Positions 1-64,000 of a stretch of DNA of 64,000 nucleotides are shown piece after piece. The notes beneath the pieces were generated by a model. It did not search any database. It saw only the letters and a program-made list of their open reading frames with translations, and was not told where the DNA came from. This stretch comes from a virus. Every line of letters begins with the position of its first letter. The stretch's first letter is position 1. The position numbers were made by a program, and so were the translations under genes. The stretch lies in the IMG/VR virus record IMGVR_UViG_3300036402_000045, positions 1 through 64,000 of that record; one strand, given 5' to 3'.

Positions 1-1315
1 GTGCTCCACCACCGGGGTAGTAGTCGATGGCCCCTTGTGCCTGAAGCTGGAGAGCGGGCGTCGTACCGGCCGTGGACTGAATCCAAGTCGTATACGTTCC
101 GTCAGTCGAACGACTGAAATACATTCCGAGATCCGTGATCTTCGATGTCTGGTTGGCAACCTGGCTCGTTGCGTAGAACGACTGTCCGCTCGCATCAACC
201 CACTGACGCTTTGCAGATGCAGAGTCTTGCCACTCTTGAAGGTTTCCAACCTGAACAGCAGCGCCCCGAACCAGCAAACCGGCTTTGTCTGCCGCAGGAT
301 GGATTGACATAACGAACGGCGCTCGGTTGCCGCCGCTCGTACCGCCAGTGAAGATGTTCTCGGCAGCGGGAGTGCTCATGCCAGCCGCTAGATGAACCGT
401 TCCGCCGCTTACAACGTTGGTGAACCGAGCAACTCCTACGTAATAGCCGGTGTCGGTCATGTCCAGAAGCGGAACACCGGATTGTCCACCCGGCGCAACT
501 CGGAATGTCACGGCATCTGCGCTGGTTCGGATTTCGAACGGGTTGGCCGTAGGAGTCACAGCCATCTTGACGATCACTCCCGGCTGACCAGCCGAAGGGA
601 AAACCGAAAGCTTGGAGATGGGGAACTGCGGAGTAGCACCAATGACGACGCCGCCGTTGCTCGCCGCGGGCGAGAAGTGAATGCCGGTGTACGTTGCGTT
701 GCCGAGGCCCATCACCCGGTTGGCGTTTACTGCGGCGAGATCCTGGTTTATCAGGGTGTTGTCTCGTGAATCCCGGATGTTGTTGTTGACCCGGAGGAAA
801 GCGTTGGCGTTGACAACGACCGCCGAAGGGAAGAACTGGAGAACGTCGGTGCCAGTGACAACTGCCTTGAACGATCCAACAGAATCTTTGTAAAAGCCGG
901 TGCTGATTTCGGCAGCAAACCCCAGGCCGGGATTGCCAGAAGTTCCGGAAGGGATCAGAACCGGCCCAGTAAAGATGGACCCATCAAGAATGCCTGCCAC
1001 AGCCGTTGCGATCGCCGCAGGAGTGTCTGTCGCGGCCAACTCCACGATGGCCCCTTGCACGTCTACCGCAGCAACACCAGCAGCAGGAACGAACCTGACT
1101 TGCGAAGCAGTGAGGTTCGTCAGATAGCTGTCGGCTTGATCGATCGCAGCCTGCACGTCGCCTGCCGTGATGACAATGTTCCCGGCAGGGTTGTAGGCGA
1201 TGTTCGGAGCCGTGTCGGGCGGATAGACCGCGAACAGCGACGACACTTCGATGATGTCGGGCGTGTCCTCGCGAACGAAGACGCGATCAACGATGTCCAT
1301 TGAAGTGACGGTCAT
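1..1315 (-). CDS. Tail fibre / minor tail protein, N-terminal part (runs off left edge)
   Basis: The frame is open from an ATG at 1315 to the window edge, about 438 residues with no stop. The translation is rich in Gly, Ala, Ser, Thr, Val and Asn, with repeats of the type seen in trimeric beta-rich fibres (for example DVQAAIDQA near residue 55 and DVQGAIVELA further on). This composition and the neighbouring terminase suggest a receptor-binding or side fibre; the exact role is inferred. The ATG overlaps the stop of the upstream gene (ATGA), so translation is probably coupled. The C-terminus lies outside the window. Confidence 0.6.
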   Translation of the reverse strand, partial: MTVTSMDIVDRVFVREDTPDIIEVSSLFAVYPPDTAPNIAYNPAGNIVITAGDVQAAIDQADSYLTNLTASQVRFVPAAGVAAVDVQGAIVELAATDTPAAIATAVAGILDGSIFTGPVLIPSGTSGNPGLGFAAEISTGFYKDSVGSFKAVVTGTDVLQFFPSAVVVNANAFLRVNNNIRDSRDNTLINQDLAAVNANRVMGLGNATYTGIHFSPAASNGGVVIGATPQFPISKLSVFPSAGQPGVIVKMAVTPTANPFEIRTSADAVTFRVAPGGQSGVPLLDMTDTGYYVGVARFTNVVSGGTVHLAAGMSTPAAENIFTGGTSGGNRAPFVMSIHPAADKAGLLVRGAAVQVGNLQEWQDSASAKRQWVDASGQSFYATSQVANQTSKITDLGMYFSRSTDGTYTTWIQSTAGTTPALQLQAQGAIDYYPGGGA

Positions 1316-1725
1316 CGAGTGACTTGCTCCTTGATCGTGACGGTGCCCTCAGCCCACGGGATCTTGATGATGTCGGGAGCGGGAGACAGGAATTCGATGT
1401 CGTGGACGGCCCTGCCGAACTTTCGGAAAGTGTCAGTAACAGCCCACGGAAGATGGAACTCGATGTGACCGTTCACGCCTCCGAAGGTGATCGTGCCGTC
1501 ACGACCAACCACGTCAGCAGTTCCCAGCGTGGCGATCAGGATGCCACCAACGCGATCGCGGATCTGCATCTTCGCCGTGTAGCCCGTCGTGTCCACTGGC
1601 TCGTAAACGAGCTTCCCGGACGCGTCACGGGTGACATTGCCGTCAAGATCAAGCACAGGAGTCGTCCAGCGGAGGGTCTTGCGCCAGTCCGTGCCTGCCT
1701 TGATGGTGATGTCCCACGGGGCCAT
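1312..1725 (-). CDS. Putative tail/baseplate-associated structural protein
   Basis: A 137-residue protein starting MAPWDITIKAG, with alternating beta-strand-like segments and a phrase (TAKMQIRDRVGG) typical of small proteins encoded just upstream of phage fibre genes. It sits between the large terminase and the fibre gene and is stop-start coupled to the fibre (ATGA). It is probably a virion component or fibre adaptor. No catalytic motif is visible, and the assignment rests mainly on context. Confidence 0.5.
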   Translation of the reverse strand: MAPWDITIKAGTDWRKTLRWTTPVLDLDGNVTRDASGKLVYEPVDTTGYTAKMQIRDRVGGILIATLGTADVVGRDGTITFGGVNGHIEFHLPWAVTDTFRKFGRAVHDIEFLSPAPDIIKIPWAEGTVTIKEQVTR

Positions 1726-1741
1726 AGCCCCCTATCTTGCC

Positions 1742-3493
1742 CTATCGCTTCTTCTTGCTCCCGAAACCACGGGCAATGGCGACGCGACCCCTACCTTGGC
1801 CTGTTGACGCCATCGCGCGGGCCTTGGCTCCCATCGGAGGCCCTTGAGTGCCGCCACGTAGGTCAGGGTTGGACGAGAAGGCTCGCGGAGGGATGGCGAC
1901 CTTGTGCAGCCCCAGTCGCTCGATGAAGCCCGCAAAATGGCAGATCATCGCGTCGCAAAGGTGGTCGTTCTTCTTGACGATCCGACCACCCTGGTCCCGT
2001 CGCCAACCACGCACCTGCTCGATGAACTCAACGTGCTCAGCGGGGATGACGAGGTTCGAGCCATCGACGTAGATGTTCATCGCCGCAGCAGACGTTTCCT
2101 TGACTTCGGAAAAGTTCACGTCGTTGACCGGAAGGCGATGTACGTCCCGAAGCTCTTGGTTCAGGTAGTTGCCGCCGCCACCGATGTCGCAGTTCACGGC
2201 AACGAGATCCGACCGGTACCGAGTGGCGTAGCCGATGATCGAGCCGAACATGTCGGTACGGGTGTTCTCCGGAAGAAGATCGGCGTGCAGGAGGATCTGC
2301 TTGCGGCCCTGCTCCTGCCATACCTCCACGGCACCGTTCCCCGTACCCCAGTCCACGTCGATGTCGATCGGATTGTTCGGAACGTAGAGCGAGTCCGCTG
2401 CGGTGTTCACGATCGAGTCGTTGAAGCGGGTCATGTTCAACACGACGTAGCCCGAAGTCGAAGGCCGCTGACCCATCGCTTCGACTTCCCAGCGAGCATG
2501 GTTGCGGCGCATACGACGCCACAGCTTCTCGATCTCTTCCATCGGAACCCAGCCCTCGGCGTACATGGCCTTTCCGCCGCAGTAAGCCTTGTGGATCATC
2601 TTCTCTTCGGGAAGACCGGTTTCCGTATTGGTGATCGTCTCTACATGGTCCTCGCGGAAGCACGGCTCCGGGGACTGGCACACGTCCACGCATTCGCAGC
2701 CCGCACAGACATCGAAGGTGTCCCAGCGGTAGAGCGTGTAGCCCATCTCTTCATGGTTGTCGATCAGTTCAGCAAACGACCCCGCAACATTGTGAAACGT
2801 GGAGCAACGCACGTTGACAGACGGCATGGCGGTGTTGATCGTCGGAAGAGCGGCATCAACGATGTCCTTGTCAGCTTCCGCTTCCTCATCGATGACCAGC
2901 AAACCGCCACGGGTCTTGCCACGGCGCTTACCGCCAGCGTGGGGCGAGCGAACGGACTTGGACGACGCGGTGAGCACCCGAACCCACGAGTCTTCGATCG
3001 AGAACGTCTTCTCCCGCTGCGGGTCCGTCTTGAGAAGCGTCTTCCAGTACGGGTCGCTCTCGATGTAGCCGATGAGGTACTGGTACACGTTGTCGGCCTG
3101 AAGTTCCGAACCACCGAGATTCAGCGCGTCAAAATCAAGCACCAACCACAGGTAGAACTCCACGAAGGAGACTCCGTAGCTCTTGCCGCCGCCTCGGGAG
3201 GCCACCGCAGCAGCGTCTCGGACCCGCAGGGTGCATACGTCATCGATCATCTCCCGCAGACCTGGATGACGTTTTCCGAACTTCGCCTCAGCCTCTTCCT
3301 CGGTCAGAACACCAAGCTCGATCATCCGATCGACGGGCTTACGCGGAAGAAGCAGCCCAAAGCGATCCGCAAGCTCCAGCGGCTTCCCTTTGAACTGCTC
3401 CTTCAGATTCCTACCTGGATCACGCAGCGCACGGAGGAAGTCAGCAGCCGAGGCTCCTTCCAGAGTGTTGCGATTTCGCTGCGGTGCGGGCAT
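1742..3493 (-). CDS. terL: Terminase large subunit
   Basis: A 583-residue DNA-packaging motor with ATPase and nuclease domains. Walker A is at residues 98-105 (SRGGGKSY) and a hydrophobic Walker B ending in DEE is near 198-204 (LLVIDEE). The C-terminal RNase H-like nuclease shows DVDWGTGNG, then NCDIGGGGN and a late NDHLCDA, supplying acidic residues. A Cys cluster (CAGCECVDVC) near residue 263 may bind zinc. Length fits the family. The gene heads the structural genes that must continue beyond the left edge. It translocates DNA into the prohead and cuts concatemers. Confidence 0.93.
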   Translation of the reverse strand: MPAPQRNRNTLEGASAADFLRALRDPGRNLKEQFKGKPLELADRFGLLLPRKPVDRMIELGVLTEEEAEAKFGKRHPGLREMIDDVCTLRVRDAAAVASRGGGKSYGVSFVEFYLWLVLDFDALNLGGSELQADNVYQYLIGYIESDPYWKTLLKTDPQREKTFSIEDSWVRVLTASSKSVRSPHAGGKRRGKTRGGLLVIDEEAEADKDIVDAALPTINTAMPSVNVRCSTFHNVAGSFAELIDNHEEMGYTLYRWDTFDVCAGCECVDVCQSPEPCFREDHVETITNTETGLPEEKMIHKAYCGGKAMYAEGWVPMEEIEKLWRRMRRNHARWEVEAMGQRPSTSGYVVLNMTRFNDSIVNTAADSLYVPNNPIDIDVDWGTGNGAVEVWQEQGRKQILLHADLLPENTRTDMFGSIIGYATRYRSDLVAVNCDIGGGGNYLNQELRDVHRLPVNDVNFSEVKETSAAAMNIYVDGSNLVIPAEHVEFIEQVRGWRRDQGGRIVKKNDHLCDAMICHFAGFIERLGLHKVAIPPRAFSSNPDLRGGTQGPPMGAKARAMASTGQGRGRVAIARGFGSKKKR

Positions 3494-3522
3494 GACGCCA
3501 GAGAGTAGCGCCCTATAGCCGC

Positions 3523-3672
3523 TTAGTCGTCCTGCATGTTCCTCTGGACGTACTTGCGCTGTCTTGCCTTCTGAACCCGGTCCCGGCGCTCCTGAGCGGC
3601 CTCAGGTGTCTCTGGAGGCAGAACAGCATCGATCTCGGCAAGCACTTGATCGAGTGTGCGGTGATCCGTCAT
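3523..3672 (-). CDS. Small charged protein upstream of terminase
   Basis: A 49-residue frame beginning MTDHRTLDQV. The N-half looks helical and the C-half is very basic (RRDRVQKARQRKY), which suggests nucleic-acid or protein contact. It lies about 30 bp upstream of terL in the same direction, fills an otherwise empty gap and has coding-like third-position GC. The position would suit a packaging accessory, but no homology is recognised. Confidence 0.5.
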   Translation of the reverse strand: MTDHRTLDQVLAEIDAVLPPETPEAAQERRDRVQKARQRKYVQRNMQDD

Positions 3673-3698
3673 CTTGAATCTCCGTTTCGCATACCCGC

Positions 3699-3917
3699 CT
3701 ACTCGTCCGAGAGTAACCCTCGGTCCTTTGCGAGCTTGAGATTCGCCTTCTCGGTTGCGATCGGGTCGTAGTGGTAGCGGAGCGCGGGGAACGACATAAG
3801 CATGTAGACCACGACTCTGTTCTCAGGGTCTACAGGATTCGGAAATATCCGAACCGAGTCAGTCGCGGCAGGCTCAACACAACCATCGAGAGGCCCGCCA
3901 AAGAAGGTGACGCTCAC
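3699..3917 (-). CDS. Hypothetical protein (72 aa)
   Basis: I chose the GTG at 3917 because it overlaps the stop of the upstream gene (GTGA), the pattern used throughout this cluster. The upstream extension in the same frame is a shadow of the next gene. The protein starts VSVTFFGGPLDG, a phrase seen at the N-terminus of many small actinobacterial and phage proteins of unknown function. It has no membrane segment. Confidence 0.6.
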   Translation of the reverse strand: MSVTFFGGPLDGCVEPAATDSVRIFPNPVDPENRVVVYMLMSFPALRYHYDPIATEKANLKLAKDRGLLSDE

Positions 3918-4162
3918 TTCTTGTGCTTCTTTGATTCCATGCACCAGTTCTCGAAGTCTTCCGAATTCGGATCTGCACGTACGTAGATGCCTGAGAACGT
4001 CATGGAACCGCACTTGCAGCATTGCTCCCACCGACAAGCTTCGTGCTTGAGTCGGGTCGGTTGACGAACCGACGTTCCTGCATCAGTCACGACGCTGTTG
4101 GACTCGAACCAGCAATCGTCACAGACCGGATGAGTCCATCGAGACTCGGGGTGGGCGCTCAC
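3914..4162 (-). CDS. Small zinc-ribbon-like protein
   Basis: 82 residues with two Cys pairs, CDDC near residue 14 and CCKC near 48, plus His residues, consistent with a structural zinc site. The GTG start overlaps the preceding stop, and its own stop overlaps the next GTG. The function is unknown; a nucleic-acid or protein-binding adaptor is a reasonable guess. Confidence 0.6.
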   Translation of the reverse strand: MSAHPESRWTHPVCDDCWFESNSVVTDAGTSVRQPTRLKHEACRWEQCCKCGSMTFSGIYVRADPNSEDFENWCMESKKHKK

Positions 4163-4434
4163 TCTTCCGTCTCTTCGACCTGCATCTGATCGAAGAGTGC
4201 TACCTGAGCGCCCTGATCGGTGATGAAGCTGAAGCGGAAAACCGAATTTCCGTTCAGGATGATCGTGTCCTTCGAGAACCCAACGATCGTGGCCTCCACG
4301 CCACGCGCAGGCTCCACGCCATCAGGCGTGCGAACCTTGACCCGTTTCCCGACCCACTCGGCCAGGGACTCGTCTGTCCAGCCTTGGTCAAACTGGTCTG
4401 CCCAGTCCCCTGCCCATACCTCGATTGCTTCCAT
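4159..4434 (-). CDS. Hypothetical acidic protein (91 aa)
   Basis: The ATG at 4434 has a good AAGGAG Shine-Dalgarno six bases upstream; the longer upstream frame is not protein-like. The middle (VGKRVKVRTPDGVEPARG, then IVGFSKDTIILNG) looks like a small SH3-like or OB-like beta-barrel, and the tail is acidic (EETEE). It begins a run of coupled genes towards terL. No function is recognised. Confidence 0.65.
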   Translation of the reverse strand: MEAIEVWAGDWADQFDQGWTDESLAEWVGKRVKVRTPDGVEPARGVEATIVGFSKDTIILNGNSVFRFSFITDQGAQVALFDQMQVEETEE

Positions 4435-4463
4435 GTGCGCTCCTTGGCGTCTATTCGGAATAT

Positions 4464-4688
4464 TTACTTCGGTGCAGGAGTCTCGTCGGATGCGCGCACT
4501 CGGGCTTCGATGGCGGCGACGTGCTTCTCGCTGTGCGGCGGGGCACCAGGGTCGTCGGACTCGGACGCTGCGAGGATTGACGCTGCTTGCTCTCGGTCCT
4601 GCTCGGACGAGGAACCACAGTCGCATTTCTCGGCGTGCATCCGTTCAGCCAGTCGCACGACTTCCGGCAAATTCGGATTGTCACTCAT
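4464..4688 (-). CDS. Hypothetical protein (74 aa)
   Basis: The start at 4688 (MSDNPNLPEVV) overlaps the previous gene's stop within ATGAGTGA. The protein is a mostly helical, charged chain with one CDCG motif. It is not membrane associated, and no family is recognised. Confidence 0.55.
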   Translation of the reverse strand: MSDNPNLPEVVRLAERMHAEKCDCGSSSEQDREQAASILAASESDDPGAPPHSEKHVAAIEARVRASDETPAPK

Positions 4689-4878
4689 CGGTCTTCGGGA
4701 GATCGACCTGAACTTCCTTGTCCAAAGCAATGACCCACTGGGTTCCCGTGGTCCCGAAGGTCACGGACGCCTCGTTGTGCTCCAGGAAGGTGACTTCCTG
4801 TGCGTGGCGGCTGTTGGGGAAATGCAGCAGGTCGCCAATGACGACTTCGTTCGCGGTCTTGGTGATGGTTTCAGACAT
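4681..4878 (-). CDS. Hypothetical protein (65 aa)
   Basis: A small soluble protein (MSETITKTANEV...). The pattern VIGDLLHFPNSRHAQEVTFLEHNEASVTFGTTG resembles a compact beta-barrel. It overlaps both neighbours by a few bases, implying coupled translation. No function is recognised. Confidence 0.6.
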   Translation of the reverse strand: MSETITKTANEVVIGDLLHFPNSRHAQEVTFLEHNEASVTFGTTGTQWVIALDKEVQVDLPKTDE

Positions 4879-5248
4879 CGACGTTCTTCTCGTCCTCTCG
4901 GGTGGTGATGAACTCCTTCACGGAGCCGTACCGCTCAATGGTAGGCAACCGGTGGTACTCCGTCCTTGCGGTACCGATCAGGACGACTCGCTTGTTGAGA
5001 GCGATGGCGATCCCAAGGGCGGTTTCGGAAATTGGCTCTGACGACCCCTTGCCGATGGCGTAGATCAGTCCATGCGACTTGGCGATGTCGTCCATCGCCG
5101 CCATAGCGGCCTCAGCCGGATCGTCATCATCGTCCTGAAGTAGATCGTCTCGCAGCCATCGAGCGGCCACGTCATCTCCGATCTTCTTCAACTCGTCCTT
5201 GAGCTTCCGAGAAGCCTTCTCGTTGCCGGTGACGTGCCAGCGCATCAT
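4871..5248 (-). CDS. Nucleoside 2-deoxyribosyltransferase-like (DUF4406-like) protein
   Basis: 125 residues. The C-terminal half reads SETALGIAIALNKRVVLIGTARTEYHRLP, the E-x-G-x-A-x-A-L-x-K-R-V pattern of nucleoside 2-deoxyribosyltransferase/DUF4406 folds, where the Glu is catalytic and the downstream segment closes the nucleotide pocket. The N-terminal half is helical with an acidic run (DDDDD). Such proteins may salvage or remodel nucleosides during infection; the activity here is inferred. The start sits beside the stop of the upstream gene. Confidence 0.55.
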   Translation of the reverse strand: MMRWHVTGNEKASRKLKDELKKIGDDVAARWLRDDLLQDDDDDPAEAAMAAMDDIAKSHGLIYAIGKGSSEPISETALGIAIALNKRVVLIGTARTEYHRLPTIERYGSVKEFITTREDEKNVDV

Positions 5249-5249
5249 C

Positions 5250-5480
5250 TCAGTTCACCACCCGAAAGGCGGGGCCTTGTTCTTCGAAGATGTACGACTC
5301 GTAGTGCCGGATCTCCGTGCCCGAGGGGTTTGTGACGTTGATCCGAAGCTCCATGAGTCCCATCTTCTCCACGATGCCGCCTGCGGCCTTCTGGAAGGCG
5401 TCGGGGGCCGTACTGGGGCCGTTGAGGAAGGGAAACTCGTCCTTCAGGGCTTGCGCCAGCTTCTCGATGAACTTGTCCAT
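5250..5480 (-). CDS. Hypothetical protein, probably leaderless mRNA (76 aa)
   Basis: The ATG at 5480 follows GCGTATCA by six bases and has no Shine-Dalgarno, so the transcript likely starts at the ATG itself. The longer frame upstream runs back through a terminator hairpin and is rejected. The protein is a helical N-half (DKFIEKLAQALKDEF) followed by beta segments (MELRINVTNPSG). Function is unknown. Confidence 0.65.
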   Translation of the reverse strand: MDKFIEKLAQALKDEFPFLNGPSTAPDAFQKAAGGIVEKMGLMELRINVTNPSGTEIRHYESYIFEEQGPAFRVVN

Positions 5481-5486
5481 ATCTTC

Positions 5487-5494
5487 TGATACGC
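5487..5494 (-). promoter_or_regulatory. GCGTATCA start-proximal element
   Basis: A copy of the (G/A)CGTATCA element, six bases before the ATG at 5480 and just downstream of a terminator hairpin. The geometry fits a -10 element giving a leaderless transcript. Confidence 0.5.
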
Positions 5495-5501
5495 AAACGC
5501 G

Positions 5502-5540
5502 GAGAGATCCCCCGTCCGTTGCCCAAACAGGGGATCTCTC
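5502..5540 (-). terminator. Hairpin terminator
   Basis: An 11-bp inverted repeat GAGAGATCCCC / GGGGATCTCTC with a short loop, lying between the minus genes 5573-5821 and 5250-5480. It is followed on the minus strand by CGCGTTT, a variant of the CGCGTC tail found at the other hairpins. Confidence 0.7.
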
Positions 5541-5572
5541 GCAGAGGCCGGGGAAGTGGCCTGTCATGCAGC

Positions 5573-5821
5573 CTAGAGGACGGCTCCGCGGATCTCGACA
5601 CTCTCGATGTCCTCCAGAGCGAAGTAGACGGGCCTCATTGTGTCCGTCTTGACGCCCACAATCCGAAGTAGCTCATGGTCGATCTCCAGGATCGAGCACG
5701 ACGACCCTGTGCCGTTGCTGCGGGTGATGAACACTTCGTACCCGAACTCACAGGGCAAATGGAGGATCACAAGCCAATGAAGAGGGTCGATTCGCTTCCT
5801 TTCACGCCTCTCAGGAGCCAC
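5573..5821 (-). CDS. Hypothetical protein (82 aa)
   Basis: Starts with GTG at 5821, directly after the stop of the upstream gene. Residues 12-25 (DPLHWLVILHLPCE) are hydrophobic but too short to be a convincing membrane span. The rest looks like a small beta fold. It ends just before the terminator, so it is the last gene of its operon. No family is recognised. Confidence 0.55.
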   Translation of the reverse strand: MAPERRERKRIDPLHWLVILHLPCEFGYEVFITRSNGTGSSCSILEIDHELLRIVGVKTDTMRPVYFALEDIESVEIRGAVL

Positions 5822-5822
5822 G

Positions 5823-6212
5823 CTAAACCTCTGAAATTCCGTTCAGAATGTTCAACATCTCTCCCAAAAGTTCCGGATTTGACTTGAAATTGGCACTCTT
5901 GGCGTCTCTGAGGCTGAAAACCACTTCAGAACCCTTCAGAATGGTTACAGACACCCGCATGGAGTCAATACTGACCACTTCAGCGTCTCCGCGAAGCTCT
6001 TCGAAGGGATCATCGACCGAAACCTCGATGTCCCAGAGCGGATCAGGGTTCGCAGGAACCACATTGCTGCCGATGTCTTCGATCCAGCCCCGATCTGCGG
6101 CCTCAACGAGAGCGAAGGCGTTTGCACCGACTCGAAGGTAGGTGATGCCGAGGGTTTCTTCGAAGGCCGCGGGCGTGGGGCAGCTATCAGTGATCGACCA
6201 AGTGTGCCTCAC
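5823..6212 (-). CDS. Hypothetical protein (129 aa)
   Basis: The GTG at 6212 overlaps the previous stop (GTGA), so the longer upstream frame is not used. The protein begins VRHTWSITD and is a mixed alpha/beta, mildly acidic soluble protein. It ends with a helix (SNPELLGEMLNILNG). No motif is recognised. Confidence 0.6.
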   Translation of the reverse strand: MRHTWSITDSCPTPAAFEETLGITYLRVGANAFALVEAADRGWIEDIGSNVVPANPDPLWDIEVSVDDPFEELRGDAEVVSIDSMRVSVTILKGSEVVFSLRDAKSANFKSNPELLGEMLNILNGISEV

Positions 6213-6445
6213 GAAGAAACCTTCCGAAAGAACTCGTTGAACGCCTCGGTGCGGGCTGCGGATTGGGATTCCTTGTCGTTGACGAAGATGACCGTGTGCC
6301 ATCCAACGATATGTTGACTACTGGCGTAGGAGAAACCGTTTGCGTCCCGACCTGACATAGCAGGGACCACAGCGCGCATCTGAACCTCGGCCTTCCATCG
6401 ATCGTCGTGCTGCCGCTCGGTGACGATGTGGAACTCAATCTCCAT
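6209..6445 (-). CDS. Hypothetical protein (78 aa)
   Basis: Begins MEIEFHIVTERQ. The pattern of short strands and a C-terminal helix (AARTEAFNEFFRKV) suggests a ferredoxin-like mini-domain, as in many small phage proteins. It is coupled to both neighbours. Function is unknown. Confidence 0.6.
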   Translation of the reverse strand: MEIEFHIVTERQHDDRWKAEVQMRAVVPAMSGRDANGFSYASSQHIVGWHTVIFVNDKESQSAARTEAFNEFFRKVSS

Positions 6446-6725
6446 CGGATTCCTCCAAACGCAACGAGTCCACGTACTTCGCAAGATCGTTCTGGTACTT
6501 ACGAATCGTGTAGATGACCGGGCCGACGATGTTGTCCAACTCCTGAACGGCATCCCGAGCCTTTGCCGAGAGATCCGATGAGTCATCGGCTTCCAGACGA
6601 AGGCGAAGCTCGCTGAGGTAGATCGTCTCCTTCTTCGGGCCAACGTGGGCGAACCACTTCTCGCCCCGCATGGCGCACTTGGCAACGACGTGGACGCCCT
6701 CGATCTCGAAAGCTGTGATCCTCAT
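6435..6725 (-). CDS. Hypothetical coiled-coil protein (96 aa)
   Basis: The ATG at 6725 overlaps the upstream stop (ATGA). The N-half is beta (MRITAFEIEGVHVV) and the C-half a long charged helix, probably a short coiled coil. No recognised family. Confidence 0.6.
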   Translation of the reverse strand: MRITAFEIEGVHVVAKCAMRGEKWFAHVGPKKETIYLSELRLRLEADDSSDLSAKARDAVQELDNIVGPVIYTIRKYQNDLAKYVDSLRLEESDGD

Positions 6726-6943
6726 TCGGAAACCTCTTCCTCGGTGAGCGCTGAGATGTTGAACCCGACGAGCTTGCGTTCGAGTCCTGCGATCTCCAGC
6801 TTGGCGGCTTCCTTGTTGATGCACCGCTCTCCGGTAGGCGAATACTGATCCGGGTAGGTGCCGGTCTTCAACTGCTCCACGCGGCGAGCGTAAGCACGCT
6901 CCTGACGGCGGCGCTTCATGGGATGAGATGTCTGTCGTGCCAT
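6722..6943 (-). CDS. Hypothetical basic helical protein (73 aa)
   Basis: The N-terminus is strongly basic (KRRRQERAYARR), which suggests nucleic-acid contact. An acidic C-terminus ends EEEVSE, where the final codons contain the TTCCGAA-type motif. The ATG follows ACGTATCA by six bases with no Shine-Dalgarno, so a leaderless mRNA is likely. Confidence 0.6.
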   Translation of the reverse strand: MARQTSHPMKRRRQERAYARRVEQLKTGTYPDQYSPTGERCINKEAAKLEIAGLERKLVGFNISALTEEEVSE

Positions 6944-6949
6944 GTCTGG

Positions 6950-6957
6950 TGATACGT
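6950..6957 (-). promoter_or_regulatory. ACGTATCA start-proximal element
   Basis: Lies six bases before the ATG at 6943, overlapping the TGA stop of the upstream gene 6957-7226. Confidence 0.5.
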
Positions 6958-7226
6958 CACTTTCTAGCAGCGTTGAAGATCATTCCGATTGCGGTTCGCG
7001 GAGTACGGCCCTTCGCCTTGATCTGGACGCCCCGGTACTCAACCACGACTTCGAACTCGAAGCGAGCGGTCAGTTCTGGATCGTCCTCCATGTCGGCGGT
7101 GAACTCACGCATGGTGTTGACAGGACCGAGGTACTTGAAGTCCAGCCCGAGATCCTTCGCTTCGTCTTCGAGCACCAGAGCGGAGAACGAATCGAACCCA
7201 CACTTCTCGAAGAACGCTTGGCTCAT
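6957..7226 (-). CDS. Hypothetical protein (89 aa)
   Basis: Begins MSQAFFEKCGFDSF, with a central acidic segment and beta strands (FEFEVVVEYRGVQIKAKG). The ATG is six bases after GCGTATCA. No family is recognised. Confidence 0.6.
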   Translation of the reverse strand: MSQAFFEKCGFDSFSALVLEDEAKDLGLDFKYLGPVNTMREFTADMEDDPELTARFEFEVVVEYRGVQIKAKGRTPRTAIGMIFNAARK

Positions 7227-7232
7227 ATCTTC

Positions 7233-7240
7233 TGATACGC
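7233..7240 (-). promoter_or_regulatory. GCGTATCA start-proximal element
   Basis: Six bases upstream of the ATG at 7226. The downstream six bases (GAAGAT) are identical to those before the gene at 5480. Confidence 0.5.
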
Positions 7241-7269
7241 CTTCCGCGTTTTTCGGATATCGGAGCGAC

Positions 7270-7320
7270 TTTCACCTACCCATGCAAACCCGCAGGTCAG
7301 GAACTATGGAGTAGGTGAAA
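7270..7320 (-). terminator. Inverted repeat in gap, possible terminator
   Basis: A 10-bp perfect inverted repeat TTTCACCTAC / GTAGGTGAAA with a loop of about 31 bases, between the stop of 7351-7548 and the next promoter-like element. No T-tract follows. It could equally be a protein-binding dyad. Confidence 0.4.
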
Positions 7321-7350
7321 TAAATTGCTGACTCGCAATCCCATAGTCGC

Positions 7351-7548
7351 CTATGTCATGGATGCGTCGGCAGCACAGGCAATGAAGTCCGTCTGCGTGA
7401 TGGGCCAATTCTGGTTCGCCGGAACGTAAGCGAACTCCATCCAGACCCAGACCCACATCGACGGCGCATAGCCATGCTTGTCTTCGTAGTCGGCAAGCGT
7501 TTCTTGGATCTCGGTGATGATCTTCCAGAAGAGTCGGTTCGGAATCAT
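7351..7548 (-). CDS. Hypothetical protein (65 aa)
   Basis: The ATG at 7548 overlaps the upstream stop (ATGA); a GTG three codons earlier is possible. Tryptophan-rich (MWVWVWMEF) with a helical N-terminus. It is last in its operon, before the inverted repeat at 7270. No family is recognised. Confidence 0.6.
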   Translation of the reverse strand: MIPNRLFWKIITEIQETLADYEDKHGYAPSMWVWVWMEFAYVPANQNWPITQTDFIACAADASMT

Positions 7549-7916
7549 GTCTCCCACGTCCCCAACACAACCGGACCTGTACGCCGAAGCTCTTGAAAGA
7601 TGTACGCATCCAAGTCATCGATTCCGAACACCACCTGCGGGAACCCAAGAGCACCGCGCTTGATGCCGGGATGGAACTCCTGCCAAGAGATGAACTGCCA
7701 CGACTCCACAGGAGAGCGCATATAGCTCTCTGGCTTCGGAGCAGGCGGCATCCACGGCGGCTGGTACTCGACAAAGGTTGAGCGGTACGCCTGCATCGAC
7801 AGATCAGGGGTTCGGAAAACTCCGACTCGGATCTCGTCTTCGGTTGACTCCAAGATCCACTCAACCAACTTGGTTGACCTTCCGGACCGGCGTGGGCCTG
7901 CGATGAGAGAGATCAC
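7545..7916 (-). CDS. Small P-loop NTPase-like protein
   Basis: 123 residues from a GTG overlapping the previous stop. Residues 3-16 read SLIAGPRRSGRSTK, close to a Walker A loop, although Arg replaces the usual Lys of GK(S/T). VVFGIDDLD near residue 97 resembles a Walker B strand. It could be a degenerate or minimal ATPase; it is much shorter than typical AAA or terminase proteins. Activity is uncertain. Confidence 0.45.
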   Translation of the reverse strand: MISLIAGPRRSGRSTKLVEWILESTEDEIRVGVFRTPDLSMQAYRSTFVEYQPPWMPPAPKPESYMRSPVESWQFISWQEFHPGIKRGALGFPQVVFGIDDLDAYIFQELRRTGPVVLGTWET

Positions 7917-8140
7917 TTGTGCGCCCTTCCGACGACATAGCGGTCGTACCGCGTGAGATGTAGAGGAAGCATCGGGATCACACATACCCAGATGTGAAGC
8001 TCGTACGTCTTCCAGTATTCGTCGTTTGACTTCCGAAGGACGTTGGAGGACCGCTTCCAGAAGACTCCGATCCAGAAGTCCTCCTTCTTGAACTCGACCT
8101 TCACTCGCCAGAACGTTCTGTAGTGCTTGGGTTTCACCAC
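7913..8140 (-). CDS. Hypothetical basic protein (75 aa)
   Basis: Rich in Lys, Arg, Trp and Tyr (VKPKHYRTFWRVKVEFKKEDFWIG). There are two in-frame GTG starts, the second overlapping the upstream stop. It may contact nucleic acid, but nothing diagnostic is visible. Confidence 0.5.
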   Translation of the reverse strand: MVKPKHYRTFWRVKVEFKKEDFWIGVFWKRSSNVLRKSNDEYWKTYELHIWVCVIPMLPLHLTRYDRYVVGRAHK

Positions 8141-8355
8141 GCCTCGCCCACGGTGGTCGCCAGCGCGATGAGCGCATTCCGAAGATCGGCGTTGGTGGCC
8201 CCGAACTTCTTGAAGATCTCAGGCTCAACCGTGGCGGTTCTCCTGAGTCCCTTCACCCGCCACTGGTTGTCTCCCGGCTCTGGATGCGCCAGGAACTCGA
8301 TCGTGACCGAATCGAGATTGCCCGCTCTTGCGATGGCTCGAATGAGATCTTCCAT
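8134..8355 (-). CDS. Hypothetical protein (73 aa)
   Basis: Begins MEDLIRAIARAG and ends with a helix (NADLRNALIALATTVGEAW). The ATG follows ACGTATCA by six bases, so it is probably leaderless. Mixed alpha/beta; no family is recognised. Confidence 0.6.
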   Translation of the reverse strand: MEDLIRAIARAGNLDSVTIEFLAHPEPGDNQWRVKGLRRTATVEPEIFKKFGATNADLRNALIALATTVGEAW

Positions 8356-8361
8356 GACTAC

Positions 8362-8369
8362 TGATACGT
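8362..8369 (-). promoter_or_regulatory. ACGTATCA start-proximal element
   Basis: Six bases before the ATG at 8355, touching the stop of the upstream gene. Confidence 0.5.
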
Positions 8370-8752
8370 CAGAACATCTCGCGACCCGCTAGGGCGTTCA
8401 CGGTCTTCTCGTCAAGAGTCAGAAGCTTCGGAAACCAAGGCCACATCTTGTCGCAATCGCGGCACCACCACTCCTTGCCCCTGTCGTACCGGTCCCAATG
8501 AACCGGTCGCACAACAGAGACATCGTGGAACGCCTTGCAGATAGCGTGCTGGATTGCTTCCTCAAGCGTCTCAGGCCACCGGAGAGGCGTCGCGAACACA
8601 AGACGTGGCTCGTTGCGCCGCACGCCTTCGAGCCATGCGTAGGAGACGACGACTCGGTTGGTGATCCAATCACCCAGATATTCCCGCTTGAAGATCTCGG
8701 AGTCGATTGTCCGGTATCTTTCGGAAACCGCTTCGTTCCAGTAGCTACCCAT
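8369..8752 (-). CDS. Hypothetical protein (127 aa)
   Basis: A soluble, aromatic-rich protein with a single CRDC motif (WWCRDCDKMWPWFP) near residue 96, possibly half of a zinc site. The start is ATG at 8752. It is last in its operon. Function is not recognised. Confidence 0.6.
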   Translation of the reverse strand: MGSYWNEAVSERYRTIDSEIFKREYLGDWITNRVVVSYAWLEGVRRNEPRLVFATPLRWPETLEEAIQHAICKAFHDVSVVRPVHWDRYDRGKEWWCRDCDKMWPWFPKLLTLDEKTVNALAGREMF

Positions 8753-8772
8753 AGCTCCCGCTCATTCGGTAA

Positions 8773-9066
8773 CTATTCCTTCCACCGGTACAGCATCTTG
8801 GCGGCGTGACCGTGCTTCCACCGCTCCGGGCACTCACCACGATCGCGCACCAACCAGAGCCGTTCCCTCGCCAGATCGCCTTCGGACCACCAGATGCGGA
8901 GATAGCCGGGGATGGACGCCCACCATCTGCTCGCATCGGCGTCTGAGAGCGTCTGTAGGGTCCGGTAAACGTCGTGGTCGCAAAACCACCCGTCCTGCAT
9001 CGCAGCGGCCTTCAGAACCATCCTGCGGCGTTCCGCTTCCATCTCTACATTCCGAAGGAAGATCAC
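8773..9066 (-). CDS. Hypothetical protein (97 aa)
   Basis: Starts with GTG overlapping the preceding stop. Helical, with several Trp (WWASIPGYLRIWW) and two isolated Cys. No recognised family or membrane segment. Confidence 0.55.
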   Translation of the reverse strand: MIFLRNVEMEAERRRMVLKAAAMQDGWFCDHDVYRTLQTLSDADASRWWASIPGYLRIWWSEGDLARERLWLVRDRGECPERWKHGHAAKMLYRWKE

Positions 9067-9422
9067 GCGCAGATCAGCTTTCCGGTCACAGACGACACCG
9101 TGAGCGAGTCACCAACTTTGCACCGCTCGCCCATTGTCATGCGACAGATGCCGTAGCTCTTTTCGTTATGGAAGATGTTGCGAATCTTTCCTTCGACAAG
9201 ATCGACTTCCACAACCTGTTCCGGAAAGAAGTTTCCGGTGGCAGTTCCAACAACGCGAGACGGCTCGGGAATCTCTTCGTAGTAGCCAGCCTGAACGAGC
9301 GAACTCAGGTACACCGTTCCGAGGCAGACATCACCGTCGTAGATCTCAAAAGTGCTCCTATTCGCCTCCATTCGAATTTCGAACGGAAAGATTCTGTCGG
9401 TAGTGCGGTAGCGAGGCATCAC
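9063..9422 (-). CDS. Hypothetical beta-rich protein (119 aa)
   Basis: The start at 9422 is a GTG followed by an ATG, overlapping the upstream stop. A series of short strands (EIYDGDVCLGTVYLSS, VVEVDLVEGKI, DSLTVSSVTGKLIC) suggests a small beta sandwich. Function is unknown. Confidence 0.55.
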   Translation of the reverse strand: MMPRYRTTDRIFPFEIRMEANRSTFEIYDGDVCLGTVYLSSLVQAGYYEEIPEPSRVVGTATGNFFPEQVVEVDLVEGKIRNIFHNEKSYGICRMTMGERCKVGDSLTVSSVTGKLICA

Positions 9423-9586
9423 TTCTCCACCGAAACGGTCCAGCCCGAGATCTGCGTCTCCCGAAGGAGCGCACGGTCGATGGCTTCCTTTATGACCCGC
9501 TCGATGTGAGCATCCTGATCGAGTCGTTCCGTGGGTGTGGAGCCTCGCATCTCAGGACGCCAACGCAGCTTCAGTGTGAACTCCAT
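9419..9586 (-). CDS. Small hypothetical protein (55 aa)
   Basis: MEFTLKLRWRPE... then a helix containing IERVIKEAIDRALLRE. Its ATG overlaps the upstream stop (TGATG) and its stop overlaps the downstream GTG, so it sits neatly inside the coupled operon. No function is recognised. Confidence 0.55.
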   Translation of the reverse strand: MEFTLKLRWRPEMRGSTPTERLDQDAHIERVIKEAIDRALLRETQISGWTVSVEK

Positions 9587-9765
9587 CAGAGCTTCCCCGT
9601 TCCGATCGCAAGCAGCCCAAGGATAAGCAGCGCATCAAGGATCAACTGCGCCAGCAGCGTTCCGGGGTCGGTGGGCTTCCGAATCTTTCCCACCATCAGA
9701 ACCGCAGCAATCGCATTAGCTATCCAAAGCACCAGAACGACGTAGCCAAACCATGTAAGTCCCAT
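9586..9765 (-). CDS. Small two-span membrane protein (59 aa)
   Basis: Two hydrophobic helices, about residues 5-26 (FGYVVLVLWIANAIAAVLMV) and 37-54 (LLAQLILDALLILGLLAI), joined by a basic loop. The ATG at 9765 lies seven bases after ACGTATCA. It would be in the inner membrane; superinfection or lysis-related roles are possible, but nothing is specific. Confidence 0.6.
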   Translation of the reverse strand: MGLTWFGYVVLVLWIANAIAAVLMVGKIRKPTDPGTLLAQLILDALLILGLLAIGTGKL

Positions 9766-9766
9766 A

Positions 9767-9976
9767 TCACGGTGATACGTGAAGTTGGCACTTCCGACAC
9801 CGCACGTCGCCATAGAAGTCCTTGTACGTGGCGTGAGAGCCGTCCCAAGCCAGATGACCGCTCTCGCAACGACATGTTTGGGCGCTGTGCAAAGCCTTCC
9901 TGACTTCGTGCTGCCATTGCAGCGAAGGCGACCAGTACCGACGCCACCGCATCCGTAGTCGTTTTGCGAATCGCAT
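9767..9976 (-). CDS. Small basic Cys-containing protein (69 aa)
   Basis: The start at 9976 overlaps the upstream stop (TAATG). An Arg-rich N-terminus (MRFAKRLRMRWRRYW) is followed by two CxC/CxxC elements (TCRCESGH and VRCRKCQ) that could bind zinc. A small nucleic-acid-binding protein is plausible. Confidence 0.5.
   Translation of the reverse strand: MRFAKRLRMRWRRYWSPSLQWQHEVRKALHSAQTCRCESGHLAWDGSHATYKDFYGDVRCRKCQLHVSP
9773..9780 (-). promoter_or_regulatory. ACGTATCA start-proximal element
   Basis: Seven bases before the ATG of the membrane protein at 9765. Confidence 0.45.
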
Positions 9977-10188
9977 TACAGCGCGTGTGGATGCGTGTTG
10001 AGCCATACGTCGATGAGCCGATCGATCGAAGTGAGATGGTGCTGCACCTGATGTTCTGCCATGTTTCGGATTTCTGTGTCCGAAAGCATCGGGTCCACTT
10101 TGTACGTGAGATCGCCAAGCGCTTCTCGTAACTCATGAAGCGCCACTCTCGCTCGATGCCCTCGCTTCTGTTGCTCGTTGTTGTCCAT
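9976..10188 (-). CDS. Hypothetical helical protein (70 aa)
   Basis: MDNNEQQKRGHR... a mostly helical protein. The ATG is six bases after GCGTATCA, supporting this start rather than the longer frame. Function is unknown. Confidence 0.55.
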   Translation of the reverse strand: MDNNEQQKRGHRARVALHELREALGDLTYKVDPMLSDTEIRNMAEHQVQHHLTSIDRLIDVWLNTHPHAL

Positions 10189-10194
10189 GCCCCG

Positions 10195-10202
10195 TGATAC
10201 GC
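10195..10202 (-). promoter_or_regulatory. GCGTATCA start-proximal element
   Basis: Six bases before the ATG at 10188; no Shine-Dalgarno lies between. Confidence 0.5.
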
Positions 10203-10388
10203 ATTTTCGGATATCGCCCCGCACCGCTCCAGCGTGTACCGCCAGTGATACAAGCGCCCATACACATGAACATTCCGAAGCGCAACAGCATTGCGCCTCT
10301 GGCTCCTTTTTGAGTTTAGAAACCCGCCTATAGGTAGCGCCCTATAGGTAGTCGCCTATGCGTAGCGCACTATACATACATCGCTATG
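10203..10388 (-). other. Gap with short A/T-centred repeats
   Basis: No supported gene. Contains a TTCCGAA site (about 10276) inside a weak TTGCGC-17-TATGGG promoter-like arrangement, then repeats of CCTATAGGTAG(T/C)GCC and related GCGTAGCGCACTATA between 10325 and 10385. Confidence 0.4.
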
Positions 10389-10493
10389 TCAGTCGCCATT
10401 GAACCTGCAAACGAGATAAGCGAGCGCAAACGCCAATGAGCCGATACCGACGTAAAGCGCCAATACGATTGCGATGATTTGCAGAACGATCAT
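10389..10493 (-). CDS. Tiny membrane protein (34 aa)
   Basis: MIVLQIIAIVLALYVG... is one continuous hydrophobic helix (about residues 2-28) with a short polar tail. The ATG at 10493 follows ACGTATCA by six bases, the same start signature as confident genes, which supports its being real despite its size. Confidence 0.5.
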   Translation of the reverse strand: MIVLQIIAIVLALYVGIGSLAFALAYLVCRFNGD

Positions 10494-10499
10494 GCGTAT

Positions 10500-10507
10500 T
10501 GATACGT
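10500..10507 (-). promoter_or_regulatory. ACGTATCA start-proximal element
   Basis: Six bases before the ATG at 10493. Confidence 0.45.
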
Positions 10508-11480
10508 AAAGCGCAAAACATTCTGAACTCGTACGAACGATTGCATTCTCAAACTCATTACGCATGACGCCTCGATACGCATTACGCAACGCATTCGCAC
10601 ACGCAATGCAAAACGTCACAGAACGATGCGCTTCAGAACGTTTCCGATCATCCCTATATGTACCTATGCGTGCACTCCGAATGGTCCTACCGACAGCCGA
10701 AAAAATGACTAGCCACTTTCGCCTAGCGCTAATGGGTGACTTCAGAATGATCCGAACTAACTAGGCATAGCTAGGTATGTATAGGTGGCTATAGGAATGG
10801 GTGAAAGCCTTATGCCGTATGGGTTTGAGCGTTCACTAACGACGGTGCCGAGGGATAAGCGGTAGGGCATAGGTGCGTATTGAGGGTAGACGAAAACGGA
10901 TTAGGGGAAACGGAATGGAATGTTCGGAAAGCAATAGACCAGAGGAATAGGCGTAGTAGGTAGCAGGGTAGGTAATGGTCATTCCCTTTCCCCTCTCGCT
11001 TTAGGCTCGAACGTAGCTAGTAGGCGTACGTATGTAGGGGGTTCGAGCGCTCCAGTACGTGACAGGAACGAGGGTAGGTAGGCGTCAAGTGTTCCGGGGT
11101 TGTGCTCCAGGGAGACGCACCTAGCGCTAGGGGTTCCCCTAAGTTCGGAAACCGTCGATGTGGCGTAGTTAGGGTCCGAACCTCGTTTCAGAGTCTTAGA
11201 CGAGGTTCTAGGGGGTTCTCAGAGGCTTCTGACAGGTAGTGGCGTATACGTATGTAGCTATGGGGTTCCGAACCTTGTCCGGAGCTAGTACGTAGAAGAA
11301 CCCCGGAATGGGGGTTCCGGGGTTCTCCAGTAGGGGTTATGGGTTCGAGCGCTCCAGCTAGCGCTAGGGGGTTCTCCAGCTAGAGCAGGAGGGTAGGCAG
11401 GTACGTGACAACGGATAGGCAGAAGAGCGTTAGGACGAGGACGGCTAGCCAGTAATCCGCCATCGTCGGCGCGGGGTTCC
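10508..11480. repeat. Repeat-rich non-coding region 1
   Basis: About 970 bp with no convincing gene. It is packed with short related words: TAGCGCTAGG, TTCGAGCGCTCCAG (about 11040 and 11343), CTAGGGGGTTCTC (about 11207 and 11368), GTACGTATGTAG and CTATAGG, plus TTCCGAA or TTCAGAA sites. Several of these words recur in region 2 (12.9-13.4 kb). The dyads (AGCGCT, GAGCGCTC, CCTAGG-like) suggest protein-binding or origin-associated sequence. Confidence 0.55.
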
Positions 11481-12902
11481 TCATGCTCGAACCTCATGAG
11501 CGTTACCGCCGAATGAGACGCTTTCCGTTCCCTTACACGTTGCCTCGTCCGCAATGAGGTATCCGTGTCCACCGTTGACGTACTGGGGGTCAAGCTCCAG
11601 CGCGATTTTGCGATACGTGCGACCTGTCAGGAAAGCGAGAATCCGAACCGCCGCGTATCCCTCCAGTTCGCCATATCCGTTGTAGACGAGAAAGCCGCGG
11701 GCGTTGTCGATATCGCCGGAAGGCTTGAGATTCTCGTCTAGGGGTTGAATCCATGCGCGCCCATTCGGACGGTCGGAATCGGAATCATCGGAATCGTAGG
11801 TCCGGATTGCGATTCCGCCCCAGTTCTTTAGAGCACACTTCGAAACCGCGTAGCCACCGGACGAGAACCAACAGGAATCGGAATGGTAGAAAGCGTCCGC
11901 GGACTGATTGAGATCACGCGTTAGCTCAATCCGAAACTCATTCTGCTTCGAAGTGTGCTGCGATGCGAGGTTACCGATTTCGGAAAGAACGTTCGCCGGA
12001 ATCTTGCATCGCAAGTCACGGTAGAAAGTCTTCGAAATCCGCTTAGTGAAGTTTCCTGCTTTGGTCTGCCACGTCGGGTCAAGTTCGCGGACAACGCGGC
12101 GGATATCCCAGCTATCTAGGACCCATTCGGTATCGGTAGCGTGCAGCCGCGCTCCGATCAGGAGGGTAACGATTGCGTCGATTCCCTCATTCGAAATGGC
12201 GCCGGAGGGAAGTTCCACCGTAAGCCTTTCGTCCGGACCCAAAGTGTCCGCGCCATTCGGAAAGCGGAATCGGAGGTTCGGCGCGACGCAATCGCAACCG
12301 GAATGATCGTGATCGGAGGAATTGTCATAGTGGTAATACTCTTCGCACGTATCGCAGTAGCCGAAATGGTAATCGATGCACGTTTCGCAAACCTCGCGGT
12401 CGTCAACTTCGCGGAGATTGACGGTGCGACGGTTGCAGATATCGCATGACGAACAATCGCAGCATTGTTCGCAGTTTCCGCAGTTTCCGCAGTATCCCTC
12501 TTCCGACGAAACCATTTCGGAGCAGGAATTGCAGTAGAAACAATCGCAATGGTTTTCGCACGCTTGGCACGTTCCACAAAGGTTTTCGTGGAAGTCGTCG
12601 CACCGATAGCCGACACATTCGGAAAGGTGGCAGGGATAGAGGTTCCACCGGACGACCCGCGCGCCGTCGCGCCACTGGTCGCGGTATCCGTGCCGCGTAC
12701 GTGTCGTCACGTAACAACCGGCGGAAATCCGGAAATGCGATTCCGGATACGTGTCGTCGTCGCAATCGTCGCAGTAGTGAGAGGCAACCCCTAGAGCAAT
12801 GGGGGTTTGAGACGAGGGAACGAGGAACGTCCCGAAAACGTTTCGGTAGCCGCGGGAACCCCTAGCCGCGGGAAGTGTGTCGGTAGCTGAAGCTTCGAAC
12901 AT
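11481..12902 (-). CDS. Large cysteine-rich protein with multiple zinc-finger-like clusters
   Basis: 473 residues. The stretch from about residue 85 to 190 holds some two dozen Cys in CxxC, CxxxC and CxC spacing (for example CGTCQACENHCDCFYC, CGNCGNCEQCCDC and CETC), which must bind several metals. The remainder is a conserved-looking mixed fold containing WGGIAIR and FRIELTRDLN. Similar Cys-rich proteins of unknown function occur in actinophages. It is isolated between two repeat-rich gaps. A weak AACATTCCGAAA box lies upstream. Base composition is lower in GC than the neighbours, with many CGA/GGA codons. Confidence 0.65.
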   Translation of the reverse strand: MFEASATDTLPAARGSRGYRNVFGTFLVPSSQTPIALGVASHYCDDCDDDTYPESHFRISAGCYVTTRTRHGYRDQWRDGARVVRWNLYPCHLSECVGYRCDDFHENLCGTCQACENHCDCFYCNSCSEMVSSEEGYCGNCGNCEQCCDCSSCDICNRRTVNLREVDDREVCETCIDYHFGYCDTCEEYYHYDNSSDHDHSGCDCVAPNLRFRFPNGADTLGPDERLTVELPSGAISNEGIDAIVTLLIGARLHATDTEWVLDSWDIRRVVRELDPTWQTKAGNFTKRISKTFYRDLRCKIPANVLSEIGNLASQHTSKQNEFRIELTRDLNQSADAFYHSDSCWFSSGGYAVSKCALKNWGGIAIRTYDSDDSDSDRPNGRAWIQPLDENLKPSGDIDNARGFLVYNGYGELEGYAAVRILAFLTGRTYRKIALELDPQYVNGGHGYLIADEATCKGTESVSFGGNAHEVRA

Positions 12903-13440
12903 GGCGGAAAGCCTTTCGGTCTGGGGGTTCCTCCGAACCCCGCAAGTGCAACGTTACACGTTTCGGAATGTTTCTGGGGTGACTTGAGGAACGCGTGCGA
13001 CGCGCGCGCACGTAGTAAGCGGATTTCCGTTCCGGAGCGCTGGAGGTTCGGAACGTTCCGATGCTCGCGATAGTTAGCGGTTTGCTAGCTGTTCGGAACG
13101 TTCCGATCCTCAAATCGCTTCAGAGGTTCGGAAACCTCGTTCCGCGTGTCGTCGGCGCGGAATGGCGGTTCCGGAGCGCTCGCGGGGTTCTAGGGGGTTC
13201 TCACGCCTAGCTAGAGGAACCGTCCGGACCGCGTGACGTAGCGCTAGGCGTGAGGTTCGGAGCGCTAGCGGTTCGGAATGTCCGATATCGACGCTTGCAA
13301 GCGCGCGGAACCCCTCATTTCGGAGTGTTCGAGCGCTCCAGCTAGCGCGGCGTGACCGCGTGCGATCGGCAGGGGACGAGCGCGCCCGCGCTCCGGAATA
13401 TTCGGTCTGCCTAACTTCAGAATGTCGGCGCGCCTAACGG
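12903..13440. repeat. Repeat-rich non-coding region 2
   Basis: About 540 bp without a supported gene. Five TTCGGAA sites cluster here, several next to CGTTCCG, forming dyads such as TTCGGAACGTTCCGA (about 13050 and 13090). TTCGAGCGCTCCAGCTAGCGC is shared with region 1, and GGAGCGCT/AGCGCTC words recur. It lies just upstream of the DnaA-box cluster, so an extended origin or regulatory region is likely. Confidence 0.55.
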
Positions 13441-13444
13441 AATG

Positions 13445-13540
13445 TGTTCGTCCACAGGTTGTGGACAAACCTGTGGAAAAGAGTTATCCTCAGGGAGATC
13501 GGAGTTTTTCCACAGCGAAATCCACAGGCTGTGGACAAGC
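13445..13540. other. DnaA-box cluster, putative replication origin
   Basis: Six box-like elements in about 85 bp: TTGTGGACAA (13459), CCTGTGGAAAA (13470), TTATCCTCA (13484), TTTTTCCACAG (13505), TCCACAG (13521) and CTGTGGACAAG (13529). They match TTGTCCACA / TTATCCACA in alternating orientation. The first two form a dyad, CCACAGGTT / AACCTGTGG. No gene covers the site and repeat arrays flank it, as in bacterial and phage oriC-like loci. Confidence 0.65.
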
Positions 13541-13685
13541 TGGGGACGACGGAGGGTATGTCCGTTTTGCCCCGGTTTGGTAGGATTCGAGGCACGTCCT
13601 CTCTTACTACGCTCTCTACTGAGGCTGTGACTTTTTGGACTTTCTCAGTTTCCGCAAACCTCTGTGACTTTCGGAAATATTCTGA
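13541..13685. other. Short gap beside the origin
   Basis: No supported gene; one TTCGGAA site lies near 13672. A plus-strand frame crossing this region from 13444 is rejected because it runs through the DnaA boxes and lacks protein-like composition. Confidence 0.4.
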
Positions 13686-13715
13686 GACGCGAAAAATCCC
13701 CGCCGAAACGGGGAT
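13686..13715 (-). terminator. Intrinsic terminator with CGCGTC tail
   Basis: On the minus strand: stem ATCCCCG / CGGGGAT with a 6-base loop, then TTTT and CGCGTC. It ends the minus operon whose last gene is 13745-14143. Confidence 0.8.
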
Positions 13716-13744
13716 CTCCGCATGACGATCAGTTACATAGGTGA

Positions 13745-14143
13745 CTATGCGCTAGGCGTGTCCTCCTTTGGAGTCGTCGTAGCCGGTGCGTACGTCGGCA
13801 CAGGTTCGGGTGTTGGCTCCGTAGTAGGCGCAGCCTGCGGAACCCTGTAGACGGGAAGAGTCGTGGTTGTGGCCTCGATGTCCGAAACCCTGTTCTCCAG
13901 TGACCCAACCCGATCCTCAACCGTTGCGGGCTTCTGAGGCTCTGTAACGATCACAGGGGCCTCGGTGACATCAGTAGTGCCCAATGTGGTTTCCGGTGCT
14001 CCTGCGGGATCTGAGACGGTAGAAGCGGGATTCTGAAGTCGTGTCTCAGGCGCATCCCACAAGGACAGGACAGCGAACGTGGCGAGAACGCTTGCGATCG
14101 CGGCCGCTGCCATCGGCACAATGAGGTTCCGAGACGCCCTCAT
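13745..14143 (-). CDS. Single-span membrane-anchored Pro/Thr-rich protein
   Basis: 132 residues from an ATG overlapping the upstream stop (ATGA). A basic start (MRASRN) leads into one hydrophobic helix at about residues 8-29. A short charged coil (VEDRVGSLENRVSDIEATTTT) follows and then a Pro/Thr-rich tail (TTEPTPEPVPTYAP). The topology suggests an envelope-facing extracytoplasmic tail. Such proteins may alter the host surface; function is unproven. Confidence 0.6.
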   Translation of the reverse strand: MRASRNLIVPMAAAAIASVLATFAVLSLWDAPETRLQNPASTVSDPAGAPETTLGTTDVTEAPVIVTEPQKPATVEDRVGSLENRVSDIEATTTTLPVYRVPQAAPTTEPTPEPVPTYAPATTTPKEDTPSA

Positions 14144-15057
14144 GCGAGGGAATCCGGAAGCTCGACGTTGGCGACGACCGCACCGTGACGAAGGATCTCG
14201 GCCTTCGAAGGACGCTTTCCGAAAGCGAAGCTGCGATCCCGGTCCGAGCGGGTGAGCGTTGCCGTCATGCGGACGACATCGCCCTTCTCGGTCGTGATGC
14301 TGTTCGGCTCCGTGACGTAGACGAGCCAGATGCCGCCACGCTCCTGATCGTCGCACTTGAGCACGATCTTGCAGGTGGAGCCGTAATCGCCCTCAACCCA
14401 CTTGCGGGAAACGACGACGCCCTCGAAGACCATGCGGCCCGTAGGAGCATCCACCTTCGTCTCAGCGACCGGTGCGGGCGCAGCGTTGCGAGCCTTGGCC
14501 TCGCTCAGAAGCTTCTCCACGAAAGCAACCTGACGATCCGAGAGGTTGCCGTACTGCCAGAGCTTCGAGCGGATATCCGAAACGGTGCGGAGGCCGTAGC
14601 CCTCCAGCGAAGTCACGTCCTCAAGGAACGTCTCCCGATCGAGCACGATCGCAAGCTCACCGCCAAGGTTGGCGATGAAGTCCCGAGCGGCGTTCTTGAT
14701 CCGCTGTTGCTCCCGGTCAAGCTGCGCGGCCTTGCGGAGAGCCTGGAAGTCAGCCGTGGCCCGCTCGAAGCGGTTCTCCAAGCACGTCTCGCCCACGGCG
14801 ATGTAAGCGCCCGAGGGAAGGTGCTTCAGGATCGCCACATAGCGCAGATGTGCGCCGCAGTGGTGACACTGGTAGCGGCCCCGGTCGGACAAGGGCGAGC
14901 GCTTGAGGCCGTCGTTGATGTCCTGAATGAACGCGAGGCCCTCGGCGCTCTCGCGCATCCCGAGCGGGAAGAAGTGCTCGTTGTCGCCTGCCCACACGTA
15001 GTCGTAGTCCTCGGTGACAAGGTTCTTCGGGCTGTGAACGTCGGTACGGGTCGTCAT
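14140..15057 (-). CDS. Zinc-finger protein with C-terminal beta domain, leaderless
   Basis: 305 residues (MTTRTDVHSP). CHHC at about residue 51 plus a later Cys in a GETCLENRF motif could form a zinc knuckle. The middle is helical (KAAQLDREQQRIKNAARDF). The C-terminal 100 residues resemble an OB-like domain (VFEGVVVSRKWVEGDYG...). Similar uncharacterised proteins are common in actinophages. The ATG lies seven bases after a CATACT -10 box, with TTGACG 17 bp upstream, so I prefer it to the longer frame. Confidence 0.65.
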   Translation of the reverse strand: MTTRTDVHSPKNLVTEDYDYVWAGDNEHFFPLGMRESAEGLAFIQDINDGLKRSPLSDRGRYQCHHCGAHLRYVAILKHLPSGAYIAVGETCLENRFERATADFQALRKAAQLDREQQRIKNAARDFIANLGGELAIVLDRETFLEDVTSLEGYGLRTVSDIRSKLWQYGNLSDRQVAFVEKLLSEAKARNAAPAPVAETKVDAPTGRMVFEGVVVSRKWVEGDYGSTCKIVLKCDDQERGGIWLVYVTEPNSITTEKGDVVRMTATLTRSDRDRSFAFGKRPSKAEILRHGAVVANVELPDSLA

Positions 15058-15064
15058 GTGAGTC

Positions 15065-15093
15065 AGTATGCCTTTCGGAAAGTTTGGCGTCAA
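15065..15093 (-). promoter_or_regulatory. Promoter with TTCCGAA in spacer
   Basis: TTGACG -17 bp- CATACT on the minus strand; the spacer contains CTTTCCGAAAG. The -10 ends seven bases before the ATG at 15057, predicting a leaderless mRNA. Confidence 0.75.
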
Positions 15094-15119
15094 CAGATTT
15101 CGGAAGTTTCTCCGAAAGA

Positions 15120-15434
15120 TCAGGCGTGAGCCTCGCAAAGCTCGATCTGCTCGATGTCGTTGTAGGCCACGCGGCAACCGCACGGAAGAACCTCGGGATC
15201 ACCGGCCCGCCACTCGTCGCCCTGATCGGCACGATGGATAACCCAACCCGCAAGCTCTTCGACGGCATCACGGGGAAGCAGGTTCGAGTTCATCTCGGCG
15301 CGGGCCTCGCCAACGGAGATCTCACCGGCATTTATCATGTGCCGAAGCATCGTTGCGGCCATCGAGCCGACGCGGATCGAGCGAACTCCGCACTCCGAGC
15401 AGGTGTAGTGGGTGGGCTGGGTGGTGGTCGTCAT
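15120..15434 (-). CDS. Small zinc-finger protein, leaderless (104 aa)
   Basis: MTTTTQPTHYTC with CSEC near residue 12 and a later CGC/C group (LPCGCRVAYN...ELCEAHA) that could complete a zinc site. The ATG is seven bases after CATACT. The N-terminus and promoter closely resemble those of the next gene downstream (MTTRTD), suggesting duplication of promoter plus start. Function is unknown. Confidence 0.65.
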   Translation of the reverse strand: MTTTTQPTHYTCSECGVRSIRVGSMAATMLRHMINAGEISVGEARAEMNSNLLPRDAVEELAGWVIHRADQGDEWRAGDPEVLPCGCRVAYNDIEQIELCEAHA

Positions 15435-15441
15435 GTAGGCA

Positions 15442-15470
15442 AGTATGGCTTTCGGAATCTTCTGCGTCAA
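15442..15470 (-). promoter_or_regulatory. Promoter with TTCCGAA in spacer
   Basis: TTGACG -17 bp- CATACT, spacer containing GATTCCGAAAG; the -10 is seven bases before the ATG at 15434. It is nearly identical to the promoter at 15065-15093. Confidence 0.75.
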
Positions 15471-15733
15471 GCCTGTTCGGAATCTTTTCGGAAGCTCCAC
15501 TGAGACGTGTAGCGCACACGCCGATACTGAAGGTCGTGAGACTGGTGGAGTAGCTGCGAAACCCATCCGAGGCAGTTCCCGTACGTGAACCCGTGAGAAC
15601 GCGTCAGCATCGGCGTGGCCCACATCTCGTCAAGAACCTCGTTGATGTCGAACCACTGATCGACACCCCTTCGGAAAACGATGGAGGCAGCACATCTCAC
15701 CACGTACTCAAGCTGCGGGTTCTCGTTCGGCAT
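15467..15733 (-). CDS. Hypothetical protein (88 aa)
   Basis: MPNENPQLEYVVRCAAS... helical, aromatic-rich, with no motif. Its start overlaps the upstream stop (TGATG), and its 3' end overlaps the -35 of the next promoter. Confidence 0.6.
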   Translation of the reverse strand: MPNENPQLEYVVRCAASIVFRRGVDQWFDINEVLDEMWATPMLTRSHGFTYGNCLGWVSQLLHQSHDLQYRRVRYTSQWSFRKDSEQA

Positions 15734-16047
15734 CAGGATTCCTTCCTAACGCCGCTGTAGCCGCCCCAGTACCACGCATCCAACGTCTCCAGCGTTCCGT
15801 ACGTGTGGCCCTTGTGGACTTGGCCGTAGCCCTTGATTCCGAAGATCCGGCCCGTGGCGATCTCGACCATGTATTTGCCGCTCATGTTCGAGGCAAAGCC
15901 CACGTTGACCTTGACGTACTTCTTGCCCGGAACGATCTCGACGTTCTCTTCGTCGGCCTGCCACTGAGACAGCGTGGCGGCGATCCGCTCCTTGCGCTCC
16001 TTCAGAAGCAACGCAGCGAAGCCCTCAATGGTGGCGGGCGTGCTCAC
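15733..16047 (-). CDS. Hypothetical protein (104 aa)
   Basis: GTG at 16047 overlapping the upstream stop. An N-terminal helix is followed by a beta-rich stretch (KKYVKVNVGFASNMSGKYMVEIATGRIFGIKGYG), typical of small phage proteins carrying a substrate-like loop. It is not assigned to a family. Confidence 0.6.
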   Translation of the reverse strand: MSTPATIEGFAALLLKERKERIAATLSQWQADEENVEIVPGKKYVKVNVGFASNMSGKYMVEIATGRIFGIKGYGQVHKGHTYGTLETLDAWYWGGYSGVRKES

Positions 16048-16415
16048 TCTGCACAACCCGAGAAGATCGCAACGGCCTTCGGGTTGTAGGCGACATCGGT
16101 GGGATCGACCAGACCGACGACGAACTCTCGAACCTCGTTGACGAAGGCATCGAAAGCCTTTTCCGAATACCGAGCCACAGGACGAGAGATCAGCCGCACG
16201 GCGTCAAAGGGGAAGAACCCCTCGGTGCTGTAGCCGTTCTCCGTCTTGACCGTGACGAGGTTCAACGACGCCGTGAAGAACTTCCGCTCCTTGTTGTGAT
16301 AGGCGAACACCTGAGCAACGCGGACGCCCTCGGCGTCCTCAACGCCCGTGGCGTAGTTCAGCTTGACGGTGCGCTGCGAGGCGTTCTTGCGAACGGTGGG
16401 GGTCGGGATAGTCAT
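16044..16415 (-). CDS. Hypothetical protein (123 aa)
   Basis: MTIPTPTVRKNAS... mixed alpha/beta, ending FSGCAE. It is coupled to both neighbours (TGATG and GTGA). No recognisable motif and no membrane segment. Confidence 0.6.
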   Translation of the reverse strand: MTIPTPTVRKNASQRTVKLNYATGVEDAEGVRVAQVFAYHNKERKFFTASLNLVTVKTENGYSTEGFFPFDAVRLISRPVARYSEKAFDAFVNEVREFVVGLVDPTDVAYNPKAVAIFSGCAE

Positions 16416-16609
16416 CAGACCGCCGCCTCCTTCTCGGGAACCGCGACGAGGCTGTGACGGTCGGCCCGAGAAGCCATGAAGCTGTCTGCCTCGGCCTTGG
16501 TCAGACCGGTTGCCAGTGTCTTCTGAACGGTCTGGTACTGAGCAAGCGTGCGGTTGTAGACGAGTCCGGAGAACCGGACCGTCCACTTCTCGGGCTGAGT
16601 CGTTGTCAT
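16415..16609 (-). CDS. Hypothetical protein, leaderless (64 aa)
   Basis: MTTTQPEKWTVRFSG... The ATG at 16609 is six bases after the -10 of a TTGACA promoter, favouring this start over the upstream extension. It shares the MTTTQP-like start with other leaderless genes nearby. Function is unknown. Confidence 0.65.
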   Translation of the reverse strand: MTTTQPEKWTVRFSGLVYNRTLAQYQTVQKTLATGLTKAEADSFMASRADRHSLVAVPEKEAAV

Positions 16610-16615
16610 GCCCTC

Positions 16616-16644
16616 AGTCAACACGACTTCGGAATCTTTGTCAA
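16616..16644 (-). promoter_or_regulatory. Promoter with TTCCGAA in spacer
   Basis: TTGACA -17 bp- TTGACT; spacer contains AAGATTCCGAAG. The -35 overlaps the stop codon of the upstream gene. Confidence 0.7.
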
Positions 16645-16811
16645 CGAGCATCTTCAGAATCTTCCTTCTTCGCCATGTGCAGGAGGATCAAACCGCGAGC
16701 GGCGTGAAGGTCGTAGCCGTGGTCCTGAAGATCTTGGGAGATCTGAAGCACGGTCTTGCCCTTCGCAAGACGCTTCTCGATGTAGCCGTCGATGTCGTGA
16801 ATGTGCTCCAT
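16641..16811 (-). CDS. Small helical protein (56 aa)
   Basis: MEHIHDIDGYIEKRLAKGKTVLQISQDLQDHGYDLHAARG... The ISQDLQDHGYDLHAARGLI segment resembles a helix-turn-helix. The ATG overlaps the upstream stop (TGATG). It could be a DNA-binding factor but is very short. Confidence 0.5.
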   Translation of the reverse strand: MEHIHDIDGYIEKRLAKGKTVLQISQDLQDHGYDLHAARGLILLHMAKKEDSEDAR

Positions 16812-16984
16812 CAGATCCCCCGAACCTCTTCGATCATCGTGATTCGGAAGTTGATCTTCTGATCGATGAACTCCTTCTCCATCTTGGTCAGAGCCGCGCC
16901 GATGCCGCCTGCCTCGACATAGCGAAGCGCACGGTCGGCATCGTCCAGCCCCTCATACCAAACGAGGACGCGGTAGGTCCGCAT
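16811..16984 (-). CDS. Small hypothetical protein (57 aa)
   Basis: MRTYRVLVWYEGLDDADRALRYVEAGGIGAALTK... a beta-alpha-beta pattern like a tiny ferredoxin-like or ACT-like unit. It is coupled on both sides. Function is unknown. Confidence 0.55.
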   Translation of the reverse strand: MRTYRVLVWYEGLDDADRALRYVEAGGIGAALTKMEKEFIDQKINFRITMIEEVRGI

Positions 16985-17808
16985 CAGTGATTCCCTCCTT
17001 CGGAAAGATCGTTCAGCATGTCGTGAGTCTTGAGCCACTCGTTCAGCCGCTCGATGTCGGAATCGTTGGTCATGCCGCCCGTGTTCCAACCTCCAATGAT
17101 GCTGTTCGTCGGGTTGAAATCATCGAACCACGAAGACGGATCGTGCTCCAGCACAACGGCGGCGTTGTCCTTGTGGAAGCGCAGGAAGTACGCAACCATC
17201 CGGAACGTGTCTTCCAGCCATGCGTGTGAGCGAGGCCCGTGGTAGTCCTGATAGCCAACGCCCCAGTTGAACGCGGCCACGCCAAGGTGCTCCAGCAGGC
17301 AGATATCCGAAAAGGAACCCATGCCGACGCGAGCGCCCGTGTCCTTGACGAGATCCACCAAATCCGGCGTCTCGTAGTCGTACATGACGACATCGGTGCC
17401 GCCACGATCGAACTCGATGATCCAGTTGTAGTCCTTGTCGGAGACGAACTCTTCCGCCGTGCTCTGGCCGATCTCTTCGTCGGTGGTCAGAAGCCAATCG
17501 CAAGTGATTCCAAGCTTCGGAAGAAGCTCCAGGATGACGTACGCACCCAACCGATCATCGAGCGCCCCTGAGACGGCCATGAGGCCCGCAGCGGTGTCGA
17601 TGACGTTGCAGGTTCCGTCAGCCTGAACATGATCCAGGTGAGCAACTGCAAGGATCTTCGAGCCATTGTCGGCGTAGTGGTAGAAGCGACGACGCCCCGT
17701 GCGGGGATCAGGATCGAGATCGACCCGCGGTGCGTACGTGGAGAAGTCCTGAAGCTCACAGACCCGCTTGAGCGCATCGGCATCGAAGGCAGAGCGGATC
17801 TTGCCCAT
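16984..17808 (-). CDS. Dizinc metallopeptidase-like protein (M42/M20/M28 clan)
   Basis: Metal-ligand motifs appear in the clan order: AVAHLDHV, GALDDRLGAYV, TTDEEIGQS (catalytic Glu-Glu), EFDRGG and a late SHAW. About 274 residues. A promoter at 17893-17921 would start RNA near 17887, so a GTG at 17937 is unlikely. The ATG at 17808 (MGKIRSAFDAD) or the GTG just before it is preferred. A cytoplasmic aminopeptidase or deacylase acting on small peptides or conjugates is possible; the substrate is unknown. This is rare phage cargo. Confidence 0.7.
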   Translation of the reverse strand: MGKIRSAFDADALKRVCELQDFSTYAPRVDLDPDPRTGRRRFYHYADNGSKILAVAHLDHVQADGTCNVIDTAAGLMAVSGALDDRLGAYVILELLPKLGITCDWLLTTDEEIGQSTAEEFVSDKDYNWIIEFDRGGTDVVMYDYETPDLVDLVKDTGARVGMGSFSDICLLEHLGVAAFNWGVGYQDYHGPRSHAWLEDTFRMVAYFLRFHKDNAAVVLEHDPSSWFDDFNPTNSIIGGWNTGGMTNDSDIERLNEWLKTHDMLNDLSEGGNH

Positions 17809-17892
17809 CACCTTCTTGGCGGGGTTCTTGTGCGTGTGGTTGACGGAGTAGGTCAAGCGATTGCTTTCGGCGTAGTAGGGATTGGAAACAAC

Positions 17893-17921
17893 AGTGTCGC
17901 AGCTTTCGGAATGTTTGTCAA
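17893..17921 (-). promoter_or_regulatory. Promoter with TTCCGAA in spacer
   Basis: TTGACA -17 bp- GACACT, spacer containing AAACATTCCGAAAG. It overlaps the 3' end of the upstream gene and drives the peptidase gene. Confidence 0.7.
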
Positions 17922-18112
17922 ACGGGATCGGAACCACCGAGAGGCGGATCGTCGTCTAGGCCAAGCTGAGCGGCCACTTCCGACAGAAGCTCGTCGGTGT
18001 CCTCCAGGCGATCACCGGGACGCCCGTAATCCATCCACCAGCGAACAGCTTCGGCGTCGGAATCGAACTTGTGAACGACCTCACCGGCGTCATTGCAGAC
18101 GTGGACGGCCAT
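17918..18112 (-). CDS. Small acidic protein (64 aa)
   Basis: MAVHVCNDAGEVVHKFDSDAEAVRWWMDYG... an acidic helical protein ending within the downstream promoter. Coupled to the upstream gene (TGATG). No recognised family. Confidence 0.6.
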   Translation of the reverse strand: MAVHVCNDAGEVVHKFDSDAEAVRWWMDYGRPGDRLEDTDELLSEVAAQLGLDDDPPLGGSDPV

Positions 18113-18438
18113 CAGAAGTCACTGTCCTTGTCTGCGACAACGTGGTACGCACCGTTGCCCTTGATCTGGCAGAACAGCGTGCCGTCCGTCGTGGAGTACC
18201 ACAGCCCCTCGATATCCGAAACGAGGGGAGCGGAACAGCGCTCGCACACGACAGCCACGGGCCATGTCTGAACCTCGCGGACAGCGACGGCGGTGCGGCG
18301 GTTGTCGGAAACGCCCTCCAGGATCGCAACCTCGTCGTCGTGGCCGAGGAAGCCGACGACACGAAGGGCGTAGGACAGGCGCATACGAACCTCTCCGACC
18401 TTGGGGAGCGGAAGCGTGGAGATGGGGAGTGCGGGCAT
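18112..18438 (-). CDS. Hypothetical zinc-binding protein, leaderless (108 aa)
   Basis: MPALPISTLPLPKVGEV... beta-rich, with CERC near residue 70 and a later Cys (TLFCQIK). The ATG lies six bases after the TTCACT -10 of the left arm of a divergent promoter pair. It is the first gene of the long minus operon towards the terminase. Function is unknown. Confidence 0.6.
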   Translation of the reverse strand: MPALPISTLPLPKVGEVRMRLSYALRVVGFLGHDDEVAILEGVSDNRRTAVAVREVQTWPVAVVCERCSAPLVSDIEGLWYSTTDGTLFCQIKGNGAYHVVADKDSDF

Positions 18439-18444
18439 GGCGTC

Positions 18445-18473
18445 AGTGAATCACATTCGGAAACATTCCGCAA
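18445..18473 (-). promoter_or_regulatory. Divergent promoter, minus arm
   Basis: TTGCGG -17 bp- TTCACT with TTTCCGAA in the spacer; an extended dyad TTCGGAAACATTCCG lies at about 18456-18470. It fires towards 18438. Confidence 0.65.
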
Positions 18474-18477
18474 GAGC

Positions 18478-18506
18478 TTGACTTCAGAATCTCCGTAGGC
18501 CACTAT
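18478..18506 (+). promoter_or_regulatory. Divergent promoter, plus arm
   Basis: TTGACT -17 bp- CACTAT, with TTCAGAA overlapping the -35. It ends seven bases before the ATG at 18514 and is only four bases from the minus promoter, so one regulator could switch both directions. Confidence 0.7.
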
Positions 18507-18513
18507 GCGGGCC

Positions 18514-18972
18514 ATGCCACAGAACACGTTCGACTTTCCTACGCCCTACGGCGTCGTGGAGGTTCAGGCCCTTTCGGGTGATGAGATCCTGATCTCGTCC
18601 GAGGACATCAGAGTCAACCGCGTCGCGTACACGATCCGTCACTACGTCCACAAGGGTCAACGTCCCGTGACGATCATTCCGGGTTGGTTCACAGGCCATA
18701 CGGCGTACCGCCGCAAGGACTGGCTCGATCGCCCACAAGGACACAGCGGCCCGACACACACCGCGTACGCCAAGATCCGTGACGAGGTTGTGACCCCGGC
18801 ACTACAGGCGGCTATGCGTATCAACCTTGCAGAAGGCGGGCGCGTCTCGGCCCGCGAGCACGACATCAACCGTCTCAACCGTGAGATCGCAGAGCTTGAG
18901 CAGAAGATCCAAGACAAGAAGCTTCAGCTTGCGGATCTGATGGCCGATCGCCTGAACCCCACTACCCCATAG
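18514..18972 (+). CDS. Hypothetical protein with C-terminal coiled coil, leaderless
   Basis: 152 residues from MPQNTFDFPTPYG. An N-terminal beta domain of about 60 residues is followed by a C-terminal coiled coil (HDINRLNREIAELEQKIQ...) that suggests oligomerisation. First gene of the plus operon 18.5-20.1 kb. The start is fixed by the -10 spacing. Function is unknown. Confidence 0.65.
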   Translation: MPQNTFDFPTPYGVVEVQALSGDEILISSEDIRVNRVAYTIRHYVHKGQRPVTIIPGWFTGHTAYRRKDWLDRPQGHSGPTHTAYAKIRDEVVTPALQAAMRINLAEGGRVSAREHDINRLNREIAELEQKIQDKKLQLADLMADRLNPTTP

Positions 18973-19009
18973 CCACCTACTACTACCCGCCAAAGAAAGG
19001 AACTTTCAG

Positions 19010-19249
19010 ATGCCTCAGAGCACAGAAGCGAAAGAGCGGCGTCGGGCCACGGCACGCGAGAAGCTGGTCAAGGTCACCGAGGACCGGAAGGCCGCTGAAG
19101 ACAAGGCCGATCGTCTACGCCGGAAGCAGTTCCGATTCATTCTCAAGTCCCATCAGAGCGGACTGACCTACCGTGAGATCGCAGCGGTTACCGGTCTGAC
19201 CGAGATCCGCATCGCTCAGATCCTTCGAGCCGAGAGAGAAGCCGCATGA
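19010..19249 (+). CDS. Small helix-turn-helix DNA-binding protein
   Basis: 79 residues. A basic helical N-half is followed by SGLTYREIAAVTGLTEIRIAQILR, a canonical HTH resembling sigma region 4 or replication/transposase-type HTHs. A strong AAAGGA Shine-Dalgarno lies upstream, unlike the leaderless neighbours. It is a candidate regulator of this divergent region. Confidence 0.7.
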   Translation: MPQSTEAKERRRATAREKLVKVTEDRKAAEDKADRLRRKQFRFILKSHQSGLTYREIAAVTGLTEIRIAQILRAEREAA

Positions 19250-19437
19250 CCGAAAATCAGGGATGCAGCATTCCGTTTCACTGTCCGTGCGGTTGCGGAT
19301 CGCACGGGGAGTGCTTCATCTACCCGATGGAAGACGACGCACAGCCCGACGATGTTCGGCGCTCTTCTCTCTACGCCCTCAACCCGGACGGTTCGTATTC
19401 CGAAGTCACCACCGAGCAGATTGGATTCGTTGTATGA
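19246..19437 (+). CDS. Small Cys-rich protein (63 aa)
   Basis: MTENQGCSIPFHCPCGCGSHGECFI... six Cys within 25 residues (C-CPCGCG-C) suggest a metal knuckle. The ATG overlaps the upstream stop. Function is unknown. Confidence 0.6.
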   Translation: MTENQGCSIPFHCPCGCGSHGECFIYPMEDDAQPDDVRRSSLYALNPDGSYSEVTTEQIGFVV

Positions 19438-19865
19438 ACGACCTGAACACGAAGCCGGGGCTACTGGCTCACCTGGCGGAAAGTCATTCGCTTCAGATCA
19501 TTCGCTCCAGCCCGTACGCCGAGATCTACGGACTACACGAACTCGATCACGCCGAAGGCAACGTGACGCACTCACACAACGAGGAACCAGAACCGGAGAC
19601 GACTACGGAAGCTCCGGACTTCCAGCACTTCGTTGAGGCCGAGATCCAGCGCCGGATGATGGAGACGCAGAAGCGCTACGAAGCGGGATGGCAGAGCATC
19701 GTCGGCCACCTTCAGAACGCTGGCGCGGCAAAGGCCGAACTCGATGCGGCTCGCAAGGCAGGCAACGACGTGATGAACGCGGCTGTGGATTTCCGAAAGG
19801 CAGAAGCAGAGCTTTCGTCCGCGATAGCCTCCATGATCGAGATGATTGCCGGGGAACACGCATGA
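19434..19865 (+). CDS. Hypothetical helical protein (143 aa)
   Basis: MNDLNTKPGLLAHLAES... The C-terminal two thirds is a long Ala/Glu-rich helix, probably coiled coil. The start overlaps the upstream stop (ATGA). No catalytic motif. Confidence 0.6.
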   Translation: MNDLNTKPGLLAHLAESHSLQIIRSSPYAEIYGLHELDHAEGNVTHSHNEEPEPETTTEAPDFQHFVEAEIQRRMMETQKRYEAGWQSIVGHLQNAGAAKAELDAARKAGNDVMNAAVDFRKAEAELSSAIASMIEMIAGEHA

Positions 19866-20125
19866 GCTTCTTCCGCCTTATGGTCGCAATCGCCGTCCTC
19901 GTTGGTGGTGCAGCGTCCGCGTCAATGATCTGGGTCGGGATGGAGATGTTGGGTCTTCCCGGCTGGACAGCCATCGTGCTCGTCGTCTTTGTCGCAGCTT
20001 GGCTTGGAAGAGCACTAGATCGCCTCACGCGGCCCGCTAACCGGCGTCCGGGGTACATCAGCAACGACGAGATCCTGCAACGGCACAAGCGACCTGCACA
20101 GCCACGCCGAACGTCGCTACACTGA
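19862..20125 (+). CDS. Two-span membrane protein (87 aa)
   Basis: MSFFRLMVAIAVLVGG... hydrophobic helices at about residues 4-26 and 33-50, then a basic cytoplasmic tail (RLTRPANRRPGY). Last gene of the plus operon, ending before the terminator at 20180. Function is unknown. Confidence 0.6.
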   Translation: MSFFRLMVAIAVLVGGAASASMIWVGMEMLGLPGWTAIVLVVFVAAWLGRALDRLTRPANRRPGYISNDEILQRHKRPAQPRRTSLH

Positions 20126-20179
20126 CGATCCAATGCTCCCGATCGCTGCCGCCTTGTGCGTCGGCTGGTCGGGTTTAGG

Positions 20180-20241
20180 AAGAGGATCAGGAGGAACAGG
20201 TGCCGTAGGCATCGACCAGACCCCTGATCCTCTTTCGCGTC
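20180..20241 (+). terminator. Bidirectional hairpin terminator with CGCGTC tail
   Basis: A 12-bp stem AAGAGGATCAGG / CCTGATCCTCTT separating the converging plus operon and minus gene 20240-20878. CGCGTC follows at 20236-20241 in plus orientation. Confidence 0.75.
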
Positions 20242-20878
20242 AGGAGCCGGTTAGAAGCTCTGCGCTCTCAAGCTCCAGGACATCGAAGGCCGAAGCCTGT
20301 GATCCCGCCCCGAGATATTCGGAAAGTGTCGTGGTCAAGAAGTCATCGAGCGAATCCCGAAGCTCGCCCTTCACGTTCTCGACAAGCCAACGCAGGATCG
20401 CGTCCTGCACGACCTTGATCTGCATCATGGCTGCGATCACTTCGGACTTGACCCCGAGCACGCCGAGGATCTTGCTCCGTTGGTCCTGCGCCTTCAGGAG
20501 CACGTTGAGGTACTTCGTGCGGGCGTCGTCACCGATCGGCCAATCGAGCCGAAGTTCGGATTCCTCTCCGCAATGCTCGCACTCGATCGTTCGCTTGATC
20601 GTGCGCTTGTCCGAGATCTGTTGGTGAGCATCGGCCCGGATCTGGTCAAGCTCTTCGAGCGCCCGGATCGTGTTGGCGAGCACGTCACGCAGAAAGCCCG
20701 GATTGGCTGCTGCTTGGGCGTGTATGCGCTTGTCGTAGAGCGTCCGGTACTTCCCCGCCGTGTCCTTGTTGATCCGCAGACGCTTGGCGACATCAACGTT
20801 CGTGTATCCCTTGGCGAAAAGCTCGAACGCCTTCTCTCGCCTTTCGGAAAGTCCAAGCTTCGATTTGCTGGCTGCCAT
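20240..20878 (-). CDS. HTH/zinc protein, possible terminase small subunit
   Basis: 212 residues from MAASKSKLG. The N-terminus carries an HTH (ELFAKGYTNVDVAKRLRINKDTAGKYRTLY). A central CEHC could be half a zinc site, and a long helical C-terminal region suits oligomerisation. This architecture fits phage small terminases or HTH regulators. Distance from terL (17 kb) argues for caution. The ATG overlaps the upstream stop (TGATG). Confidence 0.5.
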   Translation of the reverse strand: MAASKSKLGLSERREKAFELFAKGYTNVDVAKRLRINKDTAGKYRTLYDKRIHAQAAANPGFLRDVLANTIRALEELDQIRADAHQQISDKRTIKRTIECEHCGEESELRLDWPIGDDARTKYLNVLLKAQDQRSKILGVLGVKSEVIAAMMQIKVVQDAILRWLVENVKGELRDSLDDFLTTTLSEYLGAGSQASAFDVLELESAELLTGS

Positions 20879-21069
20879 CAGTAGAAGGTCTTTCCTCTTG
20901 TGCGCGGTGGCTTCATTTCCGAATGGATCGAGCAACGATCGGTGTCGTTGTAGATGCTCAGCACAACGTTACAACCGGAATCCTTGCAGACCCGACCTGG
21001 CTTCTTCGTCCTTGACTTGTTGCGTGACGTGAACTGCTCACCTGATCTGCCAATGCTTGTCCCAGACAT
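20878..21069 (-). CDS. Small basic Cys protein (63 aa)
   Basis: MSGTSIGRSGEQFTSRNKSRTKKPGRVCKDSGC... basic, with four possible metal ligands (C, C, C, H). Coupled to the gene below. It may bind nucleic acid; no family is recognised. Confidence 0.5.
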   Translation of the reverse strand: MSGTSIGRSGEQFTSRNKSRTKKPGRVCKDSGCNVVLSIYNDTDRCSIHSEMKPPRTRGKTFY

Positions 21070-21071
21070 GC

Positions 21072-21359
21072 TCAGTCCATACCCCAGAACCGCTTGTACG
21101 CCTTCACAAGCTCGTCAAACAGCATCGAGCGCTCTTCTCCCATGATCGTGACGTGTTCGGCCTGCGTGTGGCCGCAGGGATACCGCTCTTCACCAGTCGG
21201 AGGATCGAACTGCCTCAAGGCTTCGGAAAGCTCCCGCATGGTTCGTTCGTGAACCTCTTGACGATGCTCGCATCCAGCGATCCAACGACAACGCCATGCA
21301 GAGCCGTCTTCGACAACGCTTCGAGTGCTGCCACAGAACCGGCAAGCTCGTTCGTCCAT
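21072..21359 (-). CDS. Zinc-binding hypothetical protein (95 aa)
   Basis: MDERACRFCGSTRS... with CRFC, a later CRWIAGCEH and CGH, enough Cys/His for one or two zinc sites, and a C-terminal helix. The ATG follows GCGTATCA by seven bases, downstream of the structured RNA at 21391-21551. Function is unknown. Confidence 0.6.
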   Translation of the reverse strand: MDERACRFCGSTRSVVEDGSAWRCRWIAGCEHRQEVHERTMRELSEALRQFDPPTGEERYPCGHTQAEHVTIMGEERSMLFDELVKAYKRFWGMD

Positions 21360-21366
21360 ATTCCGA

Positions 21367-21374
21367 TGATACGC
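21367..21374 (-). promoter_or_regulatory. GCGTATCA start-proximal element
   Basis: Seven bases before the ATG at 21359 and 11 bases downstream of a CGCGTC-tailed hairpin. Confidence 0.5.
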
Positions 21375-21390
21375 AAACGCCGGTGACGCG

Positions 21391-21551
21391 AAGAGAGATC
21401 GGATACCGAGGGTTGAATCCCTTGGTCCGATCTCTCTTGCACCGGCTAGGTAGCGGTCCTTCCCTCCGGTGTGTGAGCTTCATCGTCTCCCGGTTACCAG
21501 CGTCGTCGCAAGAGGACTGTCGGTTGGCCGGGAGAGGCTGCCGCGCTAAGT
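21391..21551 (-). ncRNA. Candidate structured small RNA with own promoter and terminator
   Basis: No convincing gene lies between the promoter at 21558-21586 and the gene at 21359. The predicted transcript folds into an 8-bp stem TCTCCCGG / CCGGGAGA, then CACCGG / CCGGTG, and ends in a 13-bp hairpin AAGAGAGATCGGA / TCCGATCTCTCTT followed by CGCGTC. Promoter, folded body and terminator together suggest a roughly 160-nt non-coding RNA. A structured leader for the downstream gene is the alternative. Confidence 0.5.
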
Positions 21552-21557
21552 AGTGCC

Positions 21558-21586
21558 AGTGAAGCACCGTTCGGAATGTCTGTCAA
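21558..21586 (-). promoter_or_regulatory. Promoter with TTCCGAA in spacer
   Basis: TTGACA -17 bp- TTCACT, spacer containing GACATTCCGAAC. The next start codon is about 190 bp away, so this promoter serves the RNA at 21391-21551. Confidence 0.7.
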
Positions 21587-22131
21587 CCCCGAAGTGCAAT
21601 CCACCAGCAACGAGGCCAACCGGATCGGGAACCGCCTCGCCCTCCGATCATGCCAAGCCATCGAACCGCTGCCTCTCTCTGCACTTCGTAGCTCTCGGAG
21701 CCGTTGATTCCGACCTTCGATGCTGTGTCACGGGAGAACTGGAAGTAGCCGAGATACTTGCCCGATCGTCCATCGGCGGATTCGCAGTTCGCCAACCGCC
21801 TCCAGAAGTCAGGAGAGGGGTCTGTGGTCGCTTCTGTGGGCTTCGGAGTGTTCGTCGGTACTGATGGCGCATACCGACGACTTCGATCAGCACGGGCTTT
21901 CTGAAGAGCCACCTTGCGGTTCCGTTCGATCGCAGCGCCCCACCGCTCGATTCGATCTGCCTGAGCCGCTTGCTCCCAAGCAATGCTTTCGGAAAGTCCT
22001 GCCGTTGGATCTGCTGTTGGGACTGATGCCGCTGTCTCAAGCGTCGTGCTCGAAGCCTCCGCAGTACCGCACGCCGATACCGCGGAGCCAAGACTGAGCA
22101 GAGCGCCCAATAAGGCGAGCCATCGTTTCAT
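21583..22131 (-). CDS. Lipoprotein with Rpf/transglycosylase-like domain
   Basis: 182 residues from MKRWLALLGALL. A signal peptide ends in a lipobox with the lipidated Cys at residue 21 (SAVSAC). A Thr/Pro/Ala-rich linker leads to a C-terminal domain reading DFWRRLANCESADG...YLGYFQFS...WP-CW. This matches resuscitation-promoting-factor/lysozyme-like domains: catalytic Glu in CES, and a Cys pair. It should sit on the outer face of the membrane and trim peptidoglycan. A GAAAGGG ribosome site precedes the ATG. The catalytic role is inferred from the motif. Confidence 0.75.
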   Translation of the reverse strand: MKRWLALLGALLSLGSAVSACGTAEASSTTLETAASVPTADPTAGLSESIAWEQAAQADRIERWGAAIERNRKVALQKARADRSRRYAPSVPTNTPKPTEATTDPSPDFWRRLANCESADGRSGKYLGYFQFSRDTASKVGINGSESYEVQREAAVRWLGMIGGRGGSRSGWPRCWWIALRG

Positions 22132-22170
22132 GGTGATCCCTTTCTTCGGATACTTCCTTTGATACGACAA

Positions 22171-22190
22171 AACGACCCCGAAGGGCCGTT
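22171..22190 (-). terminator. Short intrinsic terminator
   Basis: Minus-strand stem ACGGCCC / GGGTCGT-type with a tight loop followed by TTTT, between 22262-22450 and the lipoprotein gene. A TCGTATCA variant follows at about 22158-22165. Confidence 0.6.
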
Positions 22191-22214
22191 CGTCCGAAGT
22201 TTAGGGATGGTGGA

Positions 22215-22251
22215 GTCGGTGGGTCAACCCCGTGCGGATCAACCCACCGAC
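22215..22251 (-). terminator. Hairpin downstream of 22262-22450
   Basis: A 10-bp perfect inverted repeat GTCGGTGGGT / ACCCACCGAC just after the stop of the small minus gene. Confidence 0.55.
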
Positions 22252-22261
22252 CCCGTTTCGT

Positions 22262-22450
22262 TCAGGCGGCGACCGTGGCCGTAGCCGCGTCCCGCAGCAC
22301 CCGACGAGCAAGTTCGACGGCGTTCTCGGTGCTCAAGCCCGACTCCAGAGCTTCCTTCCCGAGATCCAACGCGGAGAGGAAGACACCGCTCTGGCGGTCG
22401 ATGCCAAGTACCGAAGCCGATTCGGTGAGGGCAATCAGAAGGTCTTCCAT
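22262..22450 (-). CDS. Small helical protein, leaderless (62 aa)
   Basis: MEDLLIALTESASVLGI... entirely helical (ENAVELARRVLRDAATATVAA). Promoter TTTACA-17-TATAGT ends seven bases before the ATG. Monocistronic: it has its own promoter and a hairpin after it, implying independent control. Function is unknown. Confidence 0.6.
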   Translation of the reverse strand: MEDLLIALTESASVLGIDRQSGVFLSALDLGKEALESGLSTENAVELARRVLRDAATATVAA

Positions 22451-22457
22451 ATTCCGA

Positions 22458-22486
22458 ACTATACCGATCCGCTGAAGCCCTGTAAA
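22458..22486 (-). promoter_or_regulatory. Promoter with TTCGGAA between -10 and start
   Basis: TTTACA -17 bp- TATAGT; here TTCGGAA overlaps the last base of the -10 and runs to the ATG rather than sitting in the spacer. Good consensus match. Confidence 0.75.
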
Positions 22487-22502
22487 CGGATTTCTTTGCC
22501 CA

Positions 22503-22542
22503 GACGCGAGAATCCCCCGGAAGGGACGAGCTTCCGGGGGAT
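22503..22542 (-). terminator. Hairpin terminator with CGCGTC tail
   Basis: Stem ATCCCCCGGAAG / CTTCCGGGGGAT on the minus strand, then a short gap and CGCGTC. It terminates the operon ending in gene 22572-23540. Confidence 0.75.
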
Positions 22543-22571
22543 CTCTAAGGGCTTGAGCGGGGAGCGTGCTC

Positions 22572-23540
22572 TTACCCCTTGGTGGCCTTGGCAGCCTTCT
22601 TCGACGGTACACGACCGTTCTTGGAGCCAGGATCATCAGACGAACCGACCACGAACACCTTGATCGTTCCCTCGATGCCACGACCCGTGCGGATCACGCC
22701 AAAGCCGAACTTGTCCCGCATGGTCTGAGCCGCAAGCAGAAGCCGCTTGTCGAAGTCCAGAAGGTCGATGGCTTCCGTCTCCTTCTGGTACGGATGCAGT
22801 TCCACCTTTTCGGAAAGCTTCGTGGCAAGCGTCTGCCGGTTGCCGCCGCGGAACAGGAGCGGAGCGACGTGGAAGAGGTTGGCGTTCTTGCGGAACGGGT
22901 TGATCTTCTCCGTGGCCTTCGTGACCCCTACCTTCGGGTACGTGACCCGAACGGAATCCTTCGTGGCTCCGGTGCCGCCCGGAGTGCGCGGACGCTCCTT
23001 CTTGGCAGCTTCCCGAGCAGGCGTCTTCTTGGCAGGAGCCGTCTTCTTCGCAGCGGGAACCTTGCGAGCAGGGGCCGTCTTGCGAGGGCCTGTCGAAGCC
23101 TTGCGAGCAGGGGCCGGTGCGGTCTTCGCAGGCTTGTCGCTCTGCGCTTCCTCAACGGCGCTGCGAAGCTCCTTCAGACCCATCGACTCGTACCCCTTGA
23201 TGCCGAGGCTGCGAGCCATCTTCTGAAGCTCCTTGGCCTTCGGCTTGTCGATGGTCTTGGGCATGTGTTCCTTGATCCTTTCCGAATCATTCAGTTGTGC
23301 GGACTTTACAATGTCTCTGGTCGGTTGTCCACCAGAAACTTGTGAAATGGAGACGATAACCGGAAATGGGTCGTCTCCAATCACAATCTTCGCCCGGTGT
23401 TGACTTGTCTTCTCGATCAAGCACGACTTGATCGGCCCCTTGGCAGGGATATACCAGGCCCCTTTACCGGCGACGAGGGGAAGCCCGTCTGCTCCGAGCA
23501 CGGGCGCGCGCTCCGGTCGGTTCTTCATCCTCGTCGTCAT
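22572..23540 (-). CDS. Lys/Ala/Pro-rich protein with SAP-like domain
   Basis: Up to 322 residues. KAKELQKMARSLGIKGYESMGLKELRSAVEE is a SAP/Rho-N-like DNA-binding unit. It is followed by a histone-H1-like Lys/Ala/Pro tail (AARKVPAAKKTAPAKK type) and a folded C-terminal domain ending VFVVGSSDDPGSKNG. The start is ambiguous: ATG 23540 gives 76 bp of overlap with the upstream gene, while ATG 23264 (MPKTIDKPK) has an AAGGA site and would drop a plausible N-terminal beta domain. Probably a DNA-organising protein. Confidence 0.6.
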   Translation of the reverse strand: MTTRMKNRPERAPVLGADGLPLVAGKGAWYIPAKGPIKSCLIEKTSQHRAKIVIGDDPFPVIVSISQVSGGQPTRDIVKSAQLNDSERIKEHMPKTIDKPKAKELQKMARSLGIKGYESMGLKELRSAVEEAQSDKPAKTAPAPARKASTGPRKTAPARKVPAAKKTAPAKKTPAREAAKKERPRTPGGTGATKDSVRVTYPKVGVTKATEKINPFRKNANLFHVAPLLFRGGNRQTLATKLSEKVELHPYQKETEAIDLLDFDKRLLLAAQTMRDKFGFGVIRTGRGIEGTIKVFVVGSSDDPGSKNGRVPSKKAAKATKG

Positions 23541-23859
23541 CCACTTCCACCCTTCGAACTAGTCGTTGATATTTCCGAACTCGTCGCTCAAGCTCTGCCT
23601 CGTTGAACTCATCGATGAGTGCTGCTGTTCGCTTCAGTTCCTCTTGGCTGTCGTTCTTGGCGAGGCGTTCATGCCAGAACGAAAACCGAATGTGTGCCGT
23701 CGTGTCTGCGATCGGAATCGTGACCCCAACCTCGGAACCCATTCGCACTCGACCATCCGAAAGCTTCTCGATTACCGCTGCGGATCTTTCCCGCGCAACA
23801 TGAGAGCGGTCGGTGGTAACGCCCTTCTTTGGGGTGCTTCTGCTTTGCGTTGGTGCCAT
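23464..23859 (-). CDS. Hypothetical charged protein (131 aa)
   Basis: MAPTQSRSTPKKGV... a central beta region (GSEVGVTIPIADTTAHIRFSFWHERL) then a charged helix and an acidic/Arg-rich tail. It overlaps the HTH gene above by about 90 bp and the SAP-like gene below by up to 76 bp, so one or more boundaries may be wrong. Function is unknown. Confidence 0.5.
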   Translation of the reverse strand: MAPTQSRSTPKKGVTTDRSHVARERSAAVIEKLSDGRVRMGSEVGVTIPIADTTAHIRFSFWHERLAKNDSQEELKRTAALIDEFNEAELERRVRKYQRLVRRVEVDDDEDEEPTGARARARSRRASPRRR

Positions 23860-24026
23860 GCCAGGATCTCTCTCGCTTGTTCGGTTGACCAAAGCTTCGT
23901 CCCGTGATGAACGATCTCGGGTTTCGGAATGTCACCGTTCTTGTACCAGGCTTTGACGGCCTCGGTTGTTACCCCGCAGTACCGGCCCAGTTGTCCGACC
24001 GTCCGGTAACCGCGGGGCCTAGCCAT
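23772..24026 (-). CDS. MerR/excisionase-like HTH protein (84 aa)
   Basis: The first 60 residues read YRTVGQLGRYCGVTTEAVKAWYKNGDIPKP...WSTEQAREIL, the winged-helix pattern of MerR/Xis-type DNA-binding domains. It could regulate transcription; no integrase is seen in the window, so an excisionase role is unsupported. Confidence 0.65.
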   Translation of the reverse strand: MARPRGYRTVGQLGRYCGVTTEAVKAWYKNGDIPKPEIVHHGTKLWSTEQAREILAWHQRKAEAPQRRALPPTALMLRGKDPQR

Positions 24027-24234
24027 CGAACCTGATGCCCGCTCTCTCGATGACGTATCGCCATTCAGCGTCGGTCAATTCCTCGCCCGTCAACCGAGCA
24101 CCTTCGATCCAGCGAACATACTTAGCGAAAGCCTCGTTCTCCTTCGTAAGCCGCTCGTTCTCTTCCGTCAGATCCACGATCGTCTCGGCCTGATTGCGGT
24201 TGCGCTTCTGGAGGATCTTCTTCGGAGCGGCCAT
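24019..24234 (-). CDS. Leucine-zipper-like protein (71 aa)
   Basis: MAAPKKILQKRNRNQAETIVDLTEENERLTKENEAF... a basic region followed by a heptad helix, resembling a tiny bZIP. It overlaps the HTH gene by eight bases, so the two may act together. Function is inferred only from pattern. Confidence 0.6.
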   Translation of the reverse strand: MAAPKKILQKRNRNQAETIVDLTEENERLTKENEAFAKYVRWIEGARLTGEELTDAEWRYVIERAGIRFDG

Positions 24235-24519
24235 TTACTGCTGGCCGTTGTTGCAGGAGATGGCGAGCGTCTTTTCCGAATCTCCACTGATGACGACACA
24301 CTTCCCTGGCTTCGGAGCGTCGATGTTCGTCACCGTGTAGAGGTAGTTCTTGCAATCACTCCGATTGCAAGAGGACTTGTCCGTCTTGAAATACTCCAGA
24401 TACTCCTGCCGTGCTCCGGAGAGCACCCGGTCGTTGTCGGTGTTCTTGGCGGCGTATGCCGCAGCACCGCCACCGAACGTCACCGCCCCGAGGATGAATC
24501 CTGCGATGAGCTTCTTCAT
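24235..24519 (-). CDS. Secreted small Cys protein (94 aa)
   Basis: A signal peptide (MKKLIAGFILGAVTFGGGAAAYA) with a plausible cleavage after AYA, then a mature domain with four Cys (SSCNRSDCKN...KCVV...SCNN) that probably form two disulfides. It would act in the cell envelope or outside. No family is recognised. Confidence 0.65.
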   Translation of the reverse strand: MKKLIAGFILGAVTFGGGAAAYAAKNTDNDRVLSGARQEYLEYFKTDKSSCNRSDCKNYLYTVTNIDAPKPGKCVVISGDSEKTLAISCNNGQQ

Positions 24520-25493
24520 GCTGCGTCTCCTTCGTTCTCAAGGAGGAACGCGGTCACGTCCTCCCACCTTGTTGATACGGCTTTCAGAAGTTCCTTCTCG
24601 GCGTTCTCCTTCGCAAGCGAAGCTGCCCAGATGACTTCATCCCGATACTCCGCAACGCTTTCCTCGATGAGCGCCACCAGCACGTCAGGGGACAACGCAT
24701 CAAGCTCCCACGATTCCCGTCCGTAGCGCTCCACATAGCCCGCATAGCGAGAGTCCGTGATCTTGGCCGGGTTGGGCGGCGGATTGAAATGCTGGATCTG
24801 ATCCATGTTGAGAGCGATGCGATCGATCTTGAAGTTCTGACGCATCATCCTCATGGCGGTTGCGGCGGTCGTCTTGTGATCCCGCATGAGATCAGTCGCG
24901 ATGAAGCGCTCAAGCCGCTCCCTGATGTCTCTCGTCATATCCATGCCCGAGGGATCGTGATCGCCCAGATGGATGACGGTGACCTTCTTCCCGTCGTTGA
25001 CGTAGCCCCGCAGACGGTTCGACGTTTCCCACATTTCCGAAAGCGACGTGTAGCCGCGGCAGGAGAAGTACGGAACATCAAGCCGAGGACAGACGGCTTC
25101 GAGCACACCAACGAGAGCGTCCTTCTCGATCCATACTTCGACCCGACAGGGCTGATCCTTCCACTTGTCGTGGCGGAACTGAGCCGCTGTGTCCTTCAGG
25201 ATCTCAACCGGTGACTTCCAATGCGGAAGCGAACGCAGGTTGCGTGTGCGGTCAACGAGGTAGTTCCAATCGAGCAGGCCCGCCATGCGAGCATCCCCGA
25301 TGATCTTTCCGAGACGCGCATACTCCTGTTGCCGATTCGGAATGTAACCCCGAGCGACGAACTGGTAGTAAAGCTGGCGAAGGGTTAGGTCATAACCCTG
25401 CTGTGCGTACTCCGCACAGATCTGATTCGCCATAGCGATGATCTGTCGGTGCTGCGGAGAGAACCGCTTTCGGATATAGGCGCGCCGAGGCAT
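24516..25493 (-). CDS. TopoVI-A/Spo11-like (Mini-A type) Toprim protein
   Basis: 325 residues. An N-terminal winged-helix-like region carries TLRQLYYQFVARGY at about 37-50, matching the R-x-x-Y-Y catalytic-tyrosine motif of TopoVI-A/Spo11. A Toprim fold follows, with Glu123 (WIEKDAL) and HLGDHDPSG at about 175-183 supplying the metal-binding acids. Length fits the reduced Mini-A group reported in mobile elements. It may make double-strand breaks or act in DNA topology. No B-subunit ATPase is seen nearby. Confidence 0.65.
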   Translation of the reverse strand: MPRRAYIRKRFSPQHRQIIAMANQICAEYAQQGYDLTLRQLYYQFVARGYIPNRQQEYARLGKIIGDARMAGLLDWNYLVDRTRNLRSLPHWKSPVEILKDTAAQFRHDKWKDQPCRVEVWIEKDALVGVLEAVCPRLDVPYFSCRGYTSLSEMWETSNRLRGYVNDGKKVTVIHLGDHDPSGMDMTRDIRERLERFIATDLMRDHKTTAATAMRMMRQNFKIDRIALNMDQIQHFNPPPNPAKITDSRYAGYVERYGRESWELDALSPDVLVALIEESVAEYRDEVIWAASLAKENAEKELLKAVSTRWEDVTAFLLENEGDAA

Positions 25494-25646
25494 TCAATCC
25501 TCGACCCATTCCTCGAAGTCAACGCAAGGGCAATCCTCGATGTCTCCCATCTTTGGATCTGCCTTGACGGCGCAAGGACGGAATGTTTCCTGATCGTCGT
25601 GCTCGTCAAGCACATGACCGCACGTACACATCGCGTCGTCGTCCAT
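25494..25646 (-). CDS. Small acidic Cys protein (50 aa)
   Basis: MDDDAMCTCGHVLDEHDDQETFRPC... contains CxCGH, a later Cys and CPC, suggesting a single zinc knuckle in a very acidic chain. It starts on the stop of the upstream gene (TGATG). Function is unknown. Confidence 0.55.
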   Translation of the reverse strand: MDDDAMCTCGHVLDEHDDQETFRPCAVKADPKMGDIEDCPCVDFEEWVED

Positions 25647-26065
25647 CAGTTCGACGCTCCTTCAGTGAGATCAATCACGCGATACTGGACACTTTGGCCT
25701 TCGAGAGTTTCTTCCGCTTCCCAAACCATCTCGTCAAAGTTCGTACGCAGGTAAATCTCCCATCCACGCTTCGGATTCCGGGCGACAACAAGCCATTGCC
25801 CAGTGTTCGGAAAATCCTGCCAATGCCCCCATGTCGGAAGATCCTCTTCTGGATTGCGATAGGTCGCTACAGCAACCACCCGCACCGACTCAGGCTTGAC
25901 CCAGATCTCTTCCGTGGAGAAGTCAGCATGAGGAACACTGACAAGCCGACACTGTTCCGAATCGTTGGAGCAGACAAGATACCGAGCACCGGATTCACGA
26001 CGCTGTGCCCAGACGCCCGTGCCGTTGCCGACATAGACCACGATGTCACCGAGCTTCGGATTCAT
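25646..26065 (-). CDS. Hypothetical protein (139 aa)
   Basis: MNPKLGDIVVYVGNGTGVWAQRR... begins like an SH3-type barrel and includes Trp-rich segments (LPTWGHWQDFPNTGQWL). Its N-terminus resembles the phage protein at 41857 (TIGRIVIYRTDG), so the two may be distant paralogues. Function is unknown. Confidence 0.6.
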   Translation of the reverse strand: MNPKLGDIVVYVGNGTGVWAQRRESGARYLVCSNDSEQCRLVSVPHADFSTEEIWVKPESVRVVAVATYRNPEEDLPTWGHWQDFPNTGQWLVVARNPKRGWEIYLRTNFDEMVWEAEETLEGQSVQYRVIDLTEGASN

Positions 26066-26568
26066 CAGTCTCCCGTCCCGTGAGAAGGACGGATATACGG
26101 AGCGTTCATGGTGATCGTCGTGTGCTTCGCCACGATCTCAGCATCGATCTTGCCCTCCTGCACCGCCGCAGCAAGACCCGATGTATCGAGCGCCACGTTC
26201 ACAGCGCTGGCGACACCGTTCGTCTTCAGAACGTCCATGAGCGCCCGCTGAACCTCCGCAGGAAGCTCGCTCAGGACGAGAGAGCGCCGGTATGCCAAAC
26301 GCCGCTGCGCGGGCTTGAGATCGCCGTAGAGAGCATCTCCGTCGATGTTGATGTTCTCGGTCTGGACCCGCGTGACCTTCGTGCCGTCGTCAGCGGTCAG
26401 GCTCGTCGTTCCCCGAATCTGAAGCTCTTCGCAGATCGAATCCTGAATGCCCTTCTTCGTCTTCTTGGCACGACCCTCGATCTCGGCTTGACGCTCGTAC
26501 TCCGCGACGAGCACGAAGATCTCGGAGTCCTTGAGCCGCTTCTTAGCCTTCGTCGGCTTGTCAGGCAT
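26065..26568 (-). CDS. Hypothetical helical protein (167 aa)
   Basis: The start at 26568 (MPDKPTKAKKRL) has an AAAGGAG site; the longer frame is a shadow. It is a charged helical protein with a central ADDGTKVTRVQTENINIDG beta segment. The pattern resembles phage host-nuclease inhibitor or RecB-inhibitor-like proteins only vaguely, so no call is made. Confidence 0.6.
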   Translation of the reverse strand: MPDKPTKAKKRLKDSEIFVLVAEYERQAEIEGRAKKTKKGIQDSICEELQIRGTTSLTADDGTKVTRVQTENINIDGDALYGDLKPAQRRLAYRRSLVLSELPAEVQRALMDVLKTNGVASAVNVALDTSGLAAAVQEGKIDAEIVAKHTTITMNAPYIRPSHGTGD

Positions 26569-26818
26569 CGGCGTTCTCCTTTCGGATTTCGGCCAGAGCA
26601 AGCTGCGCCACCAGTGACGACGCCTTGGCCTTCGAGAAGCCCGTGATCCCGTGAGCCTTGGCAAGCTCCCGGAGATCCTTGACCTTCATCGCTTCGAGAT
26701 CCGCCACGCCGAGACGCTTGGACCGAGCGATGCACTCGTTCGGAACCGAAGTGCGGTTGGTCGTGTTGTGATGGGCGCGGCGATCGTGCTTGGCCGAACG
26801 CTGGTTCTTGGTCGCCAT
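26561..26818 (-). CDS. Small SAP/Rho-N-like DNA-binding protein (85 aa)
   Basis: A basic N-terminus (ATKNQRSAKHDRRAHH) and a C-terminal unit VADLEAMKVKDLRELAKAHGITGFSKAKASSLVAQL, the helix-turn-helix of SAP/Rho-N domains. It probably binds DNA or RNA. One of at least five proteins in this window with such a module. Confidence 0.65.
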   Translation of the reverse strand: MATKNQRSAKHDRRAHHNTTNRTSVPNECIARSKRLGVADLEAMKVKDLRELAKAHGITGFSKAKASSLVAQLALAEIRKENADA

Positions 26819-27012
26819 CAGACCGCCGCCGTCTTCCGAACCGGACGGCGAAGAGCCGTGGCGATGCGGTCACACCGCGCCAGAAGAGCGGGCTTGTCAG
26901 CCTGAGCGATGAAGCGGTCCGAGCGAACAGCGAGCACCTTGTCAGCCACGACATTCCGGAGGTACTCAAGATCACTCCGCTCGATCTCGATTGTCACCTT
27001 GTTCTTGTCCAT
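26818..27012 (-). CDS. Small hypothetical protein, near-leaderless (64 aa)
   Basis: MDKNKVTIEIERSDLEYLRNVVADKVL... beta strand followed by helices. The start at 27012 is set by a promoter whose -10 (TAAGGT) ends seven bases upstream. No family is recognised. Confidence 0.6.
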   Translation of the reverse strand: MDKNKVTIEIERSDLEYLRNVVADKVLAVRSDRFIAQADKPALLARCDRIATALRRPVRKTAAV

Positions 27013-27019
27013 GCCCCTC

Positions 27020-27048
27020 ACCTTAGTAGAATGTTTCCGAAGTTGCAA
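27020..27048 (-). promoter_or_regulatory. Promoter with TTCGGAA in spacer
   Basis: TTGCAA -17 bp- TAAGGT, spacer beginning CTTCGGAAACATTC. Confidence 0.6.
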
Positions 27049-27061
27049 GTCGAAATTTCAG

Positions 27062-27532
27062 TCAGCGCAGATTTTGGAGAATCGCTCTGCGCTCCATGAG
27101 CAGGATGCCCAAGAGGTTCGAGCCTGCCCAGTGTCCGGAAGGCGTGCGCGTCATGCCCCAGATCCGATCGCCCCAAGTGTTGCCTTCGACCAAGATGGCG
27201 TTGCCCGTGGCAAGCAGATCGTTAGCGAGCGTTTGGGTTTCCGAAAACTTGCATGACAGAGCGAAGCGCATGACTTCGATCTTCCGTTGCTCCCAGTCAT
27301 CAGCGAGCGGAGCCTTGCGACCGAGCTTCTTGGCATTGCCCGCGTTGCTTGCCGTGAGAATGCGCTGTTGCCATTCAGGATCGTCTGTCTTCGCTGCCTG
27401 ATAGTGATGTTCCACCGTGGCGTAAGGAACGCCCCTGAGACGATAAGGAGAGGCATAGAAGTTCGACAGGAACCCGTGCGGTCCGTCCAGCCGAAAGTCA
27501 TCGATGATCGTGTAGCCCAACGCCTTCTTCAC
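27062..27532 (-). CDS. NADAR-family protein (putative ADP-ribose N-glycosidase)
   Basis: 156 residues covering a whole NADAR (DUF1768) domain: FLSNFYASPY at 21-30, TVEHHYQAAK at 39-48 and a late WGDRIWGM. Family members remove ADP-ribose from nucleobases, and some reverse DarT-type DNA ADP-ribosylation. In a phage this would suit defence against DarTG-like toxins or NAD-derived signals; that role is inferred. The upstream spacing is tight to the promoter region of the previous gene. Confidence 0.8.
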   Translation of the reverse strand: MKKALGYTIIDDFRLDGPHGFLSNFYASPYRLRGVPYATVEHHYQAAKTDDPEWQQRILTASNAGNAKKLGRKAPLADDWEQRKIEVMRFALSCKFSETQTLANDLLATGNAILVEGNTWGDRIWGMTRTPSGHWAGSNLLGILLMERRAILQNLR

Positions 27533-27798
27533 TTCTCAAGCCCCTTCAGAAACTCAGTGACAAAAGCGAAACACTCGTCGTCCGTTGCGTCGTCAAACGC
27601 AACCGGCTCTGCTCCGTCTCCATACATGCGCCACCCAACAGCATCGGTGCCGTCGTCATTGGGAACCAATGCAAGAGCAAAGCCGCGAGGATGAAACACA
27701 ACCCGGTTGATGAGCCAAAGCATTCCAAGGCTCCGAAGTTCCTCGAAGGAATGCACCGTCTCTTCGGGAACCGTGTCGAATACGGACTTGCGCGTCAT
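27529..27798 (-). CDS. Hypothetical protein (89 aa)
   Basis: MTRKSVFDTVPEETVHSFEELRSLGMLW... The start overlaps the upstream stop (ATGA), and its end overlaps the NADAR start, so it is co-translated with NADAR. Mixed fold with an acidic DDATDDE stretch. No family is recognised. Confidence 0.6.
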   Translation of the reverse strand: MTRKSVFDTVPEETVHSFEELRSLGMLWLINRVVFHPRGFALALVPNDDGTDAVGWRMYGDGAEPVAFDDATDDECFAFVTEFLKGLEK

Positions 27799-28055
27799 TT
27801 CAGAATCTCGATCTCGTTGTCGTAGAAGTAGTAGATGTCGTGGAACCCGTTGATGCGGTCCATCAACCAATCGTGAACGGGAATCCGAATCTCCGGACCC
27901 TGCCACGGACAAAGCAGAACCTTGTTCGGGTACTTGTCGGAGTCGTTCTCCAACAGAACGCCCTCAGACCCCTCGAAGAAGCGTCCAGAGGGATCGTTGT
28001 ATGCAACCCGGACCCGAATGGCATCGGGGCTTGCAAGAGCCTCTTCGGGCGTCAC
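27795..28055 (-). CDS. Hypothetical beta-rich protein (86 aa)
   Basis: Starts with GTG on the stop of the SNF2 gene. An SH3-like pattern (RVRVAYNDPSGRFFEGSEGVLLEND...) is followed by an aromatic tail (YYFYDNEIEIL). It is the middle member of the SNF2-NADAR operon. Function is unknown. Confidence 0.6.
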   Translation of the reverse strand: MTPEEALASPDAIRVRVAYNDPSGRFFEGSEGVLLENDSDKYPNKVLLCPWQGPEIRIPVHDWLMDRINGFHDIYYFYDNEIEILK

Positions 28056-29809
28056 AGGAGATCCCGAATGTTCTGGAGCGTGATGCGCTCGATCTGTCGG
28101 CCACCGTCTCGCTCGATGGTCCGGTTGGCAAGCGCCCGCTTGTAGTTCAGGAGCGCTTCGATCCTCTGCTCGATCGTGTCTTCGGCCTGAAGCTCGATGA
28201 CGTTGACCGTCGTGGCAAGAGCCTCCAGGCCACGCAGACCGCCCGCTGCGGAACGCCCGATGGCCTGATCGTTACCTGCCGGTGTCCAACCCTTGTCGGT
28301 GAAGACGACGTAGGTGGCAACGCCAAGGTTGATGGCCTCGCGGTTCGCATCGATGGTTCCGATGTAGAGCTTGCAATCCTCGTCGTTGTTGAACCTTCGG
28401 ATTTCCTCCTGCCGACGACGCAGGTTGATCTCACCGGTGACATACGCCGGGGAATAAGCCTCAAGCTCCCGCTGGATGATGCGGGTTGCCTTGCTCCACT
28501 GGGAGAAGATGATCGCCTTCTCACCGTTGGCGACAAGCTCCCGAACGATGTCCTTCAGTTCGACGATCTTGGCCGAATCCTTCGACCCGCCGTAAAGCTC
28601 CGGAGAGAAGCAAGCCTGCTTCAGCCGGATGATCTGCGGAAGAGCACCGTTGATGTTTCGGATTTCGCCGTTGTCCATGCGAAGGATGAACTCGTCACGG
28701 ATCTCGTTGTAGAGCGCCCGAGCTTCACGGGTCAGTTCGATCACGCGGGGAGCGATGATGACCTTCGGAAGATCCTTGAGCACCTGATCCTTGCGACGAC
28801 GCAGGGAGATGTTCTGAATGAAGTCCCGAAGCTCGCCCATCGGCTCCGGGCGGTAGCCAACCGTGGCACCGCCGTTCTTGATGGAGATCGCGTCCACGAA
28901 CCGGTCGTAGATCGGAAAGTCTTCCGGGTAGAGCTTGTGCAGAACGCTCCAGATCTCTTCCGGACGATTCAGGATCGGCGTGCCCGACATCATCAGCCAA
29001 CGCTTGCCCTCAAGCTGGAAGAAGCCACGCGTGACCTGAGCATCCGGAGTCTTCACCCGATGGTGCTCATCAACCACGATGAAGTCGTACTCGAATCCGA
29101 AAAGCTCTTCGTTGGCGAACTCGTATCCGATGATCTTCTTGTGAACGTTGCCGTCCTCGTAGATCGGCTTGGCCCGGATCGCCTCAAAGTTGACGACGGT
29201 GATCTCGGCCCGCTTCTCGATCTGTGCAGAGCGCTCTGCGCGTGTTCCGTTGACGACCTGAACCTCGAAGTCGAACTTGTCCGTGGCTTCAGATTCCCAG
29301 TTGAACTTCGCGCTGTTCGGGCAGACGACGAGCGTGCGGAACTGCTTGCCCTTCTTCTCGGCCTTCACCGCCATGATGCGGATCGCAGCCAGAAGCATGA
29401 TGGTCTTCCCTAGACCCATCTCGTCATTGAGAAGATCGATCTCTTCCTCCAGGATCTTCCCGACCGCAACCTTCTGGAAGTTGTAGAGCTTGCCTTCGAA
29501 GCCCGGAATCCGAAGCTTCGGAATCGGCATATCCGCAAGCCGCTTCTCTTCGGCTCGCGTTAGCCGTGCGTAGACGCCCTTCGAAAGCTCTGCCATCGGG
29601 AACGCCAACGACAGACGATCGAAGTACCGCATGTTGAACCGGAAGAGCCACTTGCTCAATTCCTGGTCGTACTCCGCAACGGGATCGGTGCCGAGAGGAA
29701 GGATCTCGCGCATGATGACGCTCTGCGCCTCGTACTTCTCGCTGGAGTCACACATCAAGACGATGTGCTTGCCCCTCGGATCGTTCTTCTTCGACAAGGT
29801 GATCTTCAC
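28052..29809 (-). CDS. SNF2/DEAD-like superfamily 2 helicase
   Basis: About 585 residues. Motif I is DEMGLGKTI, motif II is VVDEHHR (DEHH), motif III MMSGTP, and motif VI DQAIGRSAAGG, where the usual final Arg is missing. The two RecA-like lobes are of usual length. Such phage helicases remodel DNA-protein complexes in replication or recombination. The promoter -10 at 29818-29823 predicts that RNA starts near the GTG at 29809 (MKITLSKKND), so upstream TTG/GTG starts are less likely. Confidence 0.88.
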   Translation of the reverse strand: MKITLSKKNDPRGKHIVLMCDSSEKYEAQSVIMREILPLGTDPVAEYDQELSKWLFRFNMRYFDRLSLAFPMAELSKGVYARLTRAEEKRLADMPIPKLRIPGFEGKLYNFQKVAVGKILEEEIDLLNDEMGLGKTIMLLAAIRIMAVKAEKKGKQFRTLVVCPNSAKFNWESEATDKFDFEVQVVNGTRAERSAQIEKRAEITVVNFEAIRAKPIYEDGNVHKKIIGYEFANEELFGFEYDFIVVDEHHRVKTPDAQVTRGFFQLEGKRWLMMSGTPILNRPEEIWSVLHKLYPEDFPIYDRFVDAISIKNGGATVGYRPEPMGELRDFIQNISLRRRKDQVLKDLPKVIIAPRVIELTREARALYNEIRDEFILRMDNGEIRNINGALPQIIRLKQACFSPELYGGSKDSAKIVELKDIVRELVANGEKAIIFSQWSKATRIIQRELEAYSPAYVTGEINLRRRQEEIRRFNNDEDCKLYIGTIDANREAINLGVATYVVFTDKGWTPAGNDQAIGRSAAGGLRGLEALATTVNVIELQAEDTIEQRIEALLNYKRALANRTIERDGGRQIERITLQNIRDLL

Positions 29810-29817
29810 AAGCACCA

Positions 29818-29846
29818 ATCTAACAGCTTCGGAATGTTTACGTCAA
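29818..29846 (-). promoter_or_regulatory. Promoter with TTCCGAA in spacer
   Basis: TTGACG -17 bp- TTAGAT, spacer containing AAACATTCCGAAG; drives the SNF2 operon. Confidence 0.72.
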
Positions 29847-29863
29847 GCGAATATTCGGAAACC

Positions 29864-29986
29864 CAGAGAGGGTCCGGTCGCCTTTCCCCGTCCGATCCCC
29901 CGCCAAGGGAATCGTGGGTTAGTGAACGCTTGGGGAAAAGCGCAGGCGACCTTGATCTCCGAAAGGCTGGAGACTGACCCTCTCTG
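29864..29986 (-). ncRNA. Candidate highly structured RNA (123 nt)
   Basis: No gene fits this gap. On the minus strand an outer 11-bp stem CAGAGAGGGTC / GACCCTCTCTG closes the element. Inside are TCTCC / GGAGA, a long arm GGTCGCC...TTTCCCC / GGGGAAA...GGCGACC, and an inner hairpin CGAT-CCC / GGG-ATCG. CGCTT / AAGCG offers an alternative fold. GCGTATCA ends five bases before the first stem base, like a promoter with its start site. It is a small RNA, or possibly a leader of the SNF2 operon. Confidence 0.6.
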
Positions 29987-29991
29987 AGACT

Positions 29992-29999
29992 TGATACGC
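29992..29999 (-). promoter_or_regulatory. GCGTATCA element before structured RNA
   Basis: Ends five bases before the outer stem of the RNA at 29864-29986; no start codon follows, so it marks transcription rather than translation. Confidence 0.6.
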
Positions 30000-30002
30000 A
30001 GA

Positions 30003-30842
30003 TCAGCGAACCTCGGAAGGCGTGATCTCGCTGCGTAGAATCCTCGCTCTGGCCCTCTCGATGCGCTCTGCGGCTGCGCGAGCATCGGCCTCGGCCATCT
30101 GTCGGCGTTGGGCCTCCAGACGCTCACGGCGCTCTCTGGCGATGCGCTCTTCCTCTGCTCGAACAGCCACCACGTTGACATACCGGACCGGTGCCTGAAT
30201 TCGGTACCGCGGGTGCTCCACTTGGCAGAAGTCTGAAGGGCAAGCGCCCTCCGTGCTGCCTTCGGACTGGGCGTTGCAATGAAAGCAACGAGGCGTGAAC
30301 TCGATCGTCACGGCCCGCTGCGGGAAGTGAAGTGAACGCTCCGAGAAGAGCCGATCGCGGCCGATGTCGTGAACGAGCATCAGAAGCTCTTCGGCCATCG
30401 TCACGTACGTCTCTTCCGCATCAGAAGCGAACCGCCGCCACAGCTTCATCTCACCGCGACGCGTGATGTAGGCAAACGCCTTGTAACGCCCATCGATGTA
30501 GCGCTTGAGCACACGCTGACCCGTGAGATCGCCCGACGTAACGAGATGCACGTTGTAGCGGTGAGTTTCGGAAATCCCCGTAACCTCGTAGACGCCATTG
30601 GGAACGTTCCAGCCATCGAACTCTGTCGCCACGTCATCGATGGAACGACCGGCAAGCTGCGTTGCCAGAGCCTCGACCGCTGCCGTCTGCTCCACGGTAA
30701 GGGTCAAGCTCGATCCGAGAACGTCGGAGTACCGCTGCATGTCTGCATGAAAGCGAACAGCCGGATCACTCAGGATCGAGACAACCTGCGGGAACGCAGA
30801 GAACCACGCGGGATCGAGGTTGGTGATGTTGTAGGTCGGCAT
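30003..30842 (-). CDS. Hypothetical protein with C-terminal coiled coil, leaderless (279 aa)
   Basis: A central folded domain (GVYEVTGISETHRYNVHLVTSGDLTG...) precedes a Cys/His cluster (CFHCNAQSEG...CPSDFC) that could bind zinc, and a C-terminal Arg/Glu/Ala coiled coil. The ATG is six bases after TAGGAT. No enzyme signature is visible, but the domain layout resembles nucleic-acid-binding proteins. Confidence 0.65.
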   Translation of the reverse strand: MPTYNITNLDPAWFSAFPQVVSILSDPAVRFHADMQRYSDVLGSSLTLTVEQTAAVEALATQLAGRSIDDVATEFDGWNVPNGVYEVTGISETHRYNVHLVTSGDLTGQRVLKRYIDGRYKAFAYITRRGEMKLWRRFASDAEETYVTMAEELLMLVHDIGRDRLFSERSLHFPQRAVTIEFTPRCFHCNAQSEGSTEGACPSDFCQVEHPRYRIQAPVRYVNVVAVRAEEERIARERRERLEAQRRQMAEADARAAAERIERARARILRSEITPSEVR

Positions 30843-30848
30843 ACAGAG

Positions 30849-30877
30849 ATCCTAAGGGATAAACATTCCGAAGTCAA
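30849..30877 (-). promoter_or_regulatory. Promoter with TTCGGAA at -35/spacer junction
   Basis: TTGACT -17 bp- TAGGAT, with CTTCGGAATGTTTA across the -35 and spacer; the -10 is six bases from the ATG. Confidence 0.72.
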
Positions 30878-30903
30878 GACGGAGATTGCTAAGCGGCAGA
30901 TTT

Positions 30904-31302
30904 TCAGCGATCGGAATAGAGGCTGTTGTGAGCCTTCACCCAATCACCATCAGCGATGAGCTTGCCACGGGGCTTACCGAGGTAGTGCCACGCAGAGCAC
31001 TTGATCTCGGTGCCTCTGATCGGGTCGTGAGCAACCACGTCCCAAAGGGCATAGCCCGCACCGCGCTCCATACGGTCGATGCTCTTCCACGACGGACTGT
31101 TGTGTCGGAACGTCAGGACATCGCCGGTGATGGTGCCCGACTGATCGAGCTTGGCGACTGGGTAGCTGCCGAACTCAGAGACGAAGTAGATCTTCCCCTC
31201 GATGGTGCAGTTCGGAATGATGTCCTCGTAGCCACCACGGTCGTTCCACGCGTTCGGTCGGAGCGTTCCGTACACGAAGCAGGAGATGAGATGGTCGCTC
31301 AC
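30904..31302 (-). CDS. Gamma-glutamylcyclotransferase-like (GGCT/AIG2) protein
   Basis: 132 residues. FVYGTLRP at about 9-16 is the substrate-loop signature, and Glu79 in MERGAGY is a good candidate catalytic acid. The family cleaves gamma-glutamyl amides to release 5-oxoproline. GTG start coupled to the upstream gene. Together with the class-II glutaminase (33239) and amidoligase (34750) it forms a set repeatedly seen in phages and proposed to make or unmake gamma-glutamyl or side-chain amide bonds. Confidence 0.8.
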   Translation of the reverse strand: MSDHLISCFVYGTLRPNAWNDRGGYEDIIPNCTIEGKIYFVSEFGSYPVAKLDQSGTITGDVLTFRHNSPSWKSIDRMERGAGYALWDVVAHDPIRGTEIKCSAWHYLGKPRGKLIADGDWVKAHNSLYSDR

Positions 31303-31814
31303 TTCTGAGCCGCCTTTTCGAACAGGTCGATGATGACCGCAACATCGAAGGTGACGGTGTTGCCTTCGTTGCCTTGGAAGAAGGTGTAGTTCTCGTCTTC
31401 GACCAGACGAGTACCCGTGAGCGTCAGAACTTTCCGCTCAAACTTGATCCGCTGACTCTCTGATTCGATCCGCTTCAGAAGGTACTCTCTTTCGGAATCA
31501 AGCTGTTCTTGAACCCGCTCACGGAACCGCTCCGTCATCGGTGACAACGACTGGGGATGAGCAAGAACAGGAACCCACGTCATGTTGTGGACGTTGAACG
31601 CCGCAAGAGCGACCTTCGTGGCTTGGCGCTGGACGCCGTACTCATCGGTGTAGCGCCCCTTCTTGTCGGCCTTGACGTACTCCTTCGTCTTGGCGTCCCG
31701 ATACCAACGCTCGATGTCAAGAACGAGCGACAGGAACGGACGAGAGGACGAGTACCGACCACCGGGTCGGGAGTAGATGACCTCCCGACCCTGCTCGATC
31801 TCCGAAAGCTTCAT
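31299..31814 (-). CDS. Hypothetical protein of the amidoligase region (171 aa)
   Basis: An N-terminal beta domain (GREVIYSRPGGRYSSSRPFLSLVLDIERWYRD), then a long charged helix (RFRERVQEQLDSEREYLLKRIESESQRIKFERK). It lies between the GGCT and SAP-like genes with overlapping ends, so it probably works with them. No family is recognised. Confidence 0.6.
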   Translation of the reverse strand: MKLSEIEQGREVIYSRPGGRYSSSRPFLSLVLDIERWYRDAKTKEYVKADKKGRYTDEYGVQRQATKVALAAFNVHNMTWVPVLAHPQSLSPMTERFRERVQEQLDSEREYLLKRIESESQRIKFERKVLTLTGTRLVEDENYTFFQGNEGNTVTFDVAVIIDLFEKAAQK

Positions 31815-32680
31815 GCCTGCACCCCAGCGGCACGCAGAGCGGCCTCAAGAGCGTCACGGGACATCGTTCCCCGACCGGCGATGTTGTGCGTTGCGGCAAG
31901 CCGACGAAGGGCGTCACGGTTCAAACCGGAAAGCCCGTCGTCGTCGGAACCAACGATCGCCCGCATGATGCCTTGTGCCTCGGCAAGCTCGTCATCGGTG
32001 TATTCCCGCTCTTCGCCGTCCTCGTCGTCCTCGATCTCGCCTGAGAGCATGGCGTTGATCTCATCGATCCCCTGCGCGGCCTCGTCCTCGATCAGAGCAT
32101 CGACGTAATCGGCAACCGCCGCCATCGTCGTGTCGGACGGAACCTCTTCGACCACCAGACGGCCCGAGATGTTGTCGGCGCGTCCTTCGGAAACCAGCGC
32201 GTCCCATGTCTCCTGCGTGTAGATGGCGCGGGCCACGACACCGGGGATGCGGCCCTCACGAACCCGAGCACGGAACATCGTCGGCTTGGCGGCGTAGAAG
32301 AGCGAGCACGCCCAAGCGAACGAGTCCAGGCGAGAACCCGTCGAAGCGTTGATGTGCTGGCGCAGGCCCGTGAACAGATCGATCACGGTGAACCGCTTCA
32401 GCGTCAGCGTTCCCGGCGTGTTCGCAGCGGACAGGCTCATGCGCTGGCCCGGTCGATAGCTGTACCGCTGCCAGATGTGACCGGCGACGTGGATCGTCGG
32501 CACCGGCAGCGACCGGTACGACTCACAGATCGCCGTGACCATCGGCATGACGGCCTCGATCTTCTCGGCGTCCGTCTCCAGACGCCACGGCTTCGCCTCG
32601 AAGAGAGCGACAGCGGCAGCAACCGCATCCTCTCGGATCTCTCGGTACTTCAGGTGTGGCCGCTGAACGGTCATCGGCAT
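31811..32680 (-). CDS. Hypothetical protein with C-terminal SAP-like motif (289 aa)
   Basis: The N-terminal 200 residues form a mixed domain with no known motif. A highly acidic linker (EIEDDEDGEEREYTDDEL) precedes LNRDALRRLAATHNIAGRGTMSRDALEAALRAAG, a clear SAP/HeH-like helix-turn-helix. An AAAGGGAG ribosome site lies upstream. First gene of the GGCT-containing operon. Probably DNA-associated. Confidence 0.6.
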   Translation of the reverse strand: MPMTVQRPHLKYREIREDAVAAAVALFEAKPWRLETDAEKIEAVMPMVTAICESYRSLPVPTIHVAGHIWQRYSYRPGQRMSLSAANTPGTLTLKRFTVIDLFTGLRQHINASTGSRLDSFAWACSLFYAAKPTMFRARVREGRIPGVVARAIYTQETWDALVSEGRADNISGRLVVEEVPSDTTMAAVADYVDALIEDEAAQGIDEINAMLSGEIEDDEDGEEREYTDDELAEAQGIMRAIVGSDDDGLSGLNRDALRRLAATHNIAGRGTMSRDALEAALRAAGVQA

Positions 32681-32712
32681 TGCGCTCCCTTTCGGTTGTA
32701 GTCGTCGTGCTG

Positions 32713-32741
32713 AGTATGGATCGGAATGTTTCCGATGTCAA
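32713..32741 (-). promoter_or_regulatory. Promoter with dyad operator in spacer
   Basis: TTGACA -17 bp- CATACT; the 17-bp spacer is almost filled by the dyad ATCGGAA-ACA-TTCCGAT, the clearest two-fold symmetric version of the motif. Confidence 0.75.
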
Positions 32742-32750
32742 GAAGGTTTC

Positions 32751-33242
32751 TCATGCATCCTCGGTTTCCTTGTCACCAACCAGAAATCTCGGACCATTGA
32801 CAGAGACGATCGCCCAACGGAACCAAAGCACCGTCTCGCAATCCCATCCGTAGAGATCGTGAGGCTGTGAGTGGCGCGTACGCCACTGACCCTCTTCGGT
32901 CAGGTGCATACCGTCGTACTCCCGAGCCATCGCTTCGAAGTCAAGACCGGTGGTATACCGATCCCCCACGCCGAACCGCTTGTGCAGATCATTGAGATCC
33001 GCAACGGTGTCAACGACAGCGAGGTTCGGGTTGTCGATCGTCTCCAGATCCCAGAGCGTGAACGGCGGTCCACCGAATTTTTCGGAAACACACCAGTCAA
33101 CCCAATGGCTCTCGTTGGTCGGATGAGGGGGAGAAGTCCACAACCCACCACTGAGCGGCTTCTTCCACGGATGCGTGCAATTCACGATCGGCTTGAACGA
33201 CTGATAACGAGGCTTCTTCACGCCTTGGAAGATGACCTTCAC
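32751..33242 (-). CDS. Unknown protein linked to the glutaminase gene (163 aa)
   Basis: MKVIFQGVKKPRYQSFKP... contains SGGLWTSPPHPTNESHWVDWCVSE, a conserved-looking Trp/Pro/His/Cys motif. The gene overlaps the end of the glutaminase gene by four bases, so the two are co-translated. The first third recalls small ADP-ribosyltransferase-like phage proteins, but I cannot support that assignment. A partner of the amidation system is possible. Confidence 0.55.
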   Translation of the reverse strand: MKVIFQGVKKPRYQSFKPIVNCTHPWKKPLSGGLWTSPPHPTNESHWVDWCVSEKFGGPPFTLWDLETIDNPNLAVVDTVADLNDLHKRFGVGDRYTTGLDFEAMAREYDGMHLTEEGQWRTRHSQPHDLYGWDCETVLWFRWAIVSVNGPRFLVGDKETEDA

Positions 33243-34201
33243 TGATCCGCCTTGCGCTTCTGCGGCTGGCCGTCAGGGAAGAGACGCTTCTGCGCCCTCT
33301 CGTCCTGCCTGCGCTCCAGATAGGCACGGATGGCGGCGTCCCTGCCCATCCCGTATTCGAAGCCCGTAGAGACAGCCACAGGCCGTGTCGGTGACGTTGC
33401 AGAACCCGTTCCCCGGTAAGACGGATCGGTTCCGAACCTCACCGCGATCTCTGCGGCGGTCAACACCTTCGGACGAGGACGAGGCCGGAACGTCTTCCGC
33501 TCCACGATGTCACCGTACGAAACGGCAAGCACCCGATCTTCGGAAACCGTCGAGAACTTCGTGAAGACGATATCCGGCTCAAGCTGAAGCAGAGCTTCCT
33601 TGTCCGAGGCCCAGATCAGGTTCCCGCGGTCGGTCCACCCGAGCGTCAACTGACGGCCCGTGCTCCGAGCGATGTAGATCGTGTCGGGTTCCGTGATCCG
33701 GCTGTAGACCGCAACCATCGCGCCCTTGATCTTCCGAAGCCCCTTGATGTGGCCCCACTTGTTGACCGCAGCGAAGATGGCCTCGGAGTCAACCTCGGTC
33801 TTCGGATCTTCCCGACCCGTCACGTCCAGAATCTCTTCGAAGTTCGTGAGAACGCCGTTGTGAACGCCCACGATGTCACCGTGCGGGATCGGATGGTTGT
33901 TCCGCACGTCAGCGGGATCACCGTTGGTGGCCCAGCGCGTGTGGCCGATGACCCAGTAGGCGTCATCCGAGACGTTCTTCAGAATGTTCTCCAGAGCGCT
34001 GTTCGTGTCACAGCGACCGGGGAACTTGGCCCACGTCACGTCGGGCTTCGTCGGATCGGTGTCCTTGTTCGGAACCCACTGTGCCCACCCGTAAGCGTGC
34101 GGTCCCTGTCGGACCAGAGCAGGGAAGAGGATGGCGGCGATCTGCGCCGTGCTCAGATCCTCTTCGTTCTCGTTGTATGAGATTCCCCAAATTCTGCACA
34201 T
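33239..34201 (-). CDS. Class-II glutamine amidotransferase (Ntn glutaminase)
   Basis: 320 residues. Cys2 (MCRIWGIS) is the N-terminal nucleophile after Met removal, and RWATNGDP (89-96), NNHPIPHG (101-108) and HNGVLTN (114-120) complete the glutaminase site. No synthase domain follows; the C-terminal 100 residues are a basic tail. The enzyme should release ammonia from glutamine, presumably for the nearby amidoligase. The promoter at 34230 and a ribosome site precede it. Confidence 0.88.
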   Translation of the reverse strand: MCRIWGISYNENEEDLSTAQIAAILFPALVRQGPHAYGWAQWVPNKDTDPTKPDVTWAKFPGRCDTNSALENILKNVSDDAYWVIGHTRWATNGDPADVRNNHPIPHGDIVGVHNGVLTNFEEILDVTGREDPKTEVDSEAIFAAVNKWGHIKGLRKIKGAMVAVYSRITEPDTIYIARSTGRQLTLGWTDRGNLIWASDKEALLQLEPDIVFTKFSTVSEDRVLAVSYGDIVERKTFRPRPRPKVLTAAEIAVRFGTDPSYRGTGSATSPTRPVAVSTGFEYGMGRDAAIRAYLERRQDERAQKRLFPDGQPQKRKADQ

Positions 34202-34229
34202 CGGCTATCGCCTTCCTCTCTCGTAGTTG

Positions 34230-34258
34230 ATTGAATCATGCTTCGGAATGTTTGTCAA
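34230..34258 (-). promoter_or_regulatory. Promoter with TTCCGAA in spacer
   Basis: TTGACA -17 bp- TTCAAT, spacer AAACATTCCGAAG at the centre; drives the glutaminase gene. Confidence 0.78.
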
Positions 34259-34259
34259 C

Positions 34260-34496
34260 TCAGTCATCGTCAAGCGCGTTTTCGCAAACCGCCTGAATCG
34301 TGATGATCGCCGTCCTGAGTCCGTCCACGTCATCAAGAGACGTAGCTGCCGCCATTCCGATTGCGTGGACGTATCGCTCCCACTTATCGCTTGCGACCTT
34401 GGCGCACTCGACCGGGATATCCAGCTTCTCTCCCCGGCTTGCGCGGACCTGCACAGCAATGGCCGCTTCCTCTGCTTGCTCGCGAGCGCCCATCAC
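34260..34496 (-). CDS. Hypothetical helical protein (78 aa)
   Basis: GTG start overlapping the upstream stop. Helical throughout (EQAEEAAIAVQVRASRGEKLDIPVECAKVASDKWERYV). Third gene of the amidoligase operon. No recognised family. Confidence 0.55.
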   Translation of the reverse strand: MMGAREQAEEAAIAVQVRASRGEKLDIPVECAKVASDKWERYVHAIGMAAATSLDDVDGLRTAIITIQAVCENALDDD

Positions 34497-34753
34497 ATGC
34501 CCCTTACTCGTTCTGCGTTGGCAACTGCGTGCGCCACGATGTCGGGCGCGGCTTGAGCCGAGATGACGTTGAGCAGATTGTCAACGACATCACACAACGA
34601 GAGGATCGTGGCCTTCTGATCCTCAACGATCGGCTCCCAAATATCACAAGCGTCCTTCGCTGCTTGTCTCCGAGCGCAGATGTGAAGTGGATGCCTGTCG
34701 TCGCACGCCGACGAACAAGCTCCCGCCATGACCGTCTCTCGGACGCTCATCAT
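34493..34753 (-). CDS. Hypothetical Cys-containing helical protein (86 aa)
   Basis: MMSVRETVMAGACSSACDDRHPLHICARRQAAKDACDIWEP... The four to six Cys near the N-terminus may bind a metal. The ATG overlaps the amidoligase stop (ATGA), so it is translated with the ligase. Function is unknown. Confidence 0.55.
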   Translation of the reverse strand: MMSVRETVMAGACSSACDDRHPLHICARRQAAKDACDIWEPIVEDQKATILSLCDVVDNLLNVISAQAAPDIVAHAVANAERVRGM

Positions 34754-35688
34754 GCACCCACGAACCGACGCTGAGGCTTGGAGTCCTTCCAGAGAACCCG
34801 CAGGTTCTTCCAGTCCTCCTTTGACATGACCCGCTTCGTGTCCTTCGAGTCGGTCGTAAGGATCTGCTGGAGACGCAGGAGCACGGCGTTTTCGGAAACC
34901 GTTCCCTGCTCCATCGAACCGAGCCTGTAGCTCTTCGCAACCGACCGGCTGTAGCCGTTGCGGGCATCGTCCACGATCGCCATGCACAGAGCGAGGTAGG
35001 TCTGAACCCGACGAGGGTTGACGCTGCCGTTGAACACTCTGAACTCAACCGTGCCGTGGACCCAGTAGGAGCGGTAGTTGACGGCGTAGTAGCGGTCCAG
35101 GCTGTTCGCCCACGCCCGTCCGTAACGGCTGTGCCTTCCGCTCTGGCCGAGGACGCCACGCCCGTTGGCGGTGTGACCGTCCCAAACGTTCTTCAGTTCC
35201 TCGATGGTCCGCACCTTCATAATCTCGCGGGCCGTCGCCTCCGGAACCGGCTTGCAGTACGTCGAAGCTCCGGTGCGGATCGTGTTCCAACCGCTCGAAG
35301 CGATGCGGTAGATCGCGTCCTCGAACTTGTAGAAGAACCGAGCAATCGCCGCCATCTGCTTTCCGGTCAGCGGAGTGCCGTCGTAGTTCTTCGCCTCGAT
35401 GTGAACGTGGATGCCCGTCGCTTGTGAAGGCCGCATCCCGGCGTCCTGGAGAGCCTGAACCGCCGTGGTGACTTGCGCCCGTTGCGCCGGATCATCGAAG
35501 TCCAGCGGAGGGGAAACAAGCTCACCACCGCGGCTCACGGAACCGTCGTACTTCATCATCCAATCGGTCGGATCGTTTCCGGTGTGGCGACGACGCTCAT
35601 CCTTGACGCCAAGACCAGCGGCACGAAGCGAAGCAATCGCATCGTCCATGTCACCCTCGAACTCGATCTCGATTCCGAAACGTCGCAT
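34750..35688 (-). CDS. Amidoligase (COOH-NH2 ligase superfamily, amidoligase_2-like)
   Basis: 312 residues. FGIEIEFEGD at the start, MKYDGSVSRGGELVSPPL and GIHVHIEAKN give the glutamine-synthetase-like E-x-E, substrate Gly-Glu and H-x-H metal/ATP ligands. TVEFRVFNGSVN is the conserved second half. Members are predicted to join carboxyls to amines using ATP. Combined with the GGCT and class-II glutaminase genes, this phage probably modifies a peptide, protein or small metabolite. Preceded by its own promoter. Confidence 0.82.
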   Translation of the reverse strand: MRRFGIEIEFEGDMDDAIASLRAAGLGVKDERRRHTGNDPTDWMMKYDGSVSRGGELVSPPLDFDDPAQRAQVTTAVQALQDAGMRPSQATGIHVHIEAKNYDGTPLTGKQMAAIARFFYKFEDAIYRIASSGWNTIRTGASTYCKPVPEATAREIMKVRTIEELKNVWDGHTANGRGVLGQSGRHSRYGRAWANSLDRYYAVNYRSYWVHGTVEFRVFNGSVNPRRVQTYLALCMAIVDDARNGYSRSVAKSYRLGSMEQGTVSENAVLLRLQQILTTDSKDTKRVMSKEDWKNLRVLWKDSKPQRRFVGA

Positions 35689-35730
35689 TGGCTCCCTTGC
35701 CTGTCCTTGTCGGCTCGTCCCGACAACCTC

Positions 35731-35759
35731 ATTGAATCAGAATGTTTCGGTGGTGTCAA
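35731..35759 (-). promoter_or_regulatory. Promoter with variant motif in spacer
   Basis: TTGACA -17 bp- TTCAAT, spacer CGAAACATTCTGA; the same -10 as the glutaminase promoter at 34230, suggesting co-regulation of the pair. Confidence 0.75.
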
Positions 35760-35797
35760 CCGATTTCCGAAAGTTTCTCGGTCCTCTTGTTGATACG

Positions 35798-35896
35798 TCA
35801 GACGCGCTCGCGGTGGTTTTTCCACCACTCCCGAACCAAGACAGATCCAATGCTTCCAATCCCCCATCCGAACATCACCAACAGGATCTCCCGCAT
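35798..35896 (-). CDS. Tiny membrane protein (32 aa)
   Basis: MREILLVMFGWGIGSIGSVLV then a basic tail (REWWKNHRERV). One hydrophobic helix. The ATG overlaps the upstream gene's stop (TGATG), and its TGA abuts an ACGTATCA word. It is too short to be sure, but the coupling supports it. Confidence 0.5.
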   Translation of the reverse strand: MREILLVMFGWGIGSIGSVLVREWWKNHRERV

Positions 35897-36123
35897 CACG
35901 CGGTCACTTCCTCGAACTCATAGCAACCCTTCAGAAATCGGGAGACGGCAGCGCCGACTGATCCGACCGGGTTGGCGGCGACCTGCGAGATGTTGAGGAA
36001 CACGGACTCTGGAACATCGGCGTACCGATAGACCCGTCCATTGGCGAACGTGACGACGCAATCGGTCCCGTCATACTCGATGACCTGCACGCTGGAACTG
36101 TTGGCGACGGTGATGGTGGGCAT
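35896..36123 (-). CDS. KTSC-domain protein (75 aa)
   Basis: MPTITVANSSSVQVIEYDGTDCVVTFANGRVYRYADVPESVF... matches the KTSC small beta domain (S-S-V-x-x-I-x-Y ... F-x-x-G-x-x-Y-x-Y-x-x-V-P). KTSC proteins occur near lysyl-tRNA synthetase-like and phage genes; their role is unclear. A TTCCGAA site lies just before the start. Confidence 0.75.
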   Translation of the reverse strand: MPTITVANSSSVQVIEYDGTDCVVTFANGRVYRYADVPESVFLNISQVAANPVGSVGAAVSRFLKGCYEFEEVTA

Positions 36124-36143
36124 AGCGACCTTTCGGAAAGTGG

Positions 36144-36455
36144 TTAGAAGGAGTAGTCGTGGAACTTGTGGCGACCAGGCACCAAACGGGTTCCGGTGTG
36201 CATGGACTGACCGCGCTGGACCCACTTGCCGTTCGAGCGCAGCGTGAAGATGATCTTGCGACCGTTCTCGTCTCGCTCATAGCTGTAGCTCTGGTCTTCG
36301 CTCATCCCGTGCGTGTCGGTTCGAGTGGCGGTGTCCTGCTGCCACGTCACGGACTTGCGAGAGGGAGAAGCGCCCACGATGGTTCCGGCGTGACGGTCGG
36401 ACCACATGCAGATCGTTGCGCCTTCCCCGATCACGAAGCTCTGAAGGGTTTCCAT
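36144..36455 (-). CDS. Hypothetical protein, leaderless (103 aa)
   Basis: METLQSFVIGEGATICMWSDRHAGTIVG... a beta-rich fold ending GRHKFHDYSF. The start at 36455 is six bases after the TTGACT -10; the longer frame crosses the promoter. First gene of the minus operon that runs towards the amidoligase. Function is unknown. Confidence 0.6.
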   Translation of the reverse strand: METLQSFVIGEGATICMWSDRHAGTIVGASPSRKSVTWQQDTATRTDTHGMSEDQSYSYERDENGRKIIFTLRSNGKWVQRGQSMHTGTRLVPGRHKFHDYSF

Positions 36456-36461
36456 GCCCTC

Positions 36462-36490
36462 AGTCAACATCACTTCAGAATGTTTGTCAA
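36462..36490 (-). promoter_or_regulatory. Promoter with TTCTGAA in spacer
   Basis: TTGACA -17 bp- TTGACT, spacer AAACATTCTGAAG; its -10 and GAGGGC leader match those at 16616 exactly. Confidence 0.72.
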
Positions 36491-36521
36491 CAGGAAATCT
36501 CACGGAACGTTCGGAAGGTCG

Positions 36522-36529
36522 GCGTATCA
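36522..36529 (+). promoter_or_regulatory. GCGTATCA element
   Basis: Seven bases before the ATG of an 8-codon mini-frame at 36537; divergent from the minus promoter at 36462-36490. Confidence 0.55.
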
Positions 36530-36536
36530 TCCGAAC

Positions 36537-36560
36537 ATGACGAAAGAGGCAGCCATGTAA
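36537..36560 (+). CDS. Seven-residue leader-peptide-like frame
   Basis: MTKEAAM then TAA, positioned exactly where GCGTATCA predicts the start of RNA, and followed two bases later by a hairpin (CCGCCC-GAAA-GGGCGG). It could be a leader peptide of an attenuator, or chance within a small RNA. Confidence 0.3.
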   Translation: MTKEAAM

Positions 36561-36561
36561 C

Positions 36562-36648
36562 CGCCGCCCGAAAGGGCGGATTTCCTCTCAGTAGTCAACG
36601 AAGGGCAGGCGACTTGGGTGCCACTCAATCCCTGCCCTTCGTCGCGTC
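36562..36648 (+). terminator. Tandem hairpins with CGCGTC tail
   Basis: Hairpin CCGCCC-GAAA-GGGCGG (GAAA tetraloop), then a 12-bp stem ACGAAGGGCAGG / CCTGCCCTTCGT ending directly in CGCGTC at 36643. With the GCGTATCA at 36522 this forms a complete transcription unit of about 110 nt. Confidence 0.7.
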
Positions 36649-36684
36649 TTGACACCGATCCGGTTAGCGCTCCTTCGGAAAGGC

Positions 36685-36837
36685 ATGAGACAAGACGACC
36701 AATCCATACGGGAGATCAAGCGCCGGTGGGAACGCGAGGCCAAGGAGATGACGGACGATGAACTGGTTCACCGCATCTACTCCCGAAGGGCCAACCAGTA
36801 CGACCGGGCCGAGGCCAAGAAGCGGAATCTCGTATGA
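36685..36837 (+). CDS. Small basic helical protein (50 aa)
   Basis: MRQDDQSIREIKRRWEREAKEMTDDELVHRIYSRR... The start at 36685 has a GGAAAGG ribosome site. Highly charged helix; no motif. First plus-strand gene of the replication arm. Confidence 0.55.
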   Translation: MRQDDQSIREIKRRWEREAKEMTDDELVHRIYSRRANQYDRAEAKKRNLV

Positions 36838-36890
36838 CCCGCCTTCTCTACCGTTTCGGCCAGGATACCGACTTCAGAAAGTTCTCCTAA
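36834..36890 (+). CDS. Possible micro-protein (18 aa)
   Basis: MTRLLYRFGQDTDFRKFS, coupled by ATGA to the gene above and ending before a hairpin. Plausible but not provable at this length. Confidence 0.3.
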   Translation: MTRLLYRFGQDTDFRKFS

Positions 36891-36989
36891 CTACCATATA
36901 GATAGTTAGTGGATTCGATCGTTCTTCCACTCGGTACTACGTAGCCCGCGGTTATCAAGATACGCAATACCTTGATGTGGAAAACCGCG
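36886..36989. terminator. Convergent-end hairpins
   Basis: CTAACTA / TAGTTAG (about 36889-36911), then CGCGGTTATCAAG / CTTGAT...AACCGCG (36947-36989). They separate converging plus genes and the minus gene 36991-37368. Confidence 0.6.
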
Positions 36990-36990
36990 T

Positions 36991-37368
36991 TCAAGCTCTC
37001 TTCCGTTTGGCCTCGGCTTTGGGACGCTCGTAGACGTGAACCAGAATGGCAACAATCTTTCCGTCTTCACGGACCTGTTCTCGTCGCACATAGCCACGCT
37101 CAACGAGTTCCTTCATGGCCGACCTGACCGAGAACTCTCCATCGGTCTTGGCTTTGGAAAGTTCCTCTACAAAGAAGTGCCAGTCATCCGGTCGGCTAAG
37201 CATGAACGCGAGCAAGCCCGTGGCTTTGAAGCTCAAGAGCGGATCACGCAGAGTGTCGTTCTCTATGCGTGTGTACGTCTCATGCTTCTTGATTCGGTGG
37301 ATGGTCTTCGAATCGAGCGTCATCTGTCTGACGGCAAGGGAACTGACCTTCTGATTCTTGGCTGTCAT
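36991..37368 (-). CDS. Winged-helix protein, replication initiator/organiser-like
   Basis: 125 residues. After a basic N-terminus, the core reads DTLRDPLLSFKATGLLAFMLSRPDDWHFFVEELSKAKTDGEFSVRSAMKELVERGYVRR. This is the pattern of DnaD/replisome-organiser winged helices (layered helices, recognition helix in VRSAMKELVERGYV). A basic tail follows. It is alone on the minus strand between hairpins, beside the replication genes. Preceded by an AGGAG site. Confidence 0.7.
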   Translation of the reverse strand: MTAKNQKVSSLAVRQMTLDSKTIHRIKKHETYTRIENDTLRDPLLSFKATGLLAFMLSRPDDWHFFVEELSKAKTDGEFSVRSAMKELVERGYVRREQVREDGKIVAILVHVYERPKAEAKRKRA

Positions 37369-37408
37369 GTTGTATGCTCCTGCTTGGTATCGGGACAGGT
37401 GCCACCGT

Positions 37409-37466
37409 ACACGGCCCCCACTATCCGAGCGCTCGTCGCTAACGGAGAAGGGGGCCGTGTCGCGTC
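37409..37466 (+). terminator. Hairpin with CGCGTC tail
   Basis: 11-bp stem ACACGGCCCCC / GGGGGCCGTGT, then CGCGTC at 37461. It lies in the leader region of the minus winged-helix gene and before the plus-strand RNA. Confidence 0.65.
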
Positions 37467-37538
37467 TACCCTCGGCCACGGAGCCTGGTCGTTGTGTGTC
37501 CCGTAGCGACGGGATCAGCGACCGGCTCCACCTACTTT

Positions 37539-37546
37539 GCGTATCG
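37539..37546 (+). promoter_or_regulatory. GCGTATCG element before structured RNA
   Basis: A one-base variant of GCGTATCA, seven bases before the first base of the outer stem of the RNA at 37554-37694. Confidence 0.5.
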
Positions 37547-37553
37547 TTGTGAT

Positions 37554-37694
37554 GCGGGAGGACTAAGAGCACACCGAGGCTCTGGCGAGCGCTTACAACA
37601 CCAGGCCGAATCCATCGCTAGGCCAGGATGGAAGGCAAACACTCATCCCGGTAACGGGTTCGCTCAACGTCCAGAGATAGAGGCGTCCTCCCGC
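37554..37694 (+). ncRNA. Candidate highly structured RNA (141 nt)
   Basis: No gene fits 37369-37709. An outer 10-bp stem GCGGGAGGAC / GTCCTCCCGC encloses AGAGC / GCTCT, TCCATC / GATGGA and CCCG-GTAA-CGGG, whose loop is a classic GNRA tetraloop. GAGCG and CGCTC segments could form a pseudoknot. It is preceded by GCGTATCG and followed 15 bases later by the ATG at 37710. It is either a free small RNA or a structured leader. Confidence 0.6.
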
Positions 37695-37709
37695 TCTACA
37701 CTTTCGGAT

Positions 37710-37880
37710 ATGCGGCGACAGAAGCTCGATCCGGATCTCAAGGCCAAGCTCAAGGCCGCACGTCTGCTTCGGAATGAGCGCCCGTCGTTAGGACTGAAAA
37801 CCCGTCTACACGACGAGGTAGAGCGCAGACCCAACAGCCTTGACGATCCCGACACGACCGCAAGGGACGCTCTGGATTAG
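37710..37880 (+). CDS. Small basic helical protein (56 aa)
   Basis: MRRQKLDPDLKAKLKAARLLRNERPSLGLKTRLHDEV... contains a short RHH- or HTH-like pattern (NERPSLGLKTRLHDEV). The ATG is preceded by a TACACT box and TTCGGAT. It lies between the structured RNA and the helicase gene. Function is unknown. Confidence 0.5.
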   Translation: MRRQKLDPDLKAKLKAARLLRNERPSLGLKTRLHDEVERRPNSLDDPDTTARDALD

Positions 37881-37886
37881 CCGCCT

Positions 37887-37894
37887 GCGTATCA
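37887..37894 (+). promoter_or_regulatory. GCGTATCA start-proximal element
   Basis: Seven bases before the ATG of the DnaB-like helicase at 37902. Confidence 0.5.
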
Positions 37895-37901
37895 GGCATA
37901 T

Positions 37902-39176
37902 ATGACCGATCTCGACGGGGCGCTTGTCGCCTATGCCGTCCGTCGTCCGCTTGGGTTGACCGAGCTTCAGCGCGCTGGCATCACAACTGAGTACCTGACC
38001 GATGACTATGCGAAGGCATGGGATTGGGTCAACCGCATGAAGCGCCAGCACGGTGCGATCCCTTCGCTTCGGGTCGTGCAGCAGCGCTATGCGGATCTCG
38101 ATCTCACACCCGCTCGTCAACGAGACGTGCCGATGCTGGTTTCCGAAGTGAAGCAGCGGAAGAAGCTCATCGATTTCCACGACGCAATCGAAAACGCTTC
38201 CTCTACCGCTCGATCGGTGGACGACATCGACCGTGCGCTCTCGCAGCTTCAGGCCCAACTCAACAGCCTCAACGTACAGGGGTTGGGCAACCAGTCGATC
38301 GTTGACCTGTTCAGCCGTTCCGCCAAACGACGGATGATGAAGGATCTGAAGCAGCGCCGGTCCGGGAAGATGATCGGCATCCCCACGGGGCTGAAGCGCT
38401 TCGACTTCGTGACGGGAGGACTCGTTTCCCGAAAGATGGTCGTCGTCATGGCGCGTACCGGCGTCGGCAAGTCATGGCTCAACCTGCTCTTCGTTGCGAG
38501 CGCTGTCCTCAACGGCAACAAGGTCGTGCTCTATCCGTTGGAGATGACGCTGGAGGAAACGGCTCTTCGCCTCTACACGATCTTCAGCCAGAAGATGTTC
38601 CGAGGAAGCGACACTCTGAAGAACCTCGATCTGACGATGGGACGCTTCAGCCCTCGCAAGGTCGTGCGCCTGCTCAACATGCTGGAGGACAAGTACGAAG
38701 GTCAGTTGTTCGTGGCCGACGTTGCGAGCCTCAGCGATCCCTACACGCCCGAGCGGGTGGAGTCTGAAGTTGAGCTTTACAAGCCCGACATGTTCTGGGT
38801 CGATTACCTCACGCTCCTGAAGGCCCCGAACGGTCGCAGCGGTGCGGAGGACTACACATCGATCAAGGTGCTCTCCAACGCCATCAAGGGGATCGCACAG
38901 CGACAGGGGTGTGTCGGTGGTGCATCGGCTCAGGTGAACCGCGACGCCATGAAGGTGCGAAGCTTCATCCCCCGTGTTGAGCACATCAGCTACGGCGATT
39001 CCATCGGCCACGATGCGGATCAGATTCTTTCACTGGGGAGGAAGGATGAGCACCTTTACTACGGCCTCGTCAAGAACCGTGGCGGTCCCGAGATCGGGCG
39101 CACGCGCATGAAGGCGTTCTTCGATGAAGGACGTATCGAAGAGGACGAGCAACAGGAGTCCGAGGATGACGATTGA
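37902..39176 (+). CDS. dnaB: DnaB-like replicative helicase
   Basis: 424 residues. A short helical N-terminal region (about 1-130) is followed by a RecA-like motor: Walker A ARTGVGKSW (184-192), a Walker B strand PDMFWVDYL near 290, and a late RVEHISYGDSIGHDADQIL that contains the sensor/arginine-finger region. The C-terminus is acidic (EEDEQQESEDDD). It should unwind DNA at the fork with the primase at 42614 and the polymerase at 49296. Probably leaderless from the GCGTATCA element. Confidence 0.88.
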   Translation: MTDLDGALVAYAVRRPLGLTELQRAGITTEYLTDDYAKAWDWVNRMKRQHGAIPSLRVVQQRYADLDLTPARQRDVPMLVSEVKQRKKLIDFHDAIENASSTARSVDDIDRALSQLQAQLNSLNVQGLGNQSIVDLFSRSAKRRMMKDLKQRRSGKMIGIPTGLKRFDFVTGGLVSRKMVVVMARTGVGKSWLNLLFVASAVLNGNKVVLYPLEMTLEETALRLYTIFSQKMFRGSDTLKNLDLTMGRFSPRKVVRLLNMLEDKYEGQLFVADVASLSDPYTPERVESEVELYKPDMFWVDYLTLLKAPNGRSGAEDYTSIKVLSNAIKGIAQRQGCVGGASAQVNRDAMKVRSFIPRVEHISYGDSIGHDADQILSLGRKDEHLYYGLVKNRGGPEIGRTRMKAFFDEGRIEEDEQQESEDDD

Positions 39177-39333
39177 GTTCATGCGCTGTCCCTCCTGCAA
39201 CAACGAGCACCTTAGGGATCATTGCGAAAGCCCGTCGTGCCCGTGGAAGAAGTGTCGCAACTGCAATGCGTACGGTCCCAAGTCACCGAATCCGAAAGTT
39301 CCGTGGCGTTCCGACAAGAAGGATGAACGATGA
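39166..39333 (+). CDS. Small zinc-ribbon protein (55 aa)
   Basis: MTIEFMRCPSCNNEHLRDHCESPSCPWKKCRNC... CPSC, CESPSC and CRNC provide two overlapping zinc sites. The start lies inside the end of the helicase gene. A nucleic-acid-binding accessory is plausible. Confidence 0.65.
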   Translation: MTIEFMRCPSCNNEHLRDHCESPSCPWKKCRNCNAYGPKSPNPKVPWRSDKKDER

Positions 39334-39584
39334 CCGGTCCCGATGAAGAGGCATTCCGTCAGCTTGCCAAGCAGGACACTCGGAAGTTCGTCATCACACA
39401 GGCGTTCGCGCACGGCTTCGTAACCCAAGTGATTCCGGTGATGACCCCAGACGGCGAGCACGAACAACAAATCCGCATCGAGGGGCCGTGGATGGAAGTC
39501 GGCTACTACGAGGAAGCTCTGTTCATCAAATCCTCAGCGATGCCCGCCTCAACGGTAGCGAAGTTCGAAGTGGTTTCCGAATGA
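39330..39584 (+). CDS. Hypothetical protein (84 aa)
   Basis: MTGPDEEAFRQLAKQDTRKFVITQAFAHGFVTQVIP... mixed fold ending VVSE, whose last codons carry the TTCCGAA motif. Coupled to both neighbours (ATGA). No family is recognised. Confidence 0.6.
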   Translation: MTGPDEEAFRQLAKQDTRKFVITQAFAHGFVTQVIPVMTPDGEHEQQIRIEGPWMEVGYYEEALFIKSSAMPASTVAKFEVVSE

Positions 39585-40060
39585 AGCTCTTGGTCTGTGG
39601 CTCCCGTGATTGGGACGACGAGAACACCATCTGGTCGATCCTCGACGGCTACTACGAGAACGACACACTGGGCCACCTGACAGTCACGATGGCGTCGTTC
39701 ACATTGATCGAAGGCGGGGCCAAGGGAGCGGACGCTTGCGCTCACCGATGGGCAAAGAACAGCCCGCTGCATTCGCACAACGAGCGACCTGATGATCCGG
39801 AGTTCCGTCACGTCACGGTCAATGCGAAGTGGGACGAGCATCATCCCAAGTGGTGTCCTTCGGACTGGTGCGCCGCGCGGGACTACTGCGTTGGTGCCGG
39901 TCCTCGTCGCAACCAACGAATGATCGATCGACACAAGCCCGATCTCGTTCTCGCATTCAAGAACGGGTTCAACTGGAAGCTCAACAAGGGCGGCACCGAA
40001 GACATGGTTTCCCGCGCCATCGCAGCAGAGATCGATTACTACGTGATCGGAAGGAAGTAA
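39581..40060 (+). CDS. YspA-like SLOG-family protein
   Basis: 159 residues. MKLLVCGSRDWDDENTIWSIL followed by LIEGGAKGADACAHRWAK is the nucleotide-binding signature of cpYpsA-related SLOG domains (DUF2493). Cys/His/Trp-rich (WCPSDWC) middle loops are unusual. SLOG proteins bind nucleotide derivatives and appear in phages with nucleotide metabolism; here it sits beside a DNA methyltransferase and dCTP deaminase. Confidence 0.75.
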   Translation: MKLLVCGSRDWDDENTIWSILDGYYENDTLGHLTVTMASFTLIEGGAKGADACAHRWAKNSPLHSHNERPDDPEFRHVTVNAKWDEHHPKWCPSDWCAARDYCVGAGPRRNQRMIDRHKPDLVLAFKNGFNWKLNKGGTEDMVSRAIAAEIDYYVIGRK

Positions 40061-40767
40061 TGCCCCGCACCAAGCTCAAGGAGCATCCGGCTCCGTTCTC
40101 GAACGTCATCCTCGATCAGTTGCGGATCATGGTTGCCGCCGAACAAGAGCGCCGTCATGGATTTGGAATGTCTACCAACCTAAGACTTCTCGATCCGTTC
40201 GCTGGCATAGGGAAGATCCACAACATCGGCGGTCACGGAATCAAAACCGTAGGCGTAGAGCTTGAACCCGAATGGGCCGCATGGCACGCTGCGACCATCG
40301 TTGGCAACGCTCTGGATCTGAAGTTCCGCAGACACAGCTTCGACATCATCGCGACCAGCCCGTGTTACGGAAACCGGATGGCCGACCACCACAACGCACA
40401 GGACGGCTCACACAGGCGTAGCTACAAGCACTACCTCGAACGTGACCCTTCTCCCATGAGCGCAGGGGTCATGTATTGGGGAGACGAGTACCGGGAGTTC
40501 CACACCGAAGTCGTCATCGAGCTTGACCGTGTGCTGCGCCCCGGTGGTCTGGTGCTCTGGAACATCTCCAACCACAAGAAGACGATCAACAAGGGACAGC
40601 CCGCCGTAGAGCAGAAGGTCAGCGAGTGGTACATGGCGCTGTTCCTCGGCATGGGTTGGACCCTCCAAGAAGTGCGCCCGATCAAGACGCCCCGCTACAA
40701 GTACGGATCGAATTCCGAAACCCGTACCGAGTTCGAGTTCATCATCGCCATGAGAAAGCCGTTCTAA
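40060..40767 (+). CDS. DNA methyltransferase-like protein
   Basis: 235 residues. LLDPFAGIGKIHNIG is the SAM-binding loop, GVELEPEW the acidic cofactor residue, and TSPCYGNRMADHH the catalytic motif (SPPY-like, with Cys replacing the second Pro). RVLRPGGL and WNISNH complete a Rossmann MTase. Probably an N4-cytosine or N6-adenine methylase protecting phage DNA; specificity is unknown. Confidence 0.78.
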   Translation: MPRTKLKEHPAPFSNVILDQLRIMVAAEQERRHGFGMSTNLRLLDPFAGIGKIHNIGGHGIKTVGVELEPEWAAWHAATIVGNALDLKFRRHSFDIIATSPCYGNRMADHHNAQDGSHRRSYKHYLERDPSPMSAGVMYWGDEYREFHTEVVIELDRVLRPGGLVLWNISNHKKTINKGQPAVEQKVSEWYMALFLGMGWTLQEVRPIKTPRYKYGSNSETRTEFEFIIAMRKPF

Positions 40768-41133
40768 TTGCCCGACAACTATCACTTCGACCTGACCGGC
40801 GTAGACCTAGAAACCTGCATGAAAATCGCGTTCGCCAACGCACCAGGAAACAAGGCAGAGGCGTGGAAAACAGAGGAAGAAGGAACGATTCTGATCCTTT
40901 GTTGGTCGAACGCAAGTAGCAACTGCAATCCCTTGCCTGCGCCCATGAACGCAGAAGACGCCGTTGCCTTTGTGCGGTCTTGGCTGCGGTCGGTTCCTTA
41001 CCCGCCCCGACCAATGCACGACGGAGACAACCGACCAGGCCATCGCGTCTACAACGAGCAATGGGGTCATGTACGCGGCGGGCACTACGACTTCGTGGCG
41101 ATCGAGCCGACTTGGCTCATGTACGGAAAGTAA
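40768..41133 (+). CDS. Hypothetical protein (121 aa)
   Basis: Starts with TTG directly after the methyltransferase stop (TAATTG). LPDNYHFDLTGVDLETCMKIAF... is a mixed alpha/beta protein with GHVRGGHYDFV near the end. Not assigned. Confidence 0.55.
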   Translation: MPDNYHFDLTGVDLETCMKIAFANAPGNKAEAWKTEEEGTILILCWSNASSNCNPLPAPMNAEDAVAFVRSWLRSVPYPPRPMHDGDNRPGHRVYNEQWGHVRGGHYDFVAIEPTWLMYGK

Positions 41134-41138
41134 ACGGA

Positions 41139-41711
41139 ATGTTCCTGTCTGACCACGACATCATCGAAGCCGTCGCCACGGGTGCTCTTGAGATCACACC
41201 GTTCGACCCAGAGGCCGTCCAGCCTGCGTCTGTTGACCTGACGTTGGACGACAAGCTCTTGGTCTTTCACCACGACACGGTGCGGATCGACCCTCGCGAG
41301 GAAGTGCAGATGAAGAGCCTTCCGAAGCGTTTCCGAAACGCACCACCGGAGTTCATCCTGAAGCCGTTCCAGTTCGCTCTTGCGGCGACCCGAGAGAAGG
41401 TGTCGTTGGGTCCGGGACTCGTCGGAAGGCTCGAAGGCAAGTCGTCTCTCGGGCGTCTCGGGCTGACGAGCCACGTCACGGCGGGCTTCTTCGATCCGGG
41501 CTTCAGCGGATACGCAACGCTGGAGTTGTTCAACGCGAGCGGCAAGCCCTTCGTGCTCATCCCTGGCATGAAGATTTGCCAGATGAGTTTTGCTCTCACG
41601 GTCACACCATCGGTCAACCCGTACGGCTCCGACAAGCTCACGTCGAAGTACCAGAATCAAGAGCGCGGTCCAAAGGGATCGCAGTACCACAAGAACTTCG
41701 AATCCAAGTGA
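41139..41711 (+). CDS. dcd: dCTP deaminase-like protein
   Basis: 190 residues. The trimeric Dcd/dUTPase fold signatures are present: QPASVDLTLDD, GRLEGKSSLGRLGLTSHVTAGFFDPGFSGYATLELFN and a late GSDKLTSKYQNQ. The catalytic Glu of deaminases fits the AGFFDPG context, so I prefer dCTP deaminase (or a bifunctional form) over plain dUTPase. It supplies dUMP for ThyX (46698). Confidence 0.85.
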   Translation: MFLSDHDIIEAVATGALEITPFDPEAVQPASVDLTLDDKLLVFHHDTVRIDPREEVQMKSLPKRFRNAPPEFILKPFQFALAATREKVSLGPGLVGRLEGKSSLGRLGLTSHVTAGFFDPGFSGYATLELFNASGKPFVLIPGMKICQMSFALTVTPSVNPYGSDKLTSKYQNQERGPKGSQYHKNFESK

Positions 41712-41860
41712 GAAAGTTCCGATTCCACAACACCCGCGTTGACATCGAGATCGAAGCCGAAGACGCTTACGATGCTTGGCAAAAGTGGGGCAAGGAAAAC
41801 CCCAAAGAAGCCGTCCACACCGTCATCTGTACCGACATCACGGAGGAAAATTCCGAATGA
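41708..41860 (+). CDS. Small hypothetical protein (50 aa)
   Basis: GTG start on the dcd stop. VRKFRFHNTRVDIEIEAEDAYDAWQKWGKEN... a beta-beta-alpha unit with an acidic helix. Coupled to the next gene by ATGA. Function is unknown. Confidence 0.55.
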   Translation: MRKFRFHNTRVDIEIEAEDAYDAWQKWGKENPKEAVHTVICTDITEENSE

Positions 41861-42285
41861 AACCCACCATCGGCAGAATCGTCATCTACCGCACGGACGG
41901 TCGCAACGGTTTGATCTACGACCTGCCCGCGATCATCACCGTCACCAAAGACACGCATCCTGGTGACTACCCAGACGGCAGGCTCAACCCTTTGCCGGTC
42001 CCTGAGAGCGAAGATCATGTTCACCTGACGGTCTTCACGCCCGGTGGATTCGGAACGAGCATCCTTCCGTCCGGACCCGAATGGCAGACGGAAGTGGCCG
42101 GAACCAAGATCGATATTCCGGTAGCCAACCCTTCGTCGGACCTGTTCCCTGACAGCAAGCAGCTTGTCCCTGGTTCGGGCACCTACGTCGAACTCAATGT
42201 TCCGTTCTTCTTTCCCGACACGGACTCCAAGCATGAGTTCTTGGATATTCCCTCCCGTTCGTGGCGTTGGCCCGAGCGCGTCTGA
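41857..42285 (+). CDS. Hypothetical beta-rich protein (142 aa)
   Basis: MKPTIGRIVIYRTDGRNGLIYDLPAIITVTKD... an SH3-like N-terminus as in gene 25646-26065, then a longer beta-rich C-half. Related proteins of unknown role occur in many phages (a structural or cell-wall-associated module is conceivable). Confidence 0.6.
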   Translation: MKPTIGRIVIYRTDGRNGLIYDLPAIITVTKDTHPGDYPDGRLNPLPVPESEDHVHLTVFTPGGFGTSILPSGPEWQTEVAGTKIDIPVANPSSDLFPDSKQLVPGSGTYVELNVPFFFPDTDSKHEFLDIPSRSWRWPERV

Positions 42286-42617
42286 TGAAAGAGAACCTGA
42301 AGCAGTGGCAGGACAGCGCCGGAAGTTCGCTCCTTGACGTATCCGGATCAGCGACACAACCAATGTTGAAGATCCACGTCGATGAAGTTCGGAAAAGCCT
42401 TCCGACCGCAGAGACGTTCCTTGTCCTTCGCATGGCTCCTGCCGCAACCGGAGGGATTGTCTCCTTCGAAAACAGCGTGGGCACGATCCTGGCCCGACTC
42501 AACCCTGACGGCTCCACCTACTTCGATCCGAGCTACACGCCCGACGAAGCCGCGGAGGACTTCTGGCGCGCCCTCGGAGTCATTGCCAGCTATTACACCG
42601 AAGTCACCGAGCGGTGA
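42285..42617 (+). CDS. Hypothetical protein (110 aa)
   Basis: MKENLKQWQDSAGSSLLDVSG... mixed fold, with an acidic helix (TPDEAAEDFWRALGVIASYY) at the C-terminus. Starts by TGATG overlap and ends on the primase start. No recognised family. Confidence 0.55.
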   Translation: MKENLKQWQDSAGSSLLDVSGSATQPMLKIHVDEVRKSLPTAETFLVLRMAPAATGGIVSFENSVGTILARLNPDGSTYFDPSYTPDEAAEDFWRALGVIASYYTEVTER

Positions 42618-43663
42618 ACGCAGCAGACCTTGGGATCGATGACGTTCTCGATGTAGTTCGGAATGTCTTTGGCATCGAAGGGGAAGTCCGCAAGACCAAC
42701 CGTGGTCCGCAGATGCAATTCCTCTGCGTCGTGCATCAGGACTCTGATCCTTCTGCGGACGTTCACCTGGAGACGGGCTACTGGAACTGTTGGTCGTGCT
42801 CTGCCGGTGGCGACATCATCGATCTCGGAGCACGCGCGACAGGCAAGAAGCGGAAGGACATCAGGAAGCTCCTGGTTCCCGACAATCCCGATGCCAAGCG
42901 TGCTGCCGTTGCCCGCCGTGCAAAGGCCGTACGCGGCCTCCTGAGGGCCACTGAGAAGCCTTTGGCTATCAAGTCGATCATCGACATTCCGCAGGACTAC
43001 CCGACCGGTGGGAACTTCCGGTATCTCCGAGATCGTGGGTTCACCAAGGGCACGCTGGACTACTGGGGAATCCGCTACGTGAGGGAACAGGAGTTGCCGA
43101 GAGAGAACGGCAAGCCTTTCACGATCACCAACGCTTTCGGAATTCCGATCCGAGACGAGCACGGCGAAGTCATCGGCTGGTGCTACCGAGCTTCCCCGCA
43201 ATCCGAGGCATGGTTCCAGAAGATCCGCTACATCTACACACCGGGCCTCCAGAACGTCCTGAACCAGACGTGGTACGGGCTGTGGGAGAACTGGGACTCG
43301 AAGGAGATCACCGTCACCGAAGGTGCCTTCGATGCGATCTGGAACTGGCAATGCGGCTACCCCGCCGTCGCCGTTCTCGGGAACCAGGCGAAGCAGATCG
43401 TCAAAATCCGAAAGTTGATGCACTTCCGCCACGTCACCCTGTTCCTGGACCGTGACCGAACGGGTGCCGAGATCACCGAGTACCTCGGGTCGGAACTCAC
43501 AAAGCGTGGTGTTCCCGTTGACGTAGCGAGGTTTTCGTCGTTCATGGTTGGCCGTGACGGGAAGCCCGCAAAGGACTCTCAAGACCTGTGCCCGCTGGAC
43601 GTTGATCTGTGTCACGTCCGCGCACTACCGTATGGCATCTGGAAAGGACGAGCCGTAGCTTGA
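42614..43663 (+). CDS. dnaG: DnaG-type primase
   Basis: 349 residues from a GTG. The N-terminal CHC2-like zinc finger (CVVHQDSDPS...YWNCWSC) recognises the template. The Toprim core shows VTEGAFDAIW (catalytic Glu) and LFLDRDRTGAEIT (DxD). Shorter than bacterial DnaG because it lacks a large helicase-binding domain. It makes primers for the DnaE-type polymerase. Confidence 0.88.
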   Translation: MNAADLGIDDVLDVVRNVFGIEGEVRKTNRGPQMQFLCVVHQDSDPSADVHLETGYWNCWSCSAGGDIIDLGARATGKKRKDIRKLLVPDNPDAKRAAVARRAKAVRGLLRATEKPLAIKSIIDIPQDYPTGGNFRYLRDRGFTKGTLDYWGIRYVREQELPRENGKPFTITNAFGIPIRDEHGEVIGWCYRASPQSEAWFQKIRYIYTPGLQNVLNQTWYGLWENWDSKEITVTEGAFDAIWNWQCGYPAVAVLGNQAKQIVKIRKLMHFRHVTLFLDRDRTGAEITEYLGSELTKRGVPVDVARFSSFMVGRDGKPAKDSQDLCPLDVDLCHVRALPYGIWKGRAVA

Positions 43664-43688
43664 CGAGCTAACGGAAACTTTCTAGTAT
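43660..43688 (+). promoter_or_regulatory. Promoter with CGGAAACTTTC in spacer
   Basis: TTGACG -17 bp- TAGTAT overlapping the primase stop; drives the sigma-like gene. A good consensus match. Confidence 0.72.
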
Positions 43689-43706
43689 TGGGAGCAAGAG
43701 AGGAAA

Positions 43707-44126
43707 GTGACCTTGGCACAGACGGCGGTAGCTACGGATTGGGCGGAACGCTTCGAGGCGGCACAACCCGCGTACATGGGGAAGATCAGACGGTTCGCAC
43801 GCCAGAAGGCGTCGATGCGGTATATCCCCGGTTACGACGAGTGCGACTTCGAGAACGACTTGCTCGAAGTGCTCTGGATGGCGTGTCGAACGTACGACCC
43901 GAACAAGGGTGCGAGCTTCAACACGCTGTTCTGGCAGATGAGCTTCAACCACGTCATCAGCCTCCACCGAAAGGCGTCTTCCCAGAAGCGGGTCGGGGAC
44001 TACGAGCGCATCAGCCTCGATGTCGAAGAGATCCGGGAAGCCATTTCCGAACTTCGGGCCGATCCCTCTGCGGAGGATGAATACCTGGCCCGTCTTGCGG
44101 TTACGGAACGCTGGCGGTCTTCCTAA
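43707..44126 (+). CDS. Sigma-factor region-2-like protein (139 aa)
   Basis: Residues about 50-105 (DFENDLLEVLWMACRTYDPNKGASFNTLFWQMSFNHVISLHRK) follow the sigma-70 region 2 pattern: core-RNAP-binding helix, YDP.KG..F.T hinge and -10-recognition helix. The chain then stops; no region 4 helix-turn-helix is present. It could be a -10-only sigma, an anti-sigma decoy or a truncated sigma. Preceded by its own promoter, directly upstream of a homing endonuclease gene. Confidence 0.55.
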   Translation: MTLAQTAVATDWAERFEAAQPAYMGKIRRFARQKASMRYIPGYDECDFENDLLEVLWMACRTYDPNKGASFNTLFWQMSFNHVISLHRKASSQKRVGDYERISLDVEEIREAISELRADPSAEDEYLARLAVTERWRSS

Positions 44127-44134
44127 AACCGTTT

Positions 44135-44142
44135 GCGTATCA
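44135..44142 (+). promoter_or_regulatory. GCGTATCA start-proximal element
   Basis: Six bases before a GTG at 44149, placed right after the sigma-like gene. Confidence 0.5.
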
Positions 44143-44148
44143 GTAAGC

Positions 44149-44355
44149 GTGGACGAAGACCGGAAGATCGCAAGGCTGGAAGAGAAGCGGGCATCCCGCT
44201 TCCTGGATGCCCTCGCAAGAGATCCCTTCGTTTGCATCATCGTCACCAACGACGGCCAAGTGCAGATCGTCAGTTCGCAGATTTCGGAAGAACACCTTCT
44301 GCGTATCAAGAAGGTCTTGAAGGAGATCGAAGACGACAATGCCCTCCAAGACTGA
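44149..44355 (+). CDS. Small hypothetical protein, leaderless GTG (68 aa)
   Basis: VDEDRKIARLEEKRASRFLDALARDPFVCIIVTNDGQVQIVSSQ... helical N-half then strands and a C-terminal helix. The GTG start is set only by the GCGTATCA spacing. No family is recognised; the pairing with a sigma-like protein is suggestive. Confidence 0.55.
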   Translation: MDEDRKIARLEEKRASRFLDALARDPFVCIIVTNDGQVQIVSSQISEEHLLRIKKVLKEIEDDNALQD

Positions 44356-44791
44356 CCAAGCCTGGTTCGCCGGATTGGTTGACGGCGAAGGATGCTTCAC
44401 GTTCTCCTGGCAGCGGACGCTCCATCTGGCATTCATCCTTGGCATGACGCATGAGCGCACCATCCAGCGTGCAAGCGTCATTCTGGAACACGCGGGCGTT
44501 CCGCAGACAATGAAGATTCGTGCAAAGTCCGCAGCGGACAAGCCGGAATGGAAAACGTTCTACGAGATTCGGGTCCAGAACTTCGACGGCGTGCTTAGGG
44601 TGTGCGAGTTCATTCGGCCTTTCTCTGTCACGAAGTTCCAGTACGCCGAAGAGTTTGCGGACGTGATCCGACAGATCCAGAGGACGCCTGTGGGCAACCG
44701 TTCGGAAAGTCTTCGCGGACCTGTTCACGAAACTGCGTATCAGAGATTGATGAAGAGTTTCAGGCCGCAAATCGAAAGCGAAGGAGAGTAG
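44339..44791 (+). CDS. LAGLIDADG homing endonuclease
   Basis: 150 residues. AGLVDGEGCFTFSWQ is the LAGLIDADG dodecapeptide-like motif with the catalytic Asp/Glu position. Only one motif is visible, so it should act as a homodimer. It stands alone, overlapping the end of the previous gene by 17 bp, without an intron or intein around it. It is mobile DNA inserted just upstream of the SSB gene. Confidence 0.8.
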   Translation: MPSKTDQAWFAGLVDGEGCFTFSWQRTLHLAFILGMTHERTIQRASVILEHAGVPQTMKIRAKSAADKPEWKTFYEIRVQNFDGVLRVCEFIRPFSVTKFQYAEEFADVIRQIQRTPVGNRSESLRGPVHETAYQRLMKSFRPQIESEGE

Positions 44792-45571
44792 ATGCCCGCA
44801 GCTACCGGAAAGGGGTTGACGCCGAAGACGTTCGGCGGGTTGTCAAAGACCCGTAGCGCGTCGGGCGCTTCCGCCTTTCCCCGTGTCAAGCTGAAGGACG
44901 ACGAAACCGTTTCCCTCCAGTTCTTCGGAAGCATCGAAGACGAGGACTCGTTCAAGGAGTTCGATCAGCACCAGTGGCGAGAGAAGTATTGGAACTACGT
45001 CGCCTGCCTCGGTGACGATTGCCCGCTCTGCGACGACGAGGACGACGACGTTTCGAAGCAGCACTACCGCTTCGTTGCGCTCGTCTACAACCACGACGAG
45101 AAGCAGGTTCAGGTACTCGAAGGTCCGGGCACGATGGCGCAGCGGATCATTCTGAAGGCAGAGCGTCGTCCGGAGTCGTTCGTCAAGCGGACTTGGGACG
45201 TAACCCGTCTCGACACGACGCCAACGTCGTACGACATCGACCAGAGCGACCAGAAGCCGATCAACCTGCGCCAGAAGAACCGGCTCGATCTCCAGGCTTA
45301 CATCGATGAGTCTGCGGCCCGGTACTTCGGAAAGAACGCTCCCCGTCCCGACAAGAGCGGGAAGAAGGCCGGTCGGAAGTCAGCCCTCGATGATGACGAC
45401 GAGGATTACGACGACGACGAAGAGACGTACACCAAGGCCGATCTCATGGACATGAGCGCCCGCGAACTGAAGACGACGGCCAAGCAGTTCAAGGTCCGTC
45501 TCGTTGACAGCAGCGGTGACAAGAAGAGCAAGCAGCAAGTCATCCGAGAAATCCTCAAGAAGCAGAAGTAA
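44792..45571 (+). CDS. ssb: gp32-like single-stranded DNA-binding protein
   Basis: 259 residues. FGSIEDEDSFKEFDQHQWREKYWNYVACLGDDCPLC resembles the T4 gp32-type OB domain, with Cys residues for zinc. A Lys-rich stretch, an acidic run (DDDDEDYDDDEET) and a SAP-like C-terminus (ADLMDMSARELKTTAKQFK...) follow. The acidic tail is the usual partner-docking site of SSBs. It protects ssDNA for the replisome. Confidence 0.75.
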   Translation: MPAATGKGLTPKTFGGLSKTRSASGASAFPRVKLKDDETVSLQFFGSIEDEDSFKEFDQHQWREKYWNYVACLGDDCPLCDDEDDDVSKQHYRFVALVYNHDEKQVQVLEGPGTMAQRIILKAERRPESFVKRTWDVTRLDTTPTSYDIDQSDQKPINLRQKNRLDLQAYIDESAARYFGKNAPRPDKSGKKAGRKSALDDDDEDYDDDEETYTKADLMDMSARELKTTAKQFKVRLVDSSGDKKSKQQVIREILKKQK

Positions 45572-45605
45572 CCCCACCATCCAACGGAAAGAGACACGAC
45601 AACAC

Positions 45606-46187
45606 ATGCCGAAGAAGAGCGCAGCAGACGCCCTCAAGGAAGCCTTCAACGACTTCATCGATGAGCTTGCCGCCGCCGGTCCTGCCGACGACGACGAGTT
45701 CGAGGACGATGAGGATCTGGAGGACGAGGATTCCGAAGAGGAAGAGGACGACGATGAGGACGAGGACGAAGAGATCCCCGTCTACACCGAGAAGCAGCTT
45801 GCGAAGAAGAGCAAGGAAGAGCTTCTGGTCATCGCCAAGGCCCTCGATCTCGACACGACCCGCAAGCGCGAGAACACGCTGCGGACCATGATCCTCGAAG
45901 CCCAGTCCGAAGAGGATGAGGACGACGAAGAAGAGTCCGAAGACGAGGACGACGAGGACTGGGACGACGAGGACGATTCCGAAGACGACGAGGACGATGA
46001 GGACTCGGACGACGACGAGGATGACGACGACGAGGACTGGGACGAGGACGACGAGGATGACGAGGACGAGGCTCCTGCCAAGTCCAGCAAGGCGTCCAAG
46101 TCCGCGAAGAAGTCCACCAAGAAGGCCGCTGGCACCCCCAAGAAGTCCACGGGGGCGAAGAAGGCCACCGCACGGAAGCGCCGGTAG
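45606..46187 (+). CDS. Super-acidic protein with SAP-like core and basic tail
   Basis: 193 residues. A helical start is followed by two long Asp/Glu tracts flanking LAKKSKEELLVIAKALDLDTTRKRENTLRTMIL, a SAP-like unit, and a Lys/Ser/Ala/Pro tail (histone-H1-like). The charge split (acidic body, basic end) suggests a DNA mimic, chaperone or nucleoid factor. It lies directly after the SSB gene. Confidence 0.65.
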   Translation: MPKKSAADALKEAFNDFIDELAAAGPADDDEFEDDEDLEDEDSEEEEDDDEDEDEEIPVYTEKQLAKKSKEELLVIAKALDLDTTRKRENTLRTMILEAQSEEDEDDEEESEDEDDEDWDDEDDSEDDEDDEDSDDDEDDDDEDWDEDDEDDEDEAPAKSSKASKSAKKSTKKAAGTPKKSTGAKKATARKRR

Positions 46188-46607
46188 ATGGCCGACGAGA
46201 ACGTCCTTCTCAACAAGGCCATCGCTCACGCCAACCGAGCAGAAGAGCTTGCGCGGGAAGGGTTCCTGGAGGTTGCGGATCTCCACGACTCGATCGCCAA
46301 CACCTTCCGTTCGCTGGCCCATGAGGTTCGTGTGGGCAAGTCCAAGCGGAAGTACGAAGGGGTTTCCGAAACCTTCGAGCTTCCGTACACGATGACCAAC
46401 GAGCTTCGCGGTGCGGAGAAGGACGTTCCGCCGCCGACGTTCGTGTCCAACTACTTCGGTGCTCAGGGCGAAGCTCCCCGCGGTATCGGTCAGGAGATCC
46501 CCGGCGTCCCCGGTGGCTTCATGCAGCAGACCGAGGCCGCACGCGTCGCATTCGGTGAAGACACCGACGCCGACCATGAGGTTGACGGAGACAGCACCAA
46601 GTCGTAG
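46188..46607 (+). CDS. Hypothetical protein (139 aa)
   Basis: MADENVLLNKAIAHANRAEELAREGFLEVADLHDSIANTFRSLA... an all-helical N-half and a Gly/Pro-rich C-half. It starts immediately after the stop of the acidic protein. Last gene before the hairpin at 46645. No function is recognised. Confidence 0.55.
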   Translation: MADENVLLNKAIAHANRAEELAREGFLEVADLHDSIANTFRSLAHEVRVGKSKRKYEGVSETFELPYTMTNELRGAEKDVPPPTFVSNYFGAQGEAPRGIGQEIPGVPGGFMQQTEAARVAFGEDTDADHEVDGDSTKS

Positions 46608-46644
46608 ATTCACCGGTCCTACGGCTGGCGAATTCGCTGGTTGA

Positions 46645-46682
46645 AAGAGAGCAGGGGCTTCGGTCCCTGCTCTCTTCGCGTC
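46645..46682 (+). terminator. Hairpin terminator with CGCGTC tail
   Basis: A 12-bp stem AAGAGAGCAGGG / CCCTGCTCTCTT with a GCTTCGGT-type loop, then CGCGTC at 46677 and GCGTATCA two bases later. Termination and re-initiation appear fused here. Confidence 0.78.
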
Positions 46683-46683
46683 T

Positions 46684-46691
46684 GCGTATCA
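46684..46691 (+). promoter_or_regulatory. GCGTATCA start-proximal element
   Basis: Six bases before the thyX ATG, directly behind a terminator hairpin. Confidence 0.55.
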
Positions 46692-46697
46692 CTAGGC

Positions 46698-47483
46698 ATG
46701 ACCGAAGAGATCACCTTCCGGAGTGATTTCGCCATATCTGTTGTTGACGAGATGGCGAATGACGAGTCGGTGTTGCGGGCCATGCTCGTTGCCACCGACA
46801 AGGTTCCTACTGGCTCTGCCGAAACCACGGCCAACACGGGACGGATCAACGCCCTGATGCGAGATCGGCACGGCACTCCGTTCGAGCACAACAGCATCAT
46901 CTTCTACGCGGAGGCCCCGATCTTCGTCTTCCGTGAGTGGCACCGCCACCGCATCGGAATCTCGATCAACGAGCAGAGCGGGCGGTATTCCGAACTTCCG
47001 CCCATGTTCTACGTCCCGCCTCGCCATCGTCCTCTCGTCAAGGTCGAAGGCACGAAGCAAATGGCCTACGAAAACGAGCTTGCGAGCGATGAGCAGTACG
47101 CCAGAAAGATCGCCGGAGACAAGCGGGTGATGGCAGCGGCCTATCGGGAGTACGAACGGCAGCTTGAGGACGGGATCGTGAAAGAGTCCGCTCGCAACTG
47201 CCTTCCGGTCAGCATCTACTCAAAGATGTTCTGGACTTGCAACGCCCGTTCGCTCATGGCGTTCCTGTCGCTCCGTGTTCGCAAGGGTCCGTTCTGGAAC
47301 CAGACCGAGACGCTTGACGGTGTTCCTACGGACTACTGGACGCAAGACCCCGAAGGTTCGGTTTTCCCGAGCAAGCCTGCTTGGGAGATCGATGCGTGTG
47401 CTCAAGCGATGGAGCAGTTGTTCGCAACGCTCATGCCGGTCACGCACGAAGCGTTCCTGAAGCACGGTCGCGTTGCTCCATGA
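46698..47483 (+). CDS. thyX: Flavin-dependent thymidylate synthase
   Basis: 261 residues. RHRIGISINEQSGRY at 83-97 is the ThyX signature (RHR-x7-S). It makes dTMP from dUMP using FAD and methylenetetrahydrofolate, complementing the dCTP deaminase at 41139. Common in actinobacteria and their phages. ATG placed six bases after GCGTATCA. Confidence 0.92.
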   Translation: MTEEITFRSDFAISVVDEMANDESVLRAMLVATDKVPTGSAETTANTGRINALMRDRHGTPFEHNSIIFYAEAPIFVFREWHRHRIGISINEQSGRYSELPPMFYVPPRHRPLVKVEGTKQMAYENELASDEQYARKIAGDKRVMAAAYREYERQLEDGIVKESARNCLPVSIYSKMFWTCNARSLMAFLSLRVRKGPFWNQTETLDGVPTDYWTQDPEGSVFPSKPAWEIDACAQAMEQLFATLMPVTHEAFLKHGRVAP

Positions 47484-47863
47484 ACGATCCCACGAAGCAC
47501 CTTGATCTTTCTGACCCCGCCAACGCTGCGAGCTTGCGCCTGCACGTTGACATCTGGGTCAAGCAGGAAAGGAAGCACTACGCCGACGTGAAGTACGCCG
47601 AGGATCAGAAGGGCCGTCAAGATCTGATCTCGGACACGACGAACTTTCCGAACTTCGACGGTCCCGAAGGAACGACGTGGATCACGTTCCTCACGAACTA
47701 CCTCGGTCGCGCACAGCGCTTCGGGGTCAACACACCGCAGGGTCGTCAGCAGCTAGGCAAGCTCATCGCCACCGCAACACACTGTCTGGAAACTGCCGTG
47801 ATGGTTCACGGTCGGCTCCCCAAGCCCGGAGTTCCGTCCGGAGAAATCGAGGAATGGACATGA
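47480..47863 (+). CDS. Hypothetical protein (127 aa)
   Basis: MNDPTKHLDLSDPANAASLRLHVDIWVKQERKHYADVKYA... helical, with a MazG-like or dATP/dGTP-related impression (a C-terminal LIATATHCLETAVM helix). I cannot support an enzymatic assignment. Coupled to thyX by ATGA. Confidence 0.55.
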   Translation: MNDPTKHLDLSDPANAASLRLHVDIWVKQERKHYADVKYAEDQKGRQDLISDTTNFPNFDGPEGTTWITFLTNYLGRAQRFGVNTPQGRQQLGKLIATATHCLETAVMVHGRLPKPGVPSGEIEEWT

Positions 47864-48210
47864 GACACGCACGCGAGGACTACGAGGCCATCCAGCCTTT
47901 CCCCACGAAGCGTCCGCATCACGTCAGGATCGACGGCAACTTGGTGATGAATATCCAGGGTGACATCGAACACCTGGGCAAGCACATGGACCCGATCATT
48001 CCCGACGACGAGCCGGTCTTCATCATCCGTGCGAAGGACATCGTTGGTCCCGAGACGGTTCGCATGTGGGCGCAGTTCTCTGAAGACGCCGGTGCAGATT
48101 CCGAACTTGTCTTCAAGGTCCGTGAGTGGGCGCAGGAGATGGAGAACTACGCAGCCATCCACTACAACGGCGGCAAGGTTGCCGACACGCCCGAAGGGAT
48201 TCTGAAGTGA
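47860..48210 (+). CDS. Hypothetical protein (116 aa)
   Basis: The ATG at 47860 overlaps the upstream stop. A helical DPIIPDDEPVFIIRAKDIVGPETVRMWAQ core suggests a small alpha/beta domain seen in phage proteins of unknown function. Ends on the next GTG. Confidence 0.55.
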   Translation: MRHAREDYEAIQPFPTKRPHHVRIDGNLVMNIQGDIEHLGKHMDPIIPDDEPVFIIRAKDIVGPETVRMWAQFSEDAGADSELVFKVREWAQEMENYAAIHYNGGKVADTPEGILK

Positions 48211-48437
48211 CCTACTGGCGAGTTCTATTCGTTGGTGGTCAAGAGATGTTCCTGGCAACCAAGTCCGAAGACACCGACATCATTCCGGCCCTTGGCGAAA
48301 CGGAGTTCATGTTCGTCACCGCAGACGATCACAATTCTCCTGTTCTCATTGGGCCAACCCGCAACCTCTTGACGATCACCAAGGCATCGCAAGAGATGTA
48401 TGACGAGTTCACCCAAAAGAACGGAGTTCTGAAGTGA
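48207..48437 (+). CDS. Hypothetical protein (76 aa)
   Basis: GTG start overlapping the upstream stop; VTYWRVLFVGGQEMFLATKSEDTDIIPALG... a beta-rich small protein. No motif is recognised. Confidence 0.5.
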   Translation: MTYWRVLFVGGQEMFLATKSEDTDIIPALGETEFMFVTADDHNSPVLIGPTRNLLTITKASQEMYDEFTQKNGVLK

Positions 48438-48733
48438 GCGACATCGCACAGCCAACATTCATCTTCAACATGGGCGACCGTGTGAAGGACGTTGTGAGCG
48501 GCTACGAGGGCATCGTCATGGCCCGGTTCGAATACTGGACCGGGTGCAACCACTACGGCGTTGAGGGACAAGCTCAGGTGGGAACCAAGCTGCCCTACGA
48601 GAGCTTTGATGAGCAACGCCTTGAAGTGGTTCAGTCCAACGCCGTGCGACTGGCACGGGACTACAAGGCAGAACCCGCTTCTCGTCGTTCCCCTGACGCC
48701 GCCGCTCCACGCGACCCCCACCGACCGGCCTGA
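48434..48733 (+). CDS. Hypothetical SH3-like protein (99 aa)
   Basis: GTG start. FNMGDRVKDVVSGYEGIVMARFEYWTGCNHYGVEGQ resembles KOW/SH3-like modules in many phage proteins. The C-terminus is Arg/Pro/Ala rich. Function is unknown. Confidence 0.55.
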   Translation: MSDIAQPTFIFNMGDRVKDVVSGYEGIVMARFEYWTGCNHYGVEGQAQVGTKLPYESFDEQRLEVVQSNAVRLARDYKAEPASRRSPDAAAPRDPHRPA

Positions 48734-48743
48734 AAGGTTTCCA

Positions 48744-49025
48744 ATGGACTTCGGAGAGATTCCGCCCGAGGCCGAGGCACAGCGTCCTTGGCTCAAGAAG
48801 ATCAACATCGGACCGCCCCGTGATGACGAAGCTGGCGTGATCGGTTCGTTGCCTGCGCTCATGGGCAACGAAGTCAAGGAGGGCATTGGGGAGATCGGCG
48901 TTATCCGAATCTGTGCCACGCCAAGCTCTGACGATCTCCTGCGCCTTCAGGCCGGTGAGAAGATCTGGATCGAGATCTGGTCGTCCGTGATGTATCCGAT
49001 CGCAATCGAAGTCGGCAAGACCTGA
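48744..49025 (+). CDS. Hypothetical protein (93 aa)
   Basis: MDFGEIPPEAEAQRPWLKKINIGPPRDDEAGVIGSL... mixed fold with no motif. Its stop abuts the next start. Part of the operon leading to the polymerase. Confidence 0.5.
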   Translation: MDFGEIPPEAEAQRPWLKKINIGPPRDDEAGVIGSLPALMGNEVKEGIGEIGVIRICATPSSDDLLRLQAGEKIWIEIWSSVMYPIAIEVGKT

Positions 49026-49303
49026 TGATCGTTGCGAAGTTCCTGGCCCCTCCGGGCTTCGACTGGCGGTTCGAGGATCACCCTCGCTATGGCCGCATGT
49101 GGCATCTCGGCAAGGTGCTTGACCCCACCGACCCTTGGAGCCGCCAGTACGTCCCGATGGGCCGAATGGGCCGGGACTTCGCTCCGATGTGGACCGTGAC
49201 CGAAGAGACGTTGCGAGTCGCCTTTTATCCCGCGCTTGTTATCCGAATGATTCTGGAAGAAAGCGCACACCACCTGAAAGTCATCGAAACCCACCATGCC
49301 TAA
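49025..49303 (+). CDS. Hypothetical protein (92 aa)
   Basis: MIVAKFLAPPGFDWRFEDHPRYGRMWHLG... small, aromatic, with a helical C-terminus. It overlaps the polymerase start by eight bases. Function is unknown. Confidence 0.5.
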   Translation: MIVAKFLAPPGFDWRFEDHPRYGRMWHLGKVLDPTDPWSRQYVPMGRMGRDFAPMWTVTEETLRVAFYPALVIRMILEESAHHLKVIETHHA

Positions 49304-52300
49304 CCGTTTTGCACACCTTCACCTTCACGACGAGTATTCGATGCTCGATGGTCTAGGGAAGATTCCGGAGTACGTGTCTCGCGGGAAGAAGCTGGGGATG
49401 CAGCACATGGCCCAGACCAACCACGGCAACATCGCTGGCGCACCTGACTTCTACAAGGAGTGCAAGGCGAACGGGATCAATCCGATCCTCGGTTGCGAGT
49501 TCTACTTCGTGCCCGATGTGACCACGGTGGCCGAAGACATGAAGCGACGACGCAAGGAGTCTGAGCACGACGATGCAGAGGCCAACCGATACCACGTCGT
49601 CTTCCTCGCTAAGAACGAGGACGGGTTCAAGACGCTCGTTGATCTCAACAGCGAGTCTCACCGGAACTACTACTACAAGCCCCTCATCGATCGCAGCATG
49701 GTCGAAGCTCTCGGATCAGAATCCGAAAATCTCATCGTGCTGTCTGGGTGTGCTGGCTCCATCCTTTCCCGCAAGGCACTTCACGCTTCGAGGGACGAAG
49801 CTCTCGATGAGGCCCGCTGGTGGAGCGAGCAGTTCGAGTCCTTCTACATCGAGCTTCAGCATCACAACGCTCCGGACGATCGAAAGCTCAATCAACGACT
49901 GGTTCGCATCGCGAGAGATCTCGCCCTCCCCCACGTCATCACCAACGATCCCCACTACGTCGTCGCAGAACAGGCCGAGGCCCACGATTGCCTTCTGGCC
50001 GTTCAGACCGCAGCAGACGTTGATGATCCTGATCGATTCCGGTTCGAGGGAGAAGGCTTCCACCTGAAAGGCCGCAAGGAGATGGAGCGCACGTTCCGCG
50101 GCTACCGAGAAGACGTGTGGCGTCCTGGCCTTGACAACTCTCTGAAGATCGCCTCAGAGATCAACATCACGATTCCCGCTTGGGACACCCGGACCTGGCA
50201 CATTCCGAATCTCCCCGGCGTCACCGATCCTGATACTCGCGTCAAGGAGCTTGCGGTCAAGGAACTAAAGCGACGTGGCTGGGACAAGAAGCCCGAGTAC
50301 GCCGAACGCCTGCGCTACGAGCTTCCGAAGGTTCGCAAGGCCAAGATCACCGGGGCGATGCTCATCACCCGTGACGCTCTGCGCTACGCCAAGCGCAAGG
50401 GCTACCGAGTCGGTCCGGGCCGTGGTTCGGTGTGCGGCTCACTGGTGGGCTACCTCATCGGCATCCACAAGATCGATCCCGTCAAGTACGACCTGCTCTT
50501 CGAGCGGTTCCTGAACCCTGAGCGCCCGAAGATGCCCGACATCGATTCGGACTTTGAGCGCGCTCACCGTGACGACGTGATCGAGTATTCGATTCGGAAG
50601 TTCGGCGCTGACAACGTGATCCGTGTCGCGGCGTTCTCAACCATGCAGGCGAAGGGAGCGTTCCAGTCCCTTGCTCGCGCCTACGGCATCGATCACATTC
50701 AGCGCAACCGTCTGACGAAGGAGATGCTGGAGGACGAGGAAGGCAACACCGTTCTCCCGGAGGAAATCCGAAACAACTATCCCGAGCTTGTCGAACGGAT
50801 GAAGCAGATCGAAGGTCTAAAGAAGGGGATCTCCCGGCATCCCGCTGGGATCGTGATCCTCCAACCCGAAGACCCGATCAAGGAACTGATCCCCGAGATG
50901 TGGATCGCCGGTTCGAAGAAGATGGTCGGGCAGTACGACCTGGACACGGTTTCTGATCTCGGACTGTTCAAGCAGGACTACTTGGTGATCCGAGCGCTGG
51001 ACACGATCGAGTGGACATGCCGGTTCGTGAAGGAGCGCCACGGCATCGACATCGATCCCGACGAGTGGGTTCCGGATGAAGAGAAGTACGACAGCCGGAT
51101 CTACAAGATGCTGGCGGCTGGCAAGACCGCTGGCGTGTTCCAGATGGAAGGCGGCACGAACCACCGAGGCATCCAGCAGATCAAGCCCACAAAGTTCGAA
51201 GACATCGTTTCGTGTACGTCTCTCTATCGAGCCGGTCCGCTCGACGCTGGTGCGGACAAGCGCTTTCTGGAGAACCGAGCAGACGGCATCGTGCGCGTCA
51301 TGCACAAGTCCCTGGAACCGATCCTCAATACCACTTGGGGAGAGATGATCTACCAGGAGCAGATGTTCCGAATCTTGAACGAGGTTGCGGGCTTCTCTTG
51401 GGCAAGGGTTGACGACGCCAAGACCGCTGTGTCGAAGAAAGACCCCGAGAAGATGGCGAAGCTGAAGGACGAAGCCATCGCTGGGTTCATGCGGATCGGC
51501 GGCATGTCCGAGTCAAAGGCCGAAGAAGTGTGGGCGATGATCGCTGCACAAGCGACCTACCTCTTCAACCGTTCGCACGCCGTTGCGTACTCGATGCTCT
51601 CCTACCAGACGGCACGGCTGAAGTACCTGTACCCGCTGGAGTACCTGGCCGCTCTTCTCGCCACTGTGGAGCCGAAGAACAAGACCGACATCGCGAAGCG
51701 TGAGCGCTACATGAGCGAAGTCGTTCTTGAGGGTTTCCGAATCTTGGCACCCGACATCAACAAGTCCGCAGAGCGTTTCCGCCCCGAAGGGAAGGACGCT
51801 GTTCGCTTCGGCTTCTTCGACGTGAGTGGGATCGGTGAGAAGACCGCCCCCAGATTGGTCGCAGAGCGCCCCAGAGGGGGCTACAAGAAGCTCGCAGAGG
51901 TCCGGGCGGCTGGAATGAACGCCAGCGCCATCCAGGCCCTCAGCGAGAGCGGAGCGCTCGAAGCCATTGGCATGAAGACCACAAAGGCGTTGCAGGAGAC
52001 GCGACTGAAGTGGCAGTTCGAGGACAAGATGCTTCCGATCCGTCAGAAGTTCGAGAAGAAGGTCAAGCTCCCGACGAACAAGGACGGCCAAGTCGTCATC
52101 ATCGGTGAGATCAAGAAAACCGAGATCCGTCCCACAAAGCGAGGGACCAACTTCTGCACTTGGGTTCTCCAGTGGGCACCGGGGATGGAATACAAGGTCA
52201 ACATCTGGGACTCGGCATTCGATCTCTTCGAGATTCCGAAGGGCCGTGTCGTTCAGGTGAGCGGCAAGTGGCAAGCCGACTGGCAAAACGTGTCCGTTGG

Positions 52301-52334
52301 GGACTCCGATCAAGTGCGCCTGGTACGGGCGTAG
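49296..52334 (+). CDS. dnaE: DnaE-type DNA polymerase III alpha subunit
   Basis: 1012 residues, close to bacterial DnaE but lacking part of the C-terminal domains. The PHP domain starts HLHLHDEYSMLDG. The catalytic core has PDIDSDFE near residue 414 with the metal-binding Asp pair. Helix-hairpin-helix segments follow, and a terminal OB-like stretch is visible. It is the main replicative polymerase of this phage. No separate proofreading exonuclease is seen, so the PHP domain may serve that role. Confidence 0.93.
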   Translation: MPNRFAHLHLHDEYSMLDGLGKIPEYVSRGKKLGMQHMAQTNHGNIAGAPDFYKECKANGINPILGCEFYFVPDVTTVAEDMKRRRKESEHDDAEANRYHVVFLAKNEDGFKTLVDLNSESHRNYYYKPLIDRSMVEALGSESENLIVLSGCAGSILSRKALHASRDEALDEARWWSEQFESFYIELQHHNAPDDRKLNQRLVRIARDLALPHVITNDPHYVVAEQAEAHDCLLAVQTAADVDDPDRFRFEGEGFHLKGRKEMERTFRGYREDVWRPGLDNSLKIASEINITIPAWDTRTWHIPNLPGVTDPDTRVKELAVKELKRRGWDKKPEYAERLRYELPKVRKAKITGAMLITRDALRYAKRKGYRVGPGRGSVCGSLVGYLIGIHKIDPVKYDLLFERFLNPERPKMPDIDSDFERAHRDDVIEYSIRKFGADNVIRVAAFSTMQAKGAFQSLARAYGIDHIQRNRLTKEMLEDEEGNTVLPEEIRNNYPELVERMKQIEGLKKGISRHPAGIVILQPEDPIKELIPEMWIAGSKKMVGQYDLDTVSDLGLFKQDYLVIRALDTIEWTCRFVKERHGIDIDPDEWVPDEEKYDSRIYKMLAAGKTAGVFQMEGGTNHRGIQQIKPTKFEDIVSCTSLYRAGPLDAGADKRFLENRADGIVRVMHKSLEPILNTTWGEMIYQEQMFRILNEVAGFSWARVDDAKTAVSKKDPEKMAKLKDEAIAGFMRIGGMSESKAEEVWAMIAAQATYLFNRSHAVAYSMLSYQTARLKYLYPLEYLAALLATVEPKNKTDIAKRERYMSEVVLEGFRILAPDINKSAERFRPEGKDAVRFGFFDVSGIGEKTAPRLVAERPRGGYKKLAEVRAAGMNASAIQALSESGALEAIGMKTTKALQETRLKWQFEDKMLPIRQKFEKKVKLPTNKDGQVVIIGEIKKTEIRPTKRGTNFCTWVLQWAPGMEYKVNIWDSAFDLFEIPKGRVVQVSGKWQADWQNVSVGDSDQVRLVRA

Positions 52335-52339
52335 GAAGG

Positions 52340-52347
52340 ACGTATCA
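52340..52347 (+). promoter_or_regulatory. ACGTATCA start-proximal element
   Basis: Six bases before the ATG at 52354, just after the polymerase stop. Confidence 0.5.
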
Positions 52348-52353
52348 CTAGAT

Positions 52354-52632
52354 ATGTCAGGAATCACGATCAAGAGCATCAAGGACTTCAAGATCTATCC
52401 AGCGGTCAAGGTGCTCCCTCGCGTTTGCGAGAGGCCCGAGCACATGACAACGCACGACACGCTAGGTCTTCGGTGCTTCAACGCCGAAGGTCCGGAGTTC
52501 AAGAGCGGGGGCGAAATACGCAAGCACATGTGCGTGTTCCGCCACGATCACTACGGCACCCTGCACTACGCCGTTGTGTTCGACAACGACGGTATCCCCA
52601 CTTGGTACGAATGGGGATGGGCGAGTGCCTGA
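52354..52632 (+). CDS. Hypothetical protein (92 aa)
   Basis: MSGITIKSIKDFKIYPAVKVLPRVCERPEHMTTHD... contains H/C residues and ends WYEWGWASA. The ATG follows ACGTATCA by six bases. Unknown function. Confidence 0.55.
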   Translation: MSGITIKSIKDFKIYPAVKVLPRVCERPEHMTTHDTLGLRCFNAEGPEFKSGGEIRKHMCVFRHDHYGTLHYAVVFDNDGIPTWYEWGWASA

Positions 52633-52924
52633 CTACGGCAACCACAACAAGGGCTTCAAGCGCATGGCGCTGCCCGAGGCCAAGAAGGAGTGCAACACCA
52701 AGCTCGACTCCTACGTCCGAGCCGAATGCAACCGGTGTGAGATGGCGGTCATGCTCCACTGTTCGGATTGCAATATTCAGATCACCGGATGCTTCTGTTC
52801 GGACGAGGACCGCTTCGGAAAGAACGAGGCGATCCAGAAGATGATCGACCGCATGGGCTTCGAGAAGGCCAAGGAAAAGCTCACCCGTCAAGGGATCTGG
52901 GTTCCTCCGGGAGTGAAGGGCTAA
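52625..52924 (+). CDS. Zinc-binding hypothetical protein (99 aa)
   Basis: GTG start overlapping the previous stop. CNRCEMAVMLHCSDCNIQITGCFC offers Cys/His ligands for a compact zinc site. Directly upstream of recA. Function is unknown. Confidence 0.55.
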   Translation: MPDYGNHNKGFKRMALPEAKKECNTKLDSYVRAECNRCEMAVMLHCSDCNIQITGCFCSDEDRFGKNEAIQKMIDRMGFEKAKEKLTRQGIWVPPGVKG

Positions 52925-54003
52925 TGCCTCGCAAGACCACAGAGAAGGTCGAACTGACTCCCGCTGGACTCGCTGCGGCGATGAACAAGAAGTGGGGTCC
53001 AGGAACAATGATGATGGGGAACGACCCTTCCCTCGTCATCGAACGTCTACCGACCGGAATCTTGTCGGTGGACTACGCCATGAAGGGCGGCTTCGCAAGA
53101 GGCCGTCACGTCGAACTATTCGGATCTGCAAACGTCGGGAAGACGGCTCTTGCCTATCGCCTAATGGCGATGACCCAACGTGGCGGTGAGCGGGTCGGCT
53201 ACGTCGATGTGGAGAAGACGTTCGATCCCGACTTCGCTGGGCATCTCGGCGTTGACGTGAAGACGATGGCGTACCACAAGCAGATCAACGCGAACCGTGT
53301 CGTTGACTTCCTGGACGTTCTGCTTCGATCCGAGATGTACGGCGTCCTCTGCGTGGACTCCATCGCCGCGCTGACGCCCAAGATCGAGATCGATTCCGAT
53401 ATGGAGACGACCGGATCAATGGGCATGGAGCAAGCCAAGCTCATGTCCAAGGCCCTTCGGAAACTCACGACCGCCAACGACAGGACGCTCATCATCTGGA
53501 TCAACCAGACCCGTGATTCCGTGGGTGGCATGTTCGCCAAGAAGAACGTCACATCTGGTGGGCGCGCGATGGGCTTCTATGCTTCGACCCGCATCGAGAT
53601 GGTCCGAACGGAGACGATCAAGAAGAAGGGCAAGATCGTAAATCCGAAGAACGGCACCATCACCGAGTCGGACGTGGCAACGGGTCATCGAGTCCTTTTG
53701 CGTATCGAGAAGGACAAGACGGGTTCCGCCAACCCGTTCGACCAGACGAGCTTCGTGTTCTCCTACGAGGACGCGAACATCGATCACCTGGAAGACCTGA
53801 TGTACGTCGGACGACAGGCGGGTGTCGTCCACAAGAGCGGTACGGAGCGTTCGGAGAAGTGGTGGGTCGAAGGCTACGAGGACGACAAGCAATCGGGACG
53901 CACGCGGTTCAAGCGGTGGCTCAAGAACAACCCCGCCGTCGCTGACGAACTGGAAGAGATGATCTGGGAAGATTCCGAACCCGAGGACGAAGAAGACGAG
54001 TAG
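52924..54003 (+). CDS. recA: RecA recombinase
   Basis: 359 residues. Walker A GSANVGKTA at 67-75, Walker B near VLCVDSIAAL, and the L1/L2 loops (MGMEQAKLMSKALRKLT, then RDSVGGMFAKKNVTSGGRAMGFYAS) are all present. It coats ssDNA and drives strand exchange. The C-terminus is acidic (EEMIWEDSEPEDEEDE). Next to SSB-like, RuvC-like and nuclease genes, giving a full recombination set. Confidence 0.92.
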   Translation: MPRKTTEKVELTPAGLAAAMNKKWGPGTMMMGNDPSLVIERLPTGILSVDYAMKGGFARGRHVELFGSANVGKTALAYRLMAMTQRGGERVGYVDVEKTFDPDFAGHLGVDVKTMAYHKQINANRVVDFLDVLLRSEMYGVLCVDSIAALTPKIEIDSDMETTGSMGMEQAKLMSKALRKLTTANDRTLIIWINQTRDSVGGMFAKKNVTSGGRAMGFYASTRIEMVRTETIKKKGKIVNPKNGTITESDVATGHRVLLRIEKDKTGSANPFDQTSFVFSYEDANIDHLEDLMYVGRQAGVVHKSGTERSEKWWVEGYEDDKQSGRTRFKRWLKNNPAVADELEEMIWEDSEPEDEEDE

Positions 54004-54317
54004 TGGCGGGATTACCGGAGTGGTTCCACAAGGACCGAGAACGACAGAACACGCGATCTAGAAAGCAGGAACGTGACTACGCGCAAGAGCGACAAGGGAA
54101 AGTCCAACCCGGGAGCGGAAGTAGCTGGCGACGACCCCAAGATGTCCAAGAAGAAGGGTTCCTCACCCAACTCAAGTTCACGGACAAAGACTCCTTCACC
54201 ATCAAAGCGAGCGAGTGGAAAGCGATCCGCAACGACGCGCTCCGGGACGGCAGGGAACCGCGCCTCGTCATCGAGTTCTCAAAACACGGGTTCACTGTTG
54301 CCGTTTCCGAATCCTGA
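54003..54317 (+). CDS. Probable Holliday-junction-resolvase/PD-(D/E)XK-like small nuclease
   Basis: 104 residues from a GTG overlapping the recA stop. EWFHKDRERQNTRSRKQERDYAQERQGKVQPGSGSSWRRPQDVQEEGFLTQLKFTDKDSFTI resembles small phage Hjc-like nucleases: an E-rich helix, a SGS substrate loop, D and L-x-K positions. The match is partial (L replaces E of E-x-K), so activity is uncertain. Confidence 0.5.
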   Translation: MAGLPEWFHKDRERQNTRSRKQERDYAQERQGKVQPGSGSSWRRPQDVQEEGFLTQLKFTDKDSFTIKASEWKAIRNDALRDGREPRLVIEFSKHGFTVAVSES

Positions 54318-54327
54318 AGACCGGGAG

Positions 54328-54537
54328 ATGGAGCGGGAGGGGACCGTCACCATCAACTTCGTGACGTATGGCCGGAAGGATCAGGCCGAGAAGACAGCAC
54401 AGCAGATGGTCAAGGATCTCCAGGTTCGTCAGCACAGCATCGTCCACGCCGCTTTCGACGGCAGCGAGCTTCAGATCAATCGCAAGTGGTCAACCCCGGT
54501 GCTCGATCACGACCATGACGAGCCGGTCGTTGACTGA
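54328..54537 (+). CDS. Small hypothetical protein (69 aa)
   Basis: MEREGTVTINFVTYGRKDQAEKTAQQMVKDLQVRQHSIV... a beta-alpha-beta unit with an acidic end. The ATG at 54328 has a GGGAG site; the long upstream frame is a shadow of the nuclease gene. Function is unknown. Confidence 0.5.
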   Translation: MEREGTVTINFVTYGRKDQAEKTAQQMVKDLQVRQHSIVHAAFDGSELQINRKWSTPVLDHDHDEPVVD

Positions 54538-54725
54538 TGGCGGGCAAGAAGAACGAACTGTGGATTCTCATCGCTTTGGTGTCTGCGCTGTTCCTCGTCG
54601 TTGTGATGTGGCTGTCACTGACGATGATTGCTGACAACGCCAACGATCAAGAGCGAAACATCAAACGGTGCCTGCGGATCGAGAATTCCGAAGCCGCTCT
54701 TCGATGTGTGGCTAGCGAAATCTGA
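54537..54725 (+). CDS. Single-span membrane protein (62 aa)
   Basis: MAGKKNELWILIALVSALFLVVVMWLSLTMIADNAN, with one helix at about residues 8-30 and a polar C-tail. Its ATG overlaps the upstream stop (TGATG). An envelope role is possible. Confidence 0.6.
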   Translation: MAGKKNELWILIALVSALFLVVVMWLSLTMIADNANDQERNIKRCLRIENSEAALRCVASEI

Positions 54726-55147
54726 TGATCGACAAGGAAGCTCGGATCATTCTGAAGCGCTGGACTCGCTGCCAGTATTACGTCTACCTCCGTCCGCTGG
54801 ACTACCGCTTCTACAACCCGACCGCTGACTTCGCCGTTCACTGGAAAGTGACGGTGGAGTACCGAGGGCTGGGTTACAAGCAACACGTCGGAGAGGGCAT
54901 GAACCTTTCCGAAGTAATCAAGAAACTGGGCCTAGAGGTTCCGCTGAACAAGCCGAAGCTGTCGCCCCGAGCTTCAGTCCCGCGCCCAACCACCGTGGCG
55001 AAGATCAACGTCAATATCCGAAAGAACCCCGGTCGGGTGAAGCTGACCCAGAAGTTCGTTGACGACGCCAGAGGCGATGCGGAGGCGATGCCCGCCAACG
55101 GGGGCGTCCGGAAGCGGAAGAAGAAGCCTCATGCCCGTCGCAAGTGA
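54725..55147 (+). CDS. Hypothetical basic protein (140 aa)
   Basis: A beta-rich N-half (WKVTVEYRGLGYKQHV) and a strongly basic C-terminus (VRKRKKKPHARRK). Likely nucleic-acid binding. It overlaps the next gene by 17 bp. Confidence 0.55.
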   Translation: MIDKEARIILKRWTRCQYYVYLRPLDYRFYNPTADFAVHWKVTVEYRGLGYKQHVGEGMNLSEVIKKLGLEVPLNKPKLSPRASVPRPTTVAKINVNIRKNPGRVKLTQKFVDDARGDAEAMPANGGVRKRKKKPHARRK

Positions 55148-56027
55148 CCGCAGCATTCTGAAGTCGTTCGTCAAGCACATTCAGGAGAAGGACGTTGATC
55201 CGTTCACTCCATTGATCGATGCGTACCTCACGAAGCGAGAGCTTCCCAAGTACCGAGACAGACGGCTGAAGGAGTTCAGCTTCCCGGTGCTGGAGCGCCC
55301 TCGTCCGTTGGGCAGGTTGTCTCCCTCTGCCCTCTGTGGCTGCGAGAGACAGGCCGCGTTCAAGATGCTGGGGGTTGAGGGCCGCAAGCGGGTTGACGCC
55401 GACACAGAGTTGGTCTTCATGGACGGTCATTGGCGTCACCACAAGTGGGACTACATCTTCCTCGACATGCAGGCGATGTTTCCGAACAAGATCAAGGTGC
55501 TCTCCTACGAGGACAACATCAAGATCCCGCACCTGTTCATCGCTGGCTCGTTGGACATTCATGTTGCTGTCAAGATGGATGGTCGCTGGGTTCGCTACGT
55601 CATCGACTTCAAAGGAGCGAACGACTGGGCATTCCAGTACGTCCACAAGAACCACGCTCCGAAGCCCGAACATCTCCTTCAGGTGCTCCCCTACATGCGA
55701 GCCAAGAAGTGCCGCAAGGGAGCGGTGATCTACGACTCCAAGAATCGAAACAACTTCTACATCTTCACCTTCGACTTCAACGCGAAGGAATGGAAGATGG
55801 TTCGCCGCTGGGCCGGTCGGGTGCTCGATCAGCTAGAGCGGAATGTTCTGCCGCCCACGTCTCCCGATTGCACCAAGGGCAACTTCATGGGAGACAAGTG
55901 CCCGTTCCGAGGACTCTGCTATGGCCCGAAAGACGACGACCGGATCGAGCAAGAGATCTTCCAGCAATGGCAAGGACTCGAAGCTCTCTGGGAAGAAGGA
56001 CTTGCGATCGAAGCCGAAATCTTCTAA
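55131..56027 (+). CDS. RecB/Cas4-like exonuclease (PD-(D/E)XK)
   Basis: 298 residues. LSPSALCGCERQAAFKMLG, IAGSLDIHV and YVIDFKGAND supply the Cas4/RecB-like acids and lysine, and LLQVLPYMRAKKCRK continues the fold. The N-terminal Cys and a late C-x(n)-CPFRGLC group fit a metal or iron-sulphur cluster. It probably trims DNA ends during recombination, next to recA. Its 3' end overlaps the gene at 55921. Confidence 0.8.
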   Translation: MPVASDRSILKSFVKHIQEKDVDPFTPLIDAYLTKRELPKYRDRRLKEFSFPVLERPRPLGRLSPSALCGCERQAAFKMLGVEGRKRVDADTELVFMDGHWRHHKWDYIFLDMQAMFPNKIKVLSYEDNIKIPHLFIAGSLDIHVAVKMDGRWVRYVIDFKGANDWAFQYVHKNHAPKPEHLLQVLPYMRAKKCRKGAVIYDSKNRNNFYIFTFDFNAKEWKMVRRWAGRVLDQLERNVLPPTSPDCTKGNFMGDKCPFRGLCYGPKDDDRIEQEIFQQWQGLEALWEEGLAIEAEIF

Positions 56028-56400
56028 TGATGCCTATAGCGAGGTACGGGCGGTCCTCGAACCGTTGCTTGAATTCTTCGCGGCGGGGGATGATGTGTTC
56101 ACCGAACACGATTCATTTGATCCGGCACACCTACACGCCTCTCTTGGAAGGATCTATCGAAGTTGGAAGGTTTGCCGTACCGCTTTGGACCCGGAATTCG
56201 ACCCGGAGAGATTCAGCTACGAGCGGAAGCAGAAGCGGCGTGCTTCGGATTCACCCAGTCCGATCAGCCGAACCCGTTCTACGGTCCCGAAGTCGATCTC
56301 CGCAACGAACCGCAAGCGGACCGCGACGCCAGAGAAGAAGTCGCCAAAGCCATCTGTTCGTCGTGCAAGCTCAAGTGGCCGTGCCTCGAATGGGCGATAG
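55921..56400 (+). CDS. Overlapping hypothetical protein upstream of WhiB (159 aa)
   Basis: MARKTTTGSSKRSSSNGKDSKLSGKKDLRSK... a Lys/Ser-rich start, then a helical, acidic-to-basic stretch (SEVRAVLEPLLEFFAAGDDVF...). Codon pattern is good to about 56200; from there the frame lies over the WhiB gene, where the latter's motifs are conserved. The real stop may be earlier, or a frameshift may join the two. Function is unknown. Confidence 0.45.
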   Translation: MARKTTTGSSKRSSSNGKDSKLSGKKDLRSKPKSSNDAYSEVRAVLEPLLEFFAAGDDVFTEHDSFDPAHLHASLGRIYRSWKVCRTALDPEFDPERFSYERKQKRRASDSPSPISRTRSTVPKSISATNRKRTATPEKKSPKPSVRRASSSGRASNGR

Positions 56401-56813
56401 CCACCGAGGAAGAGTGGGGCGTGTGGGGCGAGATGCCCCCGCAGGATCGCAAGAGGTTTCGGAAATGGCTGCGGAAGACCAAGCGCAATGAGAAGCCCAA
56501 AGGCTCCAGCCTCAAGAACCTCGTCACGCTCTGGCTCCAAGTCGAAGAGCGCAACCGCAAGCGTCGGGAGCGAGAAGCCAAGAAGCAAGCCCAACCTCAA
56601 GCAAAGGTCGTCAAGCTCACACCGCGCCCTGGTGGTGATGGGACTCGATCTGTCTCTGACCGCAACCGGGTTGGTGGTACTGGACGGGCTACGGGTTTGT
56701 CGGTGGCGGCTTCTCCGAACGGAACCAGTAGGACAGCAAGGCCAGTCCCTCGGGCTGCTTCCGTCAGGCAAGTACCGGGGGCACCAAGAGGATCGAATCG
56801 AGTGGTCCGTTAG
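56163..56813 (+). CDS. whiB: WhiB-like transcriptional regulator
   Basis: 216 residues from a TTG with a GGAAGGA site. The four iron-sulphur Cys are at about 27, 65, 68 and 74 (ACFGF, CSSC, C), and GVWGEMPP replaces the usual GVWGG turn. A basic region and a long Arg/Ser/Pro C-terminal tail follow. WhiB proteins bind sigma and alter host promoters; phage copies can affect host division. The tail overlaps the RuvC-like gene. Confidence 0.8.
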   Translation: MEGLPYRFGPGIRPGEIQLRAEAEAACFGFTQSDQPNPFYGPEVDLRNEPQADRDAREEVAKAICSSCKLKWPCLEWAIATEEEWGVWGEMPPQDRKRFRKWLRKTKRNEKPKGSSLKNLVTLWLQVEERNRKRREREAKKQAQPQAKVVKLTPRPGGDGTRSVSDRNRVGGTGRATGLSVAASPNGTSRTARPVPRAASVRQVPGAPRGSNRVVR

Positions 56814-57156
56814 CCATATCCGAAAGGCGTGGCGTAAGTTCCGCCCCGATCTTGTCGTGATCGAGGACTACGCCTACGGCGCTCGCGGCAGGGGCTTGAC
56901 CGGCATCCATGAGCACGGAGGCGTGGTCCGGAACTTCCTGTACCGAGTCGATGCCCCGTTTGTGGTGGTGCAGAACGCCGTCATCAAGCAGTACGCAACG
57001 GGATCAGGCAAAGCCACGAAGCCTGAGATGGTTGCCGAGGCGAAGACTCACTGGCCCGAGCTTCCAGACATGCGAGAGAACGACAACCTCGCAGACGCCT
57101 ACTTCATGGCACATTTCGGAAACACGAACTACTCATCCCTGGTGCAGAATGCTTGA
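56638..57156 (+). CDS. ruvC: RuvC-like Holliday junction resolvase
   Basis: 172 residues (ATG 56638, preceded by in-frame GTGs). MGLDLSLTATGLVVLDG is the RNase H-like active-site strand, and IEDYAYGARG and ENDNLADAYFMAHF carry the remaining acids. Probably resolves recombination junctions with RecA. The first 176 bp overlap the WhiB tail. Confidence 0.8.
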   Translation: MGLDLSLTATGLVVLDGLRVCRWRLLRTEPVGQQGQSLGLLPSGKYRGHQEDRIEWSVSHIRKAWRKFRPDLVVIEDYAYGARGRGLTGIHEHGGVVRNFLYRVDAPFVVVQNAVIKQYATGSGKATKPEMVAEAKTHWPELPDMRENDNLADAYFMAHFGNTNYSSLVQNA

Positions 57157-57181
57157 CAGCAGAATGTTTCCGTTCTAGCCT
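57153..57181 (+). promoter_or_regulatory. Promoter with motif variant in spacer
   Basis: TTGACA -17 bp- TAGCCT; the spacer AGAATGTTTCCG is the motif in the opposite orientation. Ends seven bases before the ATG at 57189. Confidence 0.72.
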
Positions 57182-57188
57182 GGAGCAC

Positions 57189-57407
57189 ATGAACACGAAG
57201 CAGTTGAAGGAGCGGTTGGAGAAGATCAACGTCCTTGACGAGAAGCCCGACCCCGAAGCCGCTCACTCCGAGCAGGACGATCTGATCGTGGCGTTTCTTG
57301 CTGAGATCGTTGACAACAAATACCGCAACTACAACCGTCTTCGGCAACACGCTGAGCTTCTTCTGAAGTTGGCGACCGATGACCAGAGAGAGCGGTGGTA
57401 CGCGTGA
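57189..57407 (+). CDS. Small helical protein, leaderless (72 aa)
   Basis: MNTKQLKERLEKINVLDEKPDPEAAHSEQDDLIVAFLAEIVDNKY... a charged helical chain. Start set by the promoter geometry. Function is unknown. Confidence 0.6.
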   Translation: MNTKQLKERLEKINVLDEKPDPEAAHSEQDDLIVAFLAEIVDNKYRNYNRLRQHAELLLKLATDDQRERWYA

Positions 57408-57784
57408 TCGCCGCTTCCGGCGTTCGCTTCGACGGTCTTGACCTGTTGGTGGTCTTGGCCCTCGTCTCCATCATCGTCGTGCTGGTGTCGCTCTACTTCG
57501 TAACCTTCGGCAAGAAGGTCGATGACGACATCGATCGTCTACTGAAGACCACCGGCCCGAAGCTCTCAATGGACGAGATGGATGGGCTTCTCCGGACCGA
57601 TTACCTGGCTCTGTTGACGCCGAACCTGAGCGCCACCCCCTACTTCCTTGACAGTGGAACCTCACTCCCGAAGCTGTGGAGCTTGATGGACGAGGAATGG
57701 AAGTACGGGATTTCCGAAAGTCCCATGCCCACTCCGTTCTACGACTGGGCCAATGAGCGGCCCGTTCCGCTGGTGAACTGGTGA
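57404..57784 (+). CDS. Single-span membrane protein (126 aa)
   Basis: GTG start overlapping the upstream stop. A hydrophobic helix at about residues 11-34 (LDLLVVLALVSIIVVLVSLYFVTF) is followed by an acidic-basic domain. Last third is Pro/Trp rich. Function is unknown. Confidence 0.6.
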   Translation: MIAASGVRFDGLDLLVVLALVSIIVVLVSLYFVTFGKKVDDDIDRLLKTTGPKLSMDEMDGLLRTDYLALLTPNLSATPYFLDSGTSLPKLWSLMDEEWKYGISESPMPTPFYDWANERPVPLVNW

Positions 57785-58002
57785 GCGCGGACCTGCCGGG
57801 AGTGCTTCCTCCCGTCCGCATCCCGAAGGACTGGAAGGAGCGGGCCGACCTCGCCAACTTCGCTGGCCTCTCGGACGACGAAAGGGCTGCTCTGGACGCA
57901 TGGTGCGCCCTGGAACAGCGGGAGTACGAGGCCCGTCTACGGCGAGCGATGGAACGTGACGGCGACCTGCCGATGGCGTCCGCATCCGACGAGAAGGCAT
58001 GA
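57781..58002 (+). CDS. Small hypothetical protein (73 aa)
   Basis: GTG start; VSADLPGVLPPVRIPKDWKERADLANFAGLSDDERAALDAW... helical with an acidic stretch. Coupled to both neighbours. Unknown function. Confidence 0.5.
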   Translation: MSADLPGVLPPVRIPKDWKERADLANFAGLSDDERAALDAWCALEQREYEARLRRAMERDGDLPMASASDEKA

Positions 58003-58514
58003 GCTACCGAGGCAGCGCGTCGCTCTCGGACAACGGTTGGTATCGCTACGACCTGGAACGGAAGTGGGAGCGAGTCATAACCCGCAAGGTCGTCTGGGTC
58101 ATGCTCAACCCGAGCACCGCCGATGCTCGATTCGATGACGCCACAATCCGAAAGTGCGTGAGCTTCTCCCAGATATGGGGCTTCGACGGCATGGCTGTGG
58201 TGAACCTGTTCGCCTACCGGTCCACCAATCCCAACGTTCTCGCCAACCTGCACGACAAGGGCCATGCACGCGGACCCGAGAACCCTGGATACATCAGAAG
58301 CCACATCAACGACCGCGAGACACAACTAGTGGTGGCTGCTTGGGGAGCCAACGTCAACAAGATGGGCCTGCCCCGTTACAACATCGAAGCATGGTGTCGT
58401 GCGGCCAAGAAGCCCCTTCGGTGTCTCGGAACCAACAAGGACGGTTCTCCCAAGCACCCTGGTCGTATCGGTTACGGAACGCCCCTAGTACCTTTCGGAA
58501 AGTACGAGACATGA
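57999..58514 (+). CDS. DUF1643-family protein
   Basis: 171 residues. VVWVMLNPSTADARFDDATIRKCVSFSQIWGFDGMAVVNLFAYRSTNP is the DUF1643 signature, and GANVNKMG plus CLGTNKDGSPKHP follow. The family is widespread in phages and plasmids and remains enzymatically unassigned. Coupled by ATGA. Confidence 0.85.
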   Translation: MSYRGSASLSDNGWYRYDLERKWERVITRKVVWVMLNPSTADARFDDATIRKCVSFSQIWGFDGMAVVNLFAYRSTNPNVLANLHDKGHARGPENPGYIRSHINDRETQLVVAAWGANVNKMGLPRYNIEAWCRAAKKPLRCLGTNKDGSPKHPGRIGYGTPLVPFGKYET

Positions 58515-58684
58515 ACGCTCGAAGCGTTGAGTGCCCGGTCTGTAAAGCCAAGCCCGGACAGCGGTGTTCAGAGGCCAGATCCTTGAGTCTTCCATGGGGA
58601 CGATCTCATCCGTCCCGAGTCCAGAAGGCTGCGAAATGCGTATCAACAGAAGATGACCAAGAGACGATCGCGCAAGAAGACTGA
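58511..58684 (+). CDS. Small zinc-finger protein (57 aa)
   Basis: MNARSVECPVCKAKPGQRCSEARSLSL... CPVC-x(6)-C matches the phage-type zinc finger of the DksA-like or MqsA-like compact class. It overlaps the next gene by 32 bp. Confidence 0.55.
   Translation: MNARSVECPVCKAKPGQRCSEARSLSLPWGRSHPSRVQKAAKCVSTEDDQETIAQED
58638..58645 (+). promoter_or_regulatory. GCGTATCA start-proximal element
   Basis: Seven bases before the ATG at 58653, inside the end of the zinc-finger gene. Confidence 0.45.
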
Positions 58685-59177
58685 ACCCTCCTGGTGGTGG
58701 GTTGAAGGACTTCGGAAACTGTCCGGAGTGAAGGTCTGGTATCCGCTCTACTGCTCGAAGACCGAAGCGGGCGCGCAACAAATCCAGCGCATGTGTGCTG
58801 GCGAGGCGCGGCGTATGCGAGAGGGTTTAGCTACAACTAAAGACGCCTCCACCCTCAAGGGCTACAGGGAGTTCCGAGTCGTTCCCGATAGCGAACAGGG
58901 AGTTCGCTGTAGCGAATGCACGTCGAACTACCTCAAGCGCATCAAGCGAGACGGCAAGCGGCTGTGGAAGTGCCTGAACTGCGGCCATGTGTGGGAGCGG
59001 GAAGCCTTTACCGAGTTGGTGCATGACACCAAGACCGTTTCAAAGGCCCCTACAGGGCCTTCTAAGGCTTCGAACCGCCCTGCGAAGGGTGTTGACGCTG
59101 CGAGGCGTGCTTCCGGACGGGAGAAGAAGCCACAGAAGCCGGTCCGTTCCACCCGAAAGGGTCGGAAGATCCGCTAG
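58653..59177 (+). CDS. Zinc-ribbon protein with basic tail (174 aa)
   Basis: MTKRRSRKKTEPSWWW... A CSECTSNYLK...WKCLNCGHVWE unit forms a zinc ribbon, and the C-terminus is very Lys/Arg/Ser rich, suited to nucleic-acid binding. Last plus-strand gene before the converging lysis genes. Function is unknown. Confidence 0.6.
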   Translation: MTKRRSRKKTEPSWWWVEGLRKLSGVKVWYPLYCSKTEAGAQQIQRMCAGEARRMREGLATTKDASTLKGYREFRVVPDSEQGVRCSECTSNYLKRIKRDGKRLWKCLNCGHVWEREAFTELVHDTKTVSKAPTGPSKASNRPAKGVDAARRASGREKKPQKPVRSTRKGRKIR

Positions 59178-59203
59178 AGCCTGACTCGGCTGGGCTGCTC
59201 GTC

Positions 59204-59353
59204 TCAAAGAGGTTCCCAGGCGTTTTCCGAAAGAAGCTGATCGTCAACCTCTTCCCAATCCTGCCCGTCGTAGTTCTCCAGGAACGCGAAGAAGCTCGCT
59301 GCCATGTCCACGATCCCGAGGGCACGAACAGCGAGCTTCTTCAGTTGACGCAC
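59204..59353 (-). CDS. Small hypothetical protein at end of lysis operon (49 aa)
   Basis: GTG at 59353, a few bases from the stop of the membrane protein above. VRQLKKLAVRALGIVDMAASFFAFLENYDGQDWEEV... amphipathic N-helix and acidic C-half. It could be a lysis regulator; unproven. Confidence 0.5.
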   Translation of the reverse strand: MRQLKKLAVRALGIVDMAASFFAFLENYDGQDWEEVDDQLLSENAWEPL

Positions 59354-59358
59354 GAAGC

Positions 59359-59799
59359 TCAGACCTTGAAGACCTTCGCCATGACGAGGTACACGATGAT
59401 GGCGCAGGCAGTAGCGAGCAACGCCGTCTGCCAATCAAGATGACCGTCTTCGTTCGGAGTCTTCTTCCCGCGAACCGTGGCACCGGGAATCATCTTGAGA
59501 CGAGCCGGATCATCCGAAGGGCGCTTGGCCGAGAGGTAGTCGGCGGCGAGGCCAGCACCAGATCCAACGGACAAGCCGATGGCAATGAGGGAGTAGGCGT
59601 TCATCTTCGCCAGCGAGCCGCCGATGTCGATCTGCGAAGCGAAGTCGGTCTGTGCGTAGAGCACGACGGCGACAACGCCCGCAAGCCAAGCGGAGGCCGT
59701 GGTCACGATGCCGTTGATGTCGCGGTTCGTGAGGTACTTGGTGAAGTCGATCACCTTCTTCACCAACGCCAGCATTGCGAGTACGGGTACGAATTCCAT
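59359..59799 (-). CDS. Putative holin or lysis membrane protein (146 aa)
   Basis: Residues about 3-18, 32-50, 68-86 and 126-144 are hydrophobic, giving three or four membrane spans with short loops (MEFVPVLAMLALVKK; VTTASAWLAGVVAVVLYA). The lysis-gene position favours a holin. The true start (ATG 59799) has a nearby GGAG site. Confidence 0.6.
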   Translation of the reverse strand: MEFVPVLAMLALVKKVIDFTKYLTNRDINGIVTTASAWLAGVVAVVLYAQTDFASQIDIGGSLAKMNAYSLIAIGLSVGSGAGLAADYLSAKRPSDDPARLKMIPGATVRGKKTPNEDGHLDWQTALLATACAIIVYLVMAKVFKV

Positions 59800-59807
59800 T
59801 CTGCTCC

Positions 59808-60386
59808 TTACGGGTTGGTGGTGGTGGTCGTGGAAGGAACGACCGGTGCCGGAACACTTCGTACCTCTCGGCACGCGTCCCGAACCTCGGGGATCTGAAC
59901 ATTCGGAATCTGAGGACGGAGAGATTCGAGGACGATCCGATTGTTCTCTTCGGTCTTGCAATCCACGGCTTCGATGATCTGGTTCACAAGCAACTGAGTT
60001 GACGCCACCTGTGAAGCCGTGGCTTCAGGCCCCGTCACCTTCTGAAGAATCGCTAGCGAGGAAGCGGTGTTGTCGATCGCTGTGCGGTTGTCACGACTGA
60101 ACTGGCGCTGGTCCCAGTAAGCCAGTCCTGCGAGCACAAACGCCGCTGCGAAGACAACACATGCGAGCTTGAACCAACGACGGTCCCGCTCGCGTTCTTC
60201 ATCCCCCTGCTGAACCTTGATCGTCAGGGTCTTCGTTGCTACCGCCAGTTCCCCGACCTTCTCGGCCATCATCGTCATCGAGGCCGTGAGGCCAACCAGA
60301 AGATGAACTTTCAGAGTTTCCTCTGACTCCGATGGGAGTGACGGAGGCGTCTGAAACGCCGTCTGTTCGTCGTTCGGTCCTGTCAC
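59808..60386 (-). CDS. Membrane-anchored coiled-coil protein of lysis operon (192 aa)
   Basis: An acidic N-terminus, then a helix (TLKVHLLVGLTASMTMMAEKV), one membrane span at about 70-88 (FKLACVVFAAAFVLAGLAYW) and a periplasmic-like coil ending in Thr/Pro repeats (VVPSTTTTTNP). Overlaps the gene above by 188 bp. Possibly a spanin- or antiholin-type partner, though the host is not a typical Gram-negative. Confidence 0.55.
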   Translation of the reverse strand: MTGPNDEQTAFQTPPSLPSESEETLKVHLLVGLTASMTMMAEKVGELAVATKTLTIKVQQGDEERERDRRWFKLACVVFAAAFVLAGLAYWDQRQFSRDNRTAIDNTASSLAILQKVTGPEATASQVASTQLLVNQIIEAVDCKTEENNRIVLESLRPQIPNVQIPEVRDACREVRSVPAPVVPSTTTTTNP

Positions 60387-60531
60387 GAAGTCGCTCTGCT
60401 TTCTCAGTCACGGATTGAGCAAGGAAGACGATCTCGGTCGTCAACTGATTGATGGCATCCACGATGGCGTCTGTGTCGTCGTCTACCGCAACCAAGTCTA
60501 CGACCTGCTTCCTTATAGACACGTATATCAC
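60199..60531 (-). CDS. Small lysis-operon protein, heavily overlapping (110 aa)
   Basis: MIYVSIRKQVVDLVAVDDDTDAIVDAINQLTTEIVFLAQSV... The first 48 residues are helix-like. The rest (Ser/Gly/Asp rich) lies across the next gene and is probably a non-functional extension; a programmed stop or frameshift could end it earlier. Confidence is low beyond residue 50. Confidence 0.4.
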   Translation of the reverse strand: MIYVSIRKQVVDLVAVDDDTDAIVDAINQLTTEIVFLAQSVTEKAERLRDRTERRTDGVSDASVTPIGVRGNSESSSSGWPHGLDDDDGREGRGTGGSNEDPDDQGSAGG

Positions 60532-60896
60532 CCACCCCGTCGATGTTCAGAAGCGGCTTCTCGCTCAAGAGCGTCCAACCGATCGACCAGTCTGTCAAGT
60601 GCGGGCAGGATGACATCGTTGGTGTTTTGGAGCGCAAGCTGATATGCGGTAAGCGCCGGGAACACCTTCTCCATCATCAGAGTTTTTGACGCGGCCTCGG
60701 CATCGTCAGTCCTCTTGCGCTCAGCGTTGCGGTCTTCAATGGCTTGGTCGTAGAGCTTCCCGCGCACGACCTGACCAGTAAGCCAAGCGATGACGATCAG
60801 ACCCAGCAGCCCGTACTGCGCCCAACCCGGTAGGGGTTCGGCAACGCTTGGACCGTTAGCGGCCACCAGATAGCTGATCCCAGTCAGGAGGGTCAC
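60528..60896 (-). CDS. Holin-like membrane protein with C-terminal coil (122 aa)
   Basis: Hydrophobic segments at about 2-14 and 27-44 (LPGWAQYGLLGLIVIAWLTGQVV), then a charged helical C-half with a coiled coil. Coupled to both lysis neighbours. A two-span holin fits. Confidence 0.55.
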   Translation of the reverse strand: MTLLTGISYLVAANGPSVAEPLPGWAQYGLLGLIVIAWLTGQVVRGKLYDQAIEDRNAERKRTDDAEAASKTLMMEKVFPALTAYQLALQNTNDVILPALDRLVDRLDALEREAASEHRRGG

Positions 60897-61185
60897 CCCG
60901 ACGCTCCTTCCAAGTCCAGTTCTTCTCGGCGGGGGTCTTCGCTATGAAGACGAGAGCCAAGATGATTCCGCCGATGTTGAAAGCCGTGTATCGGGTGATG
61001 CCGTCTCCGATGTGATCGAGAGCATTCAGCCCTGCGGCGATGGCGAGCATCGCTGCGCTCAGGTGCAACCAAGCAGGTTCGGAAAATCTCTTGAGCCATC
61101 GTGCCGCTCTCCAGAACAGCACGAAAGCCGCCAAGACTCCCGCCACCGCTGTCATCACACGGGAGATGTCCAAGGCAAGCACCAC
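60856..61185 (-). CDS. Holin-like membrane protein (109 aa)
   Basis: Three hydrophobic helices (about 2-24, 39-57 and 65-83), GTG start, basic/aromatic end. Directly downstream of the amidase gene, so it likely permeabilises the membrane for endolysin export. Confidence 0.6.
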   Translation of the reverse strand: MVLALDISRVMTAVAGVLAAFVLFWRAARWLKRFSEPAWLHLSAAMLAIAAGLNALDHIGDGITRYTAFNIGGIILALVFIAKTPAEKNWTWKERRGDPPDWDQLSGGR

Positions 61186-61194
61186 CTTTGTCGG

Positions 61195-62151
61195 CTACTC
61201 CGTAACACTGACCTGCACATGGGCAGGCCATCCCGGTGCCCATCCTTCGACCGAGAGGATCGTCCCGTTGCTGCCGGGAAGGTCATCGGCAGCGAAGCCG
61301 AGCTTGGCGTTCTGGTACTTCTGGTCAGCCTCCGGGCGCAGGCCAGGTTCGAGAGCACCCTTGATCTGGGTCTTCGACCACGGAAGACGGACCCAACCGA
61401 ACCCGGCATAGGGACCGGAGCTTCCGGTTCCAACGATCACGTCGTAGGTGTTCAACTGCATGTCAATTTCCTCCGATGAGAGAAGCGTGAGCCACGCCGG
61501 GGGCGCGGGAGTTGGCGGCGTTGGTTCGGAAATCACCATGCCACCACGAACGAACTGCATTACTGCACCGCCAGGGCAAGCGGTCTGCTTCCAATCGGCA
61601 TGAACGTGCCGCTCGGTTCCGGAGCCGCGGGCCTCGTACCACTCGAAGACATTCCGAAGTCCACGTCGGGCATCCACAGTGAACTCATCGCCCTCGCCCA
61701 TCAAGACGCAATGGGCGTAGCTGCGATCGTTCCCGGTATTGGTGCCGTTGGCAGCCGTTCGCCATCCGTACCAGCGTCCTTCGAAGATGAACCCGTGACG
61801 GCAAGTGACATCGGAATATGCGATGTCATTCCAGCCCTGGTGCTCCATGTGGTACTTCTGAATTCCACGGAGCTTGGTGGCGCAGGACGTGTGCGGATAG
61901 TCCCCGAGGCCCGGACCTTCCCAGTGGGCCGTGTTGCCGCGTGCGGTCGTTAGACCGGTCCTGCCCGTTGCGGCCTTGGCTCCCCAAGAAACCCGAGGGA
62001 TGAACTTCGCAGGCGGCGGCGTTCCCTTGACGCTGAGGATGGCGTTCTGGAAAGGCGGGGACTCGATCTGGCCGACGTACTCCAGAACCTCGTAAAGCTC
62101 CAGGAGATCCGCAGGAACGGAAAGATGTTCTGCTTCGAGAAGCTCAGTCAA
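61195..62151 (-). CDS. N-acetylmuramoyl-L-alanine amidase (PGRP/amidase_2 type)
   Basis: 318 residues. TAHWEGPG, then YHMEHQGWNDIAYS...CRHGFIFEGR, and HVHADWKQTACPGG give the zinc ligands His, His and Cys of the PGRP/T7-lysozyme fold in the middle third. The N-terminal 65 residues form a separate helical domain, and the C-terminal 110 residues may bind the cell wall. It cleaves the amide linking muramic acid to the stem peptide. No signal peptide, so it needs a holin. Confidence 0.88.
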   Translation of the reverse strand: MTELLEAEHLSVPADLLELYEVLEYVGQIESPPFQNAILSVKGTPPPAKFIPRVSWGAKAATGRTGLTTARGNTAHWEGPGLGDYPHTSCATKLRGIQKYHMEHQGWNDIAYSDVTCRHGFIFEGRWYGWRTAANGTNTGNDRSYAHCVLMGEGDEFTVDARRGLRNVFEWYEARGSGTERHVHADWKQTACPGGAVMQFVRGGMVISEPTPPTPAPPAWLTLLSSEEIDMQLNTYDVIVGTGSSGPYAGFGWVRLPWSKTQIKGALEPGLRPEADQKYQNAKLGFAADDLPGSNGTILSVEGWAPGWPAHVQVSVTE

Positions 62152-62926
62152 GGGGACTCCTGAATGCTTGGTAGAGCGTCGCGCCGAACTGCGGCGTCTG
62201 CGGATAGGACGGAGAAGGCAGCGCCAAACGGATGCGGCGATACCACTCGCGGAACGTCTTCACGTCAGGACCGAGAGCATCGATGGCCGCTCGGGTGAAG
62301 GCTCCGTTGGGACGATTTCCGAAGGAGGCGTCGTAGCTGTATTCCGGATCGTCGCAACCCGAGATCAGAACCGGACCGCTTCGACTCGTCGCCCGGATGA
62401 ACGTGCGCTCTGCGGCGATGGCAGCCTCGACGCTCACGGGAACCGAAGGGATCAAGCCGGGAGAGATGAACTTCGGCTTTCCGGGAGGGGGAGCAGACGC
62501 CATGATCCCTCGGGCCACGGTTCCGGAGTGGCAGGAATCCGAAAGAACCGTGATCTGCGTTCCGTGGCGAGCACGGCCAAAGATCGTGTGCATCTCGTCA
62601 TCGATGAGAAGGCCACCGCTGGCGTAGTCGTGACAGCACAGCGCTTCGTCACGACCATCCGGCTCGTCACCGTCGCCGTCCGGAACCCACGTCCCGTGAC
62701 CCGAGTAGCAGAACACGAACCGATCCCGGTACTTCATCGAATCCACGATGCCGAGAAGTTCAGCCACGATCCGGGCCTTGGTAGCCGAGGAATCCAGAAG
62801 CGTCGTGACGGTGTAGCCGCGCGACTGAAGAACCTGTGACCAGTCCATCGCATCGTTGATGCAACCGGAAAGATCTCCCGCTCCGGGGTAGTCGTTGATC
62901 CCTACGCACAAGGCAATACGTCGCAT
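62144..62926 (-). CDS. Caspase-like (metacaspase, C14) protease
   Basis: 260 residues covering a complete p20-like caspase fold. CYSGHGTW places the catalytic His at 77, and LSDSCHSGT the catalytic Cys at 132. DDPEYSYDASFGNRPNGAFTRA forms the p10-like end. It overlaps the amidase gene by eight bases. Substrates (host or phage proteins with basic P1) are unknown; it could mature virion or lysis proteins or act on host factors. Confidence 0.82.
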   Translation of the reverse strand: MRRIALCVGINDYPGAGDLSGCINDAMDWSQVLQSRGYTVTTLLDSSATKARIVAELLGIVDSMKYRDRFVFCYSGHGTWVPDGDGDEPDGRDEALCCHDYASGGLLIDDEMHTIFGRARHGTQITVLSDSCHSGTVARGIMASAPPPGKPKFISPGLIPSVPVSVEAAIAAERTFIRATSRSGPVLISGCDDPEYSYDASFGNRPNGAFTRAAIDALGPDVKTFREWYRRIRLALPSPSYPQTPQFGATLYQAFRSPLD

Positions 62927-63235
62927 CTACCCATTCTCCTTCGTGTCGGGCGCGGGTTGCGGAACTGCCCGCTCAGCCCGGAGACGCATCGTGGCCTGTT
63001 CCAGCGTTTCCTTCTCGACCAAGATCTCCGCTTCCTTCAGGAGATCGGGCTGGTCCTTCAGAATGTCAACCTGATCCTGACCGACCTTGTAGGAGCGCGA
63101 CTCGCCATTGGCAAGCTGCAACACGACAACGACATCACGAACTACTTCGGTTCGCTGAAGGTCTGGATGCCAGATGGTGATGCCCGCAGAAAGCGTGCGG
63201 GGGTCTTTCTGCACGACGGGCGGCTTCTTAGGCAT
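62927..63235 (-). CDS. Hypothetical tail/lysis-associated protein (102 aa)
   Basis: MPKKPPVVQKDPRTLSAGITIWHPDLQRTEVVRDVVVVLQLANGESRSYKV... a beta domain then a long charged helix. Directly upstream of the protease gene. Function is unknown. Confidence 0.55.
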   Translation of the reverse strand: MPKKPPVVQKDPRTLSAGITIWHPDLQRTEVVRDVVVVLQLANGESRSYKVGQDQVDILKDQPDLLKEAEILVEKETLEQATMRLRAERAVPQPAPDTKENG

Positions 63236-63509
63236 GACTGATCTTCTTTCCGGTGGTCTTGCGGGGCTTGGGGGTCGTTACCCGACCGTTGTGCTTCGGC
63301 CTGTCCTTCATCGCTGCTTCCAGAGCTTCGGTCAAGCTCACCTTCTCCTGCGAGATCTGCTCGATCACCGCATCGAGCACGGTGTTCTCTCGAAGAAGCT
63401 GTGCGTTCTTTCGCTCCAGCGCCCGGACATAGGCGTTGATGTCCAGATTGATTCCGCCCTCTGGAGCTTCGGGTACTTCGGGAACCTGCTTTTCCGGTTG
63501 CGGCGTCAT
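63228..63509 (-). CDS. Coiled-coil protein (93 aa)
   Basis: Pro-rich start, then a heptad helix (VRALERKNAQLLRENTVLDAVIEQISQEK) and a basic tail. May oligomerise next to the fibre protein. Function is unknown. Confidence 0.55.
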   Translation of the reverse strand: MTPQPEKQVPEVPEAPEGGINLDINAYVRALERKNAQLLRENTVLDAVIEQISQEKVSLTEALEAAMKDRPKHNGRVTTPKPRKTTGKKISHA

Positions 63510-63538
63510 GCGCTCTTCTCCTTGTCTTGGTCGGCCAT
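63506..63538 (-). CDS. Possible 10-residue frame
   Basis: MADQDKEKSA between the fibre stop and the coiled-coil gene, overlapping both (TGATG and ATGA). Its AAGGAG serves as ribosome site for the next gene, so it may only be spacer. Confidence 0.2.
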   Translation of the reverse strand: MADQDKEKSA

Positions 63539-64000
63539 CAGGCTGCCTTCTTCTTCAGAGCATCAACTTCTTCGGAAAGCTCTCGAACCGCCTGCCACAA
63601 GATAGCGAGTACGCCGAGAGGCTGGACACCCTTGGTTTCGAAGACTTCCTTGTCGTTGGTGTTGCTCTTCAGCATCGTCCGGTGGACAACTTCAGGAGGC
63701 AGGGTCGTTGCGTCGAATCCGAAATTGTCTCGATCGGAATCCGAGTTTTCACCCGGACGCCACTTGAACTTGATGGGGGTGATGGCCTTCACCTTGTCAA
63801 GCTGTCGTCCCGCAGAAGCCTTCAGTGGCTCGATGTTTCGCTTCAGCCGCGGATCGGATTGATCCACATGCACACCGGCATGAGAGTTGCGCCAAGCGGT
63901 TGACGCTTGGTTGACGTGGCGAGCGGCACCGACACCGAAGCCGTCGTGGTAGCGCCCAGCCTCGATGGAAACGTCCCATGCAGCAGACGTGATGGCGGTG
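63538..64000 (-). CDS. Tail fibre C-terminus with S74-type intramolecular chaperone (runs off right edge)
   Basis: The frame is open to the window edge. SDPRLKRNIEPLKAS is the peptidase S74/endosialidase-chaperone signature (Ser-Asp at the cleavage site). This domain folds a trimeric fibre and is then cut off. The later part (FGFDATTLPPEVVHRTMLKS...RELSEEVDALKKK) ends in a helix that would form the coiled coil. The N-terminal fibre body is outside the window. Confidence 0.8.
   Translation of the reverse strand, partial: TAITSAAWDVSIEAGRYHDGFGVGAARHVNQASTAWRNSHAGVHVDQSDPRLKRNIEPLKASAGRQLDKVKAITPIKFKWRPGENSDSDRDNFGFDATTLPPEVVHRTMLKSNTNDKEVFETKGVQPLGVLAILWQAVRELSEEVDALKKKAA

Follow-up and report, generated by a model that had tools for sequence, protein, structure and literature searches.

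The genome of an uncultured tailed phage carries the palindromic heptamer TTCSGAA in large excess, both within and between its genes. This excess is independent of codon and base composition, comes at a cost in amino acid sequence, and is present in only some relatives of the phage. We rate the chances as about even that TTCSGAA is recognized by a sequence-specific DNA-binding protein that belongs to this phage lineage, most likely a 79-amino acid helix-turn-helix (HTH) protein encoded at positions 19010..19249 on the plus strand. If this reading is correct, the codons and even the amino acids of a phage have been reshaped by selection for hundreds of sites at which a protein binds. This would go well past known stoperator systems and would show a phage that keeps a chromatin or silencing code in the sequence of its whole genome. 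The existence of motif-rich and motif-poor relatives together with a small candidate gene makes this reading directly testable.

Results and Discussion

The window analyzed here comprises bases 1–64000 of the record of an uncultured virus (G000), which is 89,782 bp long. It contains 138 exact copies of TTCSGAA (58 TTCCGAA and 80 TTCGGAA), spread from position 1422 to 63577, close to the approximately 130 copies of the original prediction. The whole record holds 185 copies at a mean spacing of ~470 bp (473 bp), compared to 22 copies of the reversed control AAGSCTT and an expectation of 16–33 copies from Markov models of order 1–2. Gene calling by script gave 119 genes and a coding fraction of 82%. 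As predicted, copies occur in both compartments: 140 of the 185 lie wholly inside coding sequences and 45 lie in noncoding DNA. Two hundred genome-wide synonymous shuffles of the coding sequences produced 21.0 ± 4.4 copies (maximum 32), and the same number of within-gene shuffles produced 24.9 ± 4.5 (maximum 40). The 16.0 kb of noncoding DNA should contain 3.2 copies by expectation, and at 2.8 copies per kb it is ~1.5 times as dense as the coding DNA (1.9 per kb).

We can therefore reject the idea that the motif is a by-product of codon or dipeptide usage, which is left with a negligible probability. This explanation draws on Ser-Glu, which 66 of the 140 coding copies specify through the frame NNT-TCS-GAA. 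Against it, the excess over synonymous shuffles is 6.7-fold, copies occur in all three frames, noncoding DNA is denser than coding DNA, and motif-poor relatives show no excess. Ser-Glu had been named beforehand as a coding context together with Phe-Arg; the former is indeed the main one, and Phe-Arg shares with Phe-Gly a frame that accounts for 36 coding copies. The original prediction would have fallen with counts no higher than those of codon-preserving shuffles or with an equal density in comparable genomes; we found 140 coding copies against ~21, and neither comparison refuted it.

TTCNGAA is the most abundant of all palindromes of the form NNN-N-NNN, exceeding the runner-up 3.5-fold. The motif is reverse-palindromic, and both central bases are common on both strands. 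The related heptamers TTCAGAA and TTCTGAA, also mentioned in the original prediction, occur 22 and 15 times in the window. Among the one-base neighbors TTCWGAA, ATCSGAA, and TTCSGAT are enriched, and most others are near expectation. The flanks favor A or T, such that the fuller form of the motif is better written as WTTCSGAAW. Judged from sequence, such graded near variants resemble those of a degenerate binding site. Motif finding by EM picked up the periodicity of codons instead and was abandoned.

Along the G000 record the copies are spaced more evenly than by random placement (CV of 0.79 vs 0.995 ± 0.07, p = 0.0005), an evenness that we did not see in the motif-rich relative G001. Copies are distributed evenly over the deciles of gene length, and with noncoding DNA being denser, the earlier impression that copies often sit at gene ends was not borne out. 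Their reported absence from the first 1.3 kb is correct, with the first copy at position 1422, and unremarkable, since five gaps are longer. Read along the direction of transcription, C-centered copies prevail in G000 by about 2:1 (92:48 in coding, 27:15 in noncoding DNA); the corresponding ratios in G001 (52:41 and 14:21) do not show this bias. The usage of TCC and TCG codons does not explain the bias in G000. The densest cluster, five exact copies within 317 bp (12962..13278), some of them paired as TTCGGAACGTTCCGAT, adjoins DnaA-box-like repeats at 13450..13545 (matches at 13460, 13472, 13506, and 13530) that mark a possible replication origin. The motif-rich relative G002 has clusters of DnaA-box-like repeats too, near 34.5, 35.1, and 39.6 kb.

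Chi sites and DNA-uptake sequences are also dense, short motifs that occur genome-wide, within and between genes, and both are asymmetric; Chi sites are strand-biased as well. TTCSGAA could accordingly serve as a tag, Chi-like or for self-recognition, through which a nuclease or recombinase of host or phage protects or recombines phage DNA. The occurrence of about one copy per 0.5 kb, within and between genes and at positions that are not conserved, would suit such a tag. However, TTCSGAA is palindromic, has graded variants, and sits in promoter spacers, and the asymmetric, strand-biased, octamer-like character of Chi was looked for and not found. This explanation also offers no candidate reader. 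The genes for UvsX and a Cas4-like nuclease are present in motif-poor relatives as well. We therefore consider it improbable.

G000 encodes portal, major capsid, tape-measure, and terminase proteins, the marks of a tailed phage, along with a replication set of DnaE, DnaB, primase, UvsX, and ThyX. Relatives were found by capsid and polymerase searches of IMG/VR. Motif-rich among them are G001 (134 copies in 81 kb), G002 (32 in 78 kb), and the fragment G005 (20 in 16 kb); motif-poor are G003 (5 in 74 kb), G004 (6 in 73 kb), G010 (1 in 43 kb), and G013 (4 in 81 kb). Within coding sequences, observed counts and synonymous-shuffle means are 140/21.3 for G000 and 93/17.5 and 23/5.9 for two motif-rich relatives, whereas three motif-poor relatives, whose capsid and polymerase genes are the same, stay at shuffle level (4/3.7, 6/5.6, and 3/5.7). 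The earlier idea of a packaging motif is weakened, since motif-poor relatives have the portal, capsid, and terminase genes in common with G000. Ser-Glu is raised above expectation only in motif-rich genomes (1.59, 1.27, and 1.37, compared to 0.91, 0.82, and 0.92 in motif-poor ones). This difference shows that the pressure for the motif reaches into protein sequence.

When G000 and G001 are aligned, only 7 of 64 coding sites have stayed in place (10.9%), which is near the baseline of 6–8%. Sites thus turn over while density persists: what is kept up is density, not the position of single sites. From this combination it follows that the intragenic copies probably work as a collective and do not each serve the gene in which they lie. 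Preferred variants also differ by genome, with TTTCGGAT in G001 and TTTCSGAAA and TTTCGGTT in G002, shifts that would be expected from a drifting protein specificity.

Turnover at constant density would equally fit a genome-wide signal imposed by the host. According to this explanation, the host chromosome is itself rich in TTCSGAA, serving as a site for a nucleoid protein, recombination, or methylation, to which the phage has adapted, and the motif-poor relatives infect other hosts. Motif-rich and motif-poor phages do form separate clades and may differ in host. On the other hand, the copies in promoter spacers as well as those arrayed at the HTH promoter, described below, point to a phage regulator, and closely paired TTTCSGAAA is absent from three unrelated bacterial genomes, a weak argument as none of these is a known host. 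On balance we consider a host feature unlikely. A search of 397 genomes from the phylum of the Streptomyces contig L175 with the MCP profile, run without a positive control, gave no match.

Searches for an annotated phage relative returned only short DnaE and ThyX matches at the DNA level and distant matches by MCP tblastn; the HTH and the Rho_N-like protein (see below) gave none. A query of three closely spaced copies brought up mainly local tandem repeats in collections of viruses and bacteria. An unrelated phage contig (L037, IMGVR_UViG_3300042923_000880) contains 24 copies of TTCSGAA in 7.4 kb (1–7412), mostly as CTTCSGAAG and present in every 500-bp bin. Contig L120 resembles it, with 8 copies in 3.6 kb, and the two are possibly an independent case of a dense motif.

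Which protein may read this motif? We compared every G000 gene with two motif-rich (G001 and G002) and four motif-poor relatives (G003, G004, G010, and G013). Only the HTH gene and the gene for a 146-aa predicted membrane protein (59359–59799) have clear matches in both rich and in no poor relative, with the reservation that these records may be incomplete and gene absence is uncertain. A gene for an acidic low-complexity protein (45606–46187) follows the same pattern weakly. The HTH protein shares 50% and 48% identity with its homologues in G001 and G002, and was not found by tblastn in G003, G004, G013, or G010. In a tree of ten proteins a single branch (support 100/100) divides motif-rich from motif-poor phages. 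The co-occurrence of the HTH gene and the motif thus counts as a single event and not as several independent ones.

The recognition-helix residues EIR..QILR are invariant in the three HTH homologues. An AlphaFold2 model (pLDDT 89.8) consists of a long N-terminal helix (residues 5–49) followed by the HTH helices (54–61 and 65–78). Profile matches to Sigma70_r4 and HTH_23 fall below cut-off, with weak likeness to sigma-70 region 4/WhiG and other HTH families. Structure searches returned only generic HTHs of resolvase, response-regulator, and sigma-region-4 type, none with E ≤ 0.001, and an immunity-repressor chain (8bny_A) matches weakly in sequence (E = 0.095). Three queries of IMG/VR did not reveal additional homologues. 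Counting against the HTH protein as reader, a canonical HTH dimer spans two major grooves, for which a palindrome of 7 bp is short. A second candidate, the Rho_N/basic protein encoded at 22572–23264, was rejected because it also occurs in motif-poor relatives. This protein is basic, rich in Ala, Lys, and Pro, and Rho_N-like at its N terminus; it is present in the rich and some of the poor relatives and may be of nucleoid type.

The motif is also found in promoters. Five of the nine recognizable TTGAC-17-TANNNT-like promoters in G000 contain an exact TTCSGAA between the −35 and −10 elements, compared to a background of 6.4% at similar positions in noncoding DNA (p = 1e-4), and some have a second copy ~25 bp upstream. 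Two promoter-like elements on the minus strand, both TTGACG-17-CATACT, share this layout: the one at 15065..15105 bears TTCCGAA within the spacer plus another copy upstream (15074 and 15099, 25 bp apart), and the one at 15442..15482 has spacer and upstream copies at 15451 and 15476. On the same strand, the element upstream of a helicase gene (29818..29860) combines a spacer copy at 29828 with an upstream copy at 29854, TTGACA-17-CATACT (32713..32741) has the paired site TCGGAAACATTCCGA in its spacer, TTGACA-17-TTCAAT (34230..34258), upstream of 33239–34201, has TTCCGAA in its spacer (34242), and TTGACT-17-TAGGAT (30849..30877) has TTCGGAA overlapping its −35 element. The promoter-like region of the HTH operon itself (TTGACT-17-CACTAT, 18456..18506, plus strand) is preceded by TTCGGAA at 18456, and TTCAGAA overlaps the end of the −35 element and the spacer.

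The region upstream of the HTH gene holds two strict or relaxed sites in G000 and five within ~120 bp in G001, where it is among the densest motif stretches of the genome; in G002 there is no site near the HTH gene. None of nine G001 promoters has an exact site in the spacer, and the paired form ATCCGAATTCGGAT recurs upstream of promoters in this genome. Neither pattern is seen in G002. The promoter evidence is thus strong in G000 and partial in G001. In G001 (L250, 12590–17893), palindromes of the GAAACTTTC type sit in the −35/−10 spacers of the promoters at 17893, 15771, and 12618. GAASTTC is enriched in G000 as well, and such palindromes are a possible second operator.

Together, these observations suggest a DNA-binding protein, probably the HTH protein, that would act as a regulator at promoters and collectively occupy hundreds of sites across the genome. 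Binding of the candidate to TTCSGAA in the −35/−10 spacer would repress phage promoters, including its own, and the intragenic copies may act jointly, either as transcription roadblocks or as anchors for packaging and silencing phage DNA. The original suggestion of an operator or silencing site gains from the promoter-spacer copies in G000, the copies in the HTH promoter region, the graded near variants, and the rich/poor split that matches the presence of the HTH gene. The suggested role in immunity does not: integrases of the tyrosine and serine types and ParA were looked for and not found, as PF00589, PF00239, and PF13614 were without match in six, possibly incomplete, records. With no lysogeny genes found, a repressor would need another role. 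More tentatively, and in our estimate rather doubtful, the lineage may write a tag across its genome, coding sequences included, by which a tiny HTH protein coats, organizes, and selectively controls phage DNA as a chromatin or self mark, in phages where no lysogeny genes were detected.

The closest precedents are the stoperators of Cluster A mycobacteriophages, dispersed short sites, some of them in promoters, which are bound by a phage HTH protein (L5 gp71/TipsytheTRex repressor) with one site near its own gene (PMC9283540, PMC6550527). These phages contain ~20–30 sites, each asymmetric and 13 bp long, which lie in promoters and in short gaps between genes and are read by a two-domain repressor (PMC9283540, PMC6550527). 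The phage described here resembles them in the dispersal of many putative binding sites (185). In contrast, its sites are roughly six-fold or more as numerous, as the original prediction of a much higher density had implied, and form a palindromic 7–9 bp core instead of an asymmetric 13-bp element aligned with transcription; orientation bias is partial and confined to one genome. Moreover, 140 of the 185 sites lie within coding sequences, promoter enrichment is found in G000 only, and the candidate is a 79-aa single-HTH protein and not a monomeric repressor with HTH and Stoperator domains. Cluster A phages are also temperate, with an integrase or a partition module for lysogeny, whereas neither integrase nor ParA was found here. 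The motif thus does not belong to the stoperators of Cluster A, in which bound sites halt transcription, even if by analogy the system may work in a similar way. The best reading of these sequences would be operators plus genome-wide sites, stoperator-like yet palindromic, far denser, and mostly intragenic, with no integrase detected. The SPBRE of SPbeta was likewise first noticed in silico as a repeated phage element and later shown to be the site of the master repressor MrpR (PMC10516654). Unlike the hundreds of intragenic sites here, SPBRE measures 15 bp and occurs at some ten promoters between genes (PMC10516654).

HIP1 (GCGATCGC) of cyanobacteria is a chromosomal, highly iterated palindrome in excess, with variants mainly at the end bases and a tie to methyltransferases (PMC4390886). 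It shares with TTCSGAA the great genome-wide excess that includes coding DNA, whereas TTCSGAA belongs to a phage lineage. By analogy, a methyltransferase could mark TTCSGAA, and biased mismatch repair could create and keep the sites without selection for function. G000 does encode a methyltransferase-like protein (40060–40767). This match covers about half of the family model and is below cut-off, and the gene, the only one of its kind, is absent from G001 and G002, which weakens both this explanation and the original idea of a modification site. None of the six records has a member of two other methyltransferase families, precursors one base away, such as TTTCGAA, show no depletion, and placement in promoter spacers is not predicted by such a mechanism. 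The lack of a consistent methyltransferase counts against a HIP1-like origin, although a host enzyme could take this part, and we regard such an origin as improbable.

Several other genes in the window deserve mention. A caspase-domain (Peptidase_C14) protein is encoded at 62144–62926, a NADAR-domain protein at 27062–27532, and a YspA-like SLOG protein at 39581–40060. The latter two may bear on NAD-related defense or counter-defense.

Follow-up and report, generated by a model that had tools for sequence, protein, structure and literature searches.

A recurrent DnaA-box triple in gene-free DNA of large phages, a candidate oriC-like origin

Host-type DnaA boxes in bacterial origins, in T5, and in the window

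The closest described systems to the locus reported here are the bacterial oriC, with the rpmH-dnaA region, and the injection stop signal (iss) of phage T5 (Demerecviridae). The bacterial regions carry host-type 9-mers with a cooperative 3-bp spacing and AT-rich DNA nearby. In vivo, the DnaA of E. coli favors two boxes separated by 2-3 bp, and paired DnaA boxes are DnaA regulatory targets in that species (PMC11317965). TTGTCCACA is the high-affinity box of Streptomyces and Mycobacterium (PMC4285127), and TTTTCCACA is a cyanobacterial DnaA box (PMC4674748). The T5 iss (AY543070 9140-10149) is a gene-free block of ~1 kb with repeats, palindromes, and DnaA-box pairs at 12-bp steps, situated inside the 10.2-kb terminal repeat that enters the cell first, and DnaA boxes are among the reported ISS features (PMC13250531). 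Our locus resembles oriC in its boxes and spacing, and perhaps in its neighboring AT-rich DNA, but has no dnaA or dnaN gene beside it. It resembles the T5 iss in its overall anatomy, but is built of a full triple of boxes where T5 has tandem pairs, and it lies in a contig with no detected end repeat.

The window analyzed is the first 64 kb of the 89,782-bp IMG/VR virus contig IMGVR_UViG_3300036402_000045. Between 13448 and 13538 (91 bp) it carries seven DnaA-type 9-mers. Six of these have no more than one mismatch, and the six boxes counted in the initial annotation are therefore a fair description of a real cluster. The plus-strand boxes are TCGTCCACA (13448-13456, one mismatch), the weak TTATCCTCA (13484-13492), TTTTCCACA (13506-13514), and the weak AAATCCACA (13518-13526), which has two mismatches and a TCCACA core. 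The minus-strand boxes are a second TTTTCCACA (13472-13480) and two copies of TTGTCCACA (13460-13468 and 13530-13538), both perfect matches to the actinobacterial consensus (taken from PMC4285127). Their order is + - - + + + -, and the boxes do not strictly alternate in direction as had been annotated.

The arrangement is that of one triple in two facing copies, + - - / + + -. The first copy (13448-13480, plus) proceeds in 12-bp steps, and its syntax is also found in Wakanda, Faust, and 50 IMG/VR contigs; the second, inverted copy (13506-13538, minus) forms with it an inverted repeat (I1) with 31-nt arms that are 77% complementary. Each triple comprises a head-to-head pair and a tandem pair with 3-bp spacers, and every triple described here includes a pair at the spacing that E. 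coli DnaA prefers. The weak TTATCCTCA box lies between the triples, where the DNA is not AT-rich.

This cluster, the only one in the whole 89,782-bp contig, is host-type and exceeds chance, as an oriC-like origin should. Among 200 first-order Markov genomes, the maximum number of boxes per 100 bp was two in 158, three in 33, and four in 4. Start-to-start spacings are 12, 12, 12, 22, 12, and 12 bp; under random non-overlapping placement, the probability of at least five of six being 12 bp is ~8e-5, and that of any equal spacing is 9e-4. These two results rule out chance or artefact as the source of the array. Loose box matches over the whole window were at chance level (14 versus 14.9 expected), so the signal lies in clustering. 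A coding repeat was considered as another reading of the array and rejected.

The array sits in a gene-free gap at approximately 12903-13744, bordered on the right by a small minus-strand ORF (13745-14141); gene calls based on codon usage leave 12903-14139 free. Repeats and palindromes are present in this gap, in agreement with the original description of a gene-free region with repeats, and include two palindromes TCGGAACGTTCCGA and related repeats (D5 and I2) at 13043-13111. Like the iss, the window combines repeats, palindromes, and DnaA boxes in one gene-free block. A 50-bp stretch at 13632-13681, 94 bp from the last box, is a candidate unwinding region; it is one of only six such spots in the whole contig with an AT content of at least 0.62. 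One sigma-70-like site overlaps the array, no gene start adjoins it in the window, and Rfam, tRNA, and terminator searches found nothing.

A second gene-free stretch (9814-11480) has repeats in common with the array gap: 11343-11364 is identical to 13327-13348, and a further repeat is shared by 11201-11221 and 13183-13203. Between the two stretches lies a Cys-rich ORF of 473 aa (11481-12902, minus). We looked for an initiator of the phage's own, of the lambda O/iteron type, and found this ORF, flanked by repeat-sharing DNA, for which a family search gave no match. It is possible that it encodes a DNA-binding protein.

Replication genes and relatives of the phage

The phage encodes much of a replisome on the plus strand: a DnaB-like replicative helicase (37902-39176; PF03796, 1.2e-20; phrog_19, 2e-46), a DnaG-like primase (42614-43663; family match), an SSB-like single-strand DNA-binding protein (44792-45571; weak family match to phrog_14578, 2e-9), DNA polymerase III alpha (49296-52334; PF07733, 4e-63), and a RecA/UvsX recombinase (52768-54003; PF00154, 5e-53). 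A Cas4-like exonuclease and ThyX are encoded as well. The order of the replication genes is largely that of Streptomyces phage Wakanda. No DnaA domain or homologue was detected in the phage, nor any IstB/DnaC-type AAA+ loader at the curated level; the search for DnaA and loader genes returned only sub-threshold P-loop matches, for IstB, in the two relatives described below.

Phage records held no close relatives at the DNA level. Two more distant relatives, G001 and G002, have PolIII identities of 54% and 44%, respectively, and both are syntenic and permuted; no terminal repeat was found in the window contig. G002 has three box clusters; two share a 1.5-kb gap whose map position corresponds to that of the window array, 8.6-9.2 kb from terL in G002 compared to 10 kb in the window. 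G001, the closer relative by PolIII identity, has no box array, and genes fill the corresponding place. A gene neighboring the array was also considered as a marker of the element and rejected, as none of its 14 homologues (including that of G001) has a box cluster within ~6 kb. Two further features of the genome are of note. Compared with G001 and G002, a block of genes at ~22.5-35.7 kb (window 21500-37000) is inverted relative to its flanks, and at 33239-35688 (minus) a class-II glutamine amidotransferase gene adjoins an amidoligase (PF12224) gene.

Recurrence of the triple and host matching of its boxes

A search with a 121-bp query gave the first pointer to Streptomyces phages and cyanophages. 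Fifty IMG/VR contigs contain the exact triple TCCACAGGnTGTGGAnAAaCCTGTGGA. In 257 Gb of bacterial and archaeal genome sequence it was found at just three places, which makes it much more frequent in phage contigs than in chromosomes. One of the genomic places follows a dnaA gene, among 11 box cores in ~500 bp; of the others, one is inside a long open frame and one is in a Corynebacterium MAG. In 43 of the 50 contigs the triple lies outside long open frames. It is located in gene-free gaps of 1.4-1.6 kb in the Stanwilliamsviridae (Streptomyces phages), and in the T4-like cyanophages (Kyanoviridae) a triple built of TTTTCCACA also occupies gene-free gaps; 22 of 23 cyanobacterial-type triples are in non-coding DNA. 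A GC-rich version, present in six contigs, was dropped because all copies were within long open frames. The expectation in the initial annotation that phages with their own replisome seldom carry such arrays thus does not hold for several groups of large phages, the Stanwilliamsviridae and Kyanoviridae among them. We found no description of the triple in the open-licence papers searched.

The head-to-head pair alone was seen in 19 of 148 actinomycete genomes, in four of them between rpmH and dnaA. Among the viral matches listed, pairs with 5-bp spacing were more often in arrays than pairs with 3-bp spacing, so we do not claim spacing alone as a phage hallmark. Some contigs are far denser in boxes: L005 (29 kb; 6261-6524 and further) and G005 (129 kb; 115399-115729) have at least 16 DnaA boxes in ~300 bp.

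The element of the Stanwilliamsviridae (Wakanda, Faust, and Samisti12) is like that of the window in box syntax, and these phages also have largely the replication gene order of the window phage. However, their proteins are only ~22-37% identical to those of the window phage, the element is ~72 kb from dnaB compared to 24 kb in the window, and the window differs in having two inverted triples and TTGTCCACA boxes.

The box variants differ from group to group: TTTTCCACA accounts for 18 of 18 boxes in cyanophage gaps, and TTATCCACA for 12 of 12 in Streptomyces phage gaps and 3 of 3 in the T5 terminal repeat. Members of one phage group have related loci, and these counts are not independent. The variant follows the host phylum. 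Because the Streptomyces phages use TTATCCACA rather than TTGTCCACA, the match is only to a set of boxes acceptable at the level of the phylum.

These observations admit a broader proposal, which we offer tentatively and with more doubt than confidence. The triple may be a phage-specific, portable module common to unrelated large phages (Stanwilliamsviridae, T4-like cyanophages, freshwater actinophages, and, in reduced form, T5-like phages), with its 9-mers re-tuned to the DnaA of each host, giving a host-dependent start to phages with complete replisomes; the T5 iss would then be the same module in another role.

Origin activity and other possible roles

We regard the array as an element bound by host DnaA, and an oriC-like phage origin as its most likely role, a reading in which our confidence and our doubt are about equal. 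The steps that follow are inferred from sequence features: the host initiator DnaA would bind to the array, with the two inverted triples nucleating its cooperative assembly. Nearby AT-rich DNA, of which 13632-13681 is the candidate, would then be opened, and the phage's own DnaB-type helicase would be loaded there. The first round of phage replication would thus start at the array, with the phage replisome and recombination taking over later.

Binding of the array by host DnaA is well supported by inference from the host-matched box variants, the 3-bp spacer, the presence of the pair between rpmH and dnaA, and the lack of a detectable phage DnaA or curated-level loader. To this extent the DnaA-dependent origin of the initial annotation stands. 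Across 31 deduplicated loci, AT content in the 50 bp past the third box exceeds that of the surroundings (P = 0.016; P = 0.08 for the cyanophages alone), as would be expected of an unwinding element, while the other side shows no such excess. The origin role itself is plausible, but is weakened by the near-identical anatomy of the T5 iss, for which another function has been proposed, by the absence of an array from G001 and of box clusters near homologues of the neighboring gene, by the lack of AT-richness between the window's triples, and by inconsistent GC skew. The skew minimum is near the element in G002; in the window phage it falls at 42.6 kb, and only a numerical flip of the 21.5-37 kb block brings it close to the element. 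GC skew was accordingly rejected as proof of an origin, given this inconsistency among phages. In two contigs with end overlaps, G011 (triple at 11.1 kb) and G012 (triple at 12.65 kb), the triple is within ~0.8 kb of the cumulative GC-skew maximum.

The main rival, and a serious one even though we consider it unlikely, is that the array is an injection stop of the T5 kind, in which gene-free repeats, palindromes, and DnaA boxes arrest DNA entry once a first segment is in, the brake being either host DnaA or DNA structure. Such a stop would be expected to go with two-step transfer that requires A1/A2-like proteins. Beyond the likeness to the iss itself, the injection-stop reading is favored by the position of the element in several phages: matches in T5-like records fall at ~8.6-10.6 kb, the Stanwilliamsviridae element is ~7 kb (Loccivirinae) or 10.7-12.6 kb (Boydwoodruffvirinae) from the right end, and in Samisti12 it is just 45-90 bp outside a 10,666-bp terminal repeat. 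Yet the element of Faust is 6.3 kb from its 772-bp terminal repeat, and the nearer end is 19 kb away in Lactococcus phage 949 and ~35 kb away in AM4. The same triple is also present in the Kyanoviridae, T4-like cyanophages whose genomes are circularly permuted and some of whose records are circular. A permuted genome gives no meaning to a stop at a set distance from an end, and a T5-style stop therefore cannot explain the cyanophage members. The origin and injection-stop roles could coexist in different phages.

It is improbable, in our judgment, that the array instead titrates host DnaA or acts as a DnaA-regulated switch of nearby phage promoters, and so slows host initiation or sets the timing of early genes. 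The regulatory role of paired boxes in E. coli, the overlapping sigma-70-like site, and the very many boxes in some contigs (G005) are in keeping with it, but a single copy with seven sites offers little capacity for titration, which does not need a fixed triple syntax, and a switch is hard to reconcile with the lack of a gene starting next to the array. At the R6K A-site, helicase is loaded on single-stranded DNA by a hairpin that contains DnaA boxes, and the window array could likewise act as a nucleic-acid structure (a cruciform, an RNA hairpin, or an A-site-like box hairpin) rather than as a double-strand DnaA array. Its two inverted triples do fold strongly (-45.7 kcal/mol, z -4.8), but there is no terminator-like site at the array, and single triples elsewhere preserve the right box (AA end in 25 of 31) but not the pairing (third pair in only 13 of 31). 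Retention of the right box without hairpin pairing makes protein binding to duplex boxes the likelier constraint; the boxes rather than the hairpin seem to be the conserved feature, and we consider a structural role very unlikely.

Returning to the origin reading, the element bears on the initiation of the first replication round in lytic phages that encode their own replisome, cyanophages and large Streptomyces phages among them. That it recurs in unrelated viruses infecting soil bacteria and cyanobacteria suggests that many still use a host starter, or a T5-like stop signal, at one gene-free spot. As a searchable element with host-matched DnaA boxes, it makes the start of replication testable in culturable phages such as Wakanda, Faust, and S-PM2, and it gives reason to ask whether the DnaA boxes of T5's long-puzzling injection stop signal are functional.

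The only non-box 16-mer common to the gaps of the window and Wakanda is TATGTCCGTTTTGCCC, at 13557-13572 (plus) in the window and beside the boxes at 119005-119020 in Wakanda (NC_070785), on the same side of the boxes in both. Related AAAACGGACA/CAAATCGGACAT repeats also occur in the 1,773-bp terminal repeat of Wakanda (181-260), and the TGTGCAAATCCGACAT repeats of the T5 iss look similar to these.
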